Translations under genes and position numbers: made by a program | Notes under the pieces: model-generated | What the model was told of the DNA's origin: nothing | The model's input: only the letters and a program-made list of their open reading frames with translations | The model's database searches: none | Assembly (NCBI RefSeq): GCF_025264665.1 | Contig: NZ_CP073697.1 | Coordinates: 248,001-312,000 of the forward strand | DNA from: Edaphobacter flagellatus | Lineage (GTDB): Bacteria > Acidobacteriota > Terriglobia > Terriglobales > Acidobacteriaceae | Length of the DNA: 64,000 nt | Direction: 5' to 3' | Shown here: in pieces, positions 1 through 64,000 of the stretch | How positions within the stretch are numbered: the stretch's first letter is position 1 | How the letters are laid out: every line of letters starts with the position of its first letter

Positions 1-1
1 T

Positions 2-2269
2 AAAGCTGGTGTCCTGCAACAGAACGTCACCACCGTCGGCACTAACCGCATCAACGAAGACTTCGGAGCCATCCGTTTCGACTATCGCATCAACAATCGC
101 TTCAGCATGTATGCGCGCTACAACCGCGACCAGGGAACATCCTCGCAGATTCAGGATGCATCTCTCAGCCAGTTCGGACAGGTTGAAGTTCCGCAGAACG
201 GTGTCCTCTCCTTCAATCAGGTCTGGACTCCGCGAATCTTCAACGAAACCAAGTTCGGCTACAACGGCATCAAGATGCGCGTTCAGGGCATCGCCGGCCC
301 CAGCCCCAGTGCCGATCTCAGCCGTGCACGTATTGCCGTCGCCGGACTCACCAACATCGGCTCCCTCATCTCGCTCTCCAGCTCCTTCAACGGAGTCGGC
401 GCGCCCTACACCGGCCAGAGCTACTCCTACATCGACAACCTCTCCTTCGTCTCCGGCAACCACAGCATGAAGTTCGGAGCCGAAATTCGCCCGCTCTCGC
501 TCTACAACAACCAGATCGGTGGAACCACGTACACCTACAACTCGGCCCAGCTTTTCACCGGCGAACGGGTCGTTGCTCCCAACGGACAGGTCCTGCTCAA
601 CGTCGCAGCCAACCAGCCGTCGCAAATCCAGTTCTACGGCGACCTCAGCGACCTCTCGCCCTTCACCGGCCTCAGCGGCAACGCGCAGGTCAAGCAGGCC
701 TATTACATCGGCTACGCGCAGGACGAGTGGAAGCTGCGCCCCAACCTCACCCTCAGCTACGGCCTCCGCTACGAGTACTACTCGCCACTGCATGAAGCTC
801 GCAACAAAAACGTCTTCTTCGATATGAACGCAGGAACCATCTATCCGAAGTACACCGGCGACTGGTTCAGCTCCTCGAAGACCAACTTCGGCCCGCGCCT
901 CGCTCTCACCTGGTCGCCCGTCTTTTCCAACGGAGCAACTGTCTTCCGTGTCGGCGGCGGTGTCTTCTACGGCCCCGGCCAGACCGAAGACCAGATCCAG
1001 CCCGAGGCCAACGATCGCGTCACGCGAACCTTTACCTCTGGCAAAGCCTACCCGATCGTCCCTGCAACCGATGTCTACGCCAACTACGACATCAACAGCC
1101 CCACGCTCGGCTATCAGCCGCGCGCTTATGCCCCTAACTACCGCATCCCCGAGCGCGTAACCACTTACACCGCCTCCATCCAGCAGAGTCTCCCCGGACA
1201 GGTTCAGCTCATGGTCGGCTACGTCGGATCCACAGGACGCAATCTCTTCCTGCGCTCCATCACCAACCTCATCACCAACGTCACGACCAACCCAACCACT
1301 GGTGCCGGTACAGCCATCCGTCAGTTCGGCGGACGCTTCGCCGAGATCGATTACAAGACCTCCGGTGGAACCGACATGTACAACGCGCTCCAGACCTCCG
1401 TACAGCGCCGGTTCGCTCGCGGCCTCTCCTTCGGCGCGCAGTACACCTGGGCCAAGGAGCTCGGAACCTCCTCCGGCTCCAACGAAGCAACCACCGCGCA
1501 AAACCCCTACAACTTCCGCACCGAGTACGGCCGCGGAACCTTCGACATCCGCCACACCCTCAACGCCACCGTCCTCTACGATCTTCCCTTCGGCCACGGA
1601 AAGGCCTACTCCCTCTCCGGACCCTGGGATGCCATCGGCGGCGGCTGGCAGGTCGGCGGTATCGTCAACTTCCGCAGCGGTCTCCCGATGGACGTCCTCA
1701 TCACGCGGCCTGACATTGCTTACGTCGGCAATCCAGGCACATCCATCGCCGGACAAACCTTCGCCAACCCCATCGTCACCAATGGCGTCGTGCAAACCAC
1801 CGCAGTCGCCAACACCCCGGGTGGAGGCAACAGCCGTAACATTCGCCGCCCCAACATCGTTCCTGGCGTCAATCCCTACCTCAAGAACGGCGTCCAGTAC
1901 CTCAATCCGGCGGCGTTCACCACTCCGGCTCCAGGCACGTTCGGCAACTATCGCCGCAACGACCTCACCGGACCCAATCTCGCTCAGCTCGACATGACCC
2001 TCGGTAAGAGCTTCCGCCTCCTTGAGCGCAGCGCACTCGAATTCCGCGCCGAGGTCTACAACATCCTCAATCACCCCAACTATGCCAACCCCGGCAACCT
2101 GCGTCTCAACCAGACGCTGGCCACCGCGGCCGGCAACGGTGCGCAACCCGGAGCCCCCTTCACCCTGTCAAACGCAGGCTCCGCCGGACAGCTCACCTCA
2201 ACCGTAGGCAACCAGGTAGGCATCGGAGCGAACCGCCAGATCCAGCTCTCACTCCGCGCCAACTTCTAA
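2..2269 (+). CDS. TonB-dependent receptor, Oar-like (5' end outside window)
   Basis: Outer-membrane beta-barrel receptor, C-terminal 755 residues only. The reading frame is already open at base 2, so the start, signal peptide, CarboxypepD-like region and plug lie upstream. The visible part shows alternating Tyr/Asn/aromatic beta-strand sequence, repeated motifs such as DEWKLRPNLTLSYGLRYEY and FDIRHTLNATVLYDLPFG, and the terminal aromatic residue (LRANF) typical of BAM-inserted barrels. This is the pattern of the very large Oar/CarboxypepD_reg receptors that acidobacteria carry in many copies and use for uptake of plant polymer fragments or other large substrates. The substrate cannot be read from the sequence. 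A strong terminator follows 20 bases after the stop. Confidence 0.9.
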   Translation, partial: KAGVLQQNVTTVGTNRINEDFGAIRFDYRINNRFSMYARYNRDQGTSSQIQDASLSQFGQVEVPQNGVLSFNQVWTPRIFNETKFGYNGIKMRVQGIAGPSPSADLSRARIAVAGLTNIGSLISLSSSFNGVGAPYTGQSYSYIDNLSFVSGNHSMKFGAEIRPLSLYNNQIGGTTYTYNSAQLFTGERVVAPNGQVLLNVAANQPSQIQFYGDLSDLSPFTGLSGNAQVKQAYYIGYAQDEWKLRPNLTLSYGLRYEYYSPLHEARNKNVFFDMNAGTIYPKYTGDWFSSSKTNFGPRLALTWSPVFSNGATVFRVGGGVFYGPGQTEDQIQPEANDRVTRTFTSGKAYPIVPATDVYANYDINSPTLGYQPRAYAPNYRIPERVTTYTASIQQSLPGQVQLMVGYVGSTGRNLFLRSITNLITNVTTNPTTGAGTAIRQFGGRFAEIDYKTSGGTDMYNALQTSVQRRFARGLSFGAQYTWAKELGTSSGSNEATTAQNPYNFRTEYGRGTFDIRHTLNATVLYDLPFGHGKAYSLSGPWDAIGGGWQVGGIVNFRSGLPMDVLITRPDIAYVGNPGTSIAGQTFANPIVTNGVVQTTAVANTPGGGNSRNIRRPNIVPGVNPYLKNGVQYLNPAAFTTPAPGTFGNYRRNDLTGPNLAQLDMTLGKSFRLLERSALEFRAEVYNILNHPNYANPGNLRLNQTLATAAGNGAQPGAPFTLSNAGSAGQLTSTVGNQVGIGANRQIQLSLRANF

Positions 2270-2288
2270 CCAACAACCATCACTCACA

Positions 2289-2325
2289 AAATCGCCGCTG
2301 AGCCAACCCTCAGCGGCGATTTCCC
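2289..2325 (+). terminator. Rho-independent terminator of the TonB receptor gene
   Basis: A perfect 14-bp inverted repeat (2289-2302 with 2309-2322) with a 6-base loop is followed by a short T/C-rich tract. It lies 20 bases after the receptor stop codon. Confidence 0.8.
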
Positions 2326-2410
2326 TTCCTCCCCGAAAACGATATGTCTTTCCGAGCAAAATGGTGCAGCGTCCGAAACAGTTGTAACCGCCGGAAATGA
2401 TGGTGGGTGT

Positions 2411-2716
2411 GTCATTCCGAGCGAAGCGCAAAGCGCGCAGTCGAGGAACCCCCGTATTTTGCCTGCACCGCCACAAACTCATCTCACGACCAAGAATCGG
2501 GTGCCCATATCTGGCAGCTTCATCGCCAGATGTGGGATCATTCGCGCTTTAGCGCGAACCGCCTTGCTTAGAGCCACAGTTTCAGAGCCTCCAATTGAGC
2601 ACAGTCGAGTGGTTGCCAAAAACCGCTTCTGGGTAGACCAAGCCTTCAGGCTTGGCCTCTAAGCGCCGCCGCGAAGCGGACACAACTCTGCCGAAGGCTG
2701 GAGTGGAGCCGAAGGC
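2411..2716. repeat. Mosaic of short palindromes and a dispersed 'AAGCGCGCAGTCGAG' repeat
   Basis: A non-coding stretch packed with short inverted repeats. One is a 12-bp stem with a single G-T pair (2504-2515 with 2525-2536). Others are TTCGCGC-TTTA-GCGCGAA (2541-2558), CCAAGCC-TTCA-GGCTTGG (2638-2655), CCGC-GAA-GCGG (2669-2679), and two GCC-GAA-GGC units near 2690 and 2708. The left edge (2411-2460) carries a tract containing GCGCAAAGCGCGCAGTCGAG that recurs at 21312-21334. This looks like REP/BIME-style intergenic DNA. No credible gene was seen here. Confidence 0.6.
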
Positions 2717-2749
2717 GGAACGACCAATCTCGATCGCCAGCCCGGCCAC

Positions 2750-2983
2750 AAATCCTCTGTCAATCCCCGCCCAACTCCAAAAACCTCACAACTCAAACAA
2801 ACAAAGAGCGATAACCCGCCCAGCAAAACTGCCGATCAGTTTCACCCAGCCTGCTAAACTTAAGCCAGCAGCAAAAACAGGAAAGCCCCGGCTCAATGCC
2901 GGGGCTTTCTATGTAACGAAGGTAACCGTCCCAATAACTTCAATGGATTTAATACTTTGCACAAAATCACCCGGAGAGCTAGG
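2750..2983. repeat. Dispersed ~240-bp intergenic element, copy 1
   Basis: This copy shares an ordered set of blocks with 24781-25038. They are a left end AAATCC(TC)TGTCAA.CCCC, an interior CTGCCGAT, TGCTAAACTTAA at 2852-2863 (12 of 12 identical), a terminator-like hairpin (GAAAGCCCCG...CGGGGCTTTC, 2881-2910), and a right end ACCCGGAGAGCTAGG. The CTA of the right end (2979-2981) is the stop codon of eda on the minus strand, so the element begins inside the gene's last codon. On the minus strand its hairpin can terminate eda transcription; on the plus strand it can block read-through from upstream. No ORF is carried. Confidence 0.7.
2881..2910. terminator. Bidirectional terminator hairpin inside repeat copy 1
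   Basis: GAAAGCCCCGGC pairs with GCCGGGGCTTTC around a short loop. It sits about 70 bases beyond the eda stop on the minus strand and can act as a terminator in either direction. Confidence 0.7.
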
Positions 2984-3635
2984 AGGCCTTCCTCGCCTGG
3001 AACTCCTTCACAATCGCCAGGTACTTCTTAGCGCTCTCAGTCACAATCTCGGGCTTGCCCTCAGCCATAGCCTTTGTATTCACCAGATCGGCGCCAACAC
3101 CTAAAGCAAAAGCTCCAGCATCCAGGAAGTCATTCGCCGTCGCCAACGAAACGCCGCCCGTCGGAATCATCTCTACCTGAGGCAGCGGAGCCTTCAGCGA
3201 CGATAGATACTTCGCTCCACCCAGCGCACTCGCCGGGAAGATCTTCACTACATCCGCGCCAGCCTCCCAGGCCGTAACCACCTCGGTCGGAGTCAACGCG
3301 CCAGGCAGCGCAGCGATGGAATAGCGATGGCACATCTCAATCGTCTTCAGGTTCAGCGCCGGGCTGACAACAAACTTCGCACCTTCAAGAATGCACGCAC
3401 GAGCCGTCTCCGCATCCAGCACCGTGCCCGCGCCGATCAGGATGTCAGGACGCTGTTCCGCCAGCTTCCGCATCACCTGGATCGCGCCCGGAACCGTCAT
3501 CGTGATCTCGAGCACCGTGACTCCGCCAGCAGCAATCGCCTCGGCAAGAGCCAGCGCCTTCTCAACCGACTCGGCGCGCAGCACCGGAACCAGTCCAATA
3601 TTCTTCAATGAAGCCAGAACAGCGGCCTTCGTCAT
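2979..3635 (-). CDS. eda: 2-dehydro-3-deoxy-phosphogluconate (KDPG) aldolase
   Basis: Class I aldolase (218 aa, normal length) that cleaves KDPG into pyruvate and glyceraldehyde-3-phosphate, the last step of the Entner-Doudoroff and hexuronate routes. Visible hallmarks are VPVLRA near the N-terminus, the catalytic Glu in VLEITMT, the phosphate-binding GAGTVLD, the Schiff-base lysine in DVVKIFPA, and the second phosphate site PTGGVS. It lies 73 bases downstream of kdgK on the same strand, completing a kduI-kdgK-eda run. Its TAG stop is the right edge of the dispersed repeat. A bifunctional KDPG/KDPGal or 4-hydroxy-2-oxoglutarate aldolase activity cannot be excluded. Confidence 0.95.
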   Translation of the reverse strand: MTKAAVLASLKNIGLVPVLRAESVEKALALAEAIAAGGVTVLEITMTVPGAIQVMRKLAEQRPDILIGAGTVLDAETARACILEGAKFVVSPALNLKTIEMCHRYSIAALPGALTPTEVVTAWEAGADVVKIFPASALGGAKYLSSLKAPLPQVEMIPTGGVSLATANDFLDAGAFALGVGADLVNTKAMAEGKPEIVTESAKKYLAIVKEFQARKAS

Positions 3636-3664
3636 AATGCATTACTCGCTTTCTCAAAAGTATC

Positions 3665-3694
3665 GAGCTCCGGAGGGATCGCCTGCCGGAGCTC
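3665..3694. other. Intercistronic hairpin between kdgK and eda
   Basis: A perfect 9-bp inverted repeat, GAGCTCCGG (3665-3673) with CCGGAGCTC (3686-3694), lies in the 73-base gap. There is no T-run on the minus-strand side, so it is more likely an mRNA-stability or partial-attenuation element than a full terminator. Confidence 0.5.
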
Positions 3695-3708
3695 TGGTTA
3701 GAAATCTA

Positions 3709-4812
3709 TTACCGCTGAACGCGAGCGCCGCCGCCCTTCATCACGCGCTGCACCTCGTCGAACGTCGCCATCGTCGTGTCGCCGGGTGTCGTCATCGCCA
3801 GCGCGCCATGAGCGCAGCCGCAGTTGACCGCCCAGTCAGCGCCCTTATCGTTCAGGAAGCCGTAGATCAGGCCTGAAGCAAATGAGTCACCGCCGCCGAC
3901 GCGGTCGAAGATCTCAAGATCTGGCATCGGGCGCGCTTCGTGGAACTTGCCCTCGTAGTAGCAAACCGCGCCCCAGTCATTCACGCTCGCCGTCTTCGCA
4001 TGACGCAGCGTTGTCGCCACGGCCTTGAAGTTCGGATACGTTGCTACAGCCTTCTCGATCATCTTGCGGAAGTTCGCCGAATCCAGCTCACCCAGATCGT
4101 CGCCTACACCCTCGATCTCGAAACCGAGCGCAGCCGTGAAATCCTCTTCGTTGCCGATCATCACGTCAACATACTGCGCAATATCGCGGTTGACTTCGGT
4201 AGCCTTGGCCTTGCCGCCGATCGACTTCCACAGTGAGTCACGGTAGTTCAGGTCGTAGCTGGTGATCACGCCATGTTTGCGGGCAGCCATCAAGGCTTCC
4301 TTGCAAACTTCAGGAGTCGTCTCGCTCAGAGCGCAGAAGATGCCGCCGGTGTGGAACCAGCGAGCGCCTTCCTTGCCGAAGATCTCGTCCCAGTCGATCT
4401 GGCCGGGCTTCAGCTGGCTGACAGCGGTGTTGCCGCGGTCCGAGCAGCCCAGCGCGGCACGCACGCCGAATCCGCGCTCCGTAAAGTTGAGGCCGTTGCG
4501 CACCGTACGGCCCACGCCGTCGTACTTGGCCCACTGCACATGGCTCTGGTCGACGCCGCCCTGGTTCATCAGGTCCTCAACCAGCCGGCCGACCGGATTG
4601 TCAGCCAGCGCCGTCACAATCGCCGTCTTCAACCCGAAGCAGCGACGCAGTCCGCGAGCAACGTTATATTCGCCGCCGCCTTCCCAGACCTGAAACTGTC
4701 GCGTCGTCGCGACACGAACGTCGCCCGGATCGAGACGAAGCATCACTTCGCCCAGGCTGACCAAATCCCACTTACACTCTTCCTTCTTGCGAATCTTTAA
4801 ACTCTCACTCAT
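3709..4812 (-). CDS. kdgK: 2-keto-3-deoxygluconate kinase (PfkB family)
   Basis: Phosphorylates 2-keto-3-deoxygluconate (KDG) to KDPG, feeding eda. The 367-aa protein has the PfkB N-terminal motif LGEVMLRLDPG, a GGEYNVARGL substrate loop, and the C-terminal ATP/anion-hole signature GGGDSFASG with the catalytic Asp. At 367 residues it is somewhat longer than many KDG kinases, owing to an extended N-terminus and internal insertions. Only three bases separate its start from the kduI stop, which points to translation from one mRNA. Other PfkB sugar kinases share these motifs; assignment to KDG rests on the kduI/eda/kduD neighbours. Confidence 0.88.
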   Translation of the reverse strand: MSESLKIRKKEECKWDLVSLGEVMLRLDPGDVRVATTRQFQVWEGGGEYNVARGLRRCFGLKTAIVTALADNPVGRLVEDLMNQGGVDQSHVQWAKYDGVGRTVRNGLNFTERGFGVRAALGCSDRGNTAVSQLKPGQIDWDEIFGKEGARWFHTGGIFCALSETTPEVCKEALMAARKHGVITSYDLNYRDSLWKSIGGKAKATEVNRDIAQYVDVMIGNEEDFTAALGFEIEGVGDDLGELDSANFRKMIEKAVATYPNFKAVATTLRHAKTASVNDWGAVCYYEGKFHEARPMPDLEIFDRVGGGDSFASGLIYGFLNDKGADWAVNCGCAHGALAMTTPGDTTMATFDEVQRVMKGGGARVQR

Positions 4813-4815
4813 CTC

Positions 4816-5646
4816 TTATCGAAGCTCCGTAATCGTTACTGCGTCCATATCGTCATACACCTGGTTTTCTCCGCCCATACCCCAGCAGAAGGTGTAGTTC
4901 TTCGTGCCCACACCGGCATGAATCGACCATCCCGGCGAGATCACAACTTCTTTGTCAGCCATCACCAGATGGCTCGTCGCATCCGGCGGCCCCATCAGGT
5001 GCAGCACACGATGCGCCGGATCAACATCAAAATAGAAATAGACCTCGCTGCGGCGCATGTGCGTGTGCGGAGGCATCGTATTCCAGTTACTTCCCGGCTC
5101 CAGCATCGTGAAGCCCATCACCAGCTGGCAGCTCTTAATGCCGTCCTTATAGATGGCTTTATAAATCTTGCGCTTATTGCAGGTCTCAAAGCTCCCAAGC
5201 TCAACCGGCTTCATATCGGCAAACTTGATCATGGCTGTTGGATATTCAGCGTGCGCGGGATAGCTCAGAAGATAGAACTGCGCAGGACTCCCCGAGTCCT
5301 TACTGGCAAAATGAACATCCTTCGATCCACGCCCAACATAGAGCACATCCAGCTTGTCCATGTCGAAAACTTTGCCATCGACCGTCACGGAACCCGAACC
5401 GCCGATATTCAACACACCAAGCTCGCGACGCTCCAAAAAATAGTCAGCTCGCAGCTCAGGCTCTGCCTCCAGAGCCAGCGACGTATCGGTAGGCACTACC
5501 GAACCGATCACCGTACGATCGAGGTCGACATACGCAAATTCGATCTCATTGGGGCGAAACAGCCCCTCGACCAGGAACGTCTCGCGCAGCTCCTCGGTAT
5601 TCATCATTTCGTACCGAACGGCATCTGCCATCTGATACAGCCTCAT
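4816..5646 (-). CDS. kduI: 5-keto-4-deoxyuronate isomerase
   Basis: Cupin isomerase converting 5-keto-4-deoxyuronate (from unsaturated uronides) into 3-deoxy-D-glycero-2,5-hexodiulosonate, the substrate of KduD. The ATG at 5646 was chosen because AAGGAG lies 7 bases upstream and the protein then begins MRLYQMADAVRYEMMN, the family N-terminus; the open frame extends 25 codons further without a ribosome site. The resulting 276 aa is the family's normal length. Family motifs seen are FLVEGLF, a zinc-binding cupin signature (PPHTHMRRSEVYFYF with two His and a Glu), and the terminal WGMGGEN. It heads the kduI-kdgK-eda transcript, divergent from kduD. Confidence 0.95.
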   Translation of the reverse strand: MRLYQMADAVRYEMMNTEELRETFLVEGLFRPNEIEFAYVDLDRTVIGSVVPTDTSLALEAEPELRADYFLERRELGVLNIGGSGSVTVDGKVFDMDKLDVLYVGRGSKDVHFASKDSGSPAQFYLLSYPAHAEYPTAMIKFADMKPVELGSFETCNKRKIYKAIYKDGIKSCQLVMGFTMLEPGSNWNTMPPHTHMRRSEVYFYFDVDPAHRVLHLMGPPDATSHLVMADKEVVISPGWSIHAGVGTKNYTFCWGMGGENQVYDDMDAVTITELR

Positions 5647-5956
5647 CTCACTTCTCCTTGTTGCAGTAATTGTTGTACGCCTCGTTGGGGGAGGCCGTGA
5701 TAAGGGCCGCAAATCCAGCATATATTCGACGTTTAGAGCCGACCTATGCCATATGACCTAGCTTGAAATCGAATCCTTTCCACCATACGAAACCCAATCC
5801 ACGACGGTCAATACAACTCCCATAACCGCACATCCGTGACCTCATCGGGAACCAAGGATTATCTATCCATAAAAATCTATACCTATCAGTGAAAATGGAT
5901 GGATTTTTGGCAATTATTTGCCCCACCCCCGCGTGCGCCATTAAAGTGGCAACACC
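5647..5956. promoter_or_regulatory. Divergent control region between kduI and kduD
   Basis: A 310-base non-coding region between two genes of one pathway, so a shared operator is expected. The kduI ribosome site AAGGAG lies near 5654-5659. Near kduD there is an A/T-rich patch with inverted ATCCAT (5865-5870) and ATGGAT (5895-5900), flanked by AAAAATC and GATTTTTGG. No match to KdgR- or ExuR-type boxes could be identified by eye, so the regulator is unknown. Confidence 0.35.
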
Positions 5957-6718
5957 ATGCAAAATATTCTTGACCTCTTCCGTCTCGACAATAAAGTCGC
6001 CCTCGTCACCGGCGCAGCCAGCGGCCTCGGAGCCGCCATCGCCACCGGGCTTGCACAGGCAGGTGCTACCGTCGCCGTCCACGGAAACCGCCGCGCGACA
6101 ACGGAGACGGCTGCCACCATCGGCTCCAACGCTGCCGCCTTTCGGGCTGATCTATCGACGACGGAAGGCGCGAACGATCTTTTTACACAGGTCAAAGAGA
6201 AGTTCGGCCGTGTCGATATCCTCATCAACAATGCGGGAACAATCCTTCGCCACGCCGCCGAGGAATTCCCTCTGGAAGACTGGCAAACTGTGCTTCAGGT
6301 AAATCTCACGAGTGTCTTCCAGCTCTCGCAACTCGCCGGACGCGACATGATCGGTCGCAACGCACCAGGCAAGATCGTCAATATCGCCTCGCTGCTTAGC
6401 TTCCAGGGAGGAATCCGCGTGCCTGCTTATGCGGCTAGCAAAGGTGGTGTGGCCCAGCTGACCAAGGCGCTTGCCAATGAGTGGGCCTCAAAAAACATCC
6501 AGGTCAATGCCATCGCACCTGGCTACTTTGCCACGACAAATACTGAAGCGTTACAGGCCGACGAAACGCGCAATCGACAGATCCTCGAGCGCATCCCTGC
6601 CGGCCGTTGGGGCCAGCCCACTGATCTTGCCGGAGCTGCACTCTTTCTCAGTTCTCCTGCCAGCGACTATGTGACTGGAACGGTCGTGACCGTGGATGGT
6701 GGATGGATGGGCCGCTGA
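5957..6718 (+). CDS. kduD: 2-dehydro-3-deoxy-D-gluconate 5-dehydrogenase (KduD-type SDR)
   Basis: Short-chain dehydrogenase reducing 3-deoxy-D-glycero-2,5-hexodiulosonate to KDG with NAD(P)H, linking KduI to KdgK. The 253-aa protein shows the SDR Rossmann motif TGAASGLG, NNAGT, the catalytic Ser region (IASLLSFQGG), YAASKGG (Tyr/Lys), and the C-terminal DYVTGTVVTVDGGW. The N-terminal ILDLFRLDNKVALVTG resembles KduD proteins. It is divergent from kduI and convergent with the next oxidoreductase gene, only 15 bases away. The generic SDR fold alone would not fix the substrate; the pathway context does. Confidence 0.88.
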   Translation: MQNILDLFRLDNKVALVTGAASGLGAAIATGLAQAGATVAVHGNRRATTETAATIGSNAAAFRADLSTTEGANDLFTQVKEKFGRVDILINNAGTILRHAAEEFPLEDWQTVLQVNLTSVFQLSQLAGRDMIGRNAPGKIVNIASLLSFQGGIRVPAYAASKGGVAQLTKALANEWASKNIQVNAIAPGYFATTNTEALQADETRNRQILERIPAGRWGQPTDLAGAALFLSSPASDYVTGTVVTVDGGWMGR

Positions 6719-6733
6719 CAAGCGGCCATCCTA

Positions 6734-7810
6734 TTATTCAATTGGCAGTACGACTCCGCCACGCTCGCTCGATATATATGCGGCCTCTACCGTTCGCATC
6801 GTATCGATTGCATCTTCGACCCTGGTAGGCAGCGTCTCCGCATCGCCCTCCACAAACGCCTGCAACGAGCCCATCGACCCCATAAAAGCGTCAGGAAACC
6901 AGTTCCCAGAGATTGGAGCCTGCCGCCATCCCGCGCCGTCGCGAAGAATGTATTCAAGATTGTCCGGTTCGCCGACGGGATAGTTCAGGTTGACCCCCAT
7001 CTGCGCCCGCATCGCTCCATCCATTCCCTCCCACTGCACGTAGCTCCTCTGTAACCTGGGAGAGAAGTCATGGCTATGGTTCGTATCGATGAAGACACGC
7101 TTGTCGTCTCCGTAGTCGAAGACGATCACACTCTTTGTCGAAGCAAGATTCGGCGTCTTCGGGCTGCGAACCGACTTCGCATAGACACTGCGCGGATTGC
7201 CGAACCAGCTTCGCACCAGATCGACATAGTGAATGGAGTGATACGTAATCTCCAGGCGCGGAGCCGTACTCAGAAAGCTCCACAGCTCCCACGGCATGTG
7301 CACGCTCAGGGAGACTTCCATGTCGTGCAGCAGGCCCAGCGTTCCGCTCTCTGTCAGGGCTTTAGCCGCGAGCATATTGGGTGCCCAGCGAAGCTGAAAA
7401 TTAACCGCTGCAACCAGTCTCTTTTCTCTGCAGATGCGGAGAATCTCCAACGCTTCGGCAAGTGTATCGCCCATCGGCTTTTGAATCAGCACGGCTGAGC
7501 CATTCGGAAGCTGCGGCAGAATCGCAGGAATCGCCTTCGCAGGAACTGCCACATCGAAGACAGCATTCGCTGGAGCAAAGCGAATAGCTTCCGCAATCGA
7601 GTCCGTACCCAGCGCCACGTGGAACTTCTTCGCCAACTCCTCCGCCCGTTCGCGGTTGACATCCACCAAAGCAGCTACGGGAAAACCAGCTTTCGCGTAT
7701 GCGGGCAGATGGGCGTCATGAACGATGCCGCCGGAGCCGATCATCACAATCGGCCGCGGAGTTTTTGGTCGTGGCTCGTGAATATCACACAGTATGGTTT
7801 CAAGATTCAT
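6734..7810 (-). CDS. Gfo/Idh/MocA-family NAD(P)-dependent oxidoreductase
   Basis: 358-aa sugar or polyol dehydrogenase-like protein. The N-terminal Rossmann domain shows MIGSGGIVHDAHLPAY and VALVDVNRERAEELA; IQKPMGDT is the EKP-like motif of the family. The C-terminal alpha/beta domain contains SIHYVDLVRSW, with conserved His and Asp. The ATG at 7810 was preferred over a 63-codon upstream extension because it places the Rossmann fold near the N-terminus and has AAGAGA upstream. Homologues act on inositol, glucose-fructose or uronic acids; the substrate here is unknown. Its place beside the kdu genes suggests a side entry into hexuronate or aldonate metabolism. Confidence 0.85.
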   Translation of the reverse strand: MNLETILCDIHEPRPKTPRPIVMIGSGGIVHDAHLPAYAKAGFPVAALVDVNRERAEELAKKFHVALGTDSIAEAIRFAPANAVFDVAVPAKAIPAILPQLPNGSAVLIQKPMGDTLAEALEILRICREKRLVAAVNFQLRWAPNMLAAKALTESGTLGLLHDMEVSLSVHMPWELWSFLSTAPRLEITYHSIHYVDLVRSWFGNPRSVYAKSVRSPKTPNLASTKSVIVFDYGDDKRVFIDTNHSHDFSPRLQRSYVQWEGMDGAMRAQMGVNLNYPVGEPDNLEYILRDGAGWRQAPISGNWFPDAFMGSMGSLQAFVEGDAETLPTRVEDAIDTMRTVEAAYISSERGGVVLPIE

Positions 7811-7924
7811 GGGTGATTCTCTTTTCACTTGTACAAACGCCATTCTATTACCGAAACTCTCTCTGCTGGCATCTCTCCAATCAGCTTGCGTCGCCGACTG
7901 CTCCACTCGTACGCTACCAGAGAG

Positions 7925-8677
7925 ATGTCCTCCGCGCTCGAACTCGCCCTGCTCTCCTGCGCTCTCCTTGGCCTGCGACACGGTTTTGATTACGATCACT
8001 TGGCTGCAATCACAGACATCACAAGCGTACAGCGCACCTGGCGCGAAGGCATGAAGCTAGGCTTGCTCTACGCGATCGGCCACGCCTTTACGGTTGCTCT
8101 GCTTGGTGCAGCTGTCATCTTCCTTCATCTCCGGCTGCCGGAACGCATGGACGCCATCGGAGAAAAACTAGTCGGTGCAACTCTGATTGTGTTGGCCCTG
8201 TATGTCCTGATTGCATTTCTGCGCCGCAGCCCATCGCATCGGCATGCGCTTCCTCCCAGTCGCATCGCGTTGCTGATTACAGGAGTGCAGCATCTTACAT
8301 GGCGCCTGCGTCGCATTGTTCGGCCAGACACGCCTCGTCCCGACGCATTTTCCTTCCGTTACGACCGCAGCTCTGTCTTCATCGTCGGCATCATTCACGG
8401 GCTTGGCGCCGAGACACCGTCGCAGCTTCTGCTTTTTCTGCTCGCTGCCAATCTTGGAGGAACAAGCCGCGGTTTCCTCGGCCTTCTCTGCTTCATCGCT
8501 GGACTTCTGCTGATGAACACGCTGATGACGGCCTCGGCCTCCGGAGTCTTTCTCTCCAGCACACACAGGCCACGGCTCCAGATGCTGATCACCTCGCTCA
8601 CTGCGGTCTACAGCTTTGTCATTGGAACCGTCTTTTTACTTGGAGTCAGCGATAAGCTTCCTCCACTGCTTCATTAA
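7925..8677 (+). CDS. NicO/NiCoT-type nickel (cobalt) transporter
   Basis: A 250-aa integral membrane protein with about six hydrophobic segments. Residues 18-25 are RHGFDYDH, the His/Asp signature of nickel/cobalt transporters that forms the first metal site; a second helix carries the IIHGLGAETPSQ motif. The ATG at 7925 (weak upstream AGAG) gives a normal N-terminus; the open frame reaches 32 codons further back, into the divergent promoter. It is followed after 37 bases by the diketogulonate-reductase-like gene and then larE, all on the plus strand. The likely role is supplying Ni2+ for the nickel-pincer nucleotide made by the lar genes. Cobalt specificity cannot be excluded. Confidence 0.82.
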   Translation: MSSALELALLSCALLGLRHGFDYDHLAAITDITSVQRTWREGMKLGLLYAIGHAFTVALLGAAVIFLHLRLPERMDAIGEKLVGATLIVLALYVLIAFLRRSPSHRHALPPSRIALLITGVQHLTWRLRRIVRPDTPRPDAFSFRYDRSSVFIVGIIHGLGAETPSQLLLFLLAANLGGTSRGFLGLLCFIAGLLLMNTLMTASASGVFLSSTHRPRLQMLITSLTAVYSFVIGTVFLLGVSDKLPPLLH

Positions 8678-8714
8678 TTTCGATTTTGCACTCGTTTTCT
8701 TTGAGGAAGAACTG

Positions 8715-9734
8715 ATGCTTCGTGTTCCCTTCGACCATCTCGATGCCGCTCTTCGCCAGGCGATGCTCCGGCTTGGCCTTCCCGAAGACCGCGCCACCCG
8801 CTGCGCTCGCTTGTTCGCAGAGACCACGCGCGATGGCATCTACACGCACGGCCTCAACCGTTTTCCACGTTTTTCTGCAATGGTGAAGAACGGCAGCATC
8901 GACGTGCACGCCACACTAACGCTAACCGCCGGCTTCGGCGCGATAGAACGCTGGAATGGGAATCGTGGCATCGGAAATCTTAATGCCCAGGATGCAACCA
9001 CTCGCGCCATCGAGCTGGCGCGCAAAAACGGTATGGGTGCCGTCGCACTGGCAAATACCAATCACTGGATGCGGGGCGGAGCCTTCGGATGGCAGGCTGC
9101 AGATCAAGGGCTCTTCGCCATCTGCTGGTCGAACACGCTGGCGAATCTGCCCGCATGGGGAGCGACGACGCCTGCACTAGGCAACAACCCTCTCGTGCTA
9201 GCCATCCCTCGTAGCGAAGGAAACCTTGTTCTCGACATGGCGATGAGCCAGTTCTCCTACGGCACGCTTGCTTCTTACAGCAAGCGTGGAGTCCCACTGC
9301 CTGTCCCTGGCGGCTATGACAAGCAGGGGCATCTCACCCAGGACGCCGCCGCCATTGAAGCCTCGCAGCGCGCGCTGCCCATCGGCTACTGGAAAGGTTC
9401 AGGCCTTGCTTTGGTGCTCGACGCCATCGCCGCCATGCTTTCAGGGGGTATGGCGACGCATCAGTTCCCGCAGGATCCTCTGCAGGAGGTGGGACAGTCA
9501 CAGATATTCCTCGTCATCGATCCGTCGAACCTCGCTGCGGCTGCGGAGCTGAACCACATTGCCGACGGCATCATCGATTCCCTGCGTCAAGCAACGCCAA
9601 TCGACCCGGCCAAACCCATCCGCTATCCCGGCGAACAGACACTGCAGCTGCGCGAAGAGAACATGCGGCTCGGCGTTCCGGTCGATCCGGATATTTGGAA
9701 TCAGATCAGTTCCATAGAACCGACAAGCGCGTAG
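8715..9734 (+). CDS. dlgD: 2,3-diketo-L-gulonate reductase-like dehydrogenase (Ldh/MDH2 family)
   Basis: A 339-aa NAD(P)H-dependent reductase of the malate/L-lactate dehydrogenase-2 family. From memory it follows E. coli YiaK/DlgD closely in several stretches: GIYTHGLNRFPRF, GNRGIGNLNA, NHWMRGGAFGWQAA, and GYWKGSGLALVLD. DlgD reduces 2,3-diketo-L-gulonate to 3-keto-L-gulonate. The ATG at 8715 has GAGGAA about eight bases upstream; the frame extends 33 codons further, overlapping the transporter gene, and was not used. It lies between the nickel transporter and larE, which suggests that the NPN cofactor serves an enzyme handling a sugar acid. A ureidoglycolate- or sulfolactate-type substrate is a less likely alternative. 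Confidence 0.8.
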   Translation: MLRVPFDHLDAALRQAMLRLGLPEDRATRCARLFAETTRDGIYTHGLNRFPRFSAMVKNGSIDVHATLTLTAGFGAIERWNGNRGIGNLNAQDATTRAIELARKNGMGAVALANTNHWMRGGAFGWQAADQGLFAICWSNTLANLPAWGATTPALGNNPLVLAIPRSEGNLVLDMAMSQFSYGTLASYSKRGVPLPVPGGYDKQGHLTQDAAAIEASQRALPIGYWKGSGLALVLDAIAAMLSGGMATHQFPQDPLQEVGQSQIFLVIDPSNLAAAAELNHIADGIIDSLRQATPIDPAKPIRYPGEQTLQLREENMRLGVPVDPDIWNQISSIEPTSA

Positions 9735-9784
9735 ACTCGCATCCTGACCGGCAACTCCGCTACCATCTTGTAGGAGCAACAAAA

Positions 9785-10618
9785 ATGGATCTGGCCCAAA
9801 AACGCGAGCTGCTGCTTACAACTCTTCGCGAGCTCGGCAGTGTGATGGTCGCCTACTCCGGCGGTACGGACTCCGCCTTTCTTGCCTACGTCGCGCATCA
9901 GGCCCTCGGAGACAACATGCTGGCCGTGATTGCCGACTCCGCATCTCTTCCTCGTGCGGAACTGGCTCGCGCGCTAACCTTTGCAACCACGCACAACATC
10001 CCCGTCCATGTTCTGCAGACCGCAGAGCTTGACAATCCCGATTACCAGCGCAACGATGCGCAGCGCTGCTTTCATTGCAAGGACGAGCTCTTCTCGCGTA
10101 TGGAAATCGAGCGTCAGGCACGAGGCTTCCGCCACATGGCCTACGGCATGAATCTCGACGACCGCGGCGACTATCGTCCCGGTCAGCAGGCCGCCGCAGA
10201 GCATCACGCACAAGCGCCGCTCGTGACAGCGCAGCTCACTAAGACAGAAATTCGCCAGCTCGCACTGAATGCCGGACTCGATCTATGGGACAAGCCCGCC
10301 TCGGCCTGTCTCTCCTCAAGGATCGAATACGGACGCCCAGTCACACGCGAAAATCTTGCCCAGGTGGAGCAGGCAGAAGAAGCCCTTCACGCGCTAGGTT
10401 TCGATCGCGTACGCGTGCGCCATCATGGCGATCTTGCGCGCATCGAAATCGATCGCGCCGATCTTCCGCGCGCGCTCAGCATGCAGGTTCTCGACAACAT
10501 CACTGCATCGCTTCGCTCGCTCGGATTCGTTTACATCACCATCGACACCCAGGGTTATCGCTCCGGCTCGATGAATGACATGTTGCCCGCAACCGCCATT
10601 GCTCCGGCCCGGCGCTAG
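9785..10618 (+). CDS. larE: LarE, ATP-dependent sulfur insertase for the nickel-pincer nucleotide
   Basis: PP-loop enzyme (277 aa) that adenylates the pyridinium dicarboxylate precursor and converts both carboxylates to thiocarboxylates. The P-loop SGGTDS is at residues 25-30. Three cysteines are notable: C95 and C98 in RCFHCKDELF, and C175 in SACLSSR, the position of the sacrificial Cys176 of Lactobacillus LarE. The extra CxxC fits the [4Fe-4S] type of LarE, which recycles sulfur, rather than the single-cysteine sacrificial type; this is an inference. The start at 9785 has AGGAG nine bases upstream. It is 50 bases after the dehydrogenase gene and probably co-transcribed with it and the nickel transporter. 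Confidence 0.92.
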   Translation: MDLAQKRELLLTTLRELGSVMVAYSGGTDSAFLAYVAHQALGDNMLAVIADSASLPRAELARALTFATTHNIPVHVLQTAELDNPDYQRNDAQRCFHCKDELFSRMEIERQARGFRHMAYGMNLDDRGDYRPGQQAAAEHHAQAPLVTAQLTKTEIRQLALNAGLDLWDKPASACLSSRIEYGRPVTRENLAQVEQAEEALHALGFDRVRVRHHGDLARIEIDRADLPRALSMQVLDNITASLRSLGFVYITIDTQGYRSGSMNDMLPATAIAPARR

Positions 10619-10668
10619 TAGAGCGAAAAGGCTTGGCATCTTCTGCAAAGCCTCCCTCTGCTCCTCTT

Positions 10669-11541
10669 CTATCGAGCCGTAGCTTTTGCCTCTTCTTTTT
10701 TAACGGGTGCGATAGCCATCTTTGGTTTCCAGAACTCCGGATCGGCTTTGACCCACGCATCCACCGGATAGCTCATCTTCGGATTAAACCGAAAGAGATT
10801 TGTCTGCTGTGACGCAATGCAGGAAGCCGCAAGTTCGCTCAGCTTCTTCATGCGCTCTTCTCCCATCGAAGCAGCAAATTTCTTCTCATCCACATAGCTC
10901 TGTTCGACCTCTACTAACGACCGCATCGGATTGAAGACGAGATACATTCCTCCGTTATCGGCCCCATAGACACTTTCAAACAGCGCCCACTTTGCCTCCG
11001 GAACTGCCTTTTCATAACCTTCCTTGTACATCTTCACCAGTTCTTCCCACTCCTTATCATGTCCCGGGCGAACGCGAAAAACAGTGATTTCGAAGTAGCG
11101 CATATGCGCAATATCGACACCCGCGCGTAGACTGCCCTCTTCGTGGAAAAGAAAGGCGCCTTGGTCATAGGACGACAACAGCTCGCCGTCCGATGCTAGT
11201 GCGTGGTCCAGCTCAGACATCAAAGTCGTATTCTTGGCGACATTGAGGTTGTCCTTCTCCCATGCGTCAAACGATGGATATCCCGTTAGAAACAACACAC
11301 GCGTCGGACCGGACATGGATTCGACCGCAAAGTAGTGTACGGGCCACTTCGCAGTGCTCATCGCTCGAACAAACGCTGCCTCGGAACGCTCGTGCATGGC
11401 ACCGCCTTTACCTGGCTTCAGGTATTCACGCTGAATCACAAGCACCTTTGGAGGTCCGGATGTATCCTCCTGAGAACTTGCATATCTCACCCCGCTAACA
11501 ACAAGACACAAACCGGCAACAGACAGTATCAGATTTTTCAT
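10669..11541 (-). CDS. Secreted protein of unknown function, two dimeric alpha/beta-barrel-like halves
   Basis: A 290-aa protein not recognised as a named family. The ATG at 11541 has a strong AAAGGAGG ribosome site five bases upstream, and the protein begins with a signal peptide (MKNLILSVAGLCLVVSG...ASSQ). The mature part appears to hold two related halves. Each starts with a beta-strand followed by RPGH/KPGK-type text: LVIQREYLKPGKGGAMHE and FEITVFRVRPGHDKEWEE. That arrangement resembles NIPSNAP/ABM-like dimeric alpha-beta barrels. The C-terminus is Lys/Ala/Glu-rich. It stands on the opposite strand between larE and larC, so it splits the lar genes into two plus-strand groups; a link to them is unproven. 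Confidence 0.7.
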   Translation of the reverse strand: MKNLILSVAGLCLVVSGVRYASSQEDTSGPPKVLVIQREYLKPGKGGAMHERSEAAFVRAMSTAKWPVHYFAVESMSGPTRVLFLTGYPSFDAWEKDNLNVAKNTTLMSELDHALASDGELLSSYDQGAFLFHEEGSLRAGVDIAHMRYFEITVFRVRPGHDKEWEELVKMYKEGYEKAVPEAKWALFESVYGADNGGMYLVFNPMRSLVEVEQSYVDEKKFAASMGEERMKKLSELAASCIASQQTNLFRFNPKMSYPVDAWVKADPEFWKPKMAIAPVKKEEAKATAR

Positions 11542-11777
11542 AAAGCCTCCTTTCGGCTTCAAACAATAAGCAGTTAAACGCACATTGCCGGCAGCACCTA
11601 TGAGCCCACGAACAAGGGAACCTGGAGCGTAGCCGGCAACGTGTGGCGATGGATCGTAAAACCGTGGGAAATTCTACTCTTCAGAACGTGACATCGAATG
11701 GAAAATTCAAGTCCAGCGCGATCTCGCAGCGCATCAGCACATAGCCGAGCCTCTCGCGGCATGAAACAATGTTTTTC
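11542..11777. other. Divergent intergenic region upstream of larC
   Basis: 236 bases separate the secreted-protein gene (minus) from larC (plus). Apart from the minus-strand ribosome site AAAGGAGG near 11546-11553, no clear promoter boxes or riboswitch-like fold could be picked out by eye. Confidence 0.4.
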
Positions 11778-13124
11778 ATGCGAATTGCGTATCTCGACTG
11801 CTTTGCCGGCATCAGCGGGGACATGTTCCTCGGAGCCCTCATCGACGCTGGCGTTGATCCTCAAATTCTTCACACGGCAGTCGCAGCGCTGAATCTGGAC
11901 GCTTCACTGAAGATCGAACGAGTCGATCGCAGCGGCATCTCCTGCACGAAGGTCACTATCCTTGAAGCGGGCAAGCCCGCAGAAACAACGCATCCGCATG
12001 AAAAAACGCACGACCACTTTCACGAGCAACGCACTCACGAAGAGACGACGCATCATCACCATCCGAAGACACAGCATCAGCACAAAGCTGGCAATCATCA
12101 CCCGCATGAGGAGCCGCACCAACACAACCACACTCACGAGCACCACGATCACGCCCATGGACGCTCACTCACTGTCATTCGCCAGCTCATTCAATCCGCA
12201 AAACTCGCTGAGCCAGTCAAGCAGACAGCAATTCGCGCCTTTGAGCTCCTGGGCGCCAGCGAGGCCAAGATTCACAACGTTAGCATCGAAAAAATTCACT
12301 TTCATGAAGTCGGCGCCGTCGACGCCATCGTTGATATCGTCGCTGCCAGCGCCGGAATCCACGCACTCAACATCCAACGCTGGTACTGCTCGCCTCTGAA
12401 CGTCGGCGGAGGCACCGTTGACTGCGCACACGGACGCTTCCCTGTACCAGCTCCAGCCACCGCCGATCTTCTACGCGATGTCCCAACATATTCTGCGCAC
12501 ATCCAGCAGGAGCTCGTCACGCCAACGGGAGCCGCGATCATCCGCACTCTTTCTCCTGCCTTCGGCCCTCAACCTGCGATGCGTGTTCAGCAAATCGGTT
12601 ACGGTGCGGGCACGCGCAATCCAAAAGACTTCCCAAACACGCTGCGTATCTCCATCGGCGAGACGGAGGACGCAAGGCAGTCCTCTGTCGCTGTGCTTGA
12701 AACCGCGCTCGATGATCTCTCGCCGCAGATACTGGCTCATGTTACCGAGCGCGCCTTTGAACTTGGCGCTCTCGATGTCATGTCCACCGCCGTGCAGATG
12801 AAGAAAGGCCGTCTCGGCACGCTCATCACCATCCTCGCCGACGATGCGCAGGTCCGCGCCCTGGAAGAGCTTCTCCTGCGCGAGACGAGCACGCTCGGTG
12901 TCCGCATCCATCATGAGCGGCGAAGCTGCCTCGAACGCACGTACACAACCGTGACCACCCCCTACGGAGACATACGCATCAAGATTGGAATGCGATTGGG
13001 CGAGGTCTTCAACGCCGCGCCAGAGTTCGAAGACTGCCGCGCTGCCGCCGCTAAACACGCTATCCCCGTAAAGCAGGTACAACAGTCCGCAATAGCGGCA
13101 TACTTCACGGGAGCGAAAAACTAG
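11778..13124 (+). CDS. larC: LarC, nickel insertase for the pincer cofactor (single uninterrupted chain)
   Basis: CTP-dependent cyclometallase that inserts Ni into the sulfurated nucleotide to give the NPN cofactor. The 448-aa chain begins MRIAYLDCFAGISGDM, the family N-terminus, followed by IHFHEVGAVDAIVDI and GGGTVDCAHG. Residues 72-127 contain 23 histidines, a nickel-storage or binding insert. The C-terminal DUF111 half follows (VLETALDDLSPQI, MKKGRLGTLITIL). In Lactobacillus plantarum the two halves are split by a frameshift; here they form one frame. An in-frame ATG at 11769 would add three residues; neither start has a convincing ribosome site. larB starts three bases after the stop. 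Confidence 0.93.
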   Translation: MRIAYLDCFAGISGDMFLGALIDAGVDPQILHTAVAALNLDASLKIERVDRSGISCTKVTILEAGKPAETTHPHEKTHDHFHEQRTHEETTHHHHPKTQHQHKAGNHHPHEEPHQHNHTHEHHDHAHGRSLTVIRQLIQSAKLAEPVKQTAIRAFELLGASEAKIHNVSIEKIHFHEVGAVDAIVDIVAASAGIHALNIQRWYCSPLNVGGGTVDCAHGRFPVPAPATADLLRDVPTYSAHIQQELVTPTGAAIIRTLSPAFGPQPAMRVQQIGYGAGTRNPKDFPNTLRISIGETEDARQSSVAVLETALDDLSPQILAHVTERAFELGALDVMSTAVQMKKGRLGTLITILADDAQVRALEELLLRETSTLGVRIHHERRSCLERTYTTVTTPYGDIRIKIGMRLGEVFNAAPEFEDCRAAAAKHAIPVKQVQQSAIAAYFTGAKN

Positions 13125-13127
13125 TTT

Positions 13128-13889
13128 ATGAATCGAAGCACCCTACTCGATCTGCTGGCTGCCGTAGAACGCGGCGAAGTCGCGCCAGCCGCAGCCGCCG
13201 AACGACTTTCATCACTTCCCTTCGAAGACATCGGACACGCGCGCATCGATCACCATCGCACACTGCGCAGCGGCCTACCCGAAGTCATTTACGCCGCGGG
13301 CAAATCCCCCGAGCAGACTGCCGAGATCTTCGCTCGCATGGCAGCCGCCGGGTCAGACGTTCTCGCAACCCGTGTCGACGCCCCGGCTGCGCTCGCTGTC
13401 CTCAATGCCGTTCCCGCAGCAACACATCACCCTCAGGCACGCGCGATCACTCTCCGGCAATCCACCCAGCCGCACACCCGCGGACACATCGCCATTGTCT
13501 GCGCCGGCACCAGCGACCTACCGATTGCCGAAGAGGCCGCAGTCACAGCTGAGCTCTTCAACGCCCAGGTCACTCGCCTCTACGACGTCGGCGTCGCCGG
13601 TATCCATCGCCTTCTCGCCGTGCGGCAGCAACTCGCCGCCGCAGACGTCGTCATCGTCTGTGCCGGCATGGAAGGTGCACTGCCCTCCGTCGTCGGCGGC
13701 CTTGTCGGTGTCCCGGTCATCGCCGTCCCCACCTCGGTCGGCTATGGAGCCTCCTTCAATGGAGCCGCCGCCCTGCTAGGCATGCTGAACTCCTGCTCAC
13801 CCAACGTAACTGTGGTCAACATCGACAATGGATTCGGAGCTGCCTACTCTGCCACTCTGATCGCTCGCAGTGCTCACCCTGAGCCTTAA
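13128..13889 (+). CDS. larB: LarB, NaAD carboxylase/hydrolase of nickel-pincer nucleotide synthesis
   Basis: Carboxylates the pyridinium ring of nicotinic acid adenine dinucleotide at C5 and hydrolyses the phosphoanhydride, the first NPN step. The 253-aa protein has an N-terminal helical part and a C-terminal PurE-like domain with IVCAGTSDLPIAEEAA, CAGMEGALPSVVGGL, VPTSVGYGASFNG and MLNSCSPNVTVVNIDNGFGA. The Cys in NSCSPN is the likely catalytic residue equivalent to Lactobacillus Cys221, by family knowledge. It starts three bases after larC, so the two are translationally coupled. With larE and larC the NPN biosynthetic set is complete in the window. Confidence 0.93.
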   Translation: MNRSTLLDLLAAVERGEVAPAAAAERLSSLPFEDIGHARIDHHRTLRSGLPEVIYAAGKSPEQTAEIFARMAAAGSDVLATRVDAPAALAVLNAVPAATHHPQARAITLRQSTQPHTRGHIAIVCAGTSDLPIAEEAAVTAELFNAQVTRLYDVGVAGIHRLLAVRQQLAAADVVIVCAGMEGALPSVVGGLVGVPVIAVPTSVGYGASFNGAAALLGMLNSCSPNVTVVNIDNGFGAAYSATLIARSAHPEP

Positions 13890-13925
13890 TGAAAAGATTC
13901 GCTCCACCGCTGGTATCATCAAACC

Positions 13926-14201
13926 ATGACACAGCTTGATGTTCTGTATCGGTATGCCATCCCTCCTACCGAAGCCGTTGCTCTGGCCGTCGCGCGAGCT
14001 CGCGAGGTCTACGGCGTCCGTCGCATCAGCTTTGACGAGGCCGAGAAATCCGTACGCGTCGAGTATGACGCCACCCGCCTCAACGAAGCAACGATCCACC
14101 AACTGCTCCGCCGCGCCGGACTCGACATCATCGAAAGACTTCCGATGTACACTGAACCGGCTCCTGTAGCGGAACCAGCTCCCGCGGCCGCTGCCAAGTA
14201 G
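13926..14201 (+). CDS. Small HMA-like (ferredoxin-fold) protein without CxxC
   Basis: A 91-aa cytosolic protein. The pattern DVLYRYAIPPTEAVALAVARARE...GVRRISFDEAEKSVRVEYDAT...IHQLLRRAGLDI matches a beta-alpha-beta-beta-alpha-beta heavy-metal-associated fold. It lacks the usual CxxC metal site, and an Ala/Pro/Glu-rich tail follows. It lies 36 bases after larB on the same strand, so it could belong to the lar transcript. A role as a metal-handling or protein-interaction domain is speculative, because the metal ligands are missing. Confidence 0.65.
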   Translation: MTQLDVLYRYAIPPTEAVALAVARAREVYGVRRISFDEAEKSVRVEYDATRLNEATIHQLLRRAGLDIIERLPMYTEPAPVAEPAPAAAAK

Positions 14202-14228
14202 TCAGAATCTGTTGTAAGCTTTTCCCGC

Positions 14229-14305
14229 GCGCCCGTAGCTCAGCTGGATAGAGCATCTGGCTTCGAACCAGAGGGTCGGAGGTTCGAGTCCTTCCGGGCG
14301 CACCA
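14229..14305 (+). tRNA. tRNA-Arg, anticodon TCG
   Basis: A 77-base cloverleaf with acceptor GCGCCCG/CGGGCGC, anticodon stem TCTGG/CCAGA and loop CTTCGAA giving anticodon TCG (Arg, CGA codons). The T-loop is GGTTCGAGTCC and CCA is encoded. It is a close relative of the tRNA-Arg(ACG) at 15757. Confidence 0.97.
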
Positions 14306-14316
14306 GTCTAGAAACG

Positions 14317-14348
14317 AAAAGGACGCATCCGCTGAGGATGCGTCCTTT
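14317..14348. terminator. Bidirectional terminator between tRNA-Arg and the SDR gene
   Basis: AAAGGACGCATCC (14318-14330) pairs perfectly with GGATGCGTCCTTT (14336-14348) around a 5-base loop, with A and T tracts at either side. It can serve both the tRNA (plus) and the SDR gene (minus), whose stop is 6 bases away. Confidence 0.9.
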
Positions 14349-14353
14349 CGGCT

Positions 14354-15118
14354 TTAGTGTGACATCGCTCCGTTGAAGCTCTCGAAGAAGGCATCGTACT
14401 TCTCCTTGCCGTTATACTCCGCAAAGCGCAGCGGCTTGACGCGCTCAACCAGAATCTCCGTAGCATCCGGCTGCGTCTTCAGCAGCTCGATCGTCTCCGC
14501 AATGAAGTCCTTCAGCGGCATCGCCCGCGGATCGCTTGCCTGCCCTTCTCCCATTAGCTCTGTCTGCACATAGGGCGGAGCCAGCTCGATCACCTGAATA
14601 TTGCTCGACTTCAGCTGATAGCGCAGCGACTGGCTATAAGAATGAATCGCCGCCTTCGTCGCGCAGTAGGTCGGAGTAATCGCCAGCGGAATAAACGCAA
14701 GCCCTGACGTAACCGTCATGATCGTCGCGGCAGGTTGCTTCATCAGCAAGGGCAGCAACGCCGCATTCAATCGCATCGGACCAAGCAGATTGGTCGCGAT
14801 CATAGCCTCGGCATCGCTCGTCGTGTCCCGCTCGAGCAGGTTCTCCGGCCGCATGATGCCTGCGTTATGAATCACAACATTCAGTGTCGGATACTCCTTT
14901 TCCATCTGTGTCCCAAACGTGCGAATGCTGGCCGCGTCTTCAATATCCATCGCAACGGCCACCATCCCAGGATTCGCCGCAATCGTTTGATCAAGTACCT
15001 GCTTACGCCTGCCAGAGATGATGATCTTGTTGCCAAGCTTGTGCAGTGCCTCGGCAAGTCCACGGCCGATTCCCGATCCGCCGCCTGTAATCAAAATCGT
15101 GTTGCCCGCCATCTTCAT
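14354..15118 (-). CDS. DltE-like short-chain dehydrogenase
   Basis: A 254-aa SDR oxidoreductase with the cofactor motif TGGGSGIG, NAGIMRPE, the catalytic Ser in VTSGLAF and YCATKAA (Tyr/Lys). The insertion and C-terminal style (PPYVQTELMGEG, ERVKPLRFAEYNGKEKYDAFF) match the DltE/YdfG-like oxidoreductases often controlled by HxlR regulators. The start at 15118 has GAGGAGG five bases upstream. It is transcribed divergently from the HxlR gene, with a TACT-N7-AGTA box between them, so induction by electrophiles or quinones is a reasonable guess. The physiological substrate is unknown. Confidence 0.85.
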   Translation of the reverse strand: MKMAGNTILITGGGSGIGRGLAEALHKLGNKIIISGRRKQVLDQTIAANPGMVAVAMDIEDAASIRTFGTQMEKEYPTLNVVIHNAGIMRPENLLERDTTSDAEAMIATNLLGPMRLNAALLPLLMKQPAATIMTVTSGLAFIPLAITPTYCATKAAIHSYSQSLRYQLKSSNIQVIELAPPYVQTELMGEGQASDPRAMPLKDFIAETIELLKTQPDATEILVERVKPLRFAEYNGKEKYDAFFESFNGAMSH

Positions 15119-15159
15119 TGCAACCTCCTCACTTCCATCTGCATACTATGACCGTTACT

Positions 15160-15174
15160 TACTAATGGGAAGTA
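15160..15174. promoter_or_regulatory. Candidate HxlR/YodB-type operator
   Basis: TACTAATGGGAAGTA fits TACT-N7-AGTA, the consensus known for YodB-type HxlR-family repressors. It sits midway between the divergent SDR and HxlR genes, overlapping the probable -35 region of the HxlR promoter, whose -10 is TATACT at 15190-15195. An additional TACT at 15156-15159 extends the dyad. Confidence 0.6.
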
Positions 15175-15208
15175 GGCACCTTTTAGTCCTATACTTTCCC
15201 TAAAGAGA

Positions 15209-15652
15209 GTGAGAAAAACATTGGGAAAATCGGCCAAAACGAAAGCTCCAAAAATCAAACATACCCCTCCGCATCCTCCTGCAGAAGTCGATCCGAAAAT
15301 CGAAGCGCTCGTTCGCGAGATCATCGAGCGCGTCGCCGACAAGTGGACCATGCTTGTCCTCGAAGTGCTGGTCGAGCACGGCACCGTGCGTTTCACGCGA
15401 CTCGGTGAGCTGGTGGGCGGCATCAGTCAGAAGATGCTCACCAAGACCGTACGACAGATGGAAAGTGACGGACTCATCACTCGCACCATCCATCCCGTCA
15501 TCCCGCCGCGCGTCGAATACACACTCACCGAACTCGGCCACAGCCTCAGCGCAGCCTTCTGCGGCGTGTGGATCTGGGCCGAGCAGCACTACGATGAAAT
15601 TGCCGCATCCCGAAAGCGTTTTCGTGAGCAAGTAACTCCGAACCAGGGATAG
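15209..15652 (+). CDS. HxlR-family winged-helix transcription regulator
   Basis: A 147-aa regulator with one HxlR winged helix: IIERVADKWTMLVLEVL, then RFTRLGELVGGISQKMLTKTVRQMESDGLITR (recognition helix), and the wing PPRVEYTLTELGHSL. It has a basic, Lys/Pro-rich N-terminal extension of about 30 residues. The start given is GTG at 15209 with AAAGAGA directly upstream; a TTG at 15221 is an alternative. No cysteine is present in the N-terminal 15 residues, unlike redox-sensing YodB (Cys6), so sensing may use another chemistry. It probably represses the divergent SDR gene and itself. Confidence 0.85.
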   Translation: MRKTLGKSAKTKAPKIKHTPPHPPAEVDPKIEALVREIIERVADKWTMLVLEVLVEHGTVRFTRLGELVGGISQKMLTKTVRQMESDGLITRTIHPVIPPRVEYTLTELGHSLSAAFCGVWIWAEQHYDEIAASRKRFREQVTPNQG

Positions 15653-15702
15653 CAAGTGACTCCAGCCAGCTATCAGGATCAGTAAGTTTTCCTACGCTGC
15701 AT

Positions 15703-15731
15703 TTGATCTAACAGCCGAAGTCCGGTATATT
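15703..15731 (+). promoter_or_regulatory. Probable sigma-70 promoter for tRNA-Arg(ACG)
   Basis: TTGATC (15703-15708) and TATATT (15726-15731) are separated by 17 bases and end 25 bases before the mature tRNA. Confidence 0.55.
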
Positions 15732-15756
15732 GAAAAGGTTGCATCTAACGCAATGT

Positions 15757-15833
15757 GCGCCCGTAGCTCAGCTGGATAGAGCAACTGGCTACGAACCAGT
15801 AGGTCGGACGTTCGAATCGTTCCGGGCGCACCA
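15757..15833 (+). tRNA. tRNA-Arg, anticodon ACG
   Basis: A 77-base cloverleaf with acceptor GCGCCCG/CGGGCGC, anticodon stem ACTGG/CCAGT and loop CTACGAA giving anticodon ACG (read as ICG, Arg CGN). The T-loop is GTTCGAATC and CCA is encoded. It is a paralogue of the tRNA-Arg at 14229. Confidence 0.97.
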
Positions 15834-15882
15834 TACACTCCCTTACAACAGAACAACTCCCAGGCTGATAGAGCTTGCACGC

Positions 15883-16500
15883 TCAGTTCGAATCGCCGTC
15901 CATCACATGCTGTGGCAAATCGCGCAGCGTAGCCTTTCCGTCCTTGTAATCGATCCTCCACACCCGATCGAACTGCTGATCCGGCCACGGTGCATAAGGA
16001 GGCTGCGCACCCAGCGCAGTCACCAGCGCTGGCAACGTGCCGTGATGCCATGCCACCAGAACCACCTTGCCCGCATACTTTCCGCTCAGCAGCTCACTGG
16101 CAAGCGCGGCATAATCCTCATTCGCAATCCTGCTGTCGATCGTCAGATGCAGCGACTCCGCCAGCGGCGTTACCGTCTCAACCGGCCGATTCGAGTGCTT
16201 GCTCTGGTGCGTCGCAAAGATCACCTGCGGCACCGGCAGATCGGCACGCTTACCGTCGAAGAGTCCCGGCAACAGCGACGCCCTCTTGAACCCCACTGGC
16301 GACAGATCAAGCCTGCCATCCGTCAGTTTCTCCGCATGGCGAATCAGCAGAATCGTCGCCGGAGGCTCCCCCGTACGCTTTACCGGGCCGGACGGGGCAG
16401 CTGGACGCTCCTGAACCGCCGATTGTGCAAAACCGGGGGCTGCTAGCAAAACCAGCAAAAACAGGCAGATAAACCGCTGCAGACTCATCATCGTACGCAT
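15883..16500 (-). CDS. Exported histidine-phosphatase-superfamily protein
   Basis: A 205-aa phosphoglycerate-mutase-like protein with a signal peptide (MRTMMSLQRFICLFLLVLLAAPGFAQS), so it is periplasmic or secreted. LLIRHAEK carries the catalytic His in an RHA form of the RHG motif; AWHHGTLP near the C-terminus supplies the second His. The ATG at 16500 was preferred over a start 16 codons upstream because it gives a clean signal peptide. The substrate is not predictable: exported members include phytase-like and sugar-phosphate phosphatases as well as members with unknown targets. It stands alone, convergent with the tRNA. Confidence 0.78.
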   Translation of the reverse strand: MRTMMSLQRFICLFLLVLLAAPGFAQSAVQERPAAPSGPVKRTGEPPATILLIRHAEKLTDGRLDLSPVGFKRASLLPGLFDGKRADLPVPQVIFATHQSKHSNRPVETVTPLAESLHLTIDSRIANEDYAALASELLSGKYAGKVVLVAWHHGTLPALVTALGAQPPYAPWPDQQFDRVWRIDYKDGKATLRDLPQHVMDGDSN

Positions 16501-16757
16501 CACCCTCCCAGCATCCGTCACCAGCCCAGAGCATTTTATAAACAGCACATAAATTCTTCCTGGGCATTTCTCCCTAAATCACTCTTTCGCTGAGCATTTA
16601 ATTCTGGACTGAATCAGTCGCAATAATTGACGACCAATTTAGTCCTCAATAAACTATGAAGATACCGGCAACGAGGTCAGAACCAAACCTCGCGCGTACG
16701 GATTTGAGGCAGGCCTGGCCGCAGACTTTGGCCTTCCCGGGGGAAGAGAAACACCTC

Positions 16758-18032
16758 ATGTTGCAGGCATTTATCATCACGCTCCGCGAGGGAGTCGAAG
16801 CGTCCCTCATCGTCGGCATCGTCTTCGCCTACCTCACCAAGATCGGCCGCCAGGAGCTCAAGCGCACCGTCTTCTGGGCACTTGGCGCAGCACTTGCTGC
16901 CAGCGTCGCAGTGGCCATCGTTCTCTCCCACCTGCAGATCAACACCGACATCTTCGAAGGCTGGGTCATGCTCGCCGCCGCGGCCTTCGTCATCAGCATG
17001 ATCTGGTTCATGCACAAGACCGCCCGCACCATGCGTGGCGATATCGAACAAAAGATCGCGCAGTACACCGGCGAACAAGGCGTCTCCAAAGCCGGACTCT
17101 TCTTCTTCGTCTTCCTCCTCGTCCTCCGCGAAGGCGTCGAGACCGTGCTTATTCTCTCCGCCGTCACACTCAACTCCACCGAGCTGCTCAGCTTCACCGG
17201 CACACTTCTCGGAGTCGCCGTCGCCGTCGTCTTCGGCGTCCTCTTCGTGCGCGGCAGCGTCCGCATCAACCTGCAGCGCTTCTTCCGCGTCACAACCGTC
17301 ATTCTCTACTTCGTCGCCTTCCAGCTCATCGTCAGCGGCCTCCACGAACTCAGCGAAAACGGCGTCCTCCCCTCCAGCCAGACCGAGATGCGGCTCATCG
17401 GCCCTATCGTTCGCAACGATCTCTTCTTCTTCGTCACGATGCTCGCGCTCGCCGGCCTCATGGTCCTCATGGAGTACCGCCGTCGCGCTCCCATGCAGCT
17501 CGCCGCAGACGCTACCCCCGCGGACCGCCGTCGCGCCGAATGGACCCAGCGTCGCGAAAAGATGTGGATGAACGCCGTCGTCGCCACCAGCTTCCTCTTC
17601 ATCTTCCTCTGCACCGCCGAATTCATCTACGCCAAGAGCTCCACAGCGCTCTCGCCCACCACCGCCGTCACCCTCGTCGGCAGCCAGGTCACCGTGCCCA
17701 CCGCAGAGATCAACGACGATCAACTCCACCGCTTCGGCGTCCACGTCGACGACGGCAAAGGCGGCAGCCCCGAGGTGCGTTTCCTCCTCTTCAAGAAGCC
17801 CGACGGCAACATCGTCTCCGTCGGCGACGCCTGCCGTATCTGCGGCCCCGTCGGCTTCTACATCGGCTCGCAGGGCATCACCTGCAAAATGTGCGCCTCG
17901 CCCCTCAATCCCTCCTCCATGGGGCAGGAGGGCGGCTGCAATCCCATCCCCCTCAAAAGCACCATCTCCGGCGGCCAGGTCATCATTCAGGCCGCTGATC
18001 TCAAGACACTCGTCTCCATCTTCGAGCGATAA
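16758..18032 (+). CDS. FTR1-type iron permease fused to a DUF2318 Fe-S-like domain
   Basis: A 424-aa inner-membrane protein, first gene of an iron-uptake operon. Two FTR1 iron motifs REGVE occur at residues 10-14 and 124-128 within about seven transmembrane helices. After a hydrophobic segment near 272-292, the C-terminal ~120 residues form a periplasmic DUF2318 domain with C359-x2-C362, C376-x2-C379 and C394. In Campylobacter the Cj1658-1663 system encodes FTR1 and the DUF2318 protein separately; here they are one chain. The ATG at 16758 follows GGGGGAAGAG. An in-frame ATG 34 codons earlier would only add non-family sequence. The next gene begins 18 bases downstream. Confidence 0.9.
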   Translation: MLQAFIITLREGVEASLIVGIVFAYLTKIGRQELKRTVFWALGAALAASVAVAIVLSHLQINTDIFEGWVMLAAAAFVISMIWFMHKTARTMRGDIEQKIAQYTGEQGVSKAGLFFFVFLLVLREGVETVLILSAVTLNSTELLSFTGTLLGVAVAVVFGVLFVRGSVRINLQRFFRVTTVILYFVAFQLIVSGLHELSENGVLPSSQTEMRLIGPIVRNDLFFFVTMLALAGLMVLMEYRRRAPMQLAADATPADRRRAEWTQRREKMWMNAVVATSFLFIFLCTAEFIYAKSSTALSPTTAVTLVGSQVTVPTAEINDDQLHRFGVHVDDGKGGSPEVRFLLFKKPDGNIVSVGDACRICGPVGFYIGSQGITCKMCASPLNPSSMGQEGGCNPIPLKSTISGGQVIIQAADLKTLVSIFER

Positions 18033-18050
18033 GGAGCAAAGGCGGCAGTC

Positions 18051-19376
18051 ATGTTCTTTCGACTTTTGATGGAAAGCTTCCGGCGGCAGCGGCGACGCAA
18101 GACACTTGCGGGCCTCGCGATCCTGCTCGGAACCACAGCCATCACCGCCATGCTCGCCCTCGCCCTCACGATCGGGGACCGCATCCACAACGAGCTCGCC
18201 GTCTACGGAGCCAACATCATCGTCTACCCCGCTGCCGATCAGCTCGAAGTTAAAGTCGGCGGTGTCGATGTCAAACCCGTCTCCGGCGCTGCTTCTCTGA
18301 AAGAGTCTGACCTCAAAAAGCTGCGCGGCATCTTCTGGGCCAACAACATCACGGGCGTCAGCCCAGAGTTGCCCATCCGCATCATCGGCAAGACGGCAAA
18401 TGGAACTGCTGTGGACGCTTCGGCAACCGGCCTCTGGTTCAATCACGCTCTCAGCAGTGGTGGAGGAGCTGCGCTCACCACTGGAGCACCACAACTTCAT
18501 CCTCTCTGGAAGCTGGATGGGGCTTGGCCCAATGAATCTTCCACGAGTTCCGACACAGCACAGGCCGTCGTAGGAGCCACGCTTGCCTCACAGCTAGGCC
18601 TCCACATCAACGACGTCATCCAGACGACCGCAGTCAGCAAGCCCATCACATTGCATATCACCGGCATCGTTTCGTCGGGCGATGACGTCGACAATCAGCT
18701 CCTGCTGCCTCTCAACGCGGCACAAGCCATCGTCGGCACGCCCGATGCAGTCCGCCGCGTCGAAGTCTCCGCCCGCACCAAACCCGAAGACGCCTTCGCC
18801 CGCAAAGACCCCGATTCCCTCTCGCCCAAACTGCGCGAGGTCTGGTACTGCCGCCCCTACGCCAACTCCATCGCCTACCAGATCCGTGAGGCCATCCCCG
18901 GCAGCCGCGCCGAGCAGGTACGCCGCGTCGAGCAGAGCCAGGGCAACGTGCTCAAGCGCATCAGCGGACTCATGTGGCTCATCAGCGCCGCAGCCATGCT
19001 CGCCGCAGGCTTCGCTGTCAGCGCAGCTATGGCCACGGCCATCCTCGAACGCCAGGGCGAGATCGGCCTCATGCGCTCCCTCGGAGCCAGCAAGGGTGCC
19101 ATCGCCCTGCTCTTCTACGCCGAAACCGGCCTGCTCGCCCTCTTCGCCGGATCGCTCGGCTATCTTGCCGGTTCCGGCCTCGCCGCCTGGCTCGGCGCAC
19201 GCATCTTCGGCTCCGCAGGCACGGGCACGCATCTGGCCTTGGCCGACATTCTCAATCCCGTCCTGCTCCCCGTCGTCATCGCGCTCGCGCTCTTCGTCGC
19301 CATCGCAGGCAGCACACCCGCCATCCGCCGCGCGCTCACCATGGATCCCTCCGCCATTCTGAGGGCCGACGTATGA
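18051..19376 (+). CDS. ABC transporter permease, MacB/FtsX type (iron operon)
   Basis: A 441-aa permease. The N-terminal helix (LAGLAILLGTTAITAMLALAL) is followed by a large periplasmic domain of ~230 residues, then three C-terminal helices in the FtsX domain: WLISAAAMLAAGFAVSAAMATA, a segment around LLALFAGSLGYLAGSGLAAW, and LLPVVIALALFVAIAGS. It also has the typical coupling sequence ERQGEIGLMRSLGASK. It ends in an ATGA overlap with the second permease. In the related Campylobacter cluster two such permeases and an ATPase accompany FTR1/P19. The role is presumably energised handling of iron or of a redox partner in the periplasm. Confidence 0.88.
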   Translation: MFFRLLMESFRRQRRRKTLAGLAILLGTTAITAMLALALTIGDRIHNELAVYGANIIVYPAADQLEVKVGGVDVKPVSGAASLKESDLKKLRGIFWANNITGVSPELPIRIIGKTANGTAVDASATGLWFNHALSSGGGAALTTGAPQLHPLWKLDGAWPNESSTSSDTAQAVVGATLASQLGLHINDVIQTTAVSKPITLHITGIVSSGDDVDNQLLLPLNAAQAIVGTPDAVRRVEVSARTKPEDAFARKDPDSLSPKLREVWYCRPYANSIAYQIREAIPGSRAEQVRRVEQSQGNVLKRISGLMWLISAAAMLAAGFAVSAAMATAILERQGEIGLMRSLGASKGAIALLFYAETGLLALFAGSLGYLAGSGLAAWLGARIFGSAGTGTHLALADILNPVLLPVVIALALFVAIAGSTPAIRRALTMDPSAILRADV

Positions 19377-20479
19377 GCCGCCAGTTGAGCATGATCTCCA
19401 TGCTGCGCCGCTCACTCGTGCATCGCCGCGCACGCAGCCTCTCCGCGCTGCTCGCCATGACCATCTCTGCCGCAGTCGCCACCGCCCTGCTCACCCTCTA
19501 CGCCGACCTCGACTCCAAGCTTCACCGCGAGTTTCGCAGCTTCGGCGCAAACATCGTCATCACTGCCGCCGACAACAAGCCTCTGCCTCCCGACACGCTC
19601 GACCGCGTTCGCGCCGCCGCAGGCTCCGATGCCATTGCAGCCGAATTCGCCTACGCCGTCGCCACCACCGACCGAGGAACACCTATCGTCGTCGCCGGCA
19701 CCGACTTCGACACGGCACGCCGTCTCAACTCTTCGTGGCAGGTCGCTACATGGCCTTCAGCAAGCGATATCAACGCCGCGCTCCTCGGCCAACGCGCAGC
19801 GCAGTTCATCGCCGACGAGCACGCCGTCACCCTCACCTTCGCCAATCGTCCCATGACCTTCAAGGGCGCAGGCCGCCTCACCACCGGCGGCGACGAGGAC
19901 AGCCGCATCTACATCCCGCTCACAACACTCACCACGTGGACCGGCACCCAGCCCAGCGTCATCGAGCTCCAGGTCCCCGGGGGCGCTGCGCAGGTCGAAT
20001 CCGCAATCGCGCGACTCCAGCAACAGCTTCCCGGCCTCAAGGTCTCACCCGTCCGTCAGCTCGTCGAAGGCGAGAGCCGCATCGTCGACAAGACGCACGC
20101 GCTCATGTACGGCTCCGTCATTCTCATCGCGCTCACGGTAGCCGTCAGCGTCCTCGCAACGCTCTCCGCCAGCGTGCTGGAGCGCCGCCGCGACTTCGCT
20201 TTGATGAAGGCGCTAGGCAGCTCGCAGATGCAGCTCATGTCGATGTTTCTGCTGGAGGCCTTCGTCCTCGCTCTTGCGGGCGTCGTCGTCGGATACATTC
20301 TCGGCTCAGCCGCAGCGCTCGCCATCAGCCAGCTCAACTTCCACACAGCCACCCTGCCGCGCATCGGCGTACTGCCTCTGGTGCTGTTGCTCAACATCCT
20401 CATTGCGGCGATGGCCGCAATGTTTCCCGTCCGCGTCCTCCGTCGTCTTGAGCCCGCGGCCCTGCTGAAAGGCGAGTAA
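19373..20479 (+). CDS. Second MacB/FtsX-type ABC permease (iron operon)
   Basis: A 368-aa paralogue of the preceding permease, starting at the ATG of the ATGA overlap (19373) with GAGGG just upstream. The open frame extends about 130 codons further back in an out-of-phase region of the first permease and is not coding there. It has an N-terminal helix (LSALLAMTISAAVATALL), a periplasmic domain with FGANIVITAADNKPLP (like the partner's YGANIIVYPAADQ), and three C-terminal helices with ERRRDFALMKALGSS. Both permeases keep a short periplasmic 'GANI' block, suggesting they form a heterodimer. Confidence 0.9.
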   Translation: MSRQLSMISMLRRSLVHRRARSLSALLAMTISAAVATALLTLYADLDSKLHREFRSFGANIVITAADNKPLPPDTLDRVRAAAGSDAIAAEFAYAVATTDRGTPIVVAGTDFDTARRLNSSWQVATWPSASDINAALLGQRAAQFIADEHAVTLTFANRPMTFKGAGRLTTGGDEDSRIYIPLTTLTTWTGTQPSVIELQVPGGAAQVESAIARLQQQLPGLKVSPVRQLVEGESRIVDKTHALMYGSVILIALTVAVSVLATLSASVLERRRDFALMKALGSSQMQLMSMFLLEAFVLALAGVVVGYILGSAAALAISQLNFHTATLPRIGVLPLVLLLNILIAAMAAMFPVRVLRRLEPAALLKGE

Positions 20480-20484
20480 GACCG

Positions 20485-21246
20485 ATGGTCAATGACACCC
20501 CGGCAATCGAAAGCATGATCGAGCTGACGCGCCCCGACTGCGCCGTCATTGCGCTGCACGGCGTCACACGCGAGTACGAAGGCCACGCCGGCAAGGTCTG
20601 CGCCCTCGACCACGCCTCCTTCTCCATCGTCGCTGGCGAATGGGTCGCCATCACCGGCCCTTCAGGCTCCGGCAAGAGCACCCTCGTCAATCTCCTCGGA
20701 TGCCTCGACCGCCCCACCGCGGGCCAGCTTCACATCGACGGCGTCGACGTCGCCACCATGTCCGCGACCGAGCTCGACCGCTTCCGCGCCGATAAGATCG
20801 GCTTCATCTTCCAGCAGTTTCACCTCATCCCGTATCTCTCCGCGCTCGAAAACATCATGCTCGCGCAGTACTTCCACTCCATGACCGACGAGAAGGAAGC
20901 CCGCGCCGCGCTTGAGCGTGTCGGCCTCGGCCACCGCGCCGACCATCTCCCCAGCGAGCTCTCCGGCGGCGAGCAGCAGCGCGTCTGCGTCGCCCGCGCC
21001 CTCATCAATAACCCGCCAATCCTTCTCGCCGACGAACCCACCGGAAACCTCGACGCGGCCAACCAGAAGATCGTCGCCGGCCTGCTGCAGGAGCTTCACG
21101 CTCAGGGACACACCATCGTCATGGTCACCCACGACCCCGAGATGGCCGCACTCGCGCAACGCCGCATCGCGCTCAGCCACGGCAAAGTCTTCTGTCACCC
21201 AGTCGGTGGTCCCGTCGTTATGCTGCGTCGAAAGACCGACGTCTAA
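20485..21246 (+). CDS. ABC transporter ATP-binding protein (iron operon)
   Basis: A 253-aa ATPase of the MacB/LolD class, last gene of the FTR1 operon, starting 5 bases after the permease stop. Walker A is GPSGSGKST, the Q-loop lies in [19 protein letters not shown], the signature is LSGGEQQR, Walker B is [12 protein letters not shown], and the switch His is in VTHD. It powers the two preceding permeases. No periplasmic P19-like copper/iron protein or thioredoxin gene follows, unlike in the Campylobacter arrangement. Confidence 0.92.
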
Positions 21247-21289
21247 CGCCCGTAATCTTTCCAGGTTGAGCCCTGCTCTGGAGCAATTT

Positions 21290-21357
21290 CCAAAGAAGTG
21301 TCCTTCCAGGCGGAGCGCAAAGCGCGCAGTCGAGAAACCCTCTGCATTTCGTCTTTG
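21290..21357. repeat. Second copy of the 'AAGCGCGCAGTCGAG' intergenic repeat
   Basis: The tract GAGCGCAAAGCGCGCAGTCG at 21313-21332 lies in a wider segment (TGTC.TTCC..GCG...CGCAAAGCGCGCAGTCGAG.AACCC) that matches 2411-2451. It lies in the convergent gap between the ABC ATPase and nadK, the same kind of location as copy 1. Confidence 0.6.
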
Positions 21358-21360
21358 CCT

Positions 21361-22218
21361 TTAGCGCTCGCCCCAGCTCAGCTTGCTGCGCAGCACATTA
21401 AACAACCCATTCTTGCGCGGACGCAGCAGCCGCACCCGCTGCTCCGACCTGCAGCAAAGCACCTGATCATCCACCTGCAGCTCCACGGCCTCCTGCCCAT
21501 CCACCGTCAGGTAGGTCAGGTTCGGCACGCCCTCAATGTGAATCATCACCGTCGAATCGCCCGGCACCACAATCGGCCGAACAGTCAGCAGGTGAGGGCA
21601 GATCGGGGTCACCACCAGCGCATTCACGGAAGGCATCACAATCGGACCATCCGCCGCCAGGTTGTACGCCGTCGAACCCGTAGGCGTCGAAACGATAATC
21701 CCATCCGCGCGCAACGCCGCTACAAACTGCTGGTCGATCTCGACCGAAAAGTCCGCCATGCGTGCAATCGCGCCCTTCGACACCACCACATCGTTCAGCG
21801 CATCCCAGTGCCGTATCGTCGAGCCGCGACGTCGCAGCTCCACATGCATCATGTCGCGTTCTTCAATGCTCGCGCAGTTATCGCACCACGCCTCCAGCGA
21901 CGAGTACAGGTCCGCTAGGGGCACCTCCGTCAGAAATCCCAGCGACCCCAGGTTCACTCCCAGAATCGGCGTCGGCGAATGTGCAAACGCACGTGCAGCA
22001 GCCAGCAGCGTTCCATCGCCGCCCAGCACAATCACCAGGTTCGGCTTCTCCCGCGGCATCTCATTCCGCTGCACCGACCGATTCGCCTCCAGATACGCTG
22101 CGCTGTGCGGGTCCAGCAGAGGTTCGTAGTCATGAGCCTTCAGCCACTCCATCAGCTCCGGCAAAATTGAGGCAAGCTCCGGCTTCTGTGGCTTCGAGAT
22201 GATGGCTGCCTTGTACAT
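21361..22218 (-). CDS. nadK: NAD kinase
   Basis: Phosphorylates NAD to NADP (285 aa, normal length). Motifs are VIVLGGDGTLL (GGDGT), NLGSLGFLTE, the NE/D-type stretch ALNDVVVSKG, and TPTGSTAYNLAADGP. The ATG at 22218 gives the family N-terminus MYKAAIISKPQKPE; the frame is open 43 codons further back, overlapping tlyA. It begins 7 bases after the tlyA stop, a tlyA-nadK pairing seen in many bacteria. It acts in the cytosol. Confidence 0.95.
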   Translation of the reverse strand: MYKAAIISKPQKPELASILPELMEWLKAHDYEPLLDPHSAAYLEANRSVQRNEMPREKPNLVIVLGGDGTLLAAARAFAHSPTPILGVNLGSLGFLTEVPLADLYSSLEAWCDNCASIEERDMMHVELRRRGSTIRHWDALNDVVVSKGAIARMADFSVEIDQQFVAALRADGIIVSTPTGSTAYNLAADGPIVMPSVNALVVTPICPHLLTVRPIVVPGDSTVMIHIEGVPNLTYLTVDGQEAVELQVDDQVLCCRSEQRVRLLRPRKNGLFNVLRSKLSWGER

Positions 22219-22225
22219 GGTCGTT

Positions 22226-23020
22226 TTAGTGTAACGGCTCCTGCGCTGCCCGCTGCACCGATTCTCCAAACACGGCTCGCAGCAGATACTCGTGGTTACC
22301 CTCCATCCCCTGTATCGGCGAATCGATAACCTCAAGCTGCGTGCCACCCAGCCCAGCTACGCACTCCGTCACGCGTTCAATCGCGGCCTGCCTAGCCTGC
22401 TCATCGCGCACAATGCCGCCCTTACCCACATTCTCCCGCCCTGCCTCAAACTGCGGCTTGATCAGCACGACCGCACTCCCGCGCCATGGCTGCCCTTCGC
22501 TTCCCAAAGCCGCCAACACCGCAGGCAATACCAGCGTCGCCGAGATAAACGAGACATCCATCGACAGGAACGCAGGAACCGGCTGCCCTTCCACCAGCAG
22601 CTCTCCCGGCTGCAGCAGACGAGCATTCGTGCGCTCTCGCAACGTCACACGCTCATCCGAGCGCAGCTTCTGCGCAATCTGCCCATAGCCCGTATCGACA
22701 GCCAGCACGCTCGCCGCACCCGCCTGCAACATGCAGTCCGTGAACCCTCCCGTCGAAGCCCCGATATCCACCGCGCGCACGCCCGTCAACGAAATCTTCC
22801 AGTGCTCCAGTGCATGCTCCAGCTTCAGCCCGCCGCGGCTTACATACTTCAGGTCCGTCCCCAGCAGGCGAATCACGGCATCCTCAGGAACACTCATGCC
22901 CGGCTTGTCGATCTTCTGTTCGTTCACCAGCACGCGTCCCGCCAGAACCAGCGCCTGCGCTCGCTCCCGCGAAGCCGCATGCCCCTGCTCCACCAGCATC
23001 TTGTCCAATCTGTTCTTCAT
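22226..23020 (-). CDS. tlyA: TlyA-family rRNA 2'-O-methyltransferase
   Basis: A 264-aa protein with an N-terminal S4 RNA-binding domain (RLDKMLVEQGHAASRERAQALVLAG) and a C-terminal FtsJ-like SAM methyltransferase domain (VDIGASTGGFTDCML, SMDVSFISATLVLP, LIKPQFEAG). TlyA proteins methylate 16S and/or 23S rRNA riboses. The ATG at 23020 was chosen because it starts directly before the S4 domain; the frame is open 73 codons upstream, through the divergent sigma-factor promoter. It is followed by nadK after 7 bases. Confidence 0.92.
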   Translation of the reverse strand: MKNRLDKMLVEQGHAASRERAQALVLAGRVLVNEQKIDKPGMSVPEDAVIRLLGTDLKYVSRGGLKLEHALEHWKISLTGVRAVDIGASTGGFTDCMLQAGAASVLAVDTGYGQIAQKLRSDERVTLRERTNARLLQPGELLVEGQPVPAFLSMDVSFISATLVLPAVLAALGSEGQPWRGSAVVLIKPQFEAGRENVGKGGIVRDEQARQAAIERVTECVAGLGGTQLEVIDSPIQGMEGNHEYLLRAVFGESVQRAAQEPLH

Positions 23021-23141
23021 CGGCAAATTCTTTTCACCCACGGGGGGACGCTCATTCGTTAAGGTACAACGTGACGTTCCATAGGTTAGAGTGGCTAAGA
23101 ACACTGCATCCGCAATCCGACCAGGCCGCCGGGACGTATTG

Positions 23142-23708
23142 ATGTATAGAGAGATGGGATTGGCAAATACTTCGCCACGCACACCGCACGATGACGCAAC
23201 ACTGCTGTCTCTCGTGCGCCGTGGAGACGAACACGCCATGGCCTCCCTCTACGACCGCTACGCGAAGATCGTCTATTCCGTTGCGCTCCGTGTTCTGCGC
23301 GATCCGGCATCCGCAGAAGACATACTTCAGGAGGTCTTTTTGCAGGTCTGGCGCAATCCCGAGCGATACGTCGCTGTTCGCGGAAGCCTTGGCGCGTGGC
23401 TCACCGTCGTCACCCGCAATCGCTCTATCGACGCCCTGCGCCGCAAAAAGCCGCTCGAAACCATCGACGACGTCTCCCTCGCCTCGCAGTACGATCTCGC
23501 CGCCGACGCCGAGCGCAACACCATGGCCGAGAAAGCGCGCACCGTCATCTACAAGCTTCCCGCCGAGCAGCGCAAGACCCTCGAAATGGCCTTCTTCGAC
23601 GGCCTCACCCACTCCGAGATTGCCGAGATGACCGGCGATCCGCTCGGCACCGTCAAGACCCGCATCCGCAGCGCGCTCACCACGCTGAGAAAGGCATTCC
23701 TCGCATGA
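23142..23708 (+). CDS. ECF sigma factor (SigK-like)
   Basis: A 188-aa sigma-70-family factor with region 2 (LYDRYAKIVYSVALRVLRDPASAEDILQEVFLQVW, containing the core-binding and -10 recognition helices) and region 4 (LPAEQRKTLEMAFFDGLTHSEIAEMTGDPLGTVKTRIRSAL). The start is uncertain: ATG at 23142 or 23154, or an upstream GTG at 23091. Its stop overlaps the start of an anti-sigma gene (ATGA), the standard coupling of SigK/RskA pairs. It is transcribed divergently from tlyA. The signal it answers to is not visible in the sequence. Confidence 0.88.
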   Translation: MYREMGLANTSPRTPHDDATLLSLVRRGDEHAMASLYDRYAKIVYSVALRVLRDPASAEDILQEVFLQVWRNPERYVAVRGSLGAWLTVVTRNRSIDALRRKKPLETIDDVSLASQYDLAADAERNTMAEKARTVIYKLPAEQRKTLEMAFFDGLTHSEIAEMTGDPLGTVKTRIRSALTTLRKAFLA

Positions 23709-24718
23709 GCTCCGTCAGCCACTACGATCCCGGCGATCTGGCTCTCTTTGCCATGCAGCTGCTTCCGCGCAATGAGCACGCGGCTATGAGCGCGCACATC
23801 AGCGACTGCAGTTACTGCCGTCAGGAGCTCGCCAACCTGCAGGGCGATCTCGCCGCCTACGCCCACGGCGTCGAAATGCACTCGCCGCCCGCGCTCGCCC
23901 GCGAGCACTTCCTCAATCAGATCGCCCGCGAAAAGCGCTTCGCCCCCGGCACATCACCAATCGAACACGAGCCTGCCTTCGAGCCTTCACGTTTACCCGA
24001 CCGTCCCGGTTTCCAACGACCGGAGCGTACACCGCCCCCACGCTCAGAACGCTTCGAGCGGCTCGAAGCTGCCGCCGCTGGCCTTCCCATGGGATATGCC
24101 AACCGCAGCCAGGCCTACCCCACCGGACTGGGCAGCGGACGCTACCTCGACGAAGACGACAACGAGCAGAACCGCGCCTCCCTGCCTGCGCGTCTCTTCA
24201 CCAACGTCTTCCCCTGGATCGGCTGGGCCGCCGCCGCTACGCTCGCCATCTTCGCAGGAAACCTCTACCACGAGCGCAATGCGCAGCGCGTAAGGCTCAC
24301 CGCACAGGCTGGCCAGATCGACCGCCTCAGCTCCAATGCCGCTGCTGCGCAGCAGCTTCTTGAGACCCTCACCGACAGCTCGGCTCGTCAGGTTACCCTC
24401 ACCCAGGCCAACACCACGCCTGAGCCTCCGCGTCCCCAGGGACGGGTCACCTACGTCGCCTCCAGGGGAGCCCTCATCTTCCTGGCCACCAACCTGGAAC
24501 CCGTCGATACCTACAAGACCTACGAGCTATGGCTCATACCCTCCGACGGACGCGACCCCATCCCCGCCGGCACCTTCCGCCCGGACAATCGTGGAAACGC
24601 CAGCGTCGTCCTGCCGCCCCTGCCAAAGGGCATCGAGGCCAAAGCCTTCGGCGTCACCCTCGAAGACGACGGCGGAGCTCAAACTCCCACCATGCCCATC
24701 CTCCTCGCCGGAAACTAG
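23705..24718 (+). CDS. Anti-sigma-K factor, RskA-like, membrane-anchored
   Basis: A 337-aa regulator partner. The start is the ATG of the ATGA overlap with the sigma gene; the open frame further upstream is out-of-phase sigma-factor DNA. The N-terminal cytosolic zinc-finger-like anti-sigma domain has HISDCSYCRQEL (H-x3-CxxC). A low-complexity Pro/Arg/Glu stretch (residues ~80-125) follows, then one transmembrane helix (WIGWAAAATLAIFAG), a short coiled-coil, and a periplasmic RskA domain (YELWLIPSDGRDPIPAGTF). It likely holds the sigma factor at the inner membrane until released by proteolysis. Confidence 0.88.
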   Translation: MSSVSHYDPGDLALFAMQLLPRNEHAAMSAHISDCSYCRQELANLQGDLAAYAHGVEMHSPPALAREHFLNQIAREKRFAPGTSPIEHEPAFEPSRLPDRPGFQRPERTPPPRSERFERLEAAAAGLPMGYANRSQAYPTGLGSGRYLDEDDNEQNRASLPARLFTNVFPWIGWAAAATLAIFAGNLYHERNAQRVRLTAQAGQIDRLSSNAAAAQQLLETLTDSSARQVTLTQANTTPEPPRPQGRVTYVASRGALIFLATNLEPVDTYKTYELWLIPSDGRDPIPAGTFRPDNRGNASVVLPPLPKGIEAKAFGVTLEDDGGAQTPTMPILLAGN

Positions 24719-24780
24719 CCCTCACGGGCTTGTGCTCACACTGCGTGTGGAGGGATCTGCTTTTCTACTCTCCGCCCCCA

Positions 24781-25038
24781 AAATCCTGTCAAGCCCCCTA
24801 AAATCGCATCTCTCACATTCCAAAGGAAATAAACCCACAAAAATCTGCCGATTCACCCTCACCCATTTGCTAAACTTAAACCATGGTTAGAAAAAGAAAG
24901 CCCCGCCATGCAGTGGGGCTTTCTCCTTTGGAATCAATATTTTTAGGGATAACTACCCTGCTTTCAATATTTTACCTCGTGCAAATCGCGTAAAGACAAG
25001 CAACAAAAGGGGTTATTGAAAGTACCCGGGGGGCTAGG
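24781..25038. repeat. Dispersed ~240-bp intergenic element, copy 2
   Basis: It has the same ordered blocks as 2750-2983: left end AAATCCTGTCAAGCCCCC, interior CTGCCGATTCACC, TGCTAAACTTAA at 24868-24879, hairpin GAAAGCCCC...GGGGCTTTC (24895-24924), an A/T-rich stretch with TTTCAATATTTTAC, and right end ACCCGGGGGGCTAGG. Here too the CTA of the right end (25034-25036) is the stop codon of the minus-strand gene. The 62 bases between the anti-sigma stop and the left end hold nothing recognisable. Confidence 0.7.
24895..24924. terminator. Bidirectional terminator hairpin inside repeat copy 2
   Basis: AGAAAGCCCC pairs with GGGGCTTTCT around a 10-base loop, with A-rich sequence on the left. It can end transcription of the anti-sigma gene (plus) and, farther off, of the beta-propeller gene (minus). 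Confidence 0.7.
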
Positions 25039-26398
25039 GTAGTTGTGCCCTTACCTGCACACCTTTACCCTGCAGCGGAATCGTTGTCTCGACCACATCC
25101 GTGTCCGTGCGGATAACCGTCATGCTCGTCGACTCCGGCGAAGTCACATAAACCTTGCCCGTCGGCGTGCCATTGATCACCGCAATGAAGTTCGGATGCA
25201 CCGTCGCAGGAACCGGAATCGTCGCTGTGACCGTGTTCGTCGTCAGGTTCACAACCGAAACTGTGCTGTCGGCTTTGTTCACCACGTAGGCGCGCGAACC
25301 GTCTTGCAGCACCGCAACCATCTGCGGATTGACACCGACAGGAACCGTTGCCAGAACCTGCCCGAATCCGTTCGCATCAATCGGGTTCGTCGGATCGCAG
25401 TTCGGATTTCCAGGCAGCGCCGCAGCCGAGCACAACGGAATGTTGATGATGCTCACCGAGCCCTTCGCCGTTCCATTTCCGGCATTTGCAACCACAAGCT
25501 CATTGCGCGTCGGAGCAAGATCCGCCCAGATCGGTGAAGTTCCCACCGGAATCGGATTCACCGCCGGAGACGGAACCGCATCCAGCTGGTTCGCCTGCGA
25601 GTTGATCACAGAAACCGTGCCGTCAGCCTGGTTCATGATGAACGCGCGCTTACCGTCCGATGTCATCACGCCATAAACGGGCGTATTGCCAACCGGAATT
25701 GTGTTCGAGATCGTATTGCTGGAAGTTTCAATCGCCGCAACCTGTCCGTTGCCGCCGGCTGCATTCTGGCTGATCACATACTGCCGGGCCGCGCCCGAGT
25801 AGCCAGCGATGTAAACCGGGTTATATCCGGCAGGAATCGGAAGCTCCTGATTGAGTGCCGGAGGAGATCCCTTCAGCTGCGCCACAGCCGAGCGTCCAGG
25901 CTCCGTGATGTACGTCGATGTCGCATCAGCAAAAATACTGTTCGGCTTCGCACCGGTCAGCAGCGTCGTCTGAATCACATCTCGCGTCTGAAGCTGGTTC
26001 GAGACGTCGAAGCTGGTCATCGTGCCATCGCCATTCAGCGTATAGCCCGTATTGCCGCCAGCGTTCATGATGAAGTAATAAGGCGCAACGCCAATATTTG
26101 CCGTAATCAATACCGTATCGCCGGAGAAGTCGACAATCGTAACCAGTCCGGGAAGCCCATTCCCGGGATCGGAGATCGCTACGGCATACCTCTGCGGCTG
26201 CCCCGCAGGACCAACAGGATTGATCGCCGACACCACCGGCCGGTAAGTGTTGCCGCACCCTGTAACCATGCTCAGGGTTGCCGCCGTCAGGGCAAAGGCT
26301 GCAATGGCTCTGGCCTGAAACCGGATTCCGGACCGCTTGGACTGCCGGCTTGTCCGGCCTCCGTTACTTCCTGCTGCTTCGATTCTTGCTAAGTGCAA
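25034..26398 (-). CDS. YVTN-type beta-propeller lipoprotein
   Basis: A 454-aa exported protein. A basic N-terminus leads to a hydrophobic stretch and a lipobox ending at C48 (LSMVTGCG), so it is probably lipid-anchored. The rest consists of repeated ~40-residue blades of YncE/YVTN style: SFDVSNQLQTRD, TPVYGVMTSDGKRAFIMNQADGTVSVIN, and NPQMVAVLQDGSRAYVVNKADSTVSVVNLTTN. These predict a seven-blade propeller. Such proteins bind ligands or partners at the cell surface; the role is unknown. It is divergent from the DUF92 gene (57-base gap), and its TAG stop coincides with the right end of the repeat element. Confidence 0.83.
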   Translation of the reverse strand: MHLARIEAAGSNGGRTSRQSKRSGIRFQARAIAAFALTAATLSMVTGCGNTYRPVVSAINPVGPAGQPQRYAVAISDPGNGLPGLVTIVDFSGDTVLITANIGVAPYYFIMNAGGNTGYTLNGDGTMTSFDVSNQLQTRDVIQTTLLTGAKPNSIFADATSTYITEPGRSAVAQLKGSPPALNQELPIPAGYNPVYIAGYSGAARQYVISQNAAGGNGQVAAIETSSNTISNTIPVGNTPVYGVMTSDGKRAFIMNQADGTVSVINSQANQLDAVPSPAVNPIPVGTSPIWADLAPTRNELVVANAGNGTAKGSVSIINIPLCSAAALPGNPNCDPTNPIDANGFGQVLATVPVGVNPQMVAVLQDGSRAYVVNKADSTVSVVNLTTNTVTATIPVPATVHPNFIAVINGTPTGKVYVTSPESTSMTVIRTDTDVVETTIPLQGKGVQVRAQLP

Positions 26399-26455
26399 AA
26401 CTACTCCCGCCGTGGTGCTGGTTGTTGGCTATCCTAAGTCAGATTGTAAATCACT

Positions 26456-27325
26456 GTGAGCGCTGGATTGGACAACGACGGTCACTCTTCCGGCTGGAAC
26501 CACACGATATCCCCAATAAGGGATCACGCCCAGTCACGCGCGCTGACCTGGATCGTCGGCCTCCTGCTGGCAGCCGCTGCTGCCGCACCTCCCATCGCTG
26601 CACTGAAACTTGGACTCCCGTTGTGGCCTCTTGGTTTGCCGCTCGTCGCCAGTTTCATCTTCGGAGCCGTCGTCTTGACCCTGCGGGCAGCAACTCCAGG
26701 CGGAGTCGCTCTCGGGATGCTTATTTGCTTCCTGCTCACCCAGTCGCCTCAGGTCTGGACCGGCTTCTCCACCTTCCCAATCGAACGCCCCGCTCTGCCT
26801 GCGCTGATCGGAGTCTTTGTCCTCTCCTTCGTGGCAACAAAGTTCGGCCGCACTCGTAAAGAAGCCCGAGGTCTGGCCGAACCCCGCCGAGGCCGTCGCG
26901 CCTCGCAGATCGTCGCCAACCTCGGCATCGCCGCTCTCTTTGCCGCCTCAGGCCGTTACGAAGGCTGCATCGCTGCCCTGGCCGAAGCCGCTGCCGACAC
27001 CGTCTCGTCCGAGATCGGACAGGCGATCGGAGGCCCAGCACGCCTGCTTACCAGCTGGAAGCCAGTTCCCTCCGGAACAGACGGCGCTATCAGCATAGCG
27101 GGAACTTTGGCTGGCGTCGTTGCCGCCGCCATTATCGTTATCATCGGCTCACTTCGCCACGCTCTTACACCGCATATCGCAGTCACATTTCTCGCAGCGT
27201 GCGCTGGCCTCTTCTTCGACAGCCTTCTCGGCGCCACAATCGAACGAAAGGGATGGATTGGTAACGATCTGGTGAACTTCGCTTCAACGCTCTTCGCCGC
27301 CGCCGTAGCAACTCTCTTGAGCTAG
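26456..27325 (+). CDS. DUF92-family integral membrane protein
   Basis: A 289-aa polytopic membrane protein starting at GTG 26456 with a weak ribosome site. DUF92 signatures are clear: FGRTRKEARGLAEPRRGRRASQIVAN and EAAADTVSSEIGQAIGG followed by PVPSGTDGAISIAGTLAG. The plant and cyanobacterial members (VTE6 type) phosphorylate phytyl phosphate, so a CTP/NTP-dependent prenyl-phosphate kinase activity is possible, but the function in acidobacteria is not established. The stop codon shares the palindrome CTAG with the stop of the convergent YdcF-like gene. Confidence 0.82.
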   Translation: MSAGLDNDGHSSGWNHTISPIRDHAQSRALTWIVGLLLAAAAAAPPIAALKLGLPLWPLGLPLVASFIFGAVVLTLRAATPGGVALGMLICFLLTQSPQVWTGFSTFPIERPALPALIGVFVLSFVATKFGRTRKEARGLAEPRRGRRASQIVANLGIAALFAASGRYEGCIAALAEAAADTVSSEIGQAIGGPARLLTSWKPVPSGTDGAISIAGTLAGVVAAAIIVIIGSLRHALTPHIAVTFLAACAGLFFDSLLGATIERKGWIGNDLVNFASTLFAAAVATLLS

Positions 27326-27999
27326 AACCCCTCTTCGCCCGCTAACCAGCGACGAGCCCAGCCAACGTCGAGATGGAGCTTCGACGCTGTATAGCTCAAG
27401 ATCTCGTGCATATAACGCATCGTGAGATCGTAGTTGCTGATGTGCCCCACCGTCGCGCGCGGCGAAGTGTACACATCCAGCCCTGCGTTACGACACAGTT
27501 CGCGGATGCGAAATAAATGCGTGCCATCCGAGACAACAACGATATGACGCAGATTGTTCTCCCTGGCGATAGAAGCCAACCGCCGCACCTGCTGTTCCGT
27601 ATCGAACGAATGTGTCTCTGCGATGATATTGCCCAGCGGAATACCCTGCGCCAGCAGATAGTCTCGTCCGACAGCGCCCTCCGTGTTGCCGGAGTCTTTA
27701 TTCAGTCCGCCGCCTAACGTAATCACAATAGGTGCGATCTGCTTGCGGTAAAGCTCGACAGCGTGATCCAGCCGAAAATGCAGCGTCGGCGAAGGTCGCC
27801 CAGAATATTCAGCAGCGCCAAAGACCGCAATGGCATCCGCCTGCTGTGCTTCATCCTGGTCCGCAACCTCGGCGATCTGCTGCGCCACATAGATGGACCA
27901 TCCAAGCGCCGTCAGCACAAACGCAAGCACAAGGCTGCGAAGTACAACACGCCCGGTTGAAGGACGTCCGCGGCGCAGTTTGGAGCTGGATGGACTCAT
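27322..27999 (-). CDS. YdcF/DUF218-family protein with N-terminal membrane anchor
   Basis: A 225-aa protein. A basic N-terminus and one hydrophobic helix (VVLRSLVLAFVLTALGWSIYVA) precede the DUF218 domain: AIAVFGAAEYSGRPSPTLHFRLDHAVELY, VITLGGG, and EGAVGRDYLLAQGIPLGNIIAE...T. The DUF218 family includes ElyC/SanA, linked to envelope assembly. Stop codons of this gene and the DUF92 gene overlap through CTAG, so the two transcripts run into each other without a separating terminator. Confidence 0.82.
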   Translation of the reverse strand: MSPSSSKLRRGRPSTGRVVLRSLVLAFVLTALGWSIYVAQQIAEVADQDEAQQADAIAVFGAAEYSGRPSPTLHFRLDHAVELYRKQIAPIVITLGGGLNKDSGNTEGAVGRDYLLAQGIPLGNIIAETHSFDTEQQVRRLASIARENNLRHIVVVSDGTHLFRIRELCRNAGLDVYTSPRATVGHISNYDLTMRYMHEILSYTASKLHLDVGWARRWLAGEEGF

Positions 28000-28054
28000 G
28001 GTGGGTGAAAGTTGAGTTTACGGCATATCACTTATGCAGCGGGAGGGCGATGTG

Positions 28055-28699
28055 TTATCGATGCAGTGTCAACGCGATCTCGTGCGTTGGAATTGCTCCC
28101 TCACGCAGAATCATCCACGAACTTCCACCACCGGAGAGATCGACGATTGTTGTCGCCATCGATCGCGCTGTCGGTCCACCATCGACAATCAACGGAATCT
28201 TGTCGCCCAGCTGATCGCGTACGCCGTTCGCATACGTGCACTCTGGCATGCCGGAGAGATTAGCCGAGGTCGCAGTAATAGGTAGACCAAAGGCCTTCAC
28301 AACCGCGCGCGGAATAGCCGCCTCGGGAACACGAAGAGCCACGTTCCCCGTATTTGCCGTAACGCGCAAGGGGAGCTTCGAACCCGCCTTCACAACCAGA
28401 GTCAGCGGACCTGGCCAGAAACGTTCGGCGAGCCTGTCGAATGCTGTATCCAACCCGCGCGCCAGCTCATAAGCCTGCGCCACATCGCCGATCAGCAGAG
28501 AGAGCGGTTTATGCCGTGCGCGGGATTTCAACTCGTAAATACGATCCACAGCGCGGAGGTTTACCGGGTCGACTGCGAGACCATAAAAAGTATCCGTCGG
28601 CAGAGCGACAACCTGTCCTGAATGGAGTCTTGCAGCGACCTGAGAGACAAGCTCTGGTTCTGGCTCATCGGGATGAATGCGGAGGGTCTCGGCCGTCAA
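28055..28699 (-). CDS. tsaC: L-threonylcarbamoyladenylate synthase (Sua5/YrdC)
   Basis: Makes threonylcarbamoyl-AMP from Thr, bicarbonate and ATP for t6A37 tRNA modification. Motifs are GQVVALPTDTFYGLAVD, IYELKSRARHKPLSLLI, ERFWPGPLTLVV and ITATSANLSGMPEC. The start given is TTG at 28699, because AGGAGC lies about eight bases upstream; it yields 214 aa. An ATG at 28747 adds 16 residues but has no ribosome site. The length fits the short TsaC form without the Sua5 C-terminal domain. It stands divergent from the SpoU methyltransferase gene. Confidence 0.9.
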   Translation of the reverse strand: MTAETLRIHPDEPEPELVSQVAARLHSGQVVALPTDTFYGLAVDPVNLRAVDRIYELKSRARHKPLSLLIGDVAQAYELARGLDTAFDRLAERFWPGPLTLVVKAGSKLPLRVTANTGNVALRVPEAAIPRAVVKAFGLPITATSANLSGMPECTYANGVRDQLGDKIPLIVDGGPTARSMATTIVDLSGGGSSWMILREGAIPTHEIALTLHR

Positions 28700-28800
28700 A
28701 ATCGTAAAGCTCCTATCCAACGTGCGACATCTCGGAACATAGCACATGCGAACGCGGCACTCAACGTATCAAGTGCCTGAGAACGGCGTAAGATCAAAAA

Positions 28801-29670
28801 ATGGCGGTTACACCAACGATCATCTCAAGCCGCGCCAATGCGCGAGTCAAGCAGCTTCGAGCGGCGTTTGCAGGCAACCTCCGTCTCAGCGAAGGGTTTG
28901 TAGCGATTGAAGGCGAACATCTGATCGAGGAAGCCCTACGCAGCGGGATCACGCCCCATGTTGTCTTCGTGAGCGAGCGCCGCGAAGCCTCATTTCGATT
29001 GCCGGAAAAAACCGAGATGATCGTTCTCTCGGAAAGCGTCTTTACCAGCGCTGCCGAAACCCGTTCTCCGCAGGGCATTGCAGCCTTGATTGAACCACGC
29101 AGGTATCGGCTCGACGAGATGATGCAGCACCCTGATCCGCTGCTTCTAATCGCCGTTGGCTTGCAGGACCCCGGGAACCTTGGCACGCTGATTCGCTCGG
29201 CCGAAGCCTTGGGTGCAGCGGGAGTTATCATCACGTCAGGAACTGTAAGCCAGTGGAATCAAAAAGCTCTCAGGGCGAGTGTGGGTAGCGTCTTTCGCCT
29301 TCCTGTTGCGACCTGCACAAAGGATGAGATCCATTCACTCTCGAGTCGCGGAGTGCGGCTATTGGCTGCTGTCGGAGCTGCCAATGCCGGAGTGATCTCT
29401 GCACAGCATGCTGATTTGCGCCGCGGGTGCGCAATTCTCATCGGCAATGAGGGCTCTGGCCTTTCGGATGAGTGGCTCGCGCTCGCAACCGAACAGATTA
29501 CGATTCCCTGCCCTGGGCCTGTGGAGAGCCTGAACGCTGCTGTCGCCGGTTCATTGCTTCTCTATGAAGCGTCGCGTCAGAGGACTACCACCACGCTGCG
29601 GGGACCAGCAACTGACATGGAACGCATTCCGAATATGCAACCGCGCCGGCCAACCGGAGCAACACGATGA
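28801..29670 (+). CDS. SpoU/TrmH-family RNA 2'-O-ribose methyltransferase
   Basis: A 289-aa SPOUT methyltransferase. The N-terminal substrate-binding domain has ISSRANARVKQLRA and FVAIEGEHLIEEAL. The knotted catalytic domain shows motif 1 QDPGNLGTLIRSAEALGAAGVI, motif 2 LIGNEGSGLSDEW, and motif 3 IPCPGPVESLNAAVAGSLLLYE. Targets in this family are 23S rRNA or tRNA; which one applies here cannot be read. It overlaps rarA by four bases (ATGA), so they are co-translated. Confidence 0.9.
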   Translation: MAVTPTIISSRANARVKQLRAAFAGNLRLSEGFVAIEGEHLIEEALRSGITPHVVFVSERREASFRLPEKTEMIVLSESVFTSAAETRSPQGIAALIEPRRYRLDEMMQHPDPLLLIAVGLQDPGNLGTLIRSAEALGAAGVIITSGTVSQWNQKALRASVGSVFRLPVATCTKDEIHSLSSRGVRLLAAVGAANAGVISAQHADLRRGCAILIGNEGSGLSDEWLALATEQITIPCPGPVESLNAAVAGSLLLYEASRQRTTTTLRGPATDMERIPNMQPRRPTGATR

Positions 29671-31007
29671 GCCTCTTCGACACTTCTCCGCTTGCAGCGG
29701 CCTCCTCGGTGCAGAGACAGGCTCCACTTGCGGAACGCATGCGCCCTCGCACGCTGGATGAATATGTTGGGCAGGAACATCTGCTGGCGCCAGGCAAACC
29801 ATTACGCGTTGCTATCGAGAACGACGATGCCACCTCGATGATCTTCTGGGGTCCTCCGGGAACAGGCAAGACGACGCTGGCCAAGATCATCGCGCAACGC
29901 ACGCAATCCAGCTTCATCGAGTTTTCAGCAGTACTGAGCGGCATCAAGGAAATCAAGCAGGTGATGGTCGATGCGGAAAAGGCCTCCCACCTCGGATCTC
30001 GCACGATCCTCTTCGTGGACGAGATTCATCGCTTCAACAAAGCCCAGCAGGATGCCTTTCTACCTTACGTCGAGCGTGGAACAATTCGCCTGATCGGCGC
30101 CACAACCGAGAACCCCTCATTCGAGATCATCGCTGCGCTACTGTCGCGGTGCCGCGTCTATACGCTCGTATCGCTGACAGAAGAGCAGGTTGTATCGCTG
30201 CTACGTCGCGCACTTATCGATCCGGAGCGCGGACTTGGCACATGGGGAGTCACTGCAGAAGAGGATGCGCTGGCGACGATTGCCTCTTACTCAAGCGGCG
30301 ACGCGCGCAATGCGCTGAACGCCCTTGAGGTCGCCTGCAATCTTGTGCGTGGACGCGGCGAGACTCTTCTGACCAGGGCCATTGCGGGCGAGGCGTTGCA
30401 GCGACGCATCCTGCTTTATGACAAGCACGGCGAGCAGCACTACGACACCATCTCAGCCTTGCATAAGAGCGTGCGCAACTCCGATGCGGATGCTGCGCTG
30501 TACTGGCTCGGACGCATGCTCGAAGCTGGTGAAGATCTGATGTATGTCGCTCGTCGTGTCGTTCGCATGGCCGTTGAAGACATCGGCCTCGCAGCGCCAG
30601 AAGCGCTTAATCTATGTCTCTCCGCTAAGGATGCTATGCATTTTTTAGGTCATCCGGAGGGGGAGCTGGCGCTGGCGCAGGCCATCATTTATCTTGCGCT
30701 CGCCCCGAAATCGAACGCCGTCTACACGGCTTACAACACCGTTCGCGGAGATATCGAAGCCACCGCAGCCGAATCAGTTCCGCTGCACCTGCGCAATGCA
30801 CCGACAAAGCTGATGAAAGAGCTGGACTACGGCAAAGGCTATCAGTATGCGCACGATGTCGAGGGCCGTGTCGCAGATATGGAATGTCTGCCTCCTTCGC
30901 TCAAAGGACGACACTACTATCATCCAACGAACGAAGGCCGCGAAAAGCTATTAGCGCAACGCATGGAAGAGATTGCACGCATCAAGGACGAAAAACGTAA
31001 GCCCTAA
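29667..31007 (+). CDS. rarA: Replication-associated recombination protein A (RarA/MgsA)
   Basis: A 446-aa clamp-loader-like AAA+ ATPase acting at stalled forks. Walker A is GPPGTGKTT, Walker B is LFVDEIHRFNKAQQDAFLP, sensor 1 is IGATTENPSFEI, and an arginine region SSGDARNALNALE follows. The C-terminal MgsA helical domain shows RRVVRMAVEDIGLAAPEAL and KDAMHFLGHPEGELALAQAIIYLA. The N-terminus lacks the UBZ finger of eukaryotic WRNIP1 but has a normal bacterial start (PLAERMRPRTLDEYVGQEHLL). The stop overlaps the stop of the convergent redoxin gene by three bases (CTAA). Confidence 0.95.
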   Translation: MSLFDTSPLAAASSVQRQAPLAERMRPRTLDEYVGQEHLLAPGKPLRVAIENDDATSMIFWGPPGTGKTTLAKIIAQRTQSSFIEFSAVLSGIKEIKQVMVDAEKASHLGSRTILFVDEIHRFNKAQQDAFLPYVERGTIRLIGATTENPSFEIIAALLSRCRVYTLVSLTEEQVVSLLRRALIDPERGLGTWGVTAEEDALATIASYSSGDARNALNALEVACNLVRGRGETLLTRAIAGEALQRRILLYDKHGEQHYDTISALHKSVRNSDADAALYWLGRMLEAGEDLMYVARRVVRMAVEDIGLAAPEALNLCLSAKDAMHFLGHPEGELALAQAIIYLALAPKSNAVYTAYNTVRGDIEATAAESVPLHLRNAPTKLMKELDYGKGYQYAHDVEGRVADMECLPPSLKGRHYYHPTNEGREKLLAQRMEEIARIKDEKRKP

Positions 31008-31606
31008 TTCTTGTACTTCACAGAACAACCGTAGGGACGCGTTGTCGTCGTGGGCACAGGCTTGCCTGCCATCGCTGCATCCAGCGCCTCATTCAGGTAG
31101 TTGTGCGCGGTCTTTATATCGGCCTGGTTTGTGGTTGGCTTGTCATCGATCGCCCCCTGATAGATCAGCTTTCCAGTGGGATCGATCACAAACATGTGAG
31201 GAGTCGTCTTCGCCTGATAAAGACGGGCAATCGTTCCCTCGGGATCGAGCAGAGCTGCTGTAGGAGCAGCCTTCATTGTCTTGAGGTACTGGTTCTCTTC
31301 AGTTGGCGTTACGTTGCCCTGTTCACCGGGAGCCGACGAAATCACTGAAAGCCATACGACACCTTTGCTGGTCCACTCTCTTTGCAGAGCTTCCATATTG
31401 CCGCTCAGATAATGCTTCTGATCGTAGGGACAGCCTTTGTTCGCCCACTCCAGCACAACGTACTTGCCGCGATACTGCGACAGCGTGTGTGTGACACCGT
31501 TCGAATCGGTACCCGTGAAGTCGGGCGCCTGCACTCCTGGAACGATGGCGAACCCAGGAAGAGTTATGAGGGCGAATGCAATGGAAAGAAGACGGCGGTA
31601 GGACAT
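31004..31606 (-). CDS. Exported thioredoxin-fold redoxin
   Basis: A 200-aa protein of the AhpC/TSA-redoxin group with a signal peptide (MSYRRLLSIAFALITLPGFAIVPGVQA), following GGAGG at a good distance from ATG 31606. The active region is LEWANKGCPYDQKHY, with a single Cys replacing the CxxC; a second Cys lies near the C-terminus (YGCSVKYK). HMFVIDPTGKLIYQGAIDD is the typical cis-Pro/strand region. It is third in a run after dsbD and a SnoaL-like gene, suggesting a DsbD-fed periplasmic thiol peroxidase or reductase. The open frame 40 codons upstream was not used. Confidence 0.83.
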   Translation of the reverse strand: MSYRRLLSIAFALITLPGFAIVPGVQAPDFTGTDSNGVTHTLSQYRGKYVVLEWANKGCPYDQKHYLSGNMEALQREWTSKGVVWLSVISSAPGEQGNVTPTEENQYLKTMKAAPTAALLDPEGTIARLYQAKTTPHMFVIDPTGKLIYQGAIDDKPTTNQADIKTAHNYLNEALDAAMAGKPVPTTTTRPYGCSVKYKN

Positions 31607-31667
31607 GGATGAGTCACCTCCACACAAATATTCTGCTCCCGCTATGCGTCCAGCGCAATACAACGTG

Positions 31668-32075
31668 TCACACTGAGGCCAACATATTGGCATCGCGCCA
31701 GATACGCCATTGACCATCTGCGCCACGACGAAACACTGTCAGAATATTGCCTGAGCGTCGCATCGAATCGCCTCCTGCCCGAGGAGTAATCATGATGTCG
31801 AGAAAGTTCCAGCAGACAGCAAGATCGTCTGTGATCGTAATCTCCTGCACATCGGGATGGCCCTCAATCGCAATGGCACCCGACATCGTTTTGAATGCGT
31901 TAGAGAAATCATCGCGCCGCATCGGTTTATTTCCTGGAGTCAGGAAGATAACGTCCTCTGTCATTAGGTTGAGGAGCGTCGGCAAATCTCCTGCACGCGA
32001 AGCCTGCAGCCAGGCTTCGATGACAGCTCGAATCTGTTCCTCGTCCGACAAGGTCGAAGCCTTTATCTCACTCAT
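31668..32075 (-). CDS. SgcJ/EcaC-like NTF2-fold protein
   Basis: A 135-aa small cytosolic protein of the SnoaL/NTF2-like superfamily. Typical motifs are IRAVIEAWLQASRAGDLPTLLNLMTEDVIFLTPG and GNILTVFRRGADGQWRIWRDANML. Its start overlaps the dsbD stop by four bases (ATGA), so expression is coupled to DsbD. There is no signal peptide, although its operon partners are exported. Catalytic or ligand-binding function is not predictable from the sequence. Confidence 0.8.
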   Translation of the reverse strand: MSEIKASTLSDEEQIRAVIEAWLQASRAGDLPTLLNLMTEDVIFLTPGNKPMRRDDFSNAFKTMSGAIAIEGHPDVQEITITDDLAVCWNFLDIMITPRAGGDSMRRSGNILTVFRRGADGQWRIWRDANMLASV

Positions 32076-34180
32076 GGATGAGTGTCCTTCTTTAGCGCAT
32101 TGAGAACGAGGTCTTTTGTCAGTAGCTCAGGCAGTACATCTGCAGAACCATTCCCTGCAGGATAGATCACATACGTCGGCACACCGCTGCGTCCAATCGA
32201 TGCAAGTTGCTTCGTGATCTCTGGATCGTATTGCGTCCAGTCGGCTCGCAGGAGTGTAACGTTGTTGTCCCGGAACTGCTTCTGAACATCAGAAGATTTC
32301 AGGACAACGCGCTCGTTGACCTGGCAACTCAAGCACCATGCCGCAGTAAAGTCGATGAAGACCGGATGCCCGGCAGCGCGTGCCTGATCGAGTGTTTGTT
32401 GAGAGTAGGGCTGCCACGCGAGCGTCGTATCCTTCGGTTGATAGAGAGGAACAGACAAGGCCAATGCGCCGATAAGAATAGCAGCAATCGAACTGGCCCA
32501 GCGGGCTGGCCATTTTCCTAGCACCCATCCTGCAATCGTCAACAGAAGGAAGCAGGTAAGTAGCAACGCAACCCGATAAACTCCCTGCGTGGAAAAGAGG
32601 CTCCCGTACACATAGGCCAACCAGATCACAGTCGCGAAAAAGATGACAGCCGTAACCTGCTTGAAGGTCTCCATCCATGCGCCGGGCTTCGGCAGCAGGC
32701 GCGTCCAAGAAGGCTGGAAGCTCAGCAGCAGATATGGAGCAGCGAGCCCCAAAGCCAGCGCCGTGAAGACCGCAAACGTGATCCAGGCAGGCTGAGCCAG
32801 CGCAAATCCGATGGCAGCCCCCATAAAGGGAGCCGTGCAGGGTGTGGCAACGACCGTCGCAAGAACTCCCGTAAAGAAGCTGCCGGTATAGCCCTGCTTC
32901 TGGGCAAGCTCACCACCAACACTGGTCAATGATAGGCCGATATCGAACAGGCCCGAGAGAGAAAGCGCGAAGAAAAAGATTCCCGAAGCAAGAATGGCGA
33001 GGAATGTCGGCGACTGCAACTGGAATCCCCAACCTGCCTGATTGCCGCCAGCCCGCAGAATGAGCAGGACCGCCACAATTGCCCAGAACGAGATGAGGAT
33101 GCCCAGCGTATAAACAAGCCCATGGCTACGGATTCGTCCCCGCTCTTCGCTTGATGATTGAACCAGCGAGAGCCCTTTGAGGAAGAGCACCGGAAAGACG
33201 CAAGGCATCAGGTTCAAGATGATTCCGCCGACAAATGCCAGCCCTATGGCTGCAATCGTCGTCAATTCCCCACTCCCGCTCGCTGCCACCTTGCCATTCG
33301 ACGGACGAGCCACTTCACCTGGCTGAACAGGCACGTCGATCTCAAAAGCATGCTCTTCATCGAGCTTTACTACACCATGCAAACTGGCCGGCAGCTTCGT
33401 TAGTTCAGGCGCACGAGGAACACGCACTCGCACTCCGTTGGGAAGCGGATCGACATCCTGATCACCTGCGTTAGCAATCTGCTCCTGATCGTAGGGATAG
33501 AACTCGGCGTCGGTTGCAGGCTGGCCAGTGATGAGGTCGATAACAAACTCCTTCTGGCCTCCTTTCACCGTTGCCTTCATGTCTGGCCCCAGAGGTTTGG
33601 GAAGCAGACCCAGAGCCTCACCGAGTGCGCCTACGGGCTGTGCCGGAGCAGTGGCCTTCGGATCGACCACCAGGTTGAGTCCAAGGTGTGCTTTGCCTGG
33701 GATGCAGACTTCACGGCATACAAGCCAGTCGATCTTGGCATCGAGATGAATCGGCCCCGGCTTCATATTCTTCGCTGCCGTGAGCTGCACAGGAAAGGCT
33801 ACTTCATCTTCATACCCAAAATCCATCAACGGGCCCAGTGGCAGCCGCGTCGGAATAGGGAACCGCATTGGGCCGGCGGTGATGCCCTTAGGAAGGGTCC
33901 AGGTAATCTTTGGTGGTTCGCCTGAATCACCGGCATTGATCCAGTAGACGTGCCACTTCTCCTCGAGCGTAATCACCAACCCTGCCTCAAGCGTGCCACC
34001 TGGGGCAATCGAGGGCGCAAGCGAAACCATCTCCACCGTAAGATGCTGTGCCTTCACTGGTCCAGGACCACCATCTCCCACTGGCTGAATCTGGCCGAAG
34101 GAAGTCGCGCTGGCAAACAAAGCGCAGACCAGGAGCAAAAGAACGGCGATGCGAGGTCGAATATTCATGGATATTTTCAT
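32072..34180 (-). CDS. dsbD: Protein-disulfide reductase DsbD (ScsB-like)
   Basis: Carries electrons from cytosolic thioredoxin across the inner membrane to periplasmic thiols. The 702-aa chain has a signal peptide, a large periplasmic alpha-like domain with a CREVC pair (WLVCREVCIPGKA), an eight-helix membrane domain with the redox cysteines in LMPCVFPVLFLKG and VATPCTAPFMGAAIG, and a C-terminal thioredoxin domain with AAWCLSCQVNE (CLSC). The start is uncertain: ATG 34180 (used), ATG 34168, or an upstream codon 34240. Downstream genes are translationally coupled. Confidence 0.92.
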   Translation of the reverse strand: MKISMNIRPRIAVLLLLVCALFASATSFGQIQPVGDGGPGPVKAQHLTVEMVSLAPSIAPGGTLEAGLVITLEEKWHVYWINAGDSGEPPKITWTLPKGITAGPMRFPIPTRLPLGPLMDFGYEDEVAFPVQLTAAKNMKPGPIHLDAKIDWLVCREVCIPGKAHLGLNLVVDPKATAPAQPVGALGEALGLLPKPLGPDMKATVKGGQKEFVIDLITGQPATDAEFYPYDQEQIANAGDQDVDPLPNGVRVRVPRAPELTKLPASLHGVVKLDEEHAFEIDVPVQPGEVARPSNGKVAASGSGELTTIAAIGLAFVGGIILNLMPCVFPVLFLKGLSLVQSSSEERGRIRSHGLVYTLGILISFWAIVAVLLILRAGGNQAGWGFQLQSPTFLAILASGIFFFALSLSGLFDIGLSLTSVGGELAQKQGYTGSFFTGVLATVVATPCTAPFMGAAIGFALAQPAWITFAVFTALALGLAAPYLLLSFQPSWTRLLPKPGAWMETFKQVTAVIFFATVIWLAYVYGSLFSTQGVYRVALLLTCFLLLTIAGWVLGKWPARWASSIAAILIGALALSVPLYQPKDTTLAWQPYSQQTLDQARAAGHPVFIDFTAAWCLSCQVNERVVLKSSDVQKQFRDNNVTLLRADWTQYDPEITKQLASIGRSGVPTYVIYPAGNGSADVLPELLTKDLVLNALKKDTHP

Positions 34181-34223
34181 TATTGCAGGCTGTCCATTGG
34201 ACGGACAGACGGGCGAAAACGAC

Positions 34224-34643
34224 TCAGGTGAGATCGGCATGCCGGTGCTCCACCATCATGCAGTGGTCCATCACAACATGGATTCCTCCGGCTTCGGCTC
34301 TGGCCGCCGCCTCCAGATTCACAATGCCGGATTGAACCCATAAATTCTTCAACCCTAGCTGCAGCATCTCGTCGACGATTCCAGGAATAAACTTCGGCAA
34401 ACGAAATACATTTACAACGTCTGGCTTCATGGGAAGTTCAGCCAACGATGCGTAGGCCTTTTCGCCTGCGGCGGACTCAATCTGAGGATTGACCGGCAGA
34501 ATGCGGTACCCATGCTGCTTCATATAAGCAGGCACAAAGTTGCTAGGCTTGCCGGAATCATCCGTCATTCCAACTACCGCAATTGTCCTTGGCACATCCG
34601 GCGGGTGCCCCAGCATCGCACGAATTACCTCTGGTTCGTTCAT
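34224..34643 (-). CDS. CoA-binding-domain protein (YccU-like)
   Basis: A 139-aa single Rossmann domain of the CoA_binding_2 family: TIAVVGMTDDSGKPSNFVPAYMKQHGYRILPVNPQ, DVVNVFRLPKFIPGIVDEML, and LWVQSGIVN. GGAGTGAG precedes the ATG at 34643. Members resemble the N-terminal domain of succinyl-CoA synthetase alpha but lack the catalytic part; their role is not known. It lies 43 bases upstream of dsbD on the same strand. Confidence 0.88.
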   Translation of the reverse strand: MNEPEVIRAMLGHPPDVPRTIAVVGMTDDSGKPSNFVPAYMKQHGYRILPVNPQIESAAGEKAYASLAELPMKPDVVNVFRLPKFIPGIVDEMLQLGLKNLWVQSGIVNLEAAARAEAGGIHVVMDHCMMVEHRHADLT

Positions 34644-34669
34644 GAACTCACTCCTTTGGCCGATTCATG

Positions 34670-35173
34670 CTATGAATTCCAGCATCCGAGCAGACGCCGC
34701 AGAACGACCAGTTCACCCAGATGATATGAGGTGTGGTCTGCAACCAACATAGCTTCCCGGAGAAGATTCTGCCCTTCTCCCCAACGAAACGGCTTGTACA
34801 GATCGCTTTCTGGTCTCGTAATAAGACCTTCGAAACTCTCCAGATCTTTACGAATGGCGGCGATAGAAACATCCCATGCGTGTTCTGATGGAGGCTCAGG
34901 CGATTTGGGCCAGTATCCGGCAGGCCACTCGATCGGCTGGTAACCACCCGTAGGCGGTGCACTGAAGTCGAGAATATCGCGCTGCGTGATGCGGATATGT
35001 TCGAGAATCTGCCACGCCGAATGTGGCAACCCCTGCGGCACAACCCCGCGTTTATCTATAGGAAAATTCTGGATGGCTTCATCTAAAGTAATGTGAGCTT
35101 GTCCACCACGAAGTAAACCCAATAGCTGCTTCCGGATCTCATCCATTTCCGCTGACTCTGACAGTTTGCTCAT
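34670..35173 (-). CDS. DinB-family putative metal-dependent protein
   Basis: A 167-aa four-helix-bundle protein. Candidate metal His residues lie in SAWQILEHIRITQRDIL and MLVADHTSYHLGELVVLRRLLG, the two characteristic DinB helices. ATG 35173 has GGGGAGAG upstream; a 25-codon extension overlapping the methyltransferase gene was rejected. The DinB/YfiT superfamily includes bacillithiol and mycothiol S-transferases and other thiol-dependent enzymes; the specific activity is unknown. Confidence 0.83.
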   Translation of the reverse strand: MSKLSESAEMDEIRKQLLGLLRGGQAHITLDEAIQNFPIDKRGVVPQGLPHSAWQILEHIRITQRDILDFSAPPTGGYQPIEWPAGYWPKSPEPPSEHAWDVSIAAIRKDLESFEGLITRPESDLYKPFRWGEGQNLLREAMLVADHTSYHLGELVVLRRLLGCWNS

Positions 35174-35222
35174 ACACTCTCCCCACAATCTATTGAATTG
35201 GATGCTTGTGTGGATTAGCCGG

Positions 35223-35978
35223 TCACAAGGTCTTACGGGCAATAACAATCGTCAAAGGCGGAAAAGTTGACAGCATGCCTCCCCATTGCTTTTCGACCTT
35301 CAGCCCGTGTGCCTGAAAGGCATTGGCATATTCGCCGGTCTTCTTGTAGTCGGAAATAATCGCCACTCCTCCCGGCTTCAAAACACGGACAATCTGCTCC
35401 AATGCACGAGCCCTCGTTGCCCGATCATAGATGTTGTGGAGGCAGAGATTCGAGACGACCACATCGAAACTGTCACCCTCAAAAGGCATATCCTGCGCAG
35501 CAACGCTCAAAAGCGTGCAGATAGATTGCACCCCCTCAAGCTCAAGGTTATGCAGTGTGGCAGCCTCTGCGTTGCCTCCCATGTCCTCGGTCGACCAGAT
35601 ATCGACTCCTGTCGCATGGCCGGTGCCATTCAATGCTTTAATCCGCTTAGCTGCACCTGCAAGCAACAAGCCGCGACCACAGCCTACATCGAGTACTTTT
35701 TCATTCCCGCTCCATGGGTGCTGTGCAAGCATGCGATCCCTGTGATGAAACTTGCCCACCTTCACATAGAGAAGGTAGAGGCCGCCTTCGATAAGAAGGA
35801 AGAATGCGGGAAATAAAAAGGTTGGCCGCGTGTTAAGTACGACCGGCCCAAGATGCACAACCGGGGGTAACAGAAGGCCAAGCGCGAGACAAAGGCCTCC
35901 GAACAGAAACAGATTTCGCAGCACCGCGGGAGCATCGATCCCGTAGTCTGGCTTCGACGAGGTAGTGTTCATAGGCAT
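35223..35978 (-). CDS. SAM-dependent methyltransferase with two N-terminal membrane helices
   Basis: A 251-aa protein. Two hydrophobic helices (LFLFGGLCLALGLLLPPVV and FLFPAFFLLIEGGLYLLYV) anchor a class I methyltransferase domain: motif I VLDVGCGRGLLLAGAA, TGVDIWS (acidic end of strand 2), and DMPFEGDSFDVVVSNLCLHNI. The substrate is unknown; the membrane anchor suggests a lipid or quinone-like acceptor. It lies 49 bases upstream of the DinB gene on the same strand. Confidence 0.85.
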   Translation of the reverse strand: MPMNTTSSKPDYGIDAPAVLRNLFLFGGLCLALGLLLPPVVHLGPVVLNTRPTFLFPAFFLLIEGGLYLLYVKVGKFHHRDRMLAQHPWSGNEKVLDVGCGRGLLLAGAAKRIKALNGTGHATGVDIWSTEDMGGNAEAATLHNLELEGVQSICTLLSVAAQDMPFEGDSFDVVVSNLCLHNIYDRATRARALEQIVRVLKPGGVAIISDYKKTGEYANAFQAHGLKVEKQWGGMLSTFPPLTIVIARKTL

Positions 35979-36020
35979 CGAGTATGCCTGACTACTTTCA
36001 ACGAAGCCAGGTCATCCTGA

Positions 36021-37152
36021 TTACAGATCGTCATCCGCATCTACTGCGGCGGGCACACCACCTTCGCGGCGCAGGCGCAGATACCCACGGATAAATGGCT
36101 CAAGATCGCCATCCAGCACACGATCCACATCGCCCACCTCGACGCGTGTCCTCAAGTCTTTGACCATCCGATAGGGCTGCATGACATAGCTGCGGATCTG
36201 TGAGCCAAACTTAATATCCAGCTTCGAGTCTTCGAGTTTTTTGCTCACAGCTTTCTTCTTCTCAAGTTCGAACTCATAGAGGCGCGAGCGCAGCAGCTTC
36301 ATCGCCTTCTCTTTGTTCTTATGCTGTGAACGTTCATTCTGACACCCTGCAACAAGACCCGTTGGTATATGCGTGATGCGCACGGCGGAGTCCGTTGTAT
36401 TGACATGCTGGCCGCCCTTACCGCCAGAGCGGTAGGTGTCAATGCGTATATCTTCAGGCTTGATGTCGATCACAATCGTGTCATCGATTTCCGGCGAGAC
36501 GAACACCGATGCGAAACTGGTGTGCCTGCGCTTCGCCGAATCGAAAGGAGAGATGCGCACTAATCGATGCACCCCGGTCTCACCGGAAAGAAGACCATAG
36601 GCAAACTCTCCCGATATGGTGAACGTTGCGGATTTGATGCCTGCTTCATCGCCATCCTGAACTTCGTTGATCTCTACCTTGAAGCTCTGCCGCTCGCCCC
36701 AGCGGACATACATGCGCATCAACATCTCGGCCCAATCCTGCGACTCTGTACCGCCGGCACCTGGATGCACAACAACAATCGCATTCAGTGGATCGCTCTC
36801 CTCGGAGAGCATCGTCTTCGACTCAAGCTTTTCAGAAAAATCGATGAGCGCTGGAATCTCGCGCGCTAGATCCGCTTCCGTATCTTCGCCCTCACGAGCC
36901 AGCTCAAAGTATGCTTCGATATCGTCTGTCCGACGAGCCAGCTCCGCATCATCTGCCAATAAACTCTCAAGGCGCTTACGATCACGCATCAGCGGTTGCG
37001 AGCGTGCAGGATCGGCCCATATAGATGGGTCAGCTGTCTTCTCTTCAATGGAGGCTAATTCACGACGAAGGCGGGGGGCGTCAAAGATACTCCCGCAGAT
37101 CGCGAACCCGTTCGCGCACCGGGGAGTACGTGTATTCCAAATCACTCAGCAT
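36021..37152 (-). CDS. prfB: Peptide chain release factor 2, with programmed +1 frameshift
   Basis: RF2 recognises UGA and UAA and triggers peptide release. Translation starts at ATG 37152 and runs 23 codons (MLSDLEYTYSP...LREYL) to an in-frame TGA at 37081-37083. The sequence there is GGGAG-TAT-CTT-TGA-C, the standard RF2 shift site with an internal Shine-Dalgarno. Skipping one base continues as DAPRLRRELAS. The product is about 376 aa. SPF at ISPFDSAKRR is the RF2 stop-recognition motif, and GGQ in RSGGKGGQHVN is the catalytic motif. Expression is thus autoregulated by RF2 level. It follows lnt by four bases. Confidence 0.96.
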
Positions 37153-37156
37153 GGTG

Positions 37157-38794
37157 TTAGTTTACGGTAAATCGCCTTCGTAGCGTGAGACCTAGTGCCA
37201 CAGTCGTTACAACAGCGCACAGATAAGCGAAAATGTCACCGTATGCAGCATAGAACGTAAGGTCATGCTCATAGCCAAAGCCCGCACGAATACTGGTCCG
37301 AACATGGCGTGGCGCAGCCTCAACCACATGCCCATAAGGATCGATGGATGCAGTGACACCTGTGTTCGTCGCACGCAGTACCCATCGATGATTTTCGATG
37401 GCCCGCATACGCACCATGTTCAGGTGTTGCCAGGGAGCGCTGGTATCTCCATACCACCCGTCATTCGAGATATTCACCAGCACGTCTGCTCCATCACGGA
37501 CAAACTGCCGCACTTCATCTCCAAAGATCGATTCGTAGCAGATGAACGTCCCATAGCTATGCCCATTCACGACGAAGAGTGCCCTGCGAGTTCCGGGGTC
37601 AAAGGTGCCAGCTTCGTGCAGCAGGTTCTGAGCAAAAAAGAAGAGCTTCTGGAATGGGACATACTCTCCAAAGGGGACCAGGTGCATCTTGTCGTAGCGG
37701 CCAGCGAACTCACCTTGTGGCGTAATGAACGAAGCTGAGTTGTAGAGAAAATAGCCACGCGTATTTTCTGTCGTCCGATCAATGCCAATGTTGCCGGCAA
37801 TAATAGGCGCTTTAGCCTCTTCTGCCAGCCTGGTCATTGCGGCGCGAAACGCCGGATCATTCTCCTGAAATGGTGCAGGCGACTCAGGCCACACAATCAA
37901 GTTCGAGTCCCGCGGCATGCTACGTGGACTGAATCGCACGAATGGTGTGTTTTTCGCCTCAGGGATTCCCAGATACATCCGCTCACCGGGATAACGACTT
38001 AAGTACGAGAACGACTCTAGTAACTCCTGCTCATTCGGTTCAGGCCCCTTGGCTTCCTGCCCAACTTCTAGGTTCTCCTGCACCAATGTAGCGGTTTCGG
38101 TCGCTTCCACTCGGTGAGTCTGCACCCGCCGTACGCTGACAATGTACAGCAGGATGATGGATACGCCTGTAACCGTCAGAATCAAGCGTGTATATTTACG
38201 CTCGCGAAGTTGTATGCGAACTAGCCAAATCGCATTGACAGCCGCGATCACAAAGGACAATCCATACGCTCCTGTGATCGGAGCCAACCGAGTCAATAGC
38301 GGATTGTCGACCTGCGTTATCCCCAGCAGATCCCATGGCAGACCAGTGATCCGTGCACGCGCCAATTCAACCGCAACCCAGGCAAAGGGGCTCAGCAGCA
38401 AGGTACTTTGAACGCCGAAATGTCCACGCAAGCTACCGATCAACCAGCCGAACAATGCATGGTACAAGCCGAGGTAAAGACAAAATAGAACAAGAATTCC
38501 TGCAGCAACAGGCTTATCCAGCCCCCCGTAGAGATACATCGTCTGGTAGATCCAGTAACAGTTCCCCAGATACCAGACAATGCCGCAGAGATAGCCGAGA
38601 ATCGCAGTTTGGCGGGAAGAGAGTGGATTTCCTCTTGCATCATCGCGAGTCAGTGCCCACAGCAACGGAAGCATTGCAATCCAGCAAAACGCCGTCCGCC
38701 ACACGGATACTGGTCCAGCCACCGGAAACGGCAGAACTTGCAGGATTGCGGAGAGCACTGCCATGCCCCACAGCCGTGCCGGAATGAGTCGCAT
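37157..38794 (-). CDS. lnt: Apolipoprotein N-acyltransferase
   Basis: Adds the third acyl chain to outer-membrane-bound lipoproteins at the inner membrane. The 545-aa protein has about seven hydrophobic segments followed by the nitrilase domain, whose catalytic Glu, Lys and Cys are visible: VWPESPAPF (Glu), DKMHLVPFGEYVPF (Lys), and FICYESIFGDE (Cys). NISNDGWYGDTSAPWQHLNM is the conserved substrate loop. One further C-terminal helix closes the protein. Gene order lnt-prfB with a four-base gap suggests co-transcription. Several lipoproteins in this window would be its clients. Confidence 0.95.
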   Translation of the reverse strand: MRLIPARLWGMAVLSAILQVLPFPVAGPVSVWRTAFCWIAMLPLLWALTRDDARGNPLSSRQTAILGYLCGIVWYLGNCYWIYQTMYLYGGLDKPVAAGILVLFCLYLGLYHALFGWLIGSLRGHFGVQSTLLLSPFAWVAVELARARITGLPWDLLGITQVDNPLLTRLAPITGAYGLSFVIAAVNAIWLVRIQLRERKYTRLILTVTGVSIILLYIVSVRRVQTHRVEATETATLVQENLEVGQEAKGPEPNEQELLESFSYLSRYPGERMYLGIPEAKNTPFVRFSPRSMPRDSNLIVWPESPAPFQENDPAFRAAMTRLAEEAKAPIIAGNIGIDRTTENTRGYFLYNSASFITPQGEFAGRYDKMHLVPFGEYVPFQKLFFFAQNLLHEAGTFDPGTRRALFVVNGHSYGTFICYESIFGDEVRQFVRDGADVLVNISNDGWYGDTSAPWQHLNMVRMRAIENHRWVLRATNTGVTASIDPYGHVVEAAPRHVRTSIRAGFGYEHDLTFYAAYGDIFAYLCAVVTTVALGLTLRRRFTVN

Positions 38795-38856
38795 CGCAGA
38801 TGAAGTCTAACATCAGGCTATTAAGAAACAACCCGGGACGATACAATTCCTATTGC

Positions 38857-38988
38857 ATGGACATTTTGATTCATCTTGTTGCCAAACTGGTCGTGCCACT
38901 GTTTTTTATCGGATTGGCAGGTTCATCGGTCGTCATCGTGGTCAGCTTTGTCGAAGATTTACAGGAATTGCTGGAGGATGAAGATTAA
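38857..38988 (+). CDS. 43-aa single-pass membrane peptide
   Basis: A short ORF starting at ATG 38857. It has a hydrophobic helix (LVAKLVVPLFFIGLAGSSVVIVVSF) followed by an acidic tail (EDLQELLEDED). The composition and one-helix layout look like a genuine small membrane protein rather than a random ORF. It lies upstream of the APC transporter on the same strand, 134 bases away, and divergent from lnt. The ribosome site is weak, and the function is unknown. Confidence 0.55.
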   Translation: MDILIHLVAKLVVPLFFIGLAGSSVVIVVSFVEDLQELLEDED

Positions 38989-39122
38989 CTTGTCTGCGAC
39001 GCAAGCGGAGGTAGATTGCTGCCAATATATTGGCGACTCTCTACGACGGAGTAGTACGCTCCAGTGTGGCATCGAGACCATTCGGTTCTTAGGGTGGAAC
39101 GCAGCGCTGATCGCGAATCATC

Positions 39123-41495
39123 ATGGCATCTAAAGAAACGACATATAAGTTGCCTCAATCGAACCGGGTTCGCCTGGTCGTCGCCTCATCGGTCATGTTG
39201 ACCTTTATCTCCTTCTGGAGAGCTGCGGCCATTGTTCTAAATGATCTGGGCTCCTCGGCCTTCTATGCTGGCGGCATAGCAGAAGAGGCCGTAGGTAAAT
39301 CTGCTCCCTGGTTCATTCTCGGAGTCATGCTTTTCAGCTTCGCGGTACGTGCGGTTTACGTGGAAAGCTGCAGCATGTTTACACGCGGTGGTGTTTACCG
39401 CATCGTCAAAGAGGCTCTCGGCGGAACCTTCGCCAAACTTAGCGTCTCCGCGCTAATGTTCGATTACATCCTGACAGGTCCCATCTCTGGTGTCTCCGCC
39501 GGCCAGTATATTGTGGGGCTCCTAAATGAGCTATTGGGACTGTTCTCCATACATCACTGGGCAGGCGCACTTGCAACTCATGCCAACGGCAGCGCACGGC
39601 AATTTCCCGTGGACGGCACCTCGGCGGCGATAGCCGCGATCATCACCATCTACTTCTGGTGGCAGAATATCAAGGGGATCGAAGAATCCAGCGACAAGGC
39701 CCTCAAGGTGATGAAGATCACAACTGTAATGGTTGTGATCCTGCTTACGTGGGGCATCTATACGGCATTTCATCGATCTGCTCCACTTCCGCCGTTTCCC
39801 TTCCCCGAGAATCTTCATTTCAGTAAAGACTCTCTGGGATTTCTGAAACACACAAGCATGGGCGCCACGTTCGGACTGTTCGGCATCCTGATGGCTTTTG
39901 GCCACTCCGTGCTTGCGATGAGCGGTGAAGAATCGCTCGCTCAGGTCAACCGCGAGATCGAGCATCCAAAGCTCAAGAATTTAAAACGAGCAGCCATTGT
40001 CATCGCTATCTATAGCTTCATCTTCACCGGCATAGGTTCCATGCTTGCCGTTATGCTCATTCCCGATGAAGTGCGCGTCCCGGTCTACAGAGACAACCTC
40101 ATCGCAGGAATCACGATGTACCTCGTCGGCCCGCTTGCCCTACGTATTGGCTTCCGGGTCTTCGTCGTTATCGTGGGCTTCCTCATCCTTGGAGGAGCGG
40201 TCAACACAGCCATCGTCGGCTCCAATGGCGTACTCATGCGCGTTGCTGAAGACGGCGTATTAGCAGATTGGTTCCGTAAGCCGCAGCGTCGTTACGGAAC
40301 AAGCTATCGCATCGTAAACCTGGTCGCCGCGCTACAGATGTTTACCATCATCGTCACTCGCGGCGATGTCATTGTGCTGGGCGAAGCCTATGCCTTCGGT
40401 GTTATCTGGAGCTTTACGTTCAACTCGCTCGCCATGCTTGTTCTCCGTTGGAAATACCACGGCGAACGTGGCTGGAAGGTCCCACTTAATATTCGCATCG
40501 GTAAGACCGAAATACCCGTAGGACTTATCTCGGTCTTCCTTGTCTTGTTTACGACTGCGATCGTGAATCTATTTACAAAGTCGGTAGCTACCGTAAGCGG
40601 AATTATCTTTGCGGCTGCCTTCTTTATCATTTTTTCTCTCTCGGAACGAGATAATAAGCGACGGCATGACCTTGCAGCTCGTCAGATGCGCGAGCATTTC
40701 CAGCTTGAGCATCAGGACACCGTCGGTTGTGCTGCATTAGCCATAAAGCCTGGCGCTGTCATCGTAACGATGCGCGATGCAGCATCTCCATTTGCCCTCA
40801 AATGGGCGCTCACTCATACCGATACCGAGGAGCAGGATATTGTTGTTCTTGCCGCGCGCATGATGGGTGTCGGCGGCCCAGAGTATGTCGACGCCTCGGA
40901 GCAGCTCTTCAGCGAGCACGAGCAGATGCTCTTTACAAAAGCCGTATCCGTTGCCGAAAGCTTCGGCAAACATATCTCACTTCTAGTCGTGCCTGCCGGC
41001 GATATCTTTGCCGCACTTGTTCAGACAGCAAACTCGCTCGATGCTGCAGCCGTCGTCTCAGGTCTATCCAGCAAGTTGACTGCAGAAGAGCAGGCCTACC
41101 ATGTAGGCCAGGCATGGGAAGCTCTGGCTGAGCCGAAAAAGCAGTTTACATTCTATGTAATTAAGCCCAGTGGAGAGTCGCTTAGTTTCCACATTGGCCC
41201 TCACGCGCCAACGATTCAACCGGATGAGGTTCAACTCGTTCACCGTCTATGGCTTAACCTTCGGCGAGCACCAGAGATGCGTGACTTACATCACAGCGAC
41301 ATCGTGACTTATGCACTAACTCGCCTGGCCAATGAATACGCACGCGACAAACAAACCACGATCAAAGGCTTACAGCAATGCATCGAACAGATAAATAACC
41401 GTGGGCAGCTAGGCAGTTCGCACCGCGAAGAGTTAGGTGAATCAGGCCCTGGTTACTCTATCCAGCCACGCTCTGAGGTTATTTCAAAAAAATAG
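39123..41495 (+). CDS. APC-superfamily permease with C-terminal USP-like domain
   Basis: A 790-aa inner-membrane transporter. The N-terminal ~500 residues hold about twelve hydrophobic helices with the APC fold: VMLTFISFWRAAAIVLNDLGSSAFY, GPISGVSAGQYIVGLLNELLG, an AMSGEESLAQVNREIEHPKLKNLKRAA loop, and GGAVNTAIVGSNGVLMRVAEDG. The C-terminal ~270 residues are soluble and resemble universal-stress-protein folds (TMRDAASPFALKWALTHTDTEEQDIVVLAAR, ISLLVVPAGDIFAALVQTANSLDAAAVVSG). This may be a regulatory domain. The substrate (amino acid, amine or cation) is unknown. A small hairpin AGAG-TTTTT-CTCT-like follows the stop. Confidence 0.82.
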   Translation: MASKETTYKLPQSNRVRLVVASSVMLTFISFWRAAAIVLNDLGSSAFYAGGIAEEAVGKSAPWFILGVMLFSFAVRAVYVESCSMFTRGGVYRIVKEALGGTFAKLSVSALMFDYILTGPISGVSAGQYIVGLLNELLGLFSIHHWAGALATHANGSARQFPVDGTSAAIAAIITIYFWWQNIKGIEESSDKALKVMKITTVMVVILLTWGIYTAFHRSAPLPPFPFPENLHFSKDSLGFLKHTSMGATFGLFGILMAFGHSVLAMSGEESLAQVNREIEHPKLKNLKRAAIVIAIYSFIFTGIGSMLAVMLIPDEVRVPVYRDNLIAGITMYLVGPLALRIGFRVFVVIVGFLILGGAVNTAIVGSNGVLMRVAEDGVLADWFRKPQRRYGTSYRIVNLVAALQMFTIIVTRGDVIVLGEAYAFGVIWSFTFNSLAMLVLRWKYHGERGWKVPLNIRIGKTEIPVGLISVFLVLFTTAIVNLFTKSVATVSGIIFAAAFFIIFSLSERDNKRRHDLAARQMREHFQLEHQDTVGCAALAIKPGAVIVTMRDAASPFALKWALTHTDTEEQDIVVLAARMMGVGGPEYVDASEQLFSEHEQMLFTKAVSVAESFGKHISLLVVPAGDIFAALVQTANSLDAAAVVSGLSSKLTAEEQAYHVGQAWEALAEPKKQFTFYVIKPSGESLSFHIGPHAPTIQPDEVQLVHRLWLNLRRAPEMRDLHHSDIVTYALTRLANEYARDKQTTIKGLQQCIEQINNRGQLGSSHREELGESGPGYSIQPRSEVISKK

Positions 41496-41635
41496 CTAGA
41501 GTTTTTACTCTACTTATTTGCATGATGTTTCAAATTTCTGTATTTTTATTGATATATTCCTTATTTTTCGAGCACTTATATATAAGGACCTTCTTCACGA
41601 AATCAAAAACAACATGAAATATCTGGAGGTACTTC
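41496..41635. other. A/T-rich promoter region of the small basic protein
   Basis: A 140-base A/T-rich gap in an otherwise GC-rich genome. It contains AGAGTTTTTACTCT just after the permease stop (weak terminator), TTGATATATTCC near 41549, TTATATATAAGG near 41576, and GGAGG six bases before the GTG start. It is likely the promoter of the next gene, but exact boxes are not certain. Confidence 0.4.
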
Positions 41636-41869
41636 GTGGAAGTTAGCACCATCATCGCGCAGATTGACGCACAGATTTTGAAACTGCAGCAGGCACGCGC
41701 GCTTCTCGCGGGAGCTGCAGCTCCCACTCGCCCCGGGCCTGGACGTCCGAAAGGAGCCGGCAAGGCTGTCAGCAAACGTAAGCGTCAATTGAGCCCTGAG
41801 GGTCGCAAGCGCATTGCCGATGCCATGAAAAAGCGTTGGGCAGAACGTCGCAAACAATCTTCGAAGTAG
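41636..41869 (+). CDS. Small basic DNA-binding-like protein, GTG start
   Basis: A 77-aa protein starting at GTG 41636 with a strong GGAGG site upstream. A short N-terminal helix (ISTII..QIDAQILKLQQARALL-like) precedes an AT-hook-like GRPKGAGKA and a very basic C-terminus (SKRKRQLSPEGRKRIADAMKKRWAERRKQ). The composition suggests nucleoid association or a nucleic-acid-binding regulator. No named family is assigned with confidence. A perfect terminator follows 11 bases after the stop. Confidence 0.75.
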   Translation: MEVSTIIAQIDAQILKLQQARALLAGAAAPTRPGPGRPKGAGKAVSKRKRQLSPEGRKRIADAMKKRWAERRKQSSK

Positions 41870-41880
41870 ATTGCTAATAC

Positions 41881-41911
41881 AAAAGGGGCGCAGATAATCT
41901 GCGCCCCTTTT
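41881..41911. terminator. Bidirectional Rho-independent terminator
   Basis: AAAAGGGGCGCAGAT (41881-41895) pairs perfectly with ATCTGCGCCCCTTTT (41897-41911). It lies between convergent genes and serves both. Confidence 0.92.
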
Positions 41912-41932
41912 CCACTTTAATACTTCCCGATA

Positions 41933-42568
41933 CTATCGAGTAACAATCACCTCACGAAGACTATCTTTCGCAAGAAAAAATCTATAGGAACTAAAGTCCT
42001 GTAAAAGATTTTCAATCTTGCGATTGCTATAAATTTGCACAACGGGATAACTTCCGGCCTTTTGAATATCGACCACTTCGGTATCCGTCAAGTGATATCG
42101 GCAAAAGGGCGTTCCCGGTTCTGATGTTGCATGAAAAAAAGCCAGCATCAACCCACCAGGCTCTATGACTTCGTGCAAGCGCGAGAAGATAGGTACGACT
42201 AGTTGTTCCGGAAGAAAGTCTGCTGTATCCCACAAGATTACGACGTCAAATTTACGCCCCGAGAAGCTCAAATTTGTTTCAAGAAACTTCTCGACATCAA
42301 AACCTGCCTCATGTTCTTCCGTTCCAGCTACAATCCACTCTGGCTTAAGAGCTTCTTCAACCAGATTTGCCATATAAATACTGTGGCCAAGGCTTGTAAT
42401 GTAATTGATGTTCGTGCTGGATGTTGGGCCAATGTCCAGTATTCGTAATGACTCCTGAGACTTCAGATGTTTTTGTAACTCTTTCCACCCACTGGAATGC
42501 CGCGGCACGCGACCTGCATTTGCCCGGTTGCCGCCAGTGCTTTCACCGCCACCGAAGAGGTTGCGCAT
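41933..42568 (-). CDS. SAM-dependent methyltransferase-like protein, A/T-rich
   Basis: A 211-aa protein with a class I methyltransferase core: LRILDIGPTSSTNINYI (motif I, degenerate relative to DxGxGxG), a FDVVILWDTADFLPEQLV block, and PGGLMLAFFHATSEPGTPF. The codon choice is visibly richer in A and T than its neighbours, hinting at later acquisition or relaxed selection. It lies 26 bases downstream of the bactofilin gene on the same strand. The substrate is unknown. Confidence 0.72.
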   Translation of the reverse strand: MRNLFGGGESTGGNRANAGRVPRHSSGWKELQKHLKSQESLRILDIGPTSSTNINYITSLGHSIYMANLVEEALKPEWIVAGTEEHEAGFDVEKFLETNLSFSGRKFDVVILWDTADFLPEQLVVPIFSRLHEVIEPGGLMLAFFHATSEPGTPFCRYHLTDTEVVDIQKAGSYPVVQIYSNRKIENLLQDFSSYRFFLAKDSLREVIVTR

Positions 42569-42594
42569 AGGCTCGCTTCGTCTCCTCTTTCGCT

Positions 42595-43035
42595 CTACGA
42601 CTTAGGTTCCAGCACCAGGGGAGTCTGCTCCGCCTTAGCTTCTGCGTGCTTGGCCACGGGTGGAAGCACCTCGACGGTGCGCTCTGATTTCAGTTCTACC
42701 TTCCCTTTCAGCATCGCATTCTCTTCAATCGAGAGTCTGCCACCGAAGATATCGCCGTTAACCACCGCGGAGTGCCGCAGATCGACTCTGCCTGAAACAT
42801 GCAATGTTCCTTTCACATTGCCAAAAACAATCAGGTTACGAACTTTGATATCCGCAACAATGCGCGCATTGGGGCCAATCGTCAGGCTATTCTCGGGTAG
42901 AGTAATCGTTCCTTCGATATCGCCATCGATCATCAAGTCTTCGCTGCCGGAGAGTTCTCCCCGTATGCTGACCGACTTGCCGATGACAGTAGAACCTTCT
43001 GCTGGCTTCATGTGCGTCTCACTCTCTTCCATCAA
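42595..43035 (-). CDS. Bactofilin (polymer-forming cytoskeletal protein)
   Basis: A 146-aa bactofilin. The central right-handed beta-helix is visible as hydrophobic/Gly repeats: SIRGELSGSEDLMIDGDIEGTITLPENSLTIGPNARIVADI, VRNLIVFGNVKGTLHVSGRVDL, and GDIFGGRLSIEENAMLKGKVEL. Short disordered tails flank it. Bactofilins polymerise without nucleotides at the membrane and help in cell shape, envelope growth or protein localisation. The gene is followed by the methyltransferase gene. Confidence 0.92.
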   Translation of the reverse strand: MMEESETHMKPAEGSTVIGKSVSIRGELSGSEDLMIDGDIEGTITLPENSLTIGPNARIVADIKVRNLIVFGNVKGTLHVSGRVDLRHSAVVNGDIFGGRLSIEENAMLKGKVELKSERTVEVLPPVAKHAEAKAEQTPLVLEPKS

Positions 43036-43197
43036 GGTATGGCGATTGCTCTATTGCCGCAGGATACCCAAGCTGCTCCTTTGAGGCAAACCCGGAAACT
43101 TCACACGTATCCGTGCGTCATAGACAGAAAGTGGTAACGTTGCAAAGATGGGTCAGAACATCGAACACAAAAATCGAAGCATGCGTGTGAGGAAGAT

Positions 43198-44127
43198 TTG
43201 AAAAGGCTTATTGCAATAGGCCCTACTCTCGCTGCGTACCTGGCCTCACAAACGCTCCGCCCTCACAAAGCATTCACTGCACTTGCCTGCGTTCTCTGCC
43301 TGGGCGTATCGGGCAGAGCGCAATCAGCTCTCGATCCGCTGACCACGATCCCTGCCCGCTCCTGGGCTGTCGAAGCTTCCAAAAATGAGCTGACCGCTCT
43401 TCATCATCCCAATTCCTATCTCCGCTATCGCATGCATATCATCGATGCAAAAGGCGACCGTGTTCGTGACATCATCGAAAGCCGCGACGGTACTGTGGCT
43501 CGCCTGATCTATACCGATGGCAAGCCGCTAACCCAGGAGCAGGACAATGCCGAGCGCCAACGCCTAACCGACATGCTCGCCAATCCTGAAGCCTTTGCTA
43601 AACACGCCAAAGGCGATCAATCCGGGAAGAAAATAGCCGACTCGCTCATTCAGATCATGCCAGATGCCATGATCTACACGTACGTTCCGGGGCAGCCACA
43701 GACCGGCAAAAACCCGGGCATCACCGAAGTCGTCATCGATTACGAGCCAAACCCTCAGTTTCATCCGCCTTCAACGACTGCCGAAGCACTTACCGGCCTC
43801 AAAGGACGAGCCTGGATCGATCCGAAGTCAAAGATGATTCTCCGTATGGAAGGAAATATCTTCCGCGCCGTCAATCTGGGCTGGGGGATGCTCGCCCATA
43901 TCTACCCAGGAGGCAAGCTTATCTTCGAGCAGGCAGATGCCGGAAACGGCCGATGGATCTATACGCATTTTCAGCAACGCATCAGTGTTCGCGCGCTTAT
44001 GGTGAAATCCATCAACATCAACACCGACGTTGACGCCAATGGATTCCAGACTGTTCCAGCGATGAGCTATCAGGACGCGATACACCTGCTCTTGAGTACA
44101 CCGCTTCCAGCCAAGTCACCCTTCTAG
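43198..44127 (+). CDS. Exported DUF1571-family protein
   Basis: A 309-aa protein starting at TTG 43198, with GAGGAAGA just before it. The N-terminal signal peptide (HKAFTALACVLCLGVSGRAQS) follows a ~24-residue lead. The mature part has YRMHIIDAKGDRVRDIIESRDGTVARLIYTDGKPLT and GRAWIDPKSKMILRMEGNIFR, reminiscent of DUF1571 and outer-membrane lipoprotein-sorting-like folds. The function is unknown. Its stop shares CTAG with the stop of the convergent racemase gene. The start-codon choice is uncertain. Confidence 0.7.
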   Translation: MKRLIAIGPTLAAYLASQTLRPHKAFTALACVLCLGVSGRAQSALDPLTTIPARSWAVEASKNELTALHHPNSYLRYRMHIIDAKGDRVRDIIESRDGTVARLIYTDGKPLTQEQDNAERQRLTDMLANPEAFAKHAKGDQSGKKIADSLIQIMPDAMIYTYVPGQPQTGKNPGITEVVIDYEPNPQFHPPSTTAEALTGLKGRAWIDPKSKMILRMEGNIFRAVNLGWGMLAHIYPGGKLIFEQADAGNGRWIYTHFQQRISVRALMVKSININTDVDANGFQTVPAMSYQDAIHLLLSTPLPAKSPF

Positions 44128-45254
44128 GCAGTAACCCGTGCCTTGGCGCGCAACGTCTGCTGCCGCACAGTCAGTTTCTCAATGCGCTTCGGAAGAACCT
44201 TGTATCCCGACCCCGCGCTGGTAGGAACCTGTATCTCGCCCTTCTTGCTTACCGTAACTTCAGGTTCAATGATGTCCTCTTCCCAGTAACGAGCAGACGC
44301 CGAAACATCGCCCGGGAGCTGGAAATTCGGCAACGAAGAGAGCGCAATATTGTGTGCCCGGCCAATGCCTGTCTCCAGCATGCCGCCACACCACACAGGA
44401 ATGGCACGCTCTTCCGCGACATTGTGCACGGCGATCGCTTCACTGAAGCCGCCTACACGACCAACCTTGATGTTGATGATCTTGCAAGACTCCATATCAA
44501 TCGCAGCCAGCGCATCTCGCCGGTTGCGGATCGACTCATCCAGGCAGATTGCCGTCTCAATCCGCTTTTGCAGCATCGAGTGGAAATAGAAATCGTCATA
44601 CCAAAGCGGTTGCTCGATCATCAGCAGTTTAAACTCATCCCACGTTGCAATGTGGTCAAAGTCTTTCATCCGGTAGACCGAATTCGCATCGCAGCTCAAC
44701 AGGATCGAAGGCCAGCGCTTCCGTACCATCTCAAAAATTGAGCTATCCCAGTCCGGTTTGCATTTCAGCTTAATGCGTTGATACCCGGCCTCTAACTCAA
44801 GAGCAATCTTATCCATCAACTGCTCCGGCGTCGGCTGAATTCCAATCGAAACACCGCATGGAATCACCTTTCGCGTCCCGCCCAGGAGCTTCGATAGCGA
44901 AATGTTCTTCATCTGCGACTCCAGGTCCCAGACAGCGTTCTCAAGAGCAGCTTTGGCCATCCTATGGCCCCGTACCTGCTTCAATATCCCGGGAACGCCC
45001 CCACCACCTTCAATTCCTGTCTCTAGCAGCCTCGGAATCAACTCCGTTTCCGAGATAATCCATGCTGTGTCGATCATCTCGTCGCTAAAGTAGGGATGCT
45101 CACCTGCAACACATTCGCCCCACGCCGTCAGCCCATCCGCCTCAATCTCTAATAGCAGAATTCTGCGGCCCGTCGTCAGGCCAAAGCTGGTCTCAAACGG
45201 ATAGGCCAGCGGCATATTAATCTCACGCATGTGAATGGCATCGATATGAATCAT
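44124..45254 (-). CDS. N-succinyl/N-acylamino acid racemase or o-succinylbenzoate synthase (enolase superfamily)
   Basis: A 376-aa muconate-lactonizing-subgroup enzyme with a capping domain and TIM-barrel. The catalytic KxK motif lies in QRIKLKCKPDWD, metal ligands in SCDANSVY, IEQPL and CLDESI, and the second base Lys in INIKVGRVGG. MenC and N-succinylamino acid racemase have the same fold and cannot be split by sequence alone. The upstream gene (52-base gap) encodes a GNAT enzyme of the type paired with N-succinylamino acid racemase in Geobacillus, and there is no other men gene here. The racemase role is therefore favoured. Confidence 0.82.
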   Translation of the reverse strand: MIHIDAIHMREINMPLAYPFETSFGLTTGRRILLLEIEADGLTAWGECVAGEHPYFSDEMIDTAWIISETELIPRLLETGIEGGGGVPGILKQVRGHRMAKAALENAVWDLESQMKNISLSKLLGGTRKVIPCGVSIGIQPTPEQLMDKIALELEAGYQRIKLKCKPDWDSSIFEMVRKRWPSILLSCDANSVYRMKDFDHIATWDEFKLLMIEQPLWYDDFYFHSMLQKRIETAICLDESIRNRRDALAAIDMESCKIINIKVGRVGGFSEAIAVHNVAEERAIPVWCGGMLETGIGRAHNIALSSLPNFQLPGDVSASARYWEEDIIEPEVTVSKKGEIQVPTSAGSGYKVLPKRIEKLTVRQQTLRAKARVTA

Positions 45255-45305
45255 CTCTAAATCCCGTCTCTCCGAAACGTGTCGTTCCTTGTAATGGCAC
45301 GCTTA

Positions 45306-46118
45306 CTACTTCATGTAGAAGGGCCGTGTCTCTTCTTTTTTGTCATCCCAGGGACCGAGGAGAAAGCTCCCATTTCCTTCAGCGTCCCGCTCATAACCAA
45401 TAGCAACCAAACCGCGGCTGAATGCCGACTCTAACGACGCGCGATTGTTCAACTGCACCTGCTGTGCCTTGGATCTCTGTTCGGGGTCCTGCTTCCACTG
45501 GTAGATGGTATACGGGACGATAATACGTTCGACGACTGGCTCAACCGGCTGGGCATCGCCCCGCAACCGCTCCACAACACGGGGCGACTTCAGCCACCAT
45601 TCCGCGTATAGCCTATCGGTCGGAAGCCCCCCCTGCAAGGGCGACGACGACGCCCCATAGAAGTCAGCTTTATACCGACGTGAGATCGCTCCCAGGCGTG
45701 CAATGTTCAGATGAGCGTTCTTAATCTCCAGCGGGTCGTAAGTCCACTCCATCAGGTCGAAGCCTCTGGCAATCGCATCGTCACGCTGGGCCAGCTTCAA
45801 TCGGCGGCCCAGTCCCGCATTGCGGTACTCCGGCAGCACAGCCAGCATGTGCGAGTGCAGATAGGGATAGCCGTTCCGATACCCTGGCAGCGCCATTGCA
45901 AATCCAATGATCGTCTCGCCATCGAACGCCCCCAAAACCTGGCCGCCGATCCGTTGCGCCACCAGAAAGACACGTCGCGGAATCAGGTCGCCATCGCTAT
46001 AACCCCAGACCTCGAGCTGCAGCTCAACGCAGCGCTCAAACTGTTCCATCGTCGTCAACGACTCAATGCGGATCTTGTCTCCCGGCTTCGCGCCAGGCTC
46101 TTGTTTTGCCGAGCTCAT
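45306..46118 (-). CDS. GNAT acyltransferase (COG3375-like), candidate D-amino acid N-succinyltransferase
   Basis: A 270-aa protein. The GNAT core is LQLEVWGYSDGDLIPRRVFLVAQRIGGQVLGAF, HMLAVLPEYRNAGLGRRLKLAQRDDAIARGFDLMEWTYDP (acetyl/succinyl-CoA pyrophosphate loop RNAGLG), and NIARLGAISRRYK. A C-terminal extension follows. Proteins of this type are often next to N-acylamino acid racemases and have been shown in Geobacillus to succinylate D-amino acids. It is 10 bases after mazG on the same strand and precedes the racemase gene. Confidence 0.8.
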   Translation of the reverse strand: MSSAKQEPGAKPGDKIRIESLTTMEQFERCVELQLEVWGYSDGDLIPRRVFLVAQRIGGQVLGAFDGETIIGFAMALPGYRNGYPYLHSHMLAVLPEYRNAGLGRRLKLAQRDDAIARGFDLMEWTYDPLEIKNAHLNIARLGAISRRYKADFYGASSSPLQGGLPTDRLYAEWWLKSPRVVERLRGDAQPVEPVVERIIVPYTIYQWKQDPEQRSKAQQVQLNNRASLESAFSRGLVAIGYERDAEGNGSFLLGPWDDKKEETRPFYMK

Positions 46119-46128
46119 CTCCTGTGTC

Positions 46129-46947
46129 CTAGTCTCCCGTTATATCGTTCGTCTGCGTCTTGGCACGACGCCATAACTCTTCCAGCTCAGCAGGAGTGCG
46201 CGTCTTCAATTCGTCCTGGCCTCCTGCTTCCCTCTCCATCGCCTCAAACCGGCGGCGGAACTTTGCATTTGTTGCCCGCAAGGCTGACTCAGGATCGATC
46301 TTCAGATGCCTCGCCAGATTGGCCATTGTGAACAGCAGATCGCCGAATTCACCCTCAACCGCCGTTTTACCCGTATCCGGCTTCCTGAGCTCATCCTGCA
46401 ACTCGCCAACTTCCTCGTTCAACTTGTCGAACAGCCCTGCCGCATCCGGCCAGTCAAAGCCTACCTTCGCTGCGCGCGACCCCAGCTTACCGGCCTCCTG
46501 CATCGCCGGCATCGAACGCGGAATATCGTCCAGCAGCGACACCGTCCCCGCGTCCTTTTTCTCTTCCCGCTTAATCTCTTCCCAATTTTTCAAAACCGCA
46601 TCCGCATCTTCGGCCCGTACATCGGCAAATACATGCGGATGCCTCCGGATCAGCTTTGCATTCAGGTTGGCGGCAACATCCTCTATCGTGAAGTAGCCGG
46701 CCTCCGACGCCATCTGCGCGTAGAAAAGGACCTGCAGCAGCAGGTCGCCCAGCTCGTCCTTCAGCTCCGGCCAGGCCCGCCGTTCAATCGCGTCGAAGAC
46801 CTCGTAGGTCTCCTCCAGTGTGTACTTCTTGATCGTATCGAAGGTCTGCTCGCGGTCCCACGGACAGCCATCCGGCCCCCGCAGCCGCGCCATGATGGCA
46901 ACAGCCTCAGCCATCGGATCTTTCCCCTGTCCCTCGTATGGCGGCAT
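46129..46947 (-). CDS. mazG: Nucleoside triphosphate pyrophosphohydrolase MazG
   Basis: A 272-aa two-domain MazG that cleans up non-canonical NTPs. The N-terminal domain has GCPWDREQTFDTIKKYTLEETYEVFDAIE and ELKDELGDLLLQVLFYAQMA, giving the EExxE...ExxD metal motifs. The C-terminal repeat has EVGELQDELRKP and EGEFGDLLFTMANLARHL. Length and order match E. coli-type MazG. It heads the mazG-GNAT-racemase transcript and is divergent from the small DUF3311 gene. Confidence 0.93.
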   Translation of the reverse strand: MPPYEGQGKDPMAEAVAIMARLRGPDGCPWDREQTFDTIKKYTLEETYEVFDAIERRAWPELKDELGDLLLQVLFYAQMASEAGYFTIEDVAANLNAKLIRRHPHVFADVRAEDADAVLKNWEEIKREEKKDAGTVSLLDDIPRSMPAMQEAGKLGSRAAKVGFDWPDAAGLFDKLNEEVGELQDELRKPDTGKTAVEGEFGDLLFTMANLARHLKIDPESALRATNAKFRRRFEAMEREAGGQDELKTRTPAELEELWRRAKTQTNDITGD

Positions 46948-47015
46948 CTCTCCCTACTTTACCCGATGTGTTACCGTCTCCCACCACAGCGCAAATTGAA
47001 GTATCCTGTGCCTGC

Positions 47016-47237
47016 ATGAGTTCGCGCGATAACAGACCAGAGACAAATAGCAAAACGGGCTGGAAGCTCCTTCTCGTCCTCCCCTACATCGGTCTCTGCT
47101 TTCCCAGCATCTATGCGCGTGAAACACCAACGCTATTCGGATTCCCGTTCTTCTACTGGTACCAGTTTCTCTGGGTCATCCTCACATCCCTCCTTCTCGG
47201 CCTCGTTTATCTCAAGCTCAAAGACCGCGAAGACTAG
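47016..47237 (+). CDS. Small DUF3311 membrane protein
   Basis: A 73-aa protein starting at ATG 47016 with two hydrophobic helices (GWKLLLVLPYIGLCFPSIYA and YWYQFLWVILTSLLLGLVYL) and the FGFPFFYWYQFLW stretch typical of DUF3311. In other bacteria DUF3311 proteins accompany SSS-family solute symporters as small partner subunits; no symporter is next to it here. The open frame extends 26 codons upstream into the mazG start region and was not used. The gap to the next gene is 23 bases. Confidence 0.78.
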   Translation: MSSRDNRPETNSKTGWKLLLVLPYIGLCFPSIYARETPTLFGFPFFYWYQFLWVILTSLLLGLVYLKLKDRED

Positions 47238-47260
47238 TCGAAGCAATTAGCATTCGGTAT

Positions 47261-48409
47261 GTGAACTACCGTTTTTCGTCACGAACAGCCTGGGACCTGG
47301 GTGAGAGCGATCTGGCCCGAGCCATTCGTCTTGCGCGCGGTGCCGGACAGACTCTCATCGACCTCACCGTCTCCAACCCCACGACCTGTGGCTTCCACTA
47401 CGACGCCGAATCTATCCTTGCTCCCCTCTCCGACCCTCGTGCGCTCACTTACGATCCCGATCCACGCGGCCTGCTCTCAGCTCGCGAGGCCGTAGCCGCT
47501 TATTACGGTGATCATCGAGCCGCCGTCTCCCCTGACGCCATCACTCTGACCACCAGCACCAGCGAAGGCTACGGTTACCTCTTCCGTCTGCTCTGCGACG
47601 CGGGCGATGAGATTCTCGTCCCCCAACCTAGCTACCCACTCTTCGACTACCTGGCCGACCTCGAAGACGTCCGCCTCCGCCCCTACCCGCTCTTCTACGA
47701 CTACGGCTGGTGGATCGACTTCGACCAGCTCGAGCGACGCATCGGCCCCCGTACCCGTGCCATCCTCCTCGTCCACCCCAACAACCCAACCGGACACGCC
47801 ACCAGTCACACCGAACGTCTCAGGCTAGAGGAGATCTGCGGCCGGCACGGGCTCGCCCTGATCGTCGACGAGGTCTTCCTCGACTACCCCCATACCGCAG
47901 AGAAGCTGCCGAGCTTCGCCGTTGGACCTCACCCGGCACTGACCTTCGTCCTCAGCGGCATGAGCAAGATCGCCGGTCTGCCGCAGATGAAGGTTGGATG
48001 GATCGCAGCCTTTGGTCCTGAAGTCCCCCTACGGCAAGCATTGGCTCGGCTGGAGATCGTCGCCGACACTTTCCTCTCCATGAATACCCCCGCACAGGTA
48101 GCACTCCCGCATTGGCTTCAAGGCCGCCTCGGCATTCAAGATCAAATACTTGAAAGAATATCTTCAAACACAAGAAAAATAATGGATTGCAATCTCGACT
48201 TACTCAAGGTGGATGCAGGCTGGAGCGCCATCGTTCGCCTTCCCAGACTCGGGATGGATGCAGAAAGCATCCTGTCAGCGGAGCACGTCATCACGCACCC
48301 CGGGGCCTTCTACGGAATAGCGGAGAGAGGGCGGATCATCGTCAGCCTCATTACTCCTGAAGACGAGTTTTCCACAGGAATCGAGCGCATTGCCAAAGTC
48401 TCAAATTAG
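47261..48409 (+). CDS. PLP-dependent aminotransferase, class I/II
   Basis: A 382-aa enzyme starting at GTG 47261 (the upstream ATG is followed directly by a stop). Fold type I motifs are visible: VSNPTTCGFHYD at the N-terminus, TSTSEGYGYLFRLLCDAGDEILVPQPSYPLFDYLADL, LVHPNNPTGHAT, LIVDEVFLDYPHT, and the PLP-lysine region SGMSKIAGLPQMKVGW. The substrate may be alanine, aspartate or aromatic amino acids and is not resolved. The last ~90 codons (from about 48130) switch to much more A/T-rich codons, leading into an A/T-rich intergenic spacer. Confidence 0.85.
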   Translation: MNYRFSSRTAWDLGESDLARAIRLARGAGQTLIDLTVSNPTTCGFHYDAESILAPLSDPRALTYDPDPRGLLSAREAVAAYYGDHRAAVSPDAITLTTSTSEGYGYLFRLLCDAGDEILVPQPSYPLFDYLADLEDVRLRPYPLFYDYGWWIDFDQLERRIGPRTRAILLVHPNNPTGHATSHTERLRLEEICGRHGLALIVDEVFLDYPHTAEKLPSFAVGPHPALTFVLSGMSKIAGLPQMKVGWIAAFGPEVPLRQALARLEIVADTFLSMNTPAQVALPHWLQGRLGIQDQILERISSNTRKIMDCNLDLLKVDAGWSAIVRLPRLGMDAESILSAEHVITHPGAFYGIAERGRIIVSLITPEDEFSTGIERIAKVSN

Positions 48410-48439
48410 TGGGGTTATTCTTTCTGGTTCACATCAAGT

Positions 48440-48460
48440 ATTAGATTTATAAAATCTAAT
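48440..48460. terminator. A/T-rich perfect inverted repeat after the aminotransferase gene
   Basis: ATTAGATTT (48440-48448) and AAATCTAAT (48452-48460) form a perfect 9-bp stem with a 3-base loop. It lies between convergent genes in an A/T-rich spacer. It may act as a weak terminator, though no GC stem is present. Confidence 0.4.
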
Positions 48461-48482
48461 TATCTAATTGATTTATATGAAT

Positions 48483-49106
48483 TTATAAAAATGGATTCGA
48501 TTCTCTCTCTTCCCCGATTGTTGTACTGGGACCATGACCGGGAATCACTCTGACGTCGTCCGCGAGCACCAGCAGTCGGTCATGAATGGAGCTAAGGAGC
48601 TGTTTCGAGTCACCACCGGGCAGGTCCGTACGACCAACGGAACCGGCAAAGAGCGTGTCCCCCGAAAGCAGCAATTTTTCTTGAGGAAGATAGAGACAGC
48701 TGCTCCCCTGCGTATGTCCCGGCGTATGGAGTGCGACTCCCTGGATTCCGTCAACAGAAACCGTTTGAGCATCGGTCAGAGCAATGTCCGGGGGGAGCAC
48801 CTCTGGCGTCGCGATGCTCAGCCACGATGCCTGTACATCCATCATCTTCACGAGTGGAAGGTCGTTCTGGTTGTACAGAATCGGAGCGCCTGTACGTCGC
48901 TTCAGCTTCTGGGCTCCGGCAATGTGGTCGATATGGGCATGCGTAATAACAATCTGCTTCACCGTCAGGCCATGCCGTCCAAGCACCGCCATAATCGCAG
49001 GAATATCGTCTCCGGGATCGACAACAATCGCCTCACGCGACGTCTCGTCGCCCAGAATGGAGCAGTTGCACTGGAGCAGCCCGACAGGAAGAATCTCGTG
49101 GATCAT
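48483..49106 (-). CDS. MBL-fold hydrolase (glyoxalase II-like)
   Basis: A 207-aa metallo-beta-lactamase-fold protein. Metal-binding motifs are THAHIDHIAG (HxHxDH), LHTPGHTQGSSCLY, LLSGDTLFAGSVGRTDLPGGD and VIPGHGPSTTIG. The length and the start LPVGLLQCNCSIL match the YcbL-type hydroxyacylglutathione hydrolase-like group. Likely substrates are thioesters of glutathione or similar thiols. It follows secG on the same strand after a terminator. Confidence 0.88.
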   Translation of the reverse strand: MIHEILPVGLLQCNCSILGDETSREAIVVDPGDDIPAIMAVLGRHGLTVKQIVITHAHIDHIAGAQKLKRRTGAPILYNQNDLPLVKMMDVQASWLSIATPEVLPPDIALTDAQTVSVDGIQGVALHTPGHTQGSSCLYLPQEKLLLSGDTLFAGSVGRTDLPGGDSKQLLSSIHDRLLVLADDVRVIPGHGPSTTIGEERESNPFL

Positions 49107-49128
49107 GCTCTAAGAGTACAGGCAAATG

Positions 49129-49155
49129 AAGAGCGGACCCGAAGGCCCGCTCTTT
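49129..49155 (-). terminator. Rho-independent terminator of secG
   Basis: Read on the minus strand, GAGCGGGCC-TTCG-GGTCCGCTC forms a 9-bp stem (one G-U pair) with a UUCG tetraloop, followed by TTCATTT. It lies 20 bases past the secG stop. Confidence 0.8.
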
Positions 49156-49174
49156 GTAGATATCAGGGAGAAGC

Positions 49175-49471
49175 TTACTTTTTCGGCGTGCTCTGCTGCG
49201 TCGTCGTATGTCCCGAGAGAACCGAGGAGTTGTCCGAGGAGGCACGCGACAGCAGGATCGTCAAGCCAATCGAGGTCAGCATGAAGACGATCGCCGAGTA
49301 GGTTGTCAGGCGCGTCAACAGGTTAGCTGCTCCGCGCGGACCAAAGGCCGTCTGTGACCCCTGACCGCCAAAAGCTGCGGCCAGATCGGCCGACTTACCC
49401 TGCTGCAACAGTACGACGCCGACCAGGAACAGGGCGACCAGAACGTGAAAGATGACAAGAACAGTAATCAT
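49175..49471 (-). CDS. secG: Protein-export membrane protein SecG
   Basis: A 98-aa SecYEG accessory subunit. Two transmembrane helices are visible ([22 protein letters not shown] and [21 protein letters not shown]), separated by the typical Gly/Ala/Gln loop [26 protein letters not shown] hydrophilic Ser/Thr-rich tail follows. It lies just downstream of tRNA-Leu and ends before a UUCG-loop terminator. Confidence 0.95.
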
Positions 49472-49505
49472 CGGTGGAAAGAAAGCCTTCCGAAAAATGT
49501 TGGAT

Positions 49506-49590
49506 TGGTGCGGAGGAGGGGACTTGAACCCCTATGCCTTGCGGCGCAAGCACCTCAAGCTTGTGCGTCTGCCAATTTCGCCACCTCCGC
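49506..49590 (-). tRNA. tRNA-Leu, anticodon GAG
   Basis: An 85-base class II tRNA on the minus strand. The acceptor is GCGGAGG paired with CCTCCGC, with discriminator A and encoded CCA. The anticodon stem is CAAGC/GCTTG with loop TTGAGGT, giving anticodon GAG (Leu, CUC/CUU). It has a long variable arm and T-loop GGTTCAAGTCC. Confidence 0.97.
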
Positions 49591-49784
49591 GTTGGCTCTG
49601 CACTGCAGGCTGCCAGATAAAGCGGTGAGCAATCCGAAAATCAGTATAGCATCCCGCAGCCGTTATGCCGACCATCGAAACCTCTTTCTGTTGCAGCTCA
49701 AGATGCCTGCGCCCAAACAGTTACAACTGACGGTACACTGCTGCTTCAGCCACCTTCATCCTTACTTTAAGAAGAGGTCCGTTG

Positions 49785-50864
49785 ATGCGTGCCACGCTTA
49801 AGATTGCAGCCTTCTGTATAGGTATCGGTCTCATCGGAACATCGGTAATACAACCTGGAACCGTCACGGCTGCTCCCAGCCAGCACAAGTGGGCCATCGT
49901 TCTCCACGGCGGGGCCGGTGTCATCGAACGTAAATCGATGAACCCCGAGACCGACGCCTATCGTGCCGCTCTCAAGAAATCCGTTCAGGCCGCTGCCGAT
50001 GTCCTCGATAAAGGAGGCTCTTCCGTCGACGCCATCATCGCAGCCATCCGTCTGATGGAAGACGATCCCCTCTTCAACGCCGGCAAAGGAGCCGTCTTCA
50101 CCGCAGACGGCAAAAACGAGCTCGATGCTGCCATCATGGAAGGCTCCACCATGCGGGCGGGCGCCGTCGCTGGAGTCACGCGAACAAAGAACCCCATCAC
50201 GCTGGCTCGAGCTGTCATGGAAAAATCACCGCACGTCATGTTGATTGGCGCAGGTGCTGACCAGTTTGCCGCAAGCGTCGGACTCGAACAAGTTGATCCT
50301 GGCTACTTCTTCACCGAGCGTCGCTGGCAGTCGCTCATCCGCCAGCTCAAGAAAGAGAATGCTCCGCTGCCTCCCCGCCCCGCAGGTGCACCTCCTGCAC
50401 CCGCAGGAGGGCTGGCCGAAATTGAGCCTCCCGACGCTCACAAGTACGGCACCGTAGGTGTCGTTGCTCTCGATCGTAACGGCAACATCGCGGCCGGCAC
50501 ATCCACCGGAGGCACACAGGCCAAGCGCTGGGGACGCGTCGGCGACTCGCCCATCATCGGCGCGGGGACCTACGCCTCCAATCAATCCTGTGCCGTCTCA
50601 GCCACCGGCACCGGTGAATACTTCATCCGCCTCACCGTCGCGCGAACCATCTGCTCACTTGTTCAGTACAAGGGCATGAAGCTTGAAGATGCTGTCGATC
50701 AGGTCGTGCAGAAAGATCTACGCGCTATCCACGGAGACGGCGGCGTCATCGCTATTACGCCCGATGGACAACTGGCATGGAGCTTCAACACGCCCGGAAT
50801 GTACCGCGCTCGTCTGACCGAAGGCGGCGAGATCAGAATTGGAATCTACGGAGATGAGAACTAG
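49785..50864 (+). CDS. Exported isoaspartyl peptidase / L-asparaginase (Ntn hydrolase)
   Basis: A 359-aa plant-type asparaginase-family enzyme with a signal peptide (RATLKIAAFCIGIGLIGTSVIQPGTVTA), hence periplasmic. The precursor self-cleaves before the catalytic Thr in HKYGTVGVVALDRNGNIAAGTSTGG. N-terminal features are WAIVLHGGAGV and DDPLFNAGKGAVFT. A Pro/Ala-rich loop (PPRPAGAPPAPAGG) precedes the cleavage site. The ATG at 49785 follows GAAGAGG. The L,D-transpeptidase gene starts five bases after its stop, so the two likely share one mRNA. Confidence 0.92.
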   Translation: MRATLKIAAFCIGIGLIGTSVIQPGTVTAAPSQHKWAIVLHGGAGVIERKSMNPETDAYRAALKKSVQAAADVLDKGGSSVDAIIAAIRLMEDDPLFNAGKGAVFTADGKNELDAAIMEGSTMRAGAVAGVTRTKNPITLARAVMEKSPHVMLIGAGADQFAASVGLEQVDPGYFFTERRWQSLIRQLKKENAPLPPRPAGAPPAPAGGLAEIEPPDAHKYGTVGVVALDRNGNIAAGTSTGGTQAKRWGRVGDSPIIGAGTYASNQSCAVSATGTGEYFIRLTVARTICSLVQYKGMKLEDAVDQVVQKDLRAIHGDGGVIAITPDGQLAWSFNTPGMYRARLTEGGEIRIGIYGDEN

Positions 50865-50868
50865 TCTG

Positions 50869-52632
50869 ATGACTTCTTCCTTACACCCAACCAAATCGAC
50901 CCAACGCTGCATTCATCTGGCGCTGTTTCTCTCCGCGCTGCTTCCTTTCACAGCCGGATGCACCAAAGCCACAGGACACGCACAAGTGCCTGCTCCTCGC
51001 CCTGTACAGAACGGAAAGATTGAACCTATCCCGCAGACCGCTCCTTCGTCGTCACCAGCGCAGGTCTCCTCAGCCTTCGGCGATCGGATTCGAGAGATCA
51101 TTGCCGCAGGCAAATTCGAATCGATGCAGCAGCCGAACTTTACCGACTATAAAGAACACCTGGCGACGATCTATCGAAACTCTGGATACACTCCACTCTG
51201 GCTGCGCAGCGACGGAATCAGCCCCGAAGGCAAAGGCATCATCGAAGCACTCGAGGCCAGCGAGCAGAAGGGACTCTCTCCCGCCGACTATGACGCAACC
51301 AGGTGGTCAGCGAGGCTGGATGCTCTCAAAGGTGCAAGTGACGCGCAGAAGGCAGAGTTCGATGTCGTCCTCACGGTAACAGCCATGCGCTATGTCTCCG
51401 ACCTGCACATCGGCCGGGTCAATCCAAAACACTTCAAGTTCGGCATCGATGCTGCTGCTAAAAAGTACGACCTGCCACAGTTCTTCGCGCAGCAGCTATT
51501 GAATGCCGCCGATGTGAAGAATGCTCTCGACAAAATCGAACCGCCATTCGACGGCTACCGCCAGACCGAAGCCGCATTCGTCCACTACCAGAAACTCGCC
51601 GCTGCCGGTGACGGCCCTGCTGTTCCTCAAGTCAGCAAAACCATAAAGCCCGGTGATGACTATCCCGGCGTTCCGCAACTCGTAGCACGTCTGCGCTTGC
51701 TCGGCGACATGCCCGCAGGTGGAGAGCTTGATAATTACGACGCAGCCGTAGCCGAGGGAGTCAAACACTTCCAGATGCGCCACGGCCTGACTCCAGACGG
51801 CACGCTCACCGCAGCAACCGTCCGCGCTCTCAACGTTCCTCTTTTATCGCGTGTGCGCCAGCTTGCCGATGCTCTTGAGCGTTGGCGTTGGATGCCGCCA
51901 GAATTTCCGCAGCCCCCCGTCGTCGTCAACATTCCTGAGTTTCGTCTTCGCGCCTTTGAGCCGGAGCAAAAAGTTGGCCTCGCGATGAATGTCGTCGTGG
52001 GCAAAGCAGCCCCAACGCAAACACCCGTCTTCACTGACGACATCCAATACATCATTTTTCGGCCCTATTGGTATGTGCCTCGCAGCATTGTGCGATCCTC
52101 CGTGATCCCCGGTATAAATCGGAGTGGACGCGCCTATCTCTCCAAAGAGAACTTCGAAATCGTGGGAGCTCCTGCCGGTGCCAGTACAGCTGATCTCGTT
52201 GCAGGGCTCCGCAGCGGCAAGTACGGTGCGCGCCAGAAGCCCGGCCCAAAGAACTCACTCGGACTCATCAAGTTCATCTTCCCTAACTCGAACAACGTCT
52301 ACCTGCACAGCACCCCCGCAGTCCAACTCTTCTCGCAGTCGCGCCGCGACTTCAGCCACGGCTGCATCCGTCTGGAACACCCCGCTGAACTGGCTTCCTT
52401 CCTGCTGCGCAATCAGGACGGAGGCAAGTGGACAACCGAAGCAGTGCAAAAAGCGATGGACGCCGGCCCCGACAACCGCCAGGTCAATCTCGTAACCGAA
52501 ATCCCCGTACTTCTGCTATATGTAACCGCTGTTCCGGATGAAGACGGCACCGTCCACTTCTTCGACGACATCTACGGACACGACAAGAAGCTGGACGCCG
52601 TCCTGGCCAAAGGGCCACCCTACCCCTGGTGA
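50869..52632 (+). CDS. L,D-transpeptidase YcbB/LdtD-like lipoprotein
   Basis: A 587-aa enzyme forming 3-3 peptidoglycan crosslinks. ATG 50869 begins a lipoprotein signal ending LLPFTAGC; an ATG at 50854 is an alternative that overlaps the preceding gene. A scaffold domain with TLWLRSDGISPEGK follows, then a peptidoglycan-binding domain (FQMRHGLTPDGTLTAATVRALN), and the YkuD catalytic domain with HSTPAVQLFSQSRRDFSHGCIRLEHP (His, Ser-His-Gly-Cys). It overlaps by 13 bases, in convergent orientation, with the next sigma-factor gene. Confidence 0.93.
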   Translation: MTSSLHPTKSTQRCIHLALFLSALLPFTAGCTKATGHAQVPAPRPVQNGKIEPIPQTAPSSSPAQVSSAFGDRIREIIAAGKFESMQQPNFTDYKEHLATIYRNSGYTPLWLRSDGISPEGKGIIEALEASEQKGLSPADYDATRWSARLDALKGASDAQKAEFDVVLTVTAMRYVSDLHIGRVNPKHFKFGIDAAAKKYDLPQFFAQQLLNAADVKNALDKIEPPFDGYRQTEAAFVHYQKLAAAGDGPAVPQVSKTIKPGDDYPGVPQLVARLRLLGDMPAGGELDNYDAAVAEGVKHFQMRHGLTPDGTLTAATVRALNVPLLSRVRQLADALERWRWMPPEFPQPPVVVNIPEFRLRAFEPEQKVGLAMNVVVGKAAPTQTPVFTDDIQYIIFRPYWYVPRSIVRSSVIPGINRSGRAYLSKENFEIVGAPAGASTADLVAGLRSGKYGARQKPGPKNSLGLIKFIFPNSNNVYLHSTPAVQLFSQSRRDFSHGCIRLEHPAELASFLLRNQDGGKWTTEAVQKAMDAGPDNRQVNLVTEIPVLLLYVTAVPDEDGTVHFFDDIYGHDKKLDAVLAKGPPYPW

Positions 52633-53207
52633 GTCGCAGCCTTCGTCCCGCATGTACAGTCAAGACACCCAGCCCCGGCACAACTTCCACACGTGTGCCG
52701 AAGACTCTTCTCCAACGCCTTCCGCGCGCGATGGGCGCGTACAGCAGCATTGCCGTTCGTAATCCCGTTCCGCCGCGCAAAGGTATCAAGCGAATCGACT
52801 GCGTCGCTCAACTCTACCTCTCGAAGCACCGCCGCATAGGCAGGATTCAGAGTATCGATCGCCCTCTGCATGCACGAGCATATATTCGGCTTGTCTTCTG
52901 CAGCCGTTGCAGGAGCATCCATTTCTTCCTCAAGCGCAGTCATCACCCGGCCTTCCACTGCACGGTGCCGGTAGTAGTCGATCACAGCATTTCGCAGAAT
53001 GCGATAGAACCATGCATCCGCAGACTCTACACTGCGTAAGGATTCTCCCTGCACCACAGCGCGTGCATACGCTGCCTGAAGAATGTCCTCAGCCGCCTGT
53101 CTGTCCAGCACTCTCCGCTCGACGAAGCGAAGGAACTGCTCGTGCCGTGCACTCAAGCCAGCTATCGGATCAGCTTCCGCCGCACTCGTTTTCACCAAAA
53201 CTTCCAT
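52620..53207 (-). CDS. ECF sigma factor with CxC linker and Cys-rich tail (CorE/ECF44-like)
   Basis: A 195-aa sigma factor. Region 2 (FVERRVLDRQAAEDILQAAYARAVV and DAWFYRILRNAVIDYYRHRAVE) and region 4 (LNPAYAAVLREVELSD...NAAVRAHRARKALEKSL) are clear. The linker holds C110-x-C112. A C-terminal cysteine-rich domain has C173, C176, C181, C184 and C186 (HTCGSCAGAGCLDCTC). This combination is the signature of CorE-type (ECF44) factors, which bind copper or cadmium directly and need no anti-sigma protein; none is encoded nearby. The target genes are not visible. Its 3' end overlaps the transpeptidase gene by 13 bases, tail to tail. Confidence 0.85.
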   Translation of the reverse strand: MEVLVKTSAAEADPIAGLSARHEQFLRFVERRVLDRQAAEDILQAAYARAVVQGESLRSVESADAWFYRILRNAVIDYYRHRAVEGRVMTALEEEMDAPATAAEDKPNICSCMQRAIDTLNPAYAAVLREVELSDAVDSLDTFARRNGITNGNAAVRAHRARKALEKSLRHTCGSCAGAGCLDCTCGTKAATHQG

Positions 53208-53250
53208 TCCTATTCAGGATGCGCGAAAGCACGAAAAGTACCAGCGAAGA

Positions 53251-53961
53251 CTAGAAGTGCAGCAGTAGGTCGCTAAAAGATTCCAATTGCAGCAGCTGCC
53301 GACCCTGCGGTGGTTCACTCACCGTCTCATGCTCCAGAACCCACGTAAATGCATGAGGGATAAAGACTGCATGCAGCCCCGCGTTCAAGGCTGGATTGAT
53401 ATCCGACTTCGGGCTGTTGCCTATCATCCATGTACAGTCAGCCTCACATCCATGATTTAGCGATAGCGCCTGATACGCCTCGTTATGCTTCTCCGGCAGC
53501 ACCTCAACAGCGGAAAAATTCCGCGCCAGCCCCGAGCGCTCCAACTTGCTGGTCTGCTCGGCATAGTTCCCCTTCGTCACCAGAATCAGCCGATGCCGCG
53601 CCGACAGATCCTCAAGCGTCTCAGCAACGCGCGGAAGCAACTCAATCTCCTTCTGCGCAATGCTGTCAGCAAAACTGTCGATGCGCCGCCTCTGTTCTAC
53701 CGTGAGAGAAGTATTCGCCAACTGCTCGTAACAATCCTCCAGCGAGCGGCGAAAGCTCGCCAGGCCATATCCATGGGCGGCAATCGTCGCATGTTCGCAG
53801 CGGTTCAGATGCTCGCGAACCTCAGCCGGAGTATGAACTTGATGGTCGAGATACGAGATAAACGAGGCGATCGCCTGCTCAAAATAGACATTGTTCTCCC
53901 ACAACGTATCGTCGGCATCGATCAACAATGTCTGTCTGGATCTGTATAGCGGGGAAGGCAT
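53251..53961 (-). CDS. HAD-superfamily hydrolase (YjjG/phosphatase-like)
   Basis: A 236-aa HAD-IA phosphatase. Motif I is LLIDADDTLWENN (nucleophile and acid Asp), motif II is ILVTKGNYAEQ (Thr), motif III Lys lies in EVLPEKHNEAY, and motif IV is WMIGNSPKSDINPALNAG. The helical cap lies between residues ~20 and ~95. The substrate is unknown; relatives include nucleotidases and sugar-phosphate phosphatases. It lies 43 bases upstream of the sigma-factor gene on the same strand. Confidence 0.85.
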   Translation of the reverse strand: MPSPLYRSRQTLLIDADDTLWENNVYFEQAIASFISYLDHQVHTPAEVREHLNRCEHATIAAHGYGLASFRRSLEDCYEQLANTSLTVEQRRRIDSFADSIAQKEIELLPRVAETLEDLSARHRLILVTKGNYAEQTSKLERSGLARNFSAVEVLPEKHNEAYQALSLNHGCEADCTWMIGNSPKSDINPALNAGLHAVFIPHAFTWVLEHETVSEPPQGRQLLQLESFSDLLLHF

Positions 53962-54116
53962 AAGAGGATAGTTACAAACTGATTATATGACCGTCTTGGT
54001 GACTCGGTAACACGACTAAGGTGGCATGTCGCTACCGGGTAACCCGCCTCTATGATGAGCCTCAGAGAGATAGCGCCGGCGGAACGTACTCGGCACATTT
54101 TGAAAGAGTTCTGCGA

Positions 54117-57100
54117 ATGACACCAGAAGTGGGCCAGATGTTCGGGCCGTATGAAATTCTTGGCCGCGTCGGCAGCGGCGGCATGGGACTCGTTTTTCGT
54201 GCCTGGGATGAACGCCTCCATCGCGAGGTCGCCATTAAGCTCGTGCGCGACAGCTACCACGTGCCCGGCATGCGCGAGCGATTCCTTCAGGAAGCACGCG
54301 CAGCCTCGCGTCTCAACCACCCCAACATCTGCACCATCTTCGATATCGGCGAGCAGGACGGCACTCCCTACCTCGTCATGGAGCTGCTCGAAGGCGAGAC
54401 CCTCAAAGAGCGCATCGCCCACCGGGCCCTTTCCTCTGAAGAAATCGTCACCTATGCCCGCGAAGTCTCCGATGCCCTCGCCGCCGCGCACGCCAAAGGC
54501 ATCGTGCACCGCGATATCAAGCCGGCCAATATCTTCCTCGTCAAAAAAAATGGAAGCCCAACCCAGGCAAAGGTTCTCGATTTCGGTCTGGCCAAGGTCG
54601 GCCGACCCGCCATACGCACCATCCGGCCCATGCTCACCGAAGGAGACCCCGGCCGCCACATGGACGATGACCTCTCGCACCTGAGCCTCACCGTCGAAGG
54701 CGTCACCGTTGGCACCGTCTCCTATATGTCGCCCGAGCAGGCACGCGGGCATGTTCTTGATGCTCGCTCCGACCTCTTCTCTCTTGGCGTCGTCATGTAC
54801 GAGATGGCCACACGCCATACGCCTTTCAGCGGAACCAACAGCACGCAGGTCTTCGTGCAGATCCTCGAGCACGACCCTGAGCCCGTCCGCAATTGGAACG
54901 ATTCCATCTCGCGCGATCTCGAGCGTGTCATCCTCAAGCTCCTCTCAAAAGACAAGAGAAAGCGATACCAGACCGCCCGCGAACTGAGCGCAACTTTGGA
55001 ACGCCTCTCTGGCAGAATGACCAAAGGAACCTGGTTGAAGAAGGGGCTTCCCGCTCCTGTGCCCATCGTTCCGTCCTTCGAGCCGGTTGCGCGCAATCGC
55101 CGTCGCGTACGACGTGATAGTGGACCAGAAATCATTGCCGTACCCCGCGATCCCAAACCCAGCTCAGGCGGCATCTTTATCAAGCCGCTTCGCATTCAGC
55201 CGCAGGATCTGCCTCCACGTCAGGCAATAACCGCGGCTGCGGCTACGACCGCCGTATTGGCTACGGGAAGCTCCTCCGTCAGCCACGCAAACGACGCATC
55301 GTCGAGTAACGAATCGTCTGCCCTGTCGCGCTCCGCCTCAGGCATGACGCAATTCGAGTTTGGCCTAGGTGAAAGCCCTTTTCCTGAGCATGAACCCTCC
55401 CACGCTGCCGAGAGCGTCGCCGCTTCAAAGCGATGGATGCCAAAGGCAGCTGCCGTGGTTATCGCCATCGCACTTGCAGTAGCAGGCATGGCCGTCATAC
55501 GAGAAGTCCATCTAAGCTCGGCTGCCTTGGGCCCTAAAGACGCATTGCTGCTAACACCGCTTCAGGACAAAACCGGAGAATCGCTAGGCGGTCCCGTCCT
55601 TGAAGGGCTTGAACTTTCTCTCGCGCAATCTCCCACTCTTAGCCTGCAGGGCGAAGAAGCCTACCAGGCAGGACTACGCAGTATCGCGTTGGAGGCCAAC
55701 AGCGCGTCGGCTGAAAAAACATCCCCACGCATCGTTGCGCAAAGAACAGGCGCGAAGGCCTATCTCTATGGCGAAATCGCGCACAGCCAGCAGGGCTCGC
55801 CATACATCATCCGCATCGATGCGCTCCGTTCCGACTCCAACGACAGATTGCTCAGCATCACCGAGCAGGCTGGTTCGCAGAATGAGATACCGGCTGCAAT
55901 CGATCGCCTTGCACACAAGCTCCGTTCCGAATTCGGTGAGAGTAAAGCATCCATCGCCGACTCCAGCGAGCCTCTCAGCCGTCAGGCCTCCGCAAACATG
56001 GCCGCACTCAAGGCATACTCCGGCGCCGACACCGATTTCGAAGCCGGCCGTACTCTCGATGCCCTCGCCGCATACCGGCAGGCAGCTGCATCCGACGATC
56101 AGTTCGCACAGGCTCATCTAAAGCTGGCGTGGCTCTATCAGGCACAACACGCCGAAGTCGCTGCCGCGGATGAAGCAAAGCGGGCACAGGCCGCTGCACG
56201 AAGCGGAGACCAGCATCTTCGTCTTCTTACCCGGTTCTGCTACGAAATGCTGGCTACTGGAGACTACACGCGTGCCACCTCAACAATCCGCCAGTACAAC
56301 AGCCATTATCCGGGCGATGTCGACGGCTTGATCGCACTGGCCCGCGTCCTGCATGCGCAGGGGCACTACGTCGAAGCTCTGCTCGCCGCGCAGCAGGCAT
56401 ACAACACGGATCCAACCCGCGCCGATGCGTATGCCGAAGCCGAGCAGGCGATGATCGGCCTCGACCGCTATAACGATGCGCTGAAGCTCGAAGCGAAAGC
56501 TACACAGCTTGGAGTCCTCTCCAATCGCATCGGCCTCATCGCCGCCTATCTCTCGCGCGGAAATAACACTGCGCTCGAAAAAGAGGATGTGGCCGCGAGT
56601 TCAACCTCTCGACCAGCAACTCCTGCGAGCCTCGCCGACTACGCATTTTATCTCGATAATCGGGGCGACCTGAGCGCAGCAGAGCAGCGATGGACAAGAG
56701 CTGCAGCCATGGCCGCTACGATTCCCGGCCTCTCTTCCGCAAGCGCCTCCATGTTGACGCAGGCTGCGCTCAACCGCGCACTTGCCAGCCGTTGCAACGA
56801 CGCGATGCCTCTGCTGCAGATGGCCCATTCGCTCCCTCAAGGACCAATCACCATCTTCCGCAACGGTATGACGAACGCACTCTGCAGCAAACAGGCCGCT
56901 GTCGAACAAGCCAAGGCCGCCCTCGCAAACCTTCGCTCTAACGGCTTCGCCGGGCTTGCCTATGGCCCTCTCGAGCTTCAGGCCGCCGTCGATCTCTCCA
57001 GCAAAAACTACGCACAGGCCATTCAGACACTGGAAGAGATCGACGCGCAAAACGATCCCGCCCTGTTGCCCTATCTTCTTCAGCTCGGCTATGCGTCATC

Positions 57101-57245
57101 AGGCAAGCCGCAACAGGCCGCCGACAATCTGCGCGCCATCACAGAACATCGCGGTGCTGTCTATCTCTCAGGAGTCAGCCTCTACTCGCAGTCGCTTGCT
57201 GCTCTGCAGAAGCAATCTGCACTCGTAGCAACGCTACGCCACTAA
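54117..57245 (+). CDS. Receptor-type Ser/Thr protein kinase with extracytoplasmic TPR region
   Basis: A 1042-aa Hanks-type kinase. The N-terminal kinase domain has GRVGSGGMG (P-loop), K41 in VAIKL, E59, HRDIKPAN (131-138), DFG (155-157), and a long activation loop ending SYMSPEQARG. A proline/basic linker follows. A single membrane helix (AAAVVIAIALAVAGMAVI) near residue 450 precedes a ~550-residue periplasmic part of alpha-helical TPR-like repeats (LDALAAYRQAAASDDQFAQAHLKLAWLYQAQ; HYVEALLAAQQAYNTDPTRADAYAEAEQAMIGL). The ATG at 54117 was preferred over a GTG 32 codons upstream. It senses unknown signals. The stop overlaps the uvrC stop. Confidence 0.92.
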   Translation: MTPEVGQMFGPYEILGRVGSGGMGLVFRAWDERLHREVAIKLVRDSYHVPGMRERFLQEARAASRLNHPNICTIFDIGEQDGTPYLVMELLEGETLKERIAHRALSSEEIVTYAREVSDALAAAHAKGIVHRDIKPANIFLVKKNGSPTQAKVLDFGLAKVGRPAIRTIRPMLTEGDPGRHMDDDLSHLSLTVEGVTVGTVSYMSPEQARGHVLDARSDLFSLGVVMYEMATRHTPFSGTNSTQVFVQILEHDPEPVRNWNDSISRDLERVILKLLSKDKRKRYQTARELSATLERLSGRMTKGTWLKKGLPAPVPIVPSFEPVARNRRRVRRDSGPEIIAVPRDPKPSSGGIFIKPLRIQPQDLPPRQAITAAAATTAVLATGSSSVSHANDASSSNESSALSRSASGMTQFEFGLGESPFPEHEPSHAAESVAASKRWMPKAAAVVIAIALAVAGMAVIREVHLSSAALGPKDALLLTPLQDKTGESLGGPVLEGLELSLAQSPTLSLQGEEAYQAGLRSIALEANSASAEKTSPRIVAQRTGAKAYLYGEIAHSQQGSPYIIRIDALRSDSNDRLLSITEQAGSQNEIPAAIDRLAHKLRSEFGESKASIADSSEPLSRQASANMAALKAYSGADTDFEAGRTLDALAAYRQAAASDDQFAQAHLKLAWLYQAQHAEVAAADEAKRAQAAARSGDQHLRLLTRFCYEMLATGDYTRATSTIRQYNSHYPGDVDGLIALARVLHAQGHYVEALLAAQQAYNTDPTRADAYAEAEQAMIGLDRYNDALKLEAKATQLGVLSNRIGLIAAYLSRGNNTALEKEDVAASSTSRPATPASLADYAFYLDNRGDLSAAEQRWTRAAAMAATIPGLSSASASMLTQAALNRALASRCNDAMPLLQMAHSLPQGPITIFRNGMTNALCSKQAAVEQAKAALANLRSNGFAGLAYGPLELQAAVDLSSKNYAQAIQTLEEIDAQNDPALLPYLLQLGYASSGKPQQAADNLRAITEHRGAVYLSGVSLYSQSLAALQKQSALVATLRH

Positions 57246-59215
57246 TCCTTCGGCTGCAGAACAGGCAGAGTGGCCTCCGCAGCAAAGTAATCGCGAATCC
57301 TCTGTGCCGTAGCTGTATTGACCACCGCCGTCAGCGCATCCGGCGTCGCCTGCCGAATCCCACGCAGGCTGCCAAAATGCTCCAACAGTCTCTGTCTCGT
57401 CCGCGGCCCCACCCCCGGAATCGCCAGCAGCTCCGAGTCACGATCTCTCATCTCGCGCCGCTTGCGATGGTACGAGATCGCAAACCGATGACTCTCGTCT
57501 CGTATCTTCTGCACCAGATGCAGCACAGGTGACCTTCGGTCCAGCACCACGGGATCGCTCTCCTGTCCGTGGACATAGATCACCTCTTCCTTCTTCGCAA
57601 TCGAAGCCAGCGGCTGCAGCGTAATCCCAAGCTCATTCAAAGCATCGGCAGCGGCATGCAGTTGCCCCAGACCACCGTCGATCAGAATCAGCGAAGGAAA
57701 CGGCCTCTTCTCCTCCAGCAGTTTCTTGTACCGACGATGAATAATCTCGCGCATCGAAGCAAAATCATCCACTCCCGTCACCGTGCGCACCTGAAACTTG
57801 CGATACTCCGACTTTTTCATCGCGCCGTCTTCCCACACCACCATCGACGCGACCGTCTCTGCTCCCTGTATATGCGAGATATCGAAACACTCAATCCTCT
57901 TCGGCACTTCCTCCAGCATCAACGCATCCTGCAGCGCCTCAGCAATCGCCTTCTGCGAAGGCAACAGCACGCGGAACCGTTGGTCGAAAGACTGCTTTGC
58001 GTTCTGGCACACAAGATCCACCAGCGAACGCTTCTCTCCTCGCTGCGGCGCTAGAATCTCCACGCGATGCCCCGTCCGTCCCGCCAGCATATCGGCCAGC
58101 ACCGCGCGATCCGCAAAATCCACCGGAACCAGCACCGAGCGCGGCACATATCCCTGGTCCAGATAAAGCTGCTTCAGCAACGCCGAAAAGAATGCTGCAG
58201 GACTGAACGGCGCTCCAGGCTCCGTTACCGCCGCATGCTGCACCGTCGTGCTCCCTTCACCCACCTCAGGCGCGGATGCCGTCGGCGTCGGCTCCAGTCG
58301 CTGCAGATTATCCGTATCCTCTACCTCATCCGCATCGCCGAAGGTCGTCAAATCCGGCAGGTCCTCCCAAAAGAACTCGCGCCGGTCCACAATCTTTCCC
58401 GAACGCATGTGGAACAGATTCACAGCCAGCATCTCGTTTTCATAATGAAAGCCGAAGACGTCTGCATCTTCGTTCTCCGCCGTCGCAATCCTCTGCTTAT
58501 CGAGCATCTGATGTACCGTCGATACCTGATCGCGCAGCCGCGCCGCCAGTTCATACTGCTCTGCCTCAGCCGCCTGCTGCATGCGTGCCGTCAGCCTTTG
58601 CTCCAGTTCGCTTGGGCGCCCCTCCAGAAACAGCTGCACATCCCTCACGGCCTGCCGGTACTCCTCTGGAGTCGTAAAACCCTCCACACAAGGCCCCAGG
58701 CAGCGCTTGATGTAATACTGCAGGCACGCACGCGGGTGATAACGCGACAGATCGACCTTGCAACTGGGGATCAGAAAACTCCGATGGATCAGGTCCACCA
58801 GCCTGTACGCCAGGTTCCCCGGGAAATACGGCCCGAAGTATGCGCTGCCATCCTTGCGCAGTCTGCGCGTCACAAAGACCTTCGGATACCGGTCTCCCAT
58901 CGTCAGCTTGATATAGGGATACGTCTTGTCATCGCGCAGCAGAATATTGAATCGTGGCTTGCGCTGCTTGATCAGGTTATTTTCCAGCGCCAGTGCTTCA
59001 TGCTCGTTCGCCACCGTGATGTAGTCCACATCCACGGCCTCGCGCATCAGCGTGCCCGTCTTCGCGTTCGCCTGCGATGCCTCCAGAAAATACGACCTCA
59101 CCCGCGCGCGCAGGTTCTTCGCCTTGCCGACGTAGATCACCTCGCCCTCGGCGTTCTTGTAGAGGTAACAACCGGGGGAGGTAGGGAGGGTTCGAATTTT
59201 CTCGTAAAGATCCAT
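57242..59215 (-). CDS. uvrC: Excinuclease ABC subunit C
   Basis: Makes the dual incisions in nucleotide excision repair. The 657-aa protein has the GIY-YIG nuclease domain (TSPGCYLYKNAEGEVIYVGKAKNLRARVRSYF), a UVR motif (AEQYELAARLRDQVSTV), the RNase H-like C-terminal nuclease (ECFDISHIQGAETVASMVVWEDG, LILIDGGLGQLHAA), and a helix-hairpin-helix pair (LLAIPGVGPRTRQRLLEHFGSL). A ~60-residue acidic insert (EVEDTDNLQRLEPT...) lies mid-protein. ATG 59215 was used; the frame is open upstream to a TTG at 59284. Confidence 0.95.
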   Translation of the reverse strand: MDLYEKIRTLPTSPGCYLYKNAEGEVIYVGKAKNLRARVRSYFLEASQANAKTGTLMREAVDVDYITVANEHEALALENNLIKQRKPRFNILLRDDKTYPYIKLTMGDRYPKVFVTRRLRKDGSAYFGPYFPGNLAYRLVDLIHRSFLIPSCKVDLSRYHPRACLQYYIKRCLGPCVEGFTTPEEYRQAVRDVQLFLEGRPSELEQRLTARMQQAAEAEQYELAARLRDQVSTVHQMLDKQRIATAENEDADVFGFHYENEMLAVNLFHMRSGKIVDRREFFWEDLPDLTTFGDADEVEDTDNLQRLEPTPTASAPEVGEGSTTVQHAAVTEPGAPFSPAAFFSALLKQLYLDQGYVPRSVLVPVDFADRAVLADMLAGRTGHRVEILAPQRGEKRSLVDLVCQNAKQSFDQRFRVLLPSQKAIAEALQDALMLEEVPKRIECFDISHIQGAETVASMVVWEDGAMKKSEYRKFQVRTVTGVDDFASMREIIHRRYKKLLEEKRPFPSLILIDGGLGQLHAAADALNELGITLQPLASIAKKEEVIYVHGQESDPVVLDRRSPVLHLVQKIRDESHRFAISYHRKRREMRDRDSELLAIPGVGPRTRQRLLEHFGSLRGIRQATPDALTAVVNTATAQRIRDYFAAEATLPVLQPKD

Positions 59216-59521
59216 TGGAAGCTGACTTGCTCGAAGCTTTTCTCCCGCAGCGAAGTCCTGCTGCACGAGGGCTTTAGTTACCAAGTGTATTCGTCTTTTC
59301 GTCGCCGGGTTGCCTGAGTAGATTTGACTCTCATCTACAACAAAAGTTCCATATCCTCCCAGATGCCGAAAACCAGCGAAACTGCAAATATCTGCGCCAC
59401 AGTACTCATTCTAAACAGCTTACATTCATTACGGCTTTGGCAATGCAATTGCTTTGTTATCAGCGTAACTGTCAGTAGCAGATGAATTTATACAAATGCT
59501 GCGACAAGAGGAGATAACGCG
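59216..59521. other. Divergent intergenic region between uvrC and the OmpA-like gene
   Basis: A 306-base spacer. GAGGAG near 59508-59513 is the ribosome site of the OmpA-like gene. No LexA-type box (CTGT-N8-ACAG or similar) or other clear operator could be picked out by eye. Confidence 0.4.
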
Positions 59522-60286
59522 ATGAGCTCCACAAGCCTGAATATTGCAAGCAACAAAATGAAATATGGTTCTGCCTGCACCGCTGCGCTCGCAGGTTCGC
59601 TTCTGCTCACTCTTACGATCGGCTGCTCGACCAAGAATTACGTTCGTTCGCAGACGACTCCCGTCATTCAGCAGGCCAATGACCTCGATGCCAAGACCGC
59701 CTCGGATCATCGCAATATCCGCGACACCGACGATCGCGCGCAGAAAGGCATCGCGACCGCACAGGGTGCGGCGGATACCGCCGAACAGCATGCGCAGGCA
59801 GCCGGTCAGTCTGCCTCGACTGCAGGCCAGTCCGCTCAGGAAGCTTACAACCGTGTCGATTCACTGAGCGGCGTCATTGCCAACCTCGACAATTACAAAT
59901 CCATCGCTGACGTCAGCGTGACCTTCGCTTTCGACAAGTCCGTTCTCACGGCCTCTGACAAAAAGACACTCGACGACTTCGCTGCCAGCCTTACCGATAA
60001 GCGCAGCTACATCCTTGCCGTTACTGGTGGAACCGACTCGACCGGCGACGCGAATTACAACTACGGCCTCAGCCAGCGCCGCGCCGACGCTGTCGTCAAC
60101 TATCTGTCCAGCAAGTACAACATCGCTCCGCATAAGTTCTACCTGATCGGCATTGGCAAAGATCAGGAAGTCGCCAGCAACAATACCTCAGCTGGACGCG
60201 CAAAGAATCGCCGCGTCGAGGTGAAGCTCATGACCAACATGGAGCAGCCCAGCTCCCCCAACACAGCAATGAACTCCGCTCACTAA
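59522..60286 (+). CDS. OmpA-family lipoprotein with alanine-rich coiled-coil spacer
   Basis: A 254-aa envelope protein. The N-terminal signal ends in a lipobox (LLLTLTIGCS) at about residue 35. An Ala/Gln/Ser-rich helical spacer follows (residues ~55-105, with AEQHAQAAGQSASTAGQSAQEAY), resembling the Lpp-type or collagen-like tethers. The C-terminal OmpA domain (YILAVTGGTDSTGDANYNYGLSQRRADAVVNYL, FYLIGIGKDQEVA, AKNRRVEVKLM) should bind peptidoglycan. It is a Pal-like outer-membrane anchor. AAGAGGAG precedes the start. Confidence 0.9.
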   Translation: MSSTSLNIASNKMKYGSACTAALAGSLLLTLTIGCSTKNYVRSQTTPVIQQANDLDAKTASDHRNIRDTDDRAQKGIATAQGAADTAEQHAQAAGQSASTAGQSAQEAYNRVDSLSGVIANLDNYKSIADVSVTFAFDKSVLTASDKKTLDDFAASLTDKRSYILAVTGGTDSTGDANYNYGLSQRRADAVVNYLSSKYNIAPHKFYLIGIGKDQEVASNNTSAGRAKNRRVEVKLMTNMEQPSSPNTAMNSAH

Positions 60287-60316
60287 GCTTCAACCATTAC
60301 AGCTCTCCCTAAAACG

Positions 60317-60355
60317 AAAAGCGCCGGACCGCCGTAATCGGTTCGGCGCTTTTTC
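60317..60355. terminator. Rho-independent terminator after the OmpA-like gene
   Basis: AAAAGCGCCGGACC (60317-60330) pairs with GGTTCGGCGCTTTT (60340-60353; one G-T pair) around a 9-base loop, with a T-run after it. It lies 30 bases after the OmpA-like stop. Confidence 0.9.
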
Positions 60356-60391
60356 GTGCTTCGCTCCTCTCCCCTACAATGGCAGCAAGCT

Positions 60392-61054
60392 ATGAACTCA
60401 ACACAGCGTCCCTCCATCCAGGCCGTCCTCTTTGACTTCGGTCAGGTCCTCTCCCTCTCTCCCGACCCTGTCGCCTGGCAGCATATGCTCCAGATCAGCG
60501 GCCTCGACAATCAGGCCTTCGCTCAGGGCTACTGGGCCTTTCGTCATGCCTATGATCGTGGCGAGCTCACCGGCATCGACTACTGGCACAAAGTCGCTGC
60601 CAATGCAGGCATCTCTTTCTCCGCAAATCAGGTCGCCGAGCTTATCGAAGCCGACATCCAACTCTGGAGCCGGATTAACGCTCCCATGCTCGACTGGGCG
60701 CAACGACTTCAGACCGCAGGCATGCGCACCGGCATCCTCTCCAACATCGGCGACGAAATGACCGATGGCCTGCTGCGTAAACTCGATTGGCTCGCCGCCT
60801 TCGACCATCACGTTTGGTCCTACAGGCTCCTGCTTGCCAAACCCGAAGCCGAGATCTACGCCGCAGCAGCCAGGGGACTCAACACGCCTCCCGAACACAT
60901 CCTCTTCATCGACGACAAGGCAGAAAACATCGCCGCGGCCCGCGACTTCGGCATGCAAGCCATCCAGTACTCCGATCATCCCGCCTTCCTCCGCGAGATG
61001 GAGAACCGCAACCTCGGCTACCTTCTTAACCTCTCTGCATCCTCTGTGTCATAG
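60392..61054 (+). CDS. HAD-family phosphatase (YihX-like)
   Basis: A 220-aa HAD-IA hydrolase. Motif I is VLFDFGQVLSL, with Asp nucleophile and a GQ in place of the usual second Asp region. Motif II is TGILSNIGDEM, motif III is LAKPEAEIY, and motif IV is HILFIDDKAENIAAARDFGMQ. The pattern resembles YihX, an alpha-glucose-1-phosphate phosphatase. The ATG at 60392 gives the normal N-terminus; a 12-codon extension was not used. It follows the terminator and stands as its own unit. Confidence 0.85.
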   Translation: MNSTQRPSIQAVLFDFGQVLSLSPDPVAWQHMLQISGLDNQAFAQGYWAFRHAYDRGELTGIDYWHKVAANAGISFSANQVAELIEADIQLWSRINAPMLDWAQRLQTAGMRTGILSNIGDEMTDGLLRKLDWLAAFDHHVWSYRLLLAKPEAEIYAAAARGLNTPPEHILFIDDKAENIAAARDFGMQAIQYSDHPAFLREMENRNLGYLLNLSASSVS

Positions 61055-61192
61055 CTTCACCGCAGAGCATTTCCCAAAATGGAATAGCAGAAACCTTCGT
61101 ACCGAAAATAACGGCTCAAAAAACTAAACTCATCTGTATCCATGGATATTGAGGACAGGCTGCACTCAGCGCATCGCCGCAGCCATATCACC

Positions 61193-64000
61193 ATGAAGCG
61201 ATTCTCTGGGCTCCTGCTCTCTTCTCTCTGCCTTCTTGCGTTCTGCACGCCCTTGGTCATCGCGCAGAACACACAACAGCAGCTTGCCTTCGCCGGCCTT
61301 CGAGCCACCGCCGGCAAGGGACAGTTCAACGCCATTCAAATCGACAGCGCCGGAAACCTCTATCTTCTCTACGACCAGAAGGATGGCGTTCGCATCCTCA
61401 AAACCGACCCCGGAGCCACGCAGATCTATGCTCAGGCCCAGCTCGGGACCACCGGAGACACAGGTATCGCTCTCGCGCTCGATCCCTCCGGCAATGTCTA
61501 CGTCGCCGGAACCACAACCTCAGGCGCCATCGCCGGAACCCCCGGTGCAGTCTTTCCTGCGCGTGCCGATTCGTCGACCAACTCCTTCATCGCCAAATTC
61601 GACTCCACCCTCACCCCGCTCTTCGTCACCTATGCTGGCAGCGGACGCACCGCGGTCACCGGCATAGCCGCCACCGCCGACGCCGTCTTCATCACAGGAA
61701 GCATCTTTACTAACACGCTTCCCGTCACCGCCTCCGCCATCATCCAGACTCCGGCATCCGGCAGCTTTGGCAACGGCTTCGTCGAACGTTTCAACACCAG
61801 CGGCACAGCCCTTGTCTACTCCACCTACCTCAGCGGCTTCGGTGGAGACACAACCCCAGCAGCTATAGCCGTCGACACGCAGGACAACGCCTACATCGCC
61901 GGATACACCACCTCCGCGGGCTACCCCACCGTCGCCGCCGTCGTCCCCGCCATCATCGGCACCTCCTCCGGCTTCCTCACCAGGCTCACACCCAATGGAG
62001 ACGGACTCGCCTTCTCCACCTTCATCCCCGGCAGCGGTATTACCTCTCTTGCATTCGATACCGCAACCCAGAACCTCATCTTCTCCGGAACCATCGCCCT
62101 CGGTCAGTTCCCTGTTGCAACCGTCAACACGCCGCTCGTCGCAGCTGACTACCAGGTAGCGGTTCGTATGCCGCTGGACGGCAGCCGCGTGCTCAGCTCA
62201 ACTCTCCTCGCACCCGGTAAGCAGTCTGTCATTGCACCTGCTCCCAACGCCGCAGCCTGGGCTACAGTTCCGCTCATCTCCCCACTGCTTCCCTTACCGG
62301 CTATCTCCGACATTGGAGGCACTGCCGGACTCCGTATCAACTCACAGAGCAACATCGATCAGACACTCCGCATAGGCGGCGCGGGTCCTTCGTTCTCAGC
62401 CAATGTGCCTGTCAATATCTCATCCATTGCGGTTGATTCCACCGGACAACCCCTCTTCGCTGGGAACGCCGCTCCAAGCGCAAGCGCAAGCCAGCTAGCG
62501 ACCAAAACCTTCGATCTGCCGCTGTTCAACAGCCCAACTCCTGCGCTCCCATCGACATTGCGCGATGCGATGCTCCCCATCGGCGCCAACTGCGGAAGCC
62601 TCTGCACCGGCTCCGGCGCCTACCTCGCGAAGTTCAACCTCACTGCCGGAGCTGCGCTTGCACTTTCCACCGACTCCGCGCCTAACATCACGCTGCGCAA
62701 TCTCGGCTCGCAAACCGCAACCAATCTCCAGATCGCAGCAACCGGCTTCACCGTCGCCCACAACTGCCCCCCACAGTTCGGCGCTGGAGCAGAATGCAAT
62801 CTTCTTCTCACCGGTTCGGGCCCCGGCACTCTGACCGTGCAAGCCGCCAACACCTCAACGCAGACCGCCAATATTCCTGCGATTACCAAGACACCGGCTG
62901 CTTTCGTCTTCACACCCAGCGAGGTCGACTTTGGCATCATCACCGCCGTCGATCCGCCAAGCACCCGCACCATCACCATTACGAACCTCAATGCGACAGC
63001 GCAGAGCTTCCCCGCACTTCTCCTCGTGCCCGATCCCAACAACGCAAACCCAATCGTCGTTTCGACGGACTGCCCCAACACAAATCTCCCTCTCTCCATG
63101 CAGCCCGGAGCAAGCTGCCACCTCATCTTCAAGGCATCGGTACCGGCAAGCGCTACAGAAGGAGTCCCTTTTACCTTTGGCTATACAAGCAACTCAGCTG
63201 CATTCATTTTCACCACCTATACCCAGCTCACAGCTCTCAGCCTCTCCGCCAGCCACATCGACTTCGGCACACAGTTCTCGACACCTGGAAGCCTGCGCCT
63301 GCCGCGTTATCTTTACATCTCTAACAACTCCACCTCCGCGATCCAGCACACGCCCGTCGCACTGCCATCCGCATCCGTCTTCACCGTCGCCGACCGCTGC
63401 CCTACCGTGCTCGAGCCACACTCCATCTGCCAGCTTCAGATCGACTATCTCTCACCGCAGACATCCTCCGACTCCGTCACGCTCTCACTCGACCAGGGCA
63501 TGAGCGTCCTCGTCACCGGCCAGACCATCCCGCAACCCGGCGCTGGGGGCTCAACCGTCAACCCCAGCCTCTCCGTCACGCCCTCTTCCATCACCTTCCC
63601 CAATGCGATCGTCGTCACCTCCACATCGGCTGGCATGCAGACCGCCACCATTGCGAACACCGGCGCGCAACCATTTCCTCTCACCCTCTCGCTTACCGGC
63701 GACTTCACGCAATCCACCAACTGTCCCGCAGTACTCGCTGGAGGCACCAGCTGTTCCTCCGTCATCTCCTTCGCGCCTTCGCAGCCCGGCATCCGCCAGG
63801 GCCTGCTCTCCGTTTCCACAGGAGCGGGAACGACACCCACCTACGTCAACCTCACCGGCACAGGCACGTCCATCCTCGCCTCCAACAATGGCACCATCGA
63901 TCTCGGCAGCACACCCATCGGCCAACCGGTTGTGCAGTGGTACAAGATCACGCAGCCATTCACCCAGCTCACCGCAACCATTAATGGCAGCTTCGGCGTC
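61193..64000 (+). CDS. Secreted SBBP-propeller / choice-of-anchor-D protein (3' end outside window)
   Basis: At least 936 residues, open at the window edge. ATG 61193 gives a clean signal peptide (LLLSSLCLLAFCTPLVIAQ); an ATG at 61142 in frame is an alternative. The first ~350 residues form SBBP-type propeller blades (IALALDPSGNVYVAGTTTSG, AIAVDTQDNAYIAGYTTS, LVYSTYLSGFGGDT). From ~530 on there are immunoglobulin-like ASH/choice-of-anchor-D repeats, each with a VDFG or ITFPN opening, a TITNxN/TIANTG strand, and a paired-Cys stretch (NCPPQFGAGAECNLLL, NCPAVLAGGTSCSS). Likely a cell-surface adhesive or binding protein, a class expanded in acidobacteria. Confidence 0.9.
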   Translation, partial: MKRFSGLLLSSLCLLAFCTPLVIAQNTQQQLAFAGLRATAGKGQFNAIQIDSAGNLYLLYDQKDGVRILKTDPGATQIYAQAQLGTTGDTGIALALDPSGNVYVAGTTTSGAIAGTPGAVFPARADSSTNSFIAKFDSTLTPLFVTYAGSGRTAVTGIAATADAVFITGSIFTNTLPVTASAIIQTPASGSFGNGFVERFNTSGTALVYSTYLSGFGGDTTPAAIAVDTQDNAYIAGYTTSAGYPTVAAVVPAIIGTSSGFLTRLTPNGDGLAFSTFIPGSGITSLAFDTATQNLIFSGTIALGQFPVATVNTPLVAADYQVAVRMPLDGSRVLSSTLLAPGKQSVIAPAPNAAAWATVPLISPLLPLPAISDIGGTAGLRINSQSNIDQTLRIGGAGPSFSANVPVNISSIAVDSTGQPLFAGNAAPSASASQLATKTFDLPLFNSPTPALPSTLRDAMLPIGANCGSLCTGSGAYLAKFNLTAGAALALSTDSAPNITLRNLGSQTATNLQIAATGFTVAHNCPPQFGAGAECNLLLTGSGPGTLTVQAANTSTQTANIPAITKTPAAFVFTPSEVDFGIITAVDPPSTRTITITNLNATAQSFPALLLVPDPNNANPIVVSTDCPNTNLPLSMQPGASCHLIFKASVPASATEGVPFTFGYTSNSAAFIFTTYTQLTALSLSASHIDFGTQFSTPGSLRLPRYLYISNNSTSAIQHTPVALPSASVFTVADRCPTVLEPHSICQLQIDYLSPQTSSDSVTLSLDQGMSVLVTGQTIPQPGAGGSTVNPSLSVTPSSITFPNAIVVTSTSAGMQTATIANTGAQPFPLTLSLTGDFTQSTNCPAVLAGGTSCSSVISFAPSQPGIRQGLLSVSTGAGTTPTYVNLTGTGTSILASNNGTIDLGSTPIGQPVVQWYKITQPFTQLTATINGSFGV

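Follow-up and report, generated by a model that had tools for sequence, protein, structure and literature searches.

Two minus-strand genes in the 64,000-nucleotide stretch of DNA analyzed here (the window), from the soil bacterium Edaphobacter flagellatus, end directly against the right ends of similar intergenic sequences; one encodes an aldolase and the other a β-propeller protein. A preliminary description of this DNA placed two related elements at positions 2750–2983 and 24781–25038 and proposed that their right end supplies the stop codon. We asked what these elements are, how they relate to the gene ends, and whether the stop codon is theirs or the gene's own.

Copies in the window and in the genome

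Both elements are present as described, and direct reading places a CTA, the stop codon of the minus-strand gene, immediately after the right end of each (Table 1). Both start with CTGTCAA on the left, contain a TGCTAAACTTAA box and a GC hairpin, and are rich in G at the right end. Two corrections apply: TGCTAAACTTAA is a variant of the TTCGCTACACTTAA box of the repeat family (with six exact copies genome-wide against none for the reversed control), and copy 1 is a degenerate, partly deleted, and poor member of that family. The minus-strand stem and U tract of the copy 1 hairpin were reported by a terminator scan, and the hairpin of copy 2 was absent from the output of a strict scan. At gathering score, Rfam 15 returned only three tRNAs in the window and no match to the repeat.

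Table 1. Positions of the two repeat copies, their parts, and the genes beside them in the window.
Feature	Position	Strand	Basis and remarks
Further short repeats left of copy 1	2409–2756		Common in pieces to other copies
Repeat copy 1	2757–2978	+	Degenerate, interior and right part shortened; R1 match, CTGTCAA left end, alignment
TAAACT box, copy 1, extended -10-like	2855–2860	+	Direct reading and column conservation over 44 multi-species copies; putative promoter role
GC hairpin, copy 1	2881–2909	-	Terminator-like on minus strand: 12 pairs, then CTGTTTTTGC
G-block remnant GGAGAG, copy 1	2973–2978	+	Abuts eda stop; direct reading
eda (KDPG/KHG aldolase)	2979–3635	-	TAG stop is CTA 2979–2981; PF01081, E 3.3e-49
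Left convergent gene of copy 2 (ORF)	23396–24718	+	Anti-sigma-K C-terminal domain, residues 278–434, PF10099, E 4.8e-22; start provisional
Repeat copy 2, full length	24785–25033	+	R1 match; blastn query
TAAACT -10-like box, copy 2	24871–24876	+	Direct reading; column conservation
GC hairpin, copy 2 (GAAAGCCCC/GGGGCTTTC)	24896–24923		Direct reading and stem search
Two AATATTTT boxes, copy 2	24936–24943, 24966–24973	+	30 bp apart; direct reading
G block (right end), copy 2	25028–25033	+	Abuts stop of convergent gene
β-propeller protein gene	25034–26398	-	TAG stop is CTA 25034–25036; PF10282 (Lactonase), E 3.5e-6; start codon provisional

When copy 2 was used as a blastn query, at least 42 matches including itself were found in its own genome, with 40 of 90 candidates scored. 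We then used a model, R1, built from 29 own-genome copies. For this model, the duplicates L003 and L006 were removed from the first alignment, and 4 of the 33 aligned copies (copy 1, L008, L027, and L033) were excluded from the alignment behind it (A2). At E ≤ 1, R1 gave at least 97 own-genome matches from the 150 first-look candidates, out of 802, that were scored. In the window it matched only 2827–2969 (57.1 bits, E 3.7e-7) and 24843–24988 (136.2 bits, E 2.3e-19, rank 26 in the genome); the second match is not independent because copy 2 was among the training sequences, whereas copy 1 was not. The scan of the whole genome and its relatives that the preliminary description had recommended uncovered a large non-coding repeat family, far beyond chance, of which both window copies are members.

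The set analyzed below is the best 80 places, which hold the best 81 matches. A second tandem match (3672179–3672304) and 16 weaker matches (E 0.059–0.98) were dropped from the 97. An all-against-all comparison delimited a common unit of about 260 bp, which runs from roughly -66 to +200 counted from the model start. By our count, 59 of the 80 copies share nearly all of it (about -50 to +150 or more), so the resemblance does not shrink to the terminator stem, as the preliminary description had allowed that it might. The weakest four of the 80 had no common unit at the comparison threshold. About 20 copies, including copy 1, share extra small repeats on the left side; those beside copy 1 lie at about 2409–2476 and from about 2615. 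The pattern GGGGRGGGGG occurs 56 times in 4.45 Mb, and we take this G block to be the right end of the repeat because 50 of the occurrences sit 5–50 nt to the right of one of the 81 strong matches.

To follow the family into other genomes we used a second model, R2, trained on 44 copies drawn from ten genomes, the own genome among them: 10 of the 80 own copies, 16 of 44 from genome G033 (probably E. aggregans), and 18 of 22 others. Of 60 same-genus genomes, counting the own one, 56 had R2 matches, as did none of 40 genomes outside the genus; about 31 candidates were scored per genome, under stricter filters. Copy number in this survey was uneven, with no match in 4 of the 60 and only 1–4 in several. 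Six genomes searched more fully had 22–73 matches each at E ≤ 1e-6. A pattern search also matched E. aggregans DSM 19364 and an Edaphobacter MAG. An apparent absence from the same-genus genomes G010, G012, and G028 with R1 was discarded as an artifact: R2 gave 23 matches in G028, 4 in G010, and 0 in G012, and R1 had missed the first two because it was built from the own genome.

Architecture of a copy and its distance to stop codons

From left to right, a copy comprises CTGTCAAGCCCC, TGCCGATTAGTT, GCTAnACT, hairpin 1, the AATATTTT boxes, hairpin 2, and G6AG5. The TAnACT box, which resembles an extended -10, is among the most conserved blocks across species. In an unanchored alignment of 44 copies from several species, GCTAnACT was conserved at G 95, C 80, T 100, A 100, n, A 91, C 84, and T 98%. 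An earlier box alignment of own copies was anchored on GCTA/GTTA (77 of 80 copies), and those letters are 100% by construction. A promoter scan at the boxes of both window copies reported no promoter with a -35.

Hairpin 1 varies in sequence between copies and keeps its pairing as a terminator-like GC stem. Its consensus fold over 32 own copies has two-sided changes in up to 7 copies per pair. A free stem search, run without a shuffled control, found it in 74 of the 80 copies (748 Watson–Crick, 14 G–T, and 26 A–C positions), with 5.8 A per 10 positions before the stem, which would read as a U tract on the minus strand, and 4.1 T per 10 after it. These figures are consistent with the earlier suggestion that each copy brings a terminator-like hairpin. 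We lean toward minus-strand rather than plus-strand termination, since A–C positions outnumber G–T on the plus strand and A before the stem exceeds T after it. RNAalifold predicted 7 pairs in R1 but none in R2.

The AATATTTT boxes are regularly spaced: 63 of 90 box-to-box intervals in the 80 own copies are 30 bp. Some copies have a third box 42 bp further on, about 20 bp before the G block, and shuffled segments had no boxes. The arms of hairpin 2 match each other more closely when both come from one copy than when they come from different copies (z -7.5, 69 of 80 copies). A long-range pairing to the G block in the full-length consensus fold was weak and U–G-rich and was set aside. No known RNA family was identified in the repeat: on L007, L012, L022, L026, and L030, Rfam 15 gave 17 matches at E ≤ 5, all below gathering score. 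The motif GGGGAGGG presumably resembles KOPS, the FtsK-orienting motif; in a coarse table of strand and GC skew it gave only a weak lean.

Genes were called by our own hexamer scoring, trained on the window and independent of annotation. Neighbor counts omit three gene calls inside the element, and two copies changed class at a stricter threshold. The right neighbor is convergent in 56 of the 80 own copies; its stop lies beyond the core in 54, and a G block was found in 51. In 42 of these 51 the G block is 0–7 nt from the stop, at exactly 0 in 22. Where both gaps were measured (45 copies), the right gap was at most 7 nt in 37 and the left gap in 1. Uniform placement of the element in the gap, a null that ignores other gap constraints, predicts 4.9 ± 1.7 of 45 within 7 nt. 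The preliminary description had proposed tabulating these distances and had considered that right ends might prove to be scattered at random; instead, they lie at stops far more often than chance would allow.

The same polarity was seen elsewhere in the genus. In G033 the stop is 0–7 nt away in 17 of 27 copies, and with both gaps measured the right gap qualifies in 16 of 25 (1.2 expected) and the left in 0 of 25. Among 48 copies from twelve other genomes, the stop was within 0–7 nt in 10 of 27 (1.1 expected) and the left gap in 0 of 27, with four G023 places that had been found twice counted once. Median distances from G block to stop are 1 nt in the own genome, 4 nt in G033, and 13 nt in the other species, where adjacency is looser. 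The right gene points away in 24 of the 80 own copies. The G block then precedes a start codon, at 12–195 nt in the 17 measured.

Origin of the stop codon and age of the copies

If the element supplied the stop, genes lacking it should end differently. Orthologues of 16 right genes were sought in 15 same-genus genomes, and among the matches listed we read 60 orthologous stretches from six genomes, with one to five relatives per gene group. By eye, the C-terminal end is the same or shifted by 1–2 residues in 13 of the 16 genes; the right genes of L042, L044, and L069 have tails that vary among all species. R2 had no match in 58 of the 60 stretches; the genes are about 73–89% identical, and a base-by-base alignment of the junctions is not possible. 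The two matches were at L178 (in opposite orientation) and L175.

Junctions homologous to that of copy 2 have 24 bp from the left gene to the stop in G010, 37 in G024, 84 in G012, and 282 in G028. At L069, the stop is separated from the end of the left gene by 2 bp in both G010 and G024 and by 21 bp in G012. By eye, a plain hairpin often follows the stop at element-free junctions. Because orthologues without the element mostly keep their C-terminus, the stop appears mostly to be the gene's own and the element to be extra DNA behind it. The proposal that the element provides the stop codon is rejected on these grounds.

Copies shared between genomes speak to their age. In a four-gene tree, the own genome, G033, and the G010/G012/G024/G028 group are about equally distant, and 12 of the 44 G033 copies have as right neighbor a gene that also adjoins an own copy. 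For the seven convergent pairs, we read G033/own spacers of 11/6, 11/7, 13/1, 5/0, 3/0, 0/1, and 2/3 nt. Shared right genes with differing spacers suggest that the copies are old and that their short distance to the stop has been maintained or reduced further. The preliminary description had offered insertion at gene ends or co-evolution with them. The association with gene ends stands, and we favor co-evolution over insertion exactly at the stop, since the spacers of own and G033 copies differ and the median in other species is 13 nt.

Candidate roles of the repeat

A non-autonomous, MITE-like element that inserts right behind stops through some stop-sensing mechanism (mRNA or translation, for example) would account for at least 97 R1 matches in one genome, for a subfamily with a longer shared left part, for right ends located at stops, and for element-free junctions in 58 of 60 stretches, including the 2-bp and 21-bp junctions at L069. 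We nevertheless find it doubtful. The 59 copies examined have no terminal inverted repeats (best matches 10.8/30, against 11.6 for shuffled ends) and no target-site duplications of 2–9 nt above shuffled pairings; the preliminary description had suggested looking for such duplications. Y1 transposase (PF01797) has 0 matches in the own genome and is present in 17 of 21 genomes searched; the single reverse transcriptase gene of the own genome has no counterpart in 6 of 8 other R1-positive genomes. Neither tracks the presence of copies, and both were rejected as partners. With no inverted ends, duplications, own Y1 gene, or link between reverse transcriptase and copies, there is no support for movement by a known route and no obvious mobilizer in these two enzyme classes. 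The 12 G033 copies that share a right gene with an own copy at altered spacing also count against this explanation.

It is unlikely, in our estimation, that the repeats are a family of small-RNA genes, in which the -10-like box would drive transcription of a short RNA on the plus strand, spanning hairpin 1, the boxes, hairpin 2, and the G block, or the convergent mRNA would be processed to a 3'UTR RNA whose C-rich seed could pair with GGAGG ribosome-binding sites. The conserved box keeps this explanation in play, GCTAnACT being among the most conserved blocks over the 44 multi-species copies, and both hairpins pair within copies. Against it, no -35 was found at the boxes of the window copies, and neither the window nor the five loci submitted to Rfam gave a match to the repeat at gathering score. 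If the copies were just bidirectional terminators of the usual kind, located between convergent genes and similar only by chance or composition, they would likewise have terminator-like hairpins. However, they would not be expected to share sequence across the whole unit (59 of 80 copies), to have a G block that seldom occurs elsewhere (50 of 56 lie with the family), or to be matched by R2 in 0 of 40 genomes outside the genus, and we regard this explanation as very improbable.

Some 80 own copies, usually with one end almost at a neighboring stop, and the same repeat in many relatives indicate that this genus-wide family is probably a gene-end module rather than a chance pair. Our best reading of the sequences is an old, inherited, slowly turning-over 3'-end module. 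In its full form, as an old structured intergenic repeat that occurs across Edaphobacter, numbers tens of copies where it is abundant, and acts as a gene-end module in each copy, we hold this reading tentatively, at somewhat less than even confidence. Hairpin 1, about 100 nt behind the stop with the boxes and G/C block in between, would end the mRNA of the convergent minus-strand gene. The G/C block may mark or guard the end of the gene. In the mRNA of that gene it would be a C-rich stretch straight behind the stop, in the zone covered by the terminating ribosome, and on the opposite-strand RNA a G-rich stretch that could hinder antisense transcription into the gene. New copies may appear occasionally by some copying step and then be inherited, while selection or deletion would keep the spacer to the native stop short or reduce it. 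A pure 3'-end role would be incomplete, because the right gene points away in 24 of the 80 own copies.

More speculatively, and with low probability in our view, the C-rich tract could act on the terminating ribosome or nascent RNA, together with the terminator and the opposing promoter, at tens of genes and with selected spacing. If so, transcribed gene-end modules would couple translation termination to transcription termination throughout the genus. The family in any case lends itself to sharp tests of how a repeat shapes gene ends or is shaped by them. Its tens of copies in one genome are natural replicates for the effect of sequence directly behind a stop, and it bears on how a non-coding element respects the end of a reading frame.

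No description of such a repeat family was found in the mostly open-access literature searched. Repeats close to stop codons are known in the REPs of E. coli; the family described here is long, structured, and genus-wide, with a polar G/C end 0–7 nt from the stop (42 of 51 own copies). Intrinsic terminators likewise have a GC hairpin with a U-rich side behind stops, but here the hairpin belongs to a conserved 260-bp unit and lies roughly 100 nt from the stop. As far as available accounts go, MITE/RU-type small mobile sequences are similarly short, apparently non-coding, multi-copy, and intergenic, whereas the 59 Edaphobacter copies have neither terminal inverted repeats nor target duplications. 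The accessible text of PMC7518266 describes an effect of mRNA secondary structure behind stop codons on ribosome termination; the feature there is also immediately behind the stop, but it is mRNA structure rather than a G/C-rich tract from a repeat family.

The Edaphobacter repeat resembles stop-proximal REPs and is not one. Like REP/BIME sequences it is dispersed, intergenic, palindrome-bearing, and close to stops (at most 7 nt in 42 of 51 own copies, compared with at most 15 nt for the REP class in PMC12306157, as excerpted). In contrast to them it is about 260 bp long, with one orientation to its neighbor; it has a promoter-like box and phased A/T boxes and ends in G6AG5. The REP/RAYT unit is given as a 20–40 bp palindrome in high copy in the available part of PMC3733652, whereas the Edaphobacter hairpin differs in sequence between copies and the own genome has no Y1 (RAYT-type) transposase. 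According to the part of PMC12306157 available, which cites earlier work, a share of REPs lie within 15 nt of the upstream stop and are reported to stall ribosomes, which makes them the closest precedent in that text for the effect that we infer for the G/C block.

Copies whose right gene points away

Where the gene on the G-block side of the element points away from it, the G block stands in front of that gene's start codon (loci L049, L056, L067, L089 and L114, among others) and resembles a Shine-Dalgarno sequence on the plus strand. Given this placement, the promoter-like box and the hairpin would make up a leader.

Orientation and arrangement of copies

Across the 80 copies in the own genome, element orientation leans weakly with the coarse GC skew along the chromosome. 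Within the G block, GGGGAGGG fits the KOPS consensus of E. coli. One locus, L094, holds a same-strand tandem pair of element matches. A subfamily (L043-L046, L050, L055, L057, L061, L072-L074 and L076) carries additional small palindromes on its left side, such as AAGCCTTCAGGCTTGG and GCCGCGAAGCGGC, in similar order among copies and spanning some 150-500 bp.

Other repeated features in the window

A second dispersed repeat (GTGTCATTCCGAGCGAAGCGCAAAGCGCGCAGTCGAG...) is 88% alike between its two sites, one of which lies to the left of the degenerate element copy near eda. Two tRNA genes, 1.5 kb apart, are 91% alike.

Coordinates of the tandem locus and of other repeated features
Feature	Sequence	Positions
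Tandem pair, L094	G000:C1 (own genome)	3672023-3672304
Second repeat, left site	window	2409-2451
Second repeat, right site	window	21298-21340
tRNA gene	window	14229-14305
tRNA gene	window	15757-15833
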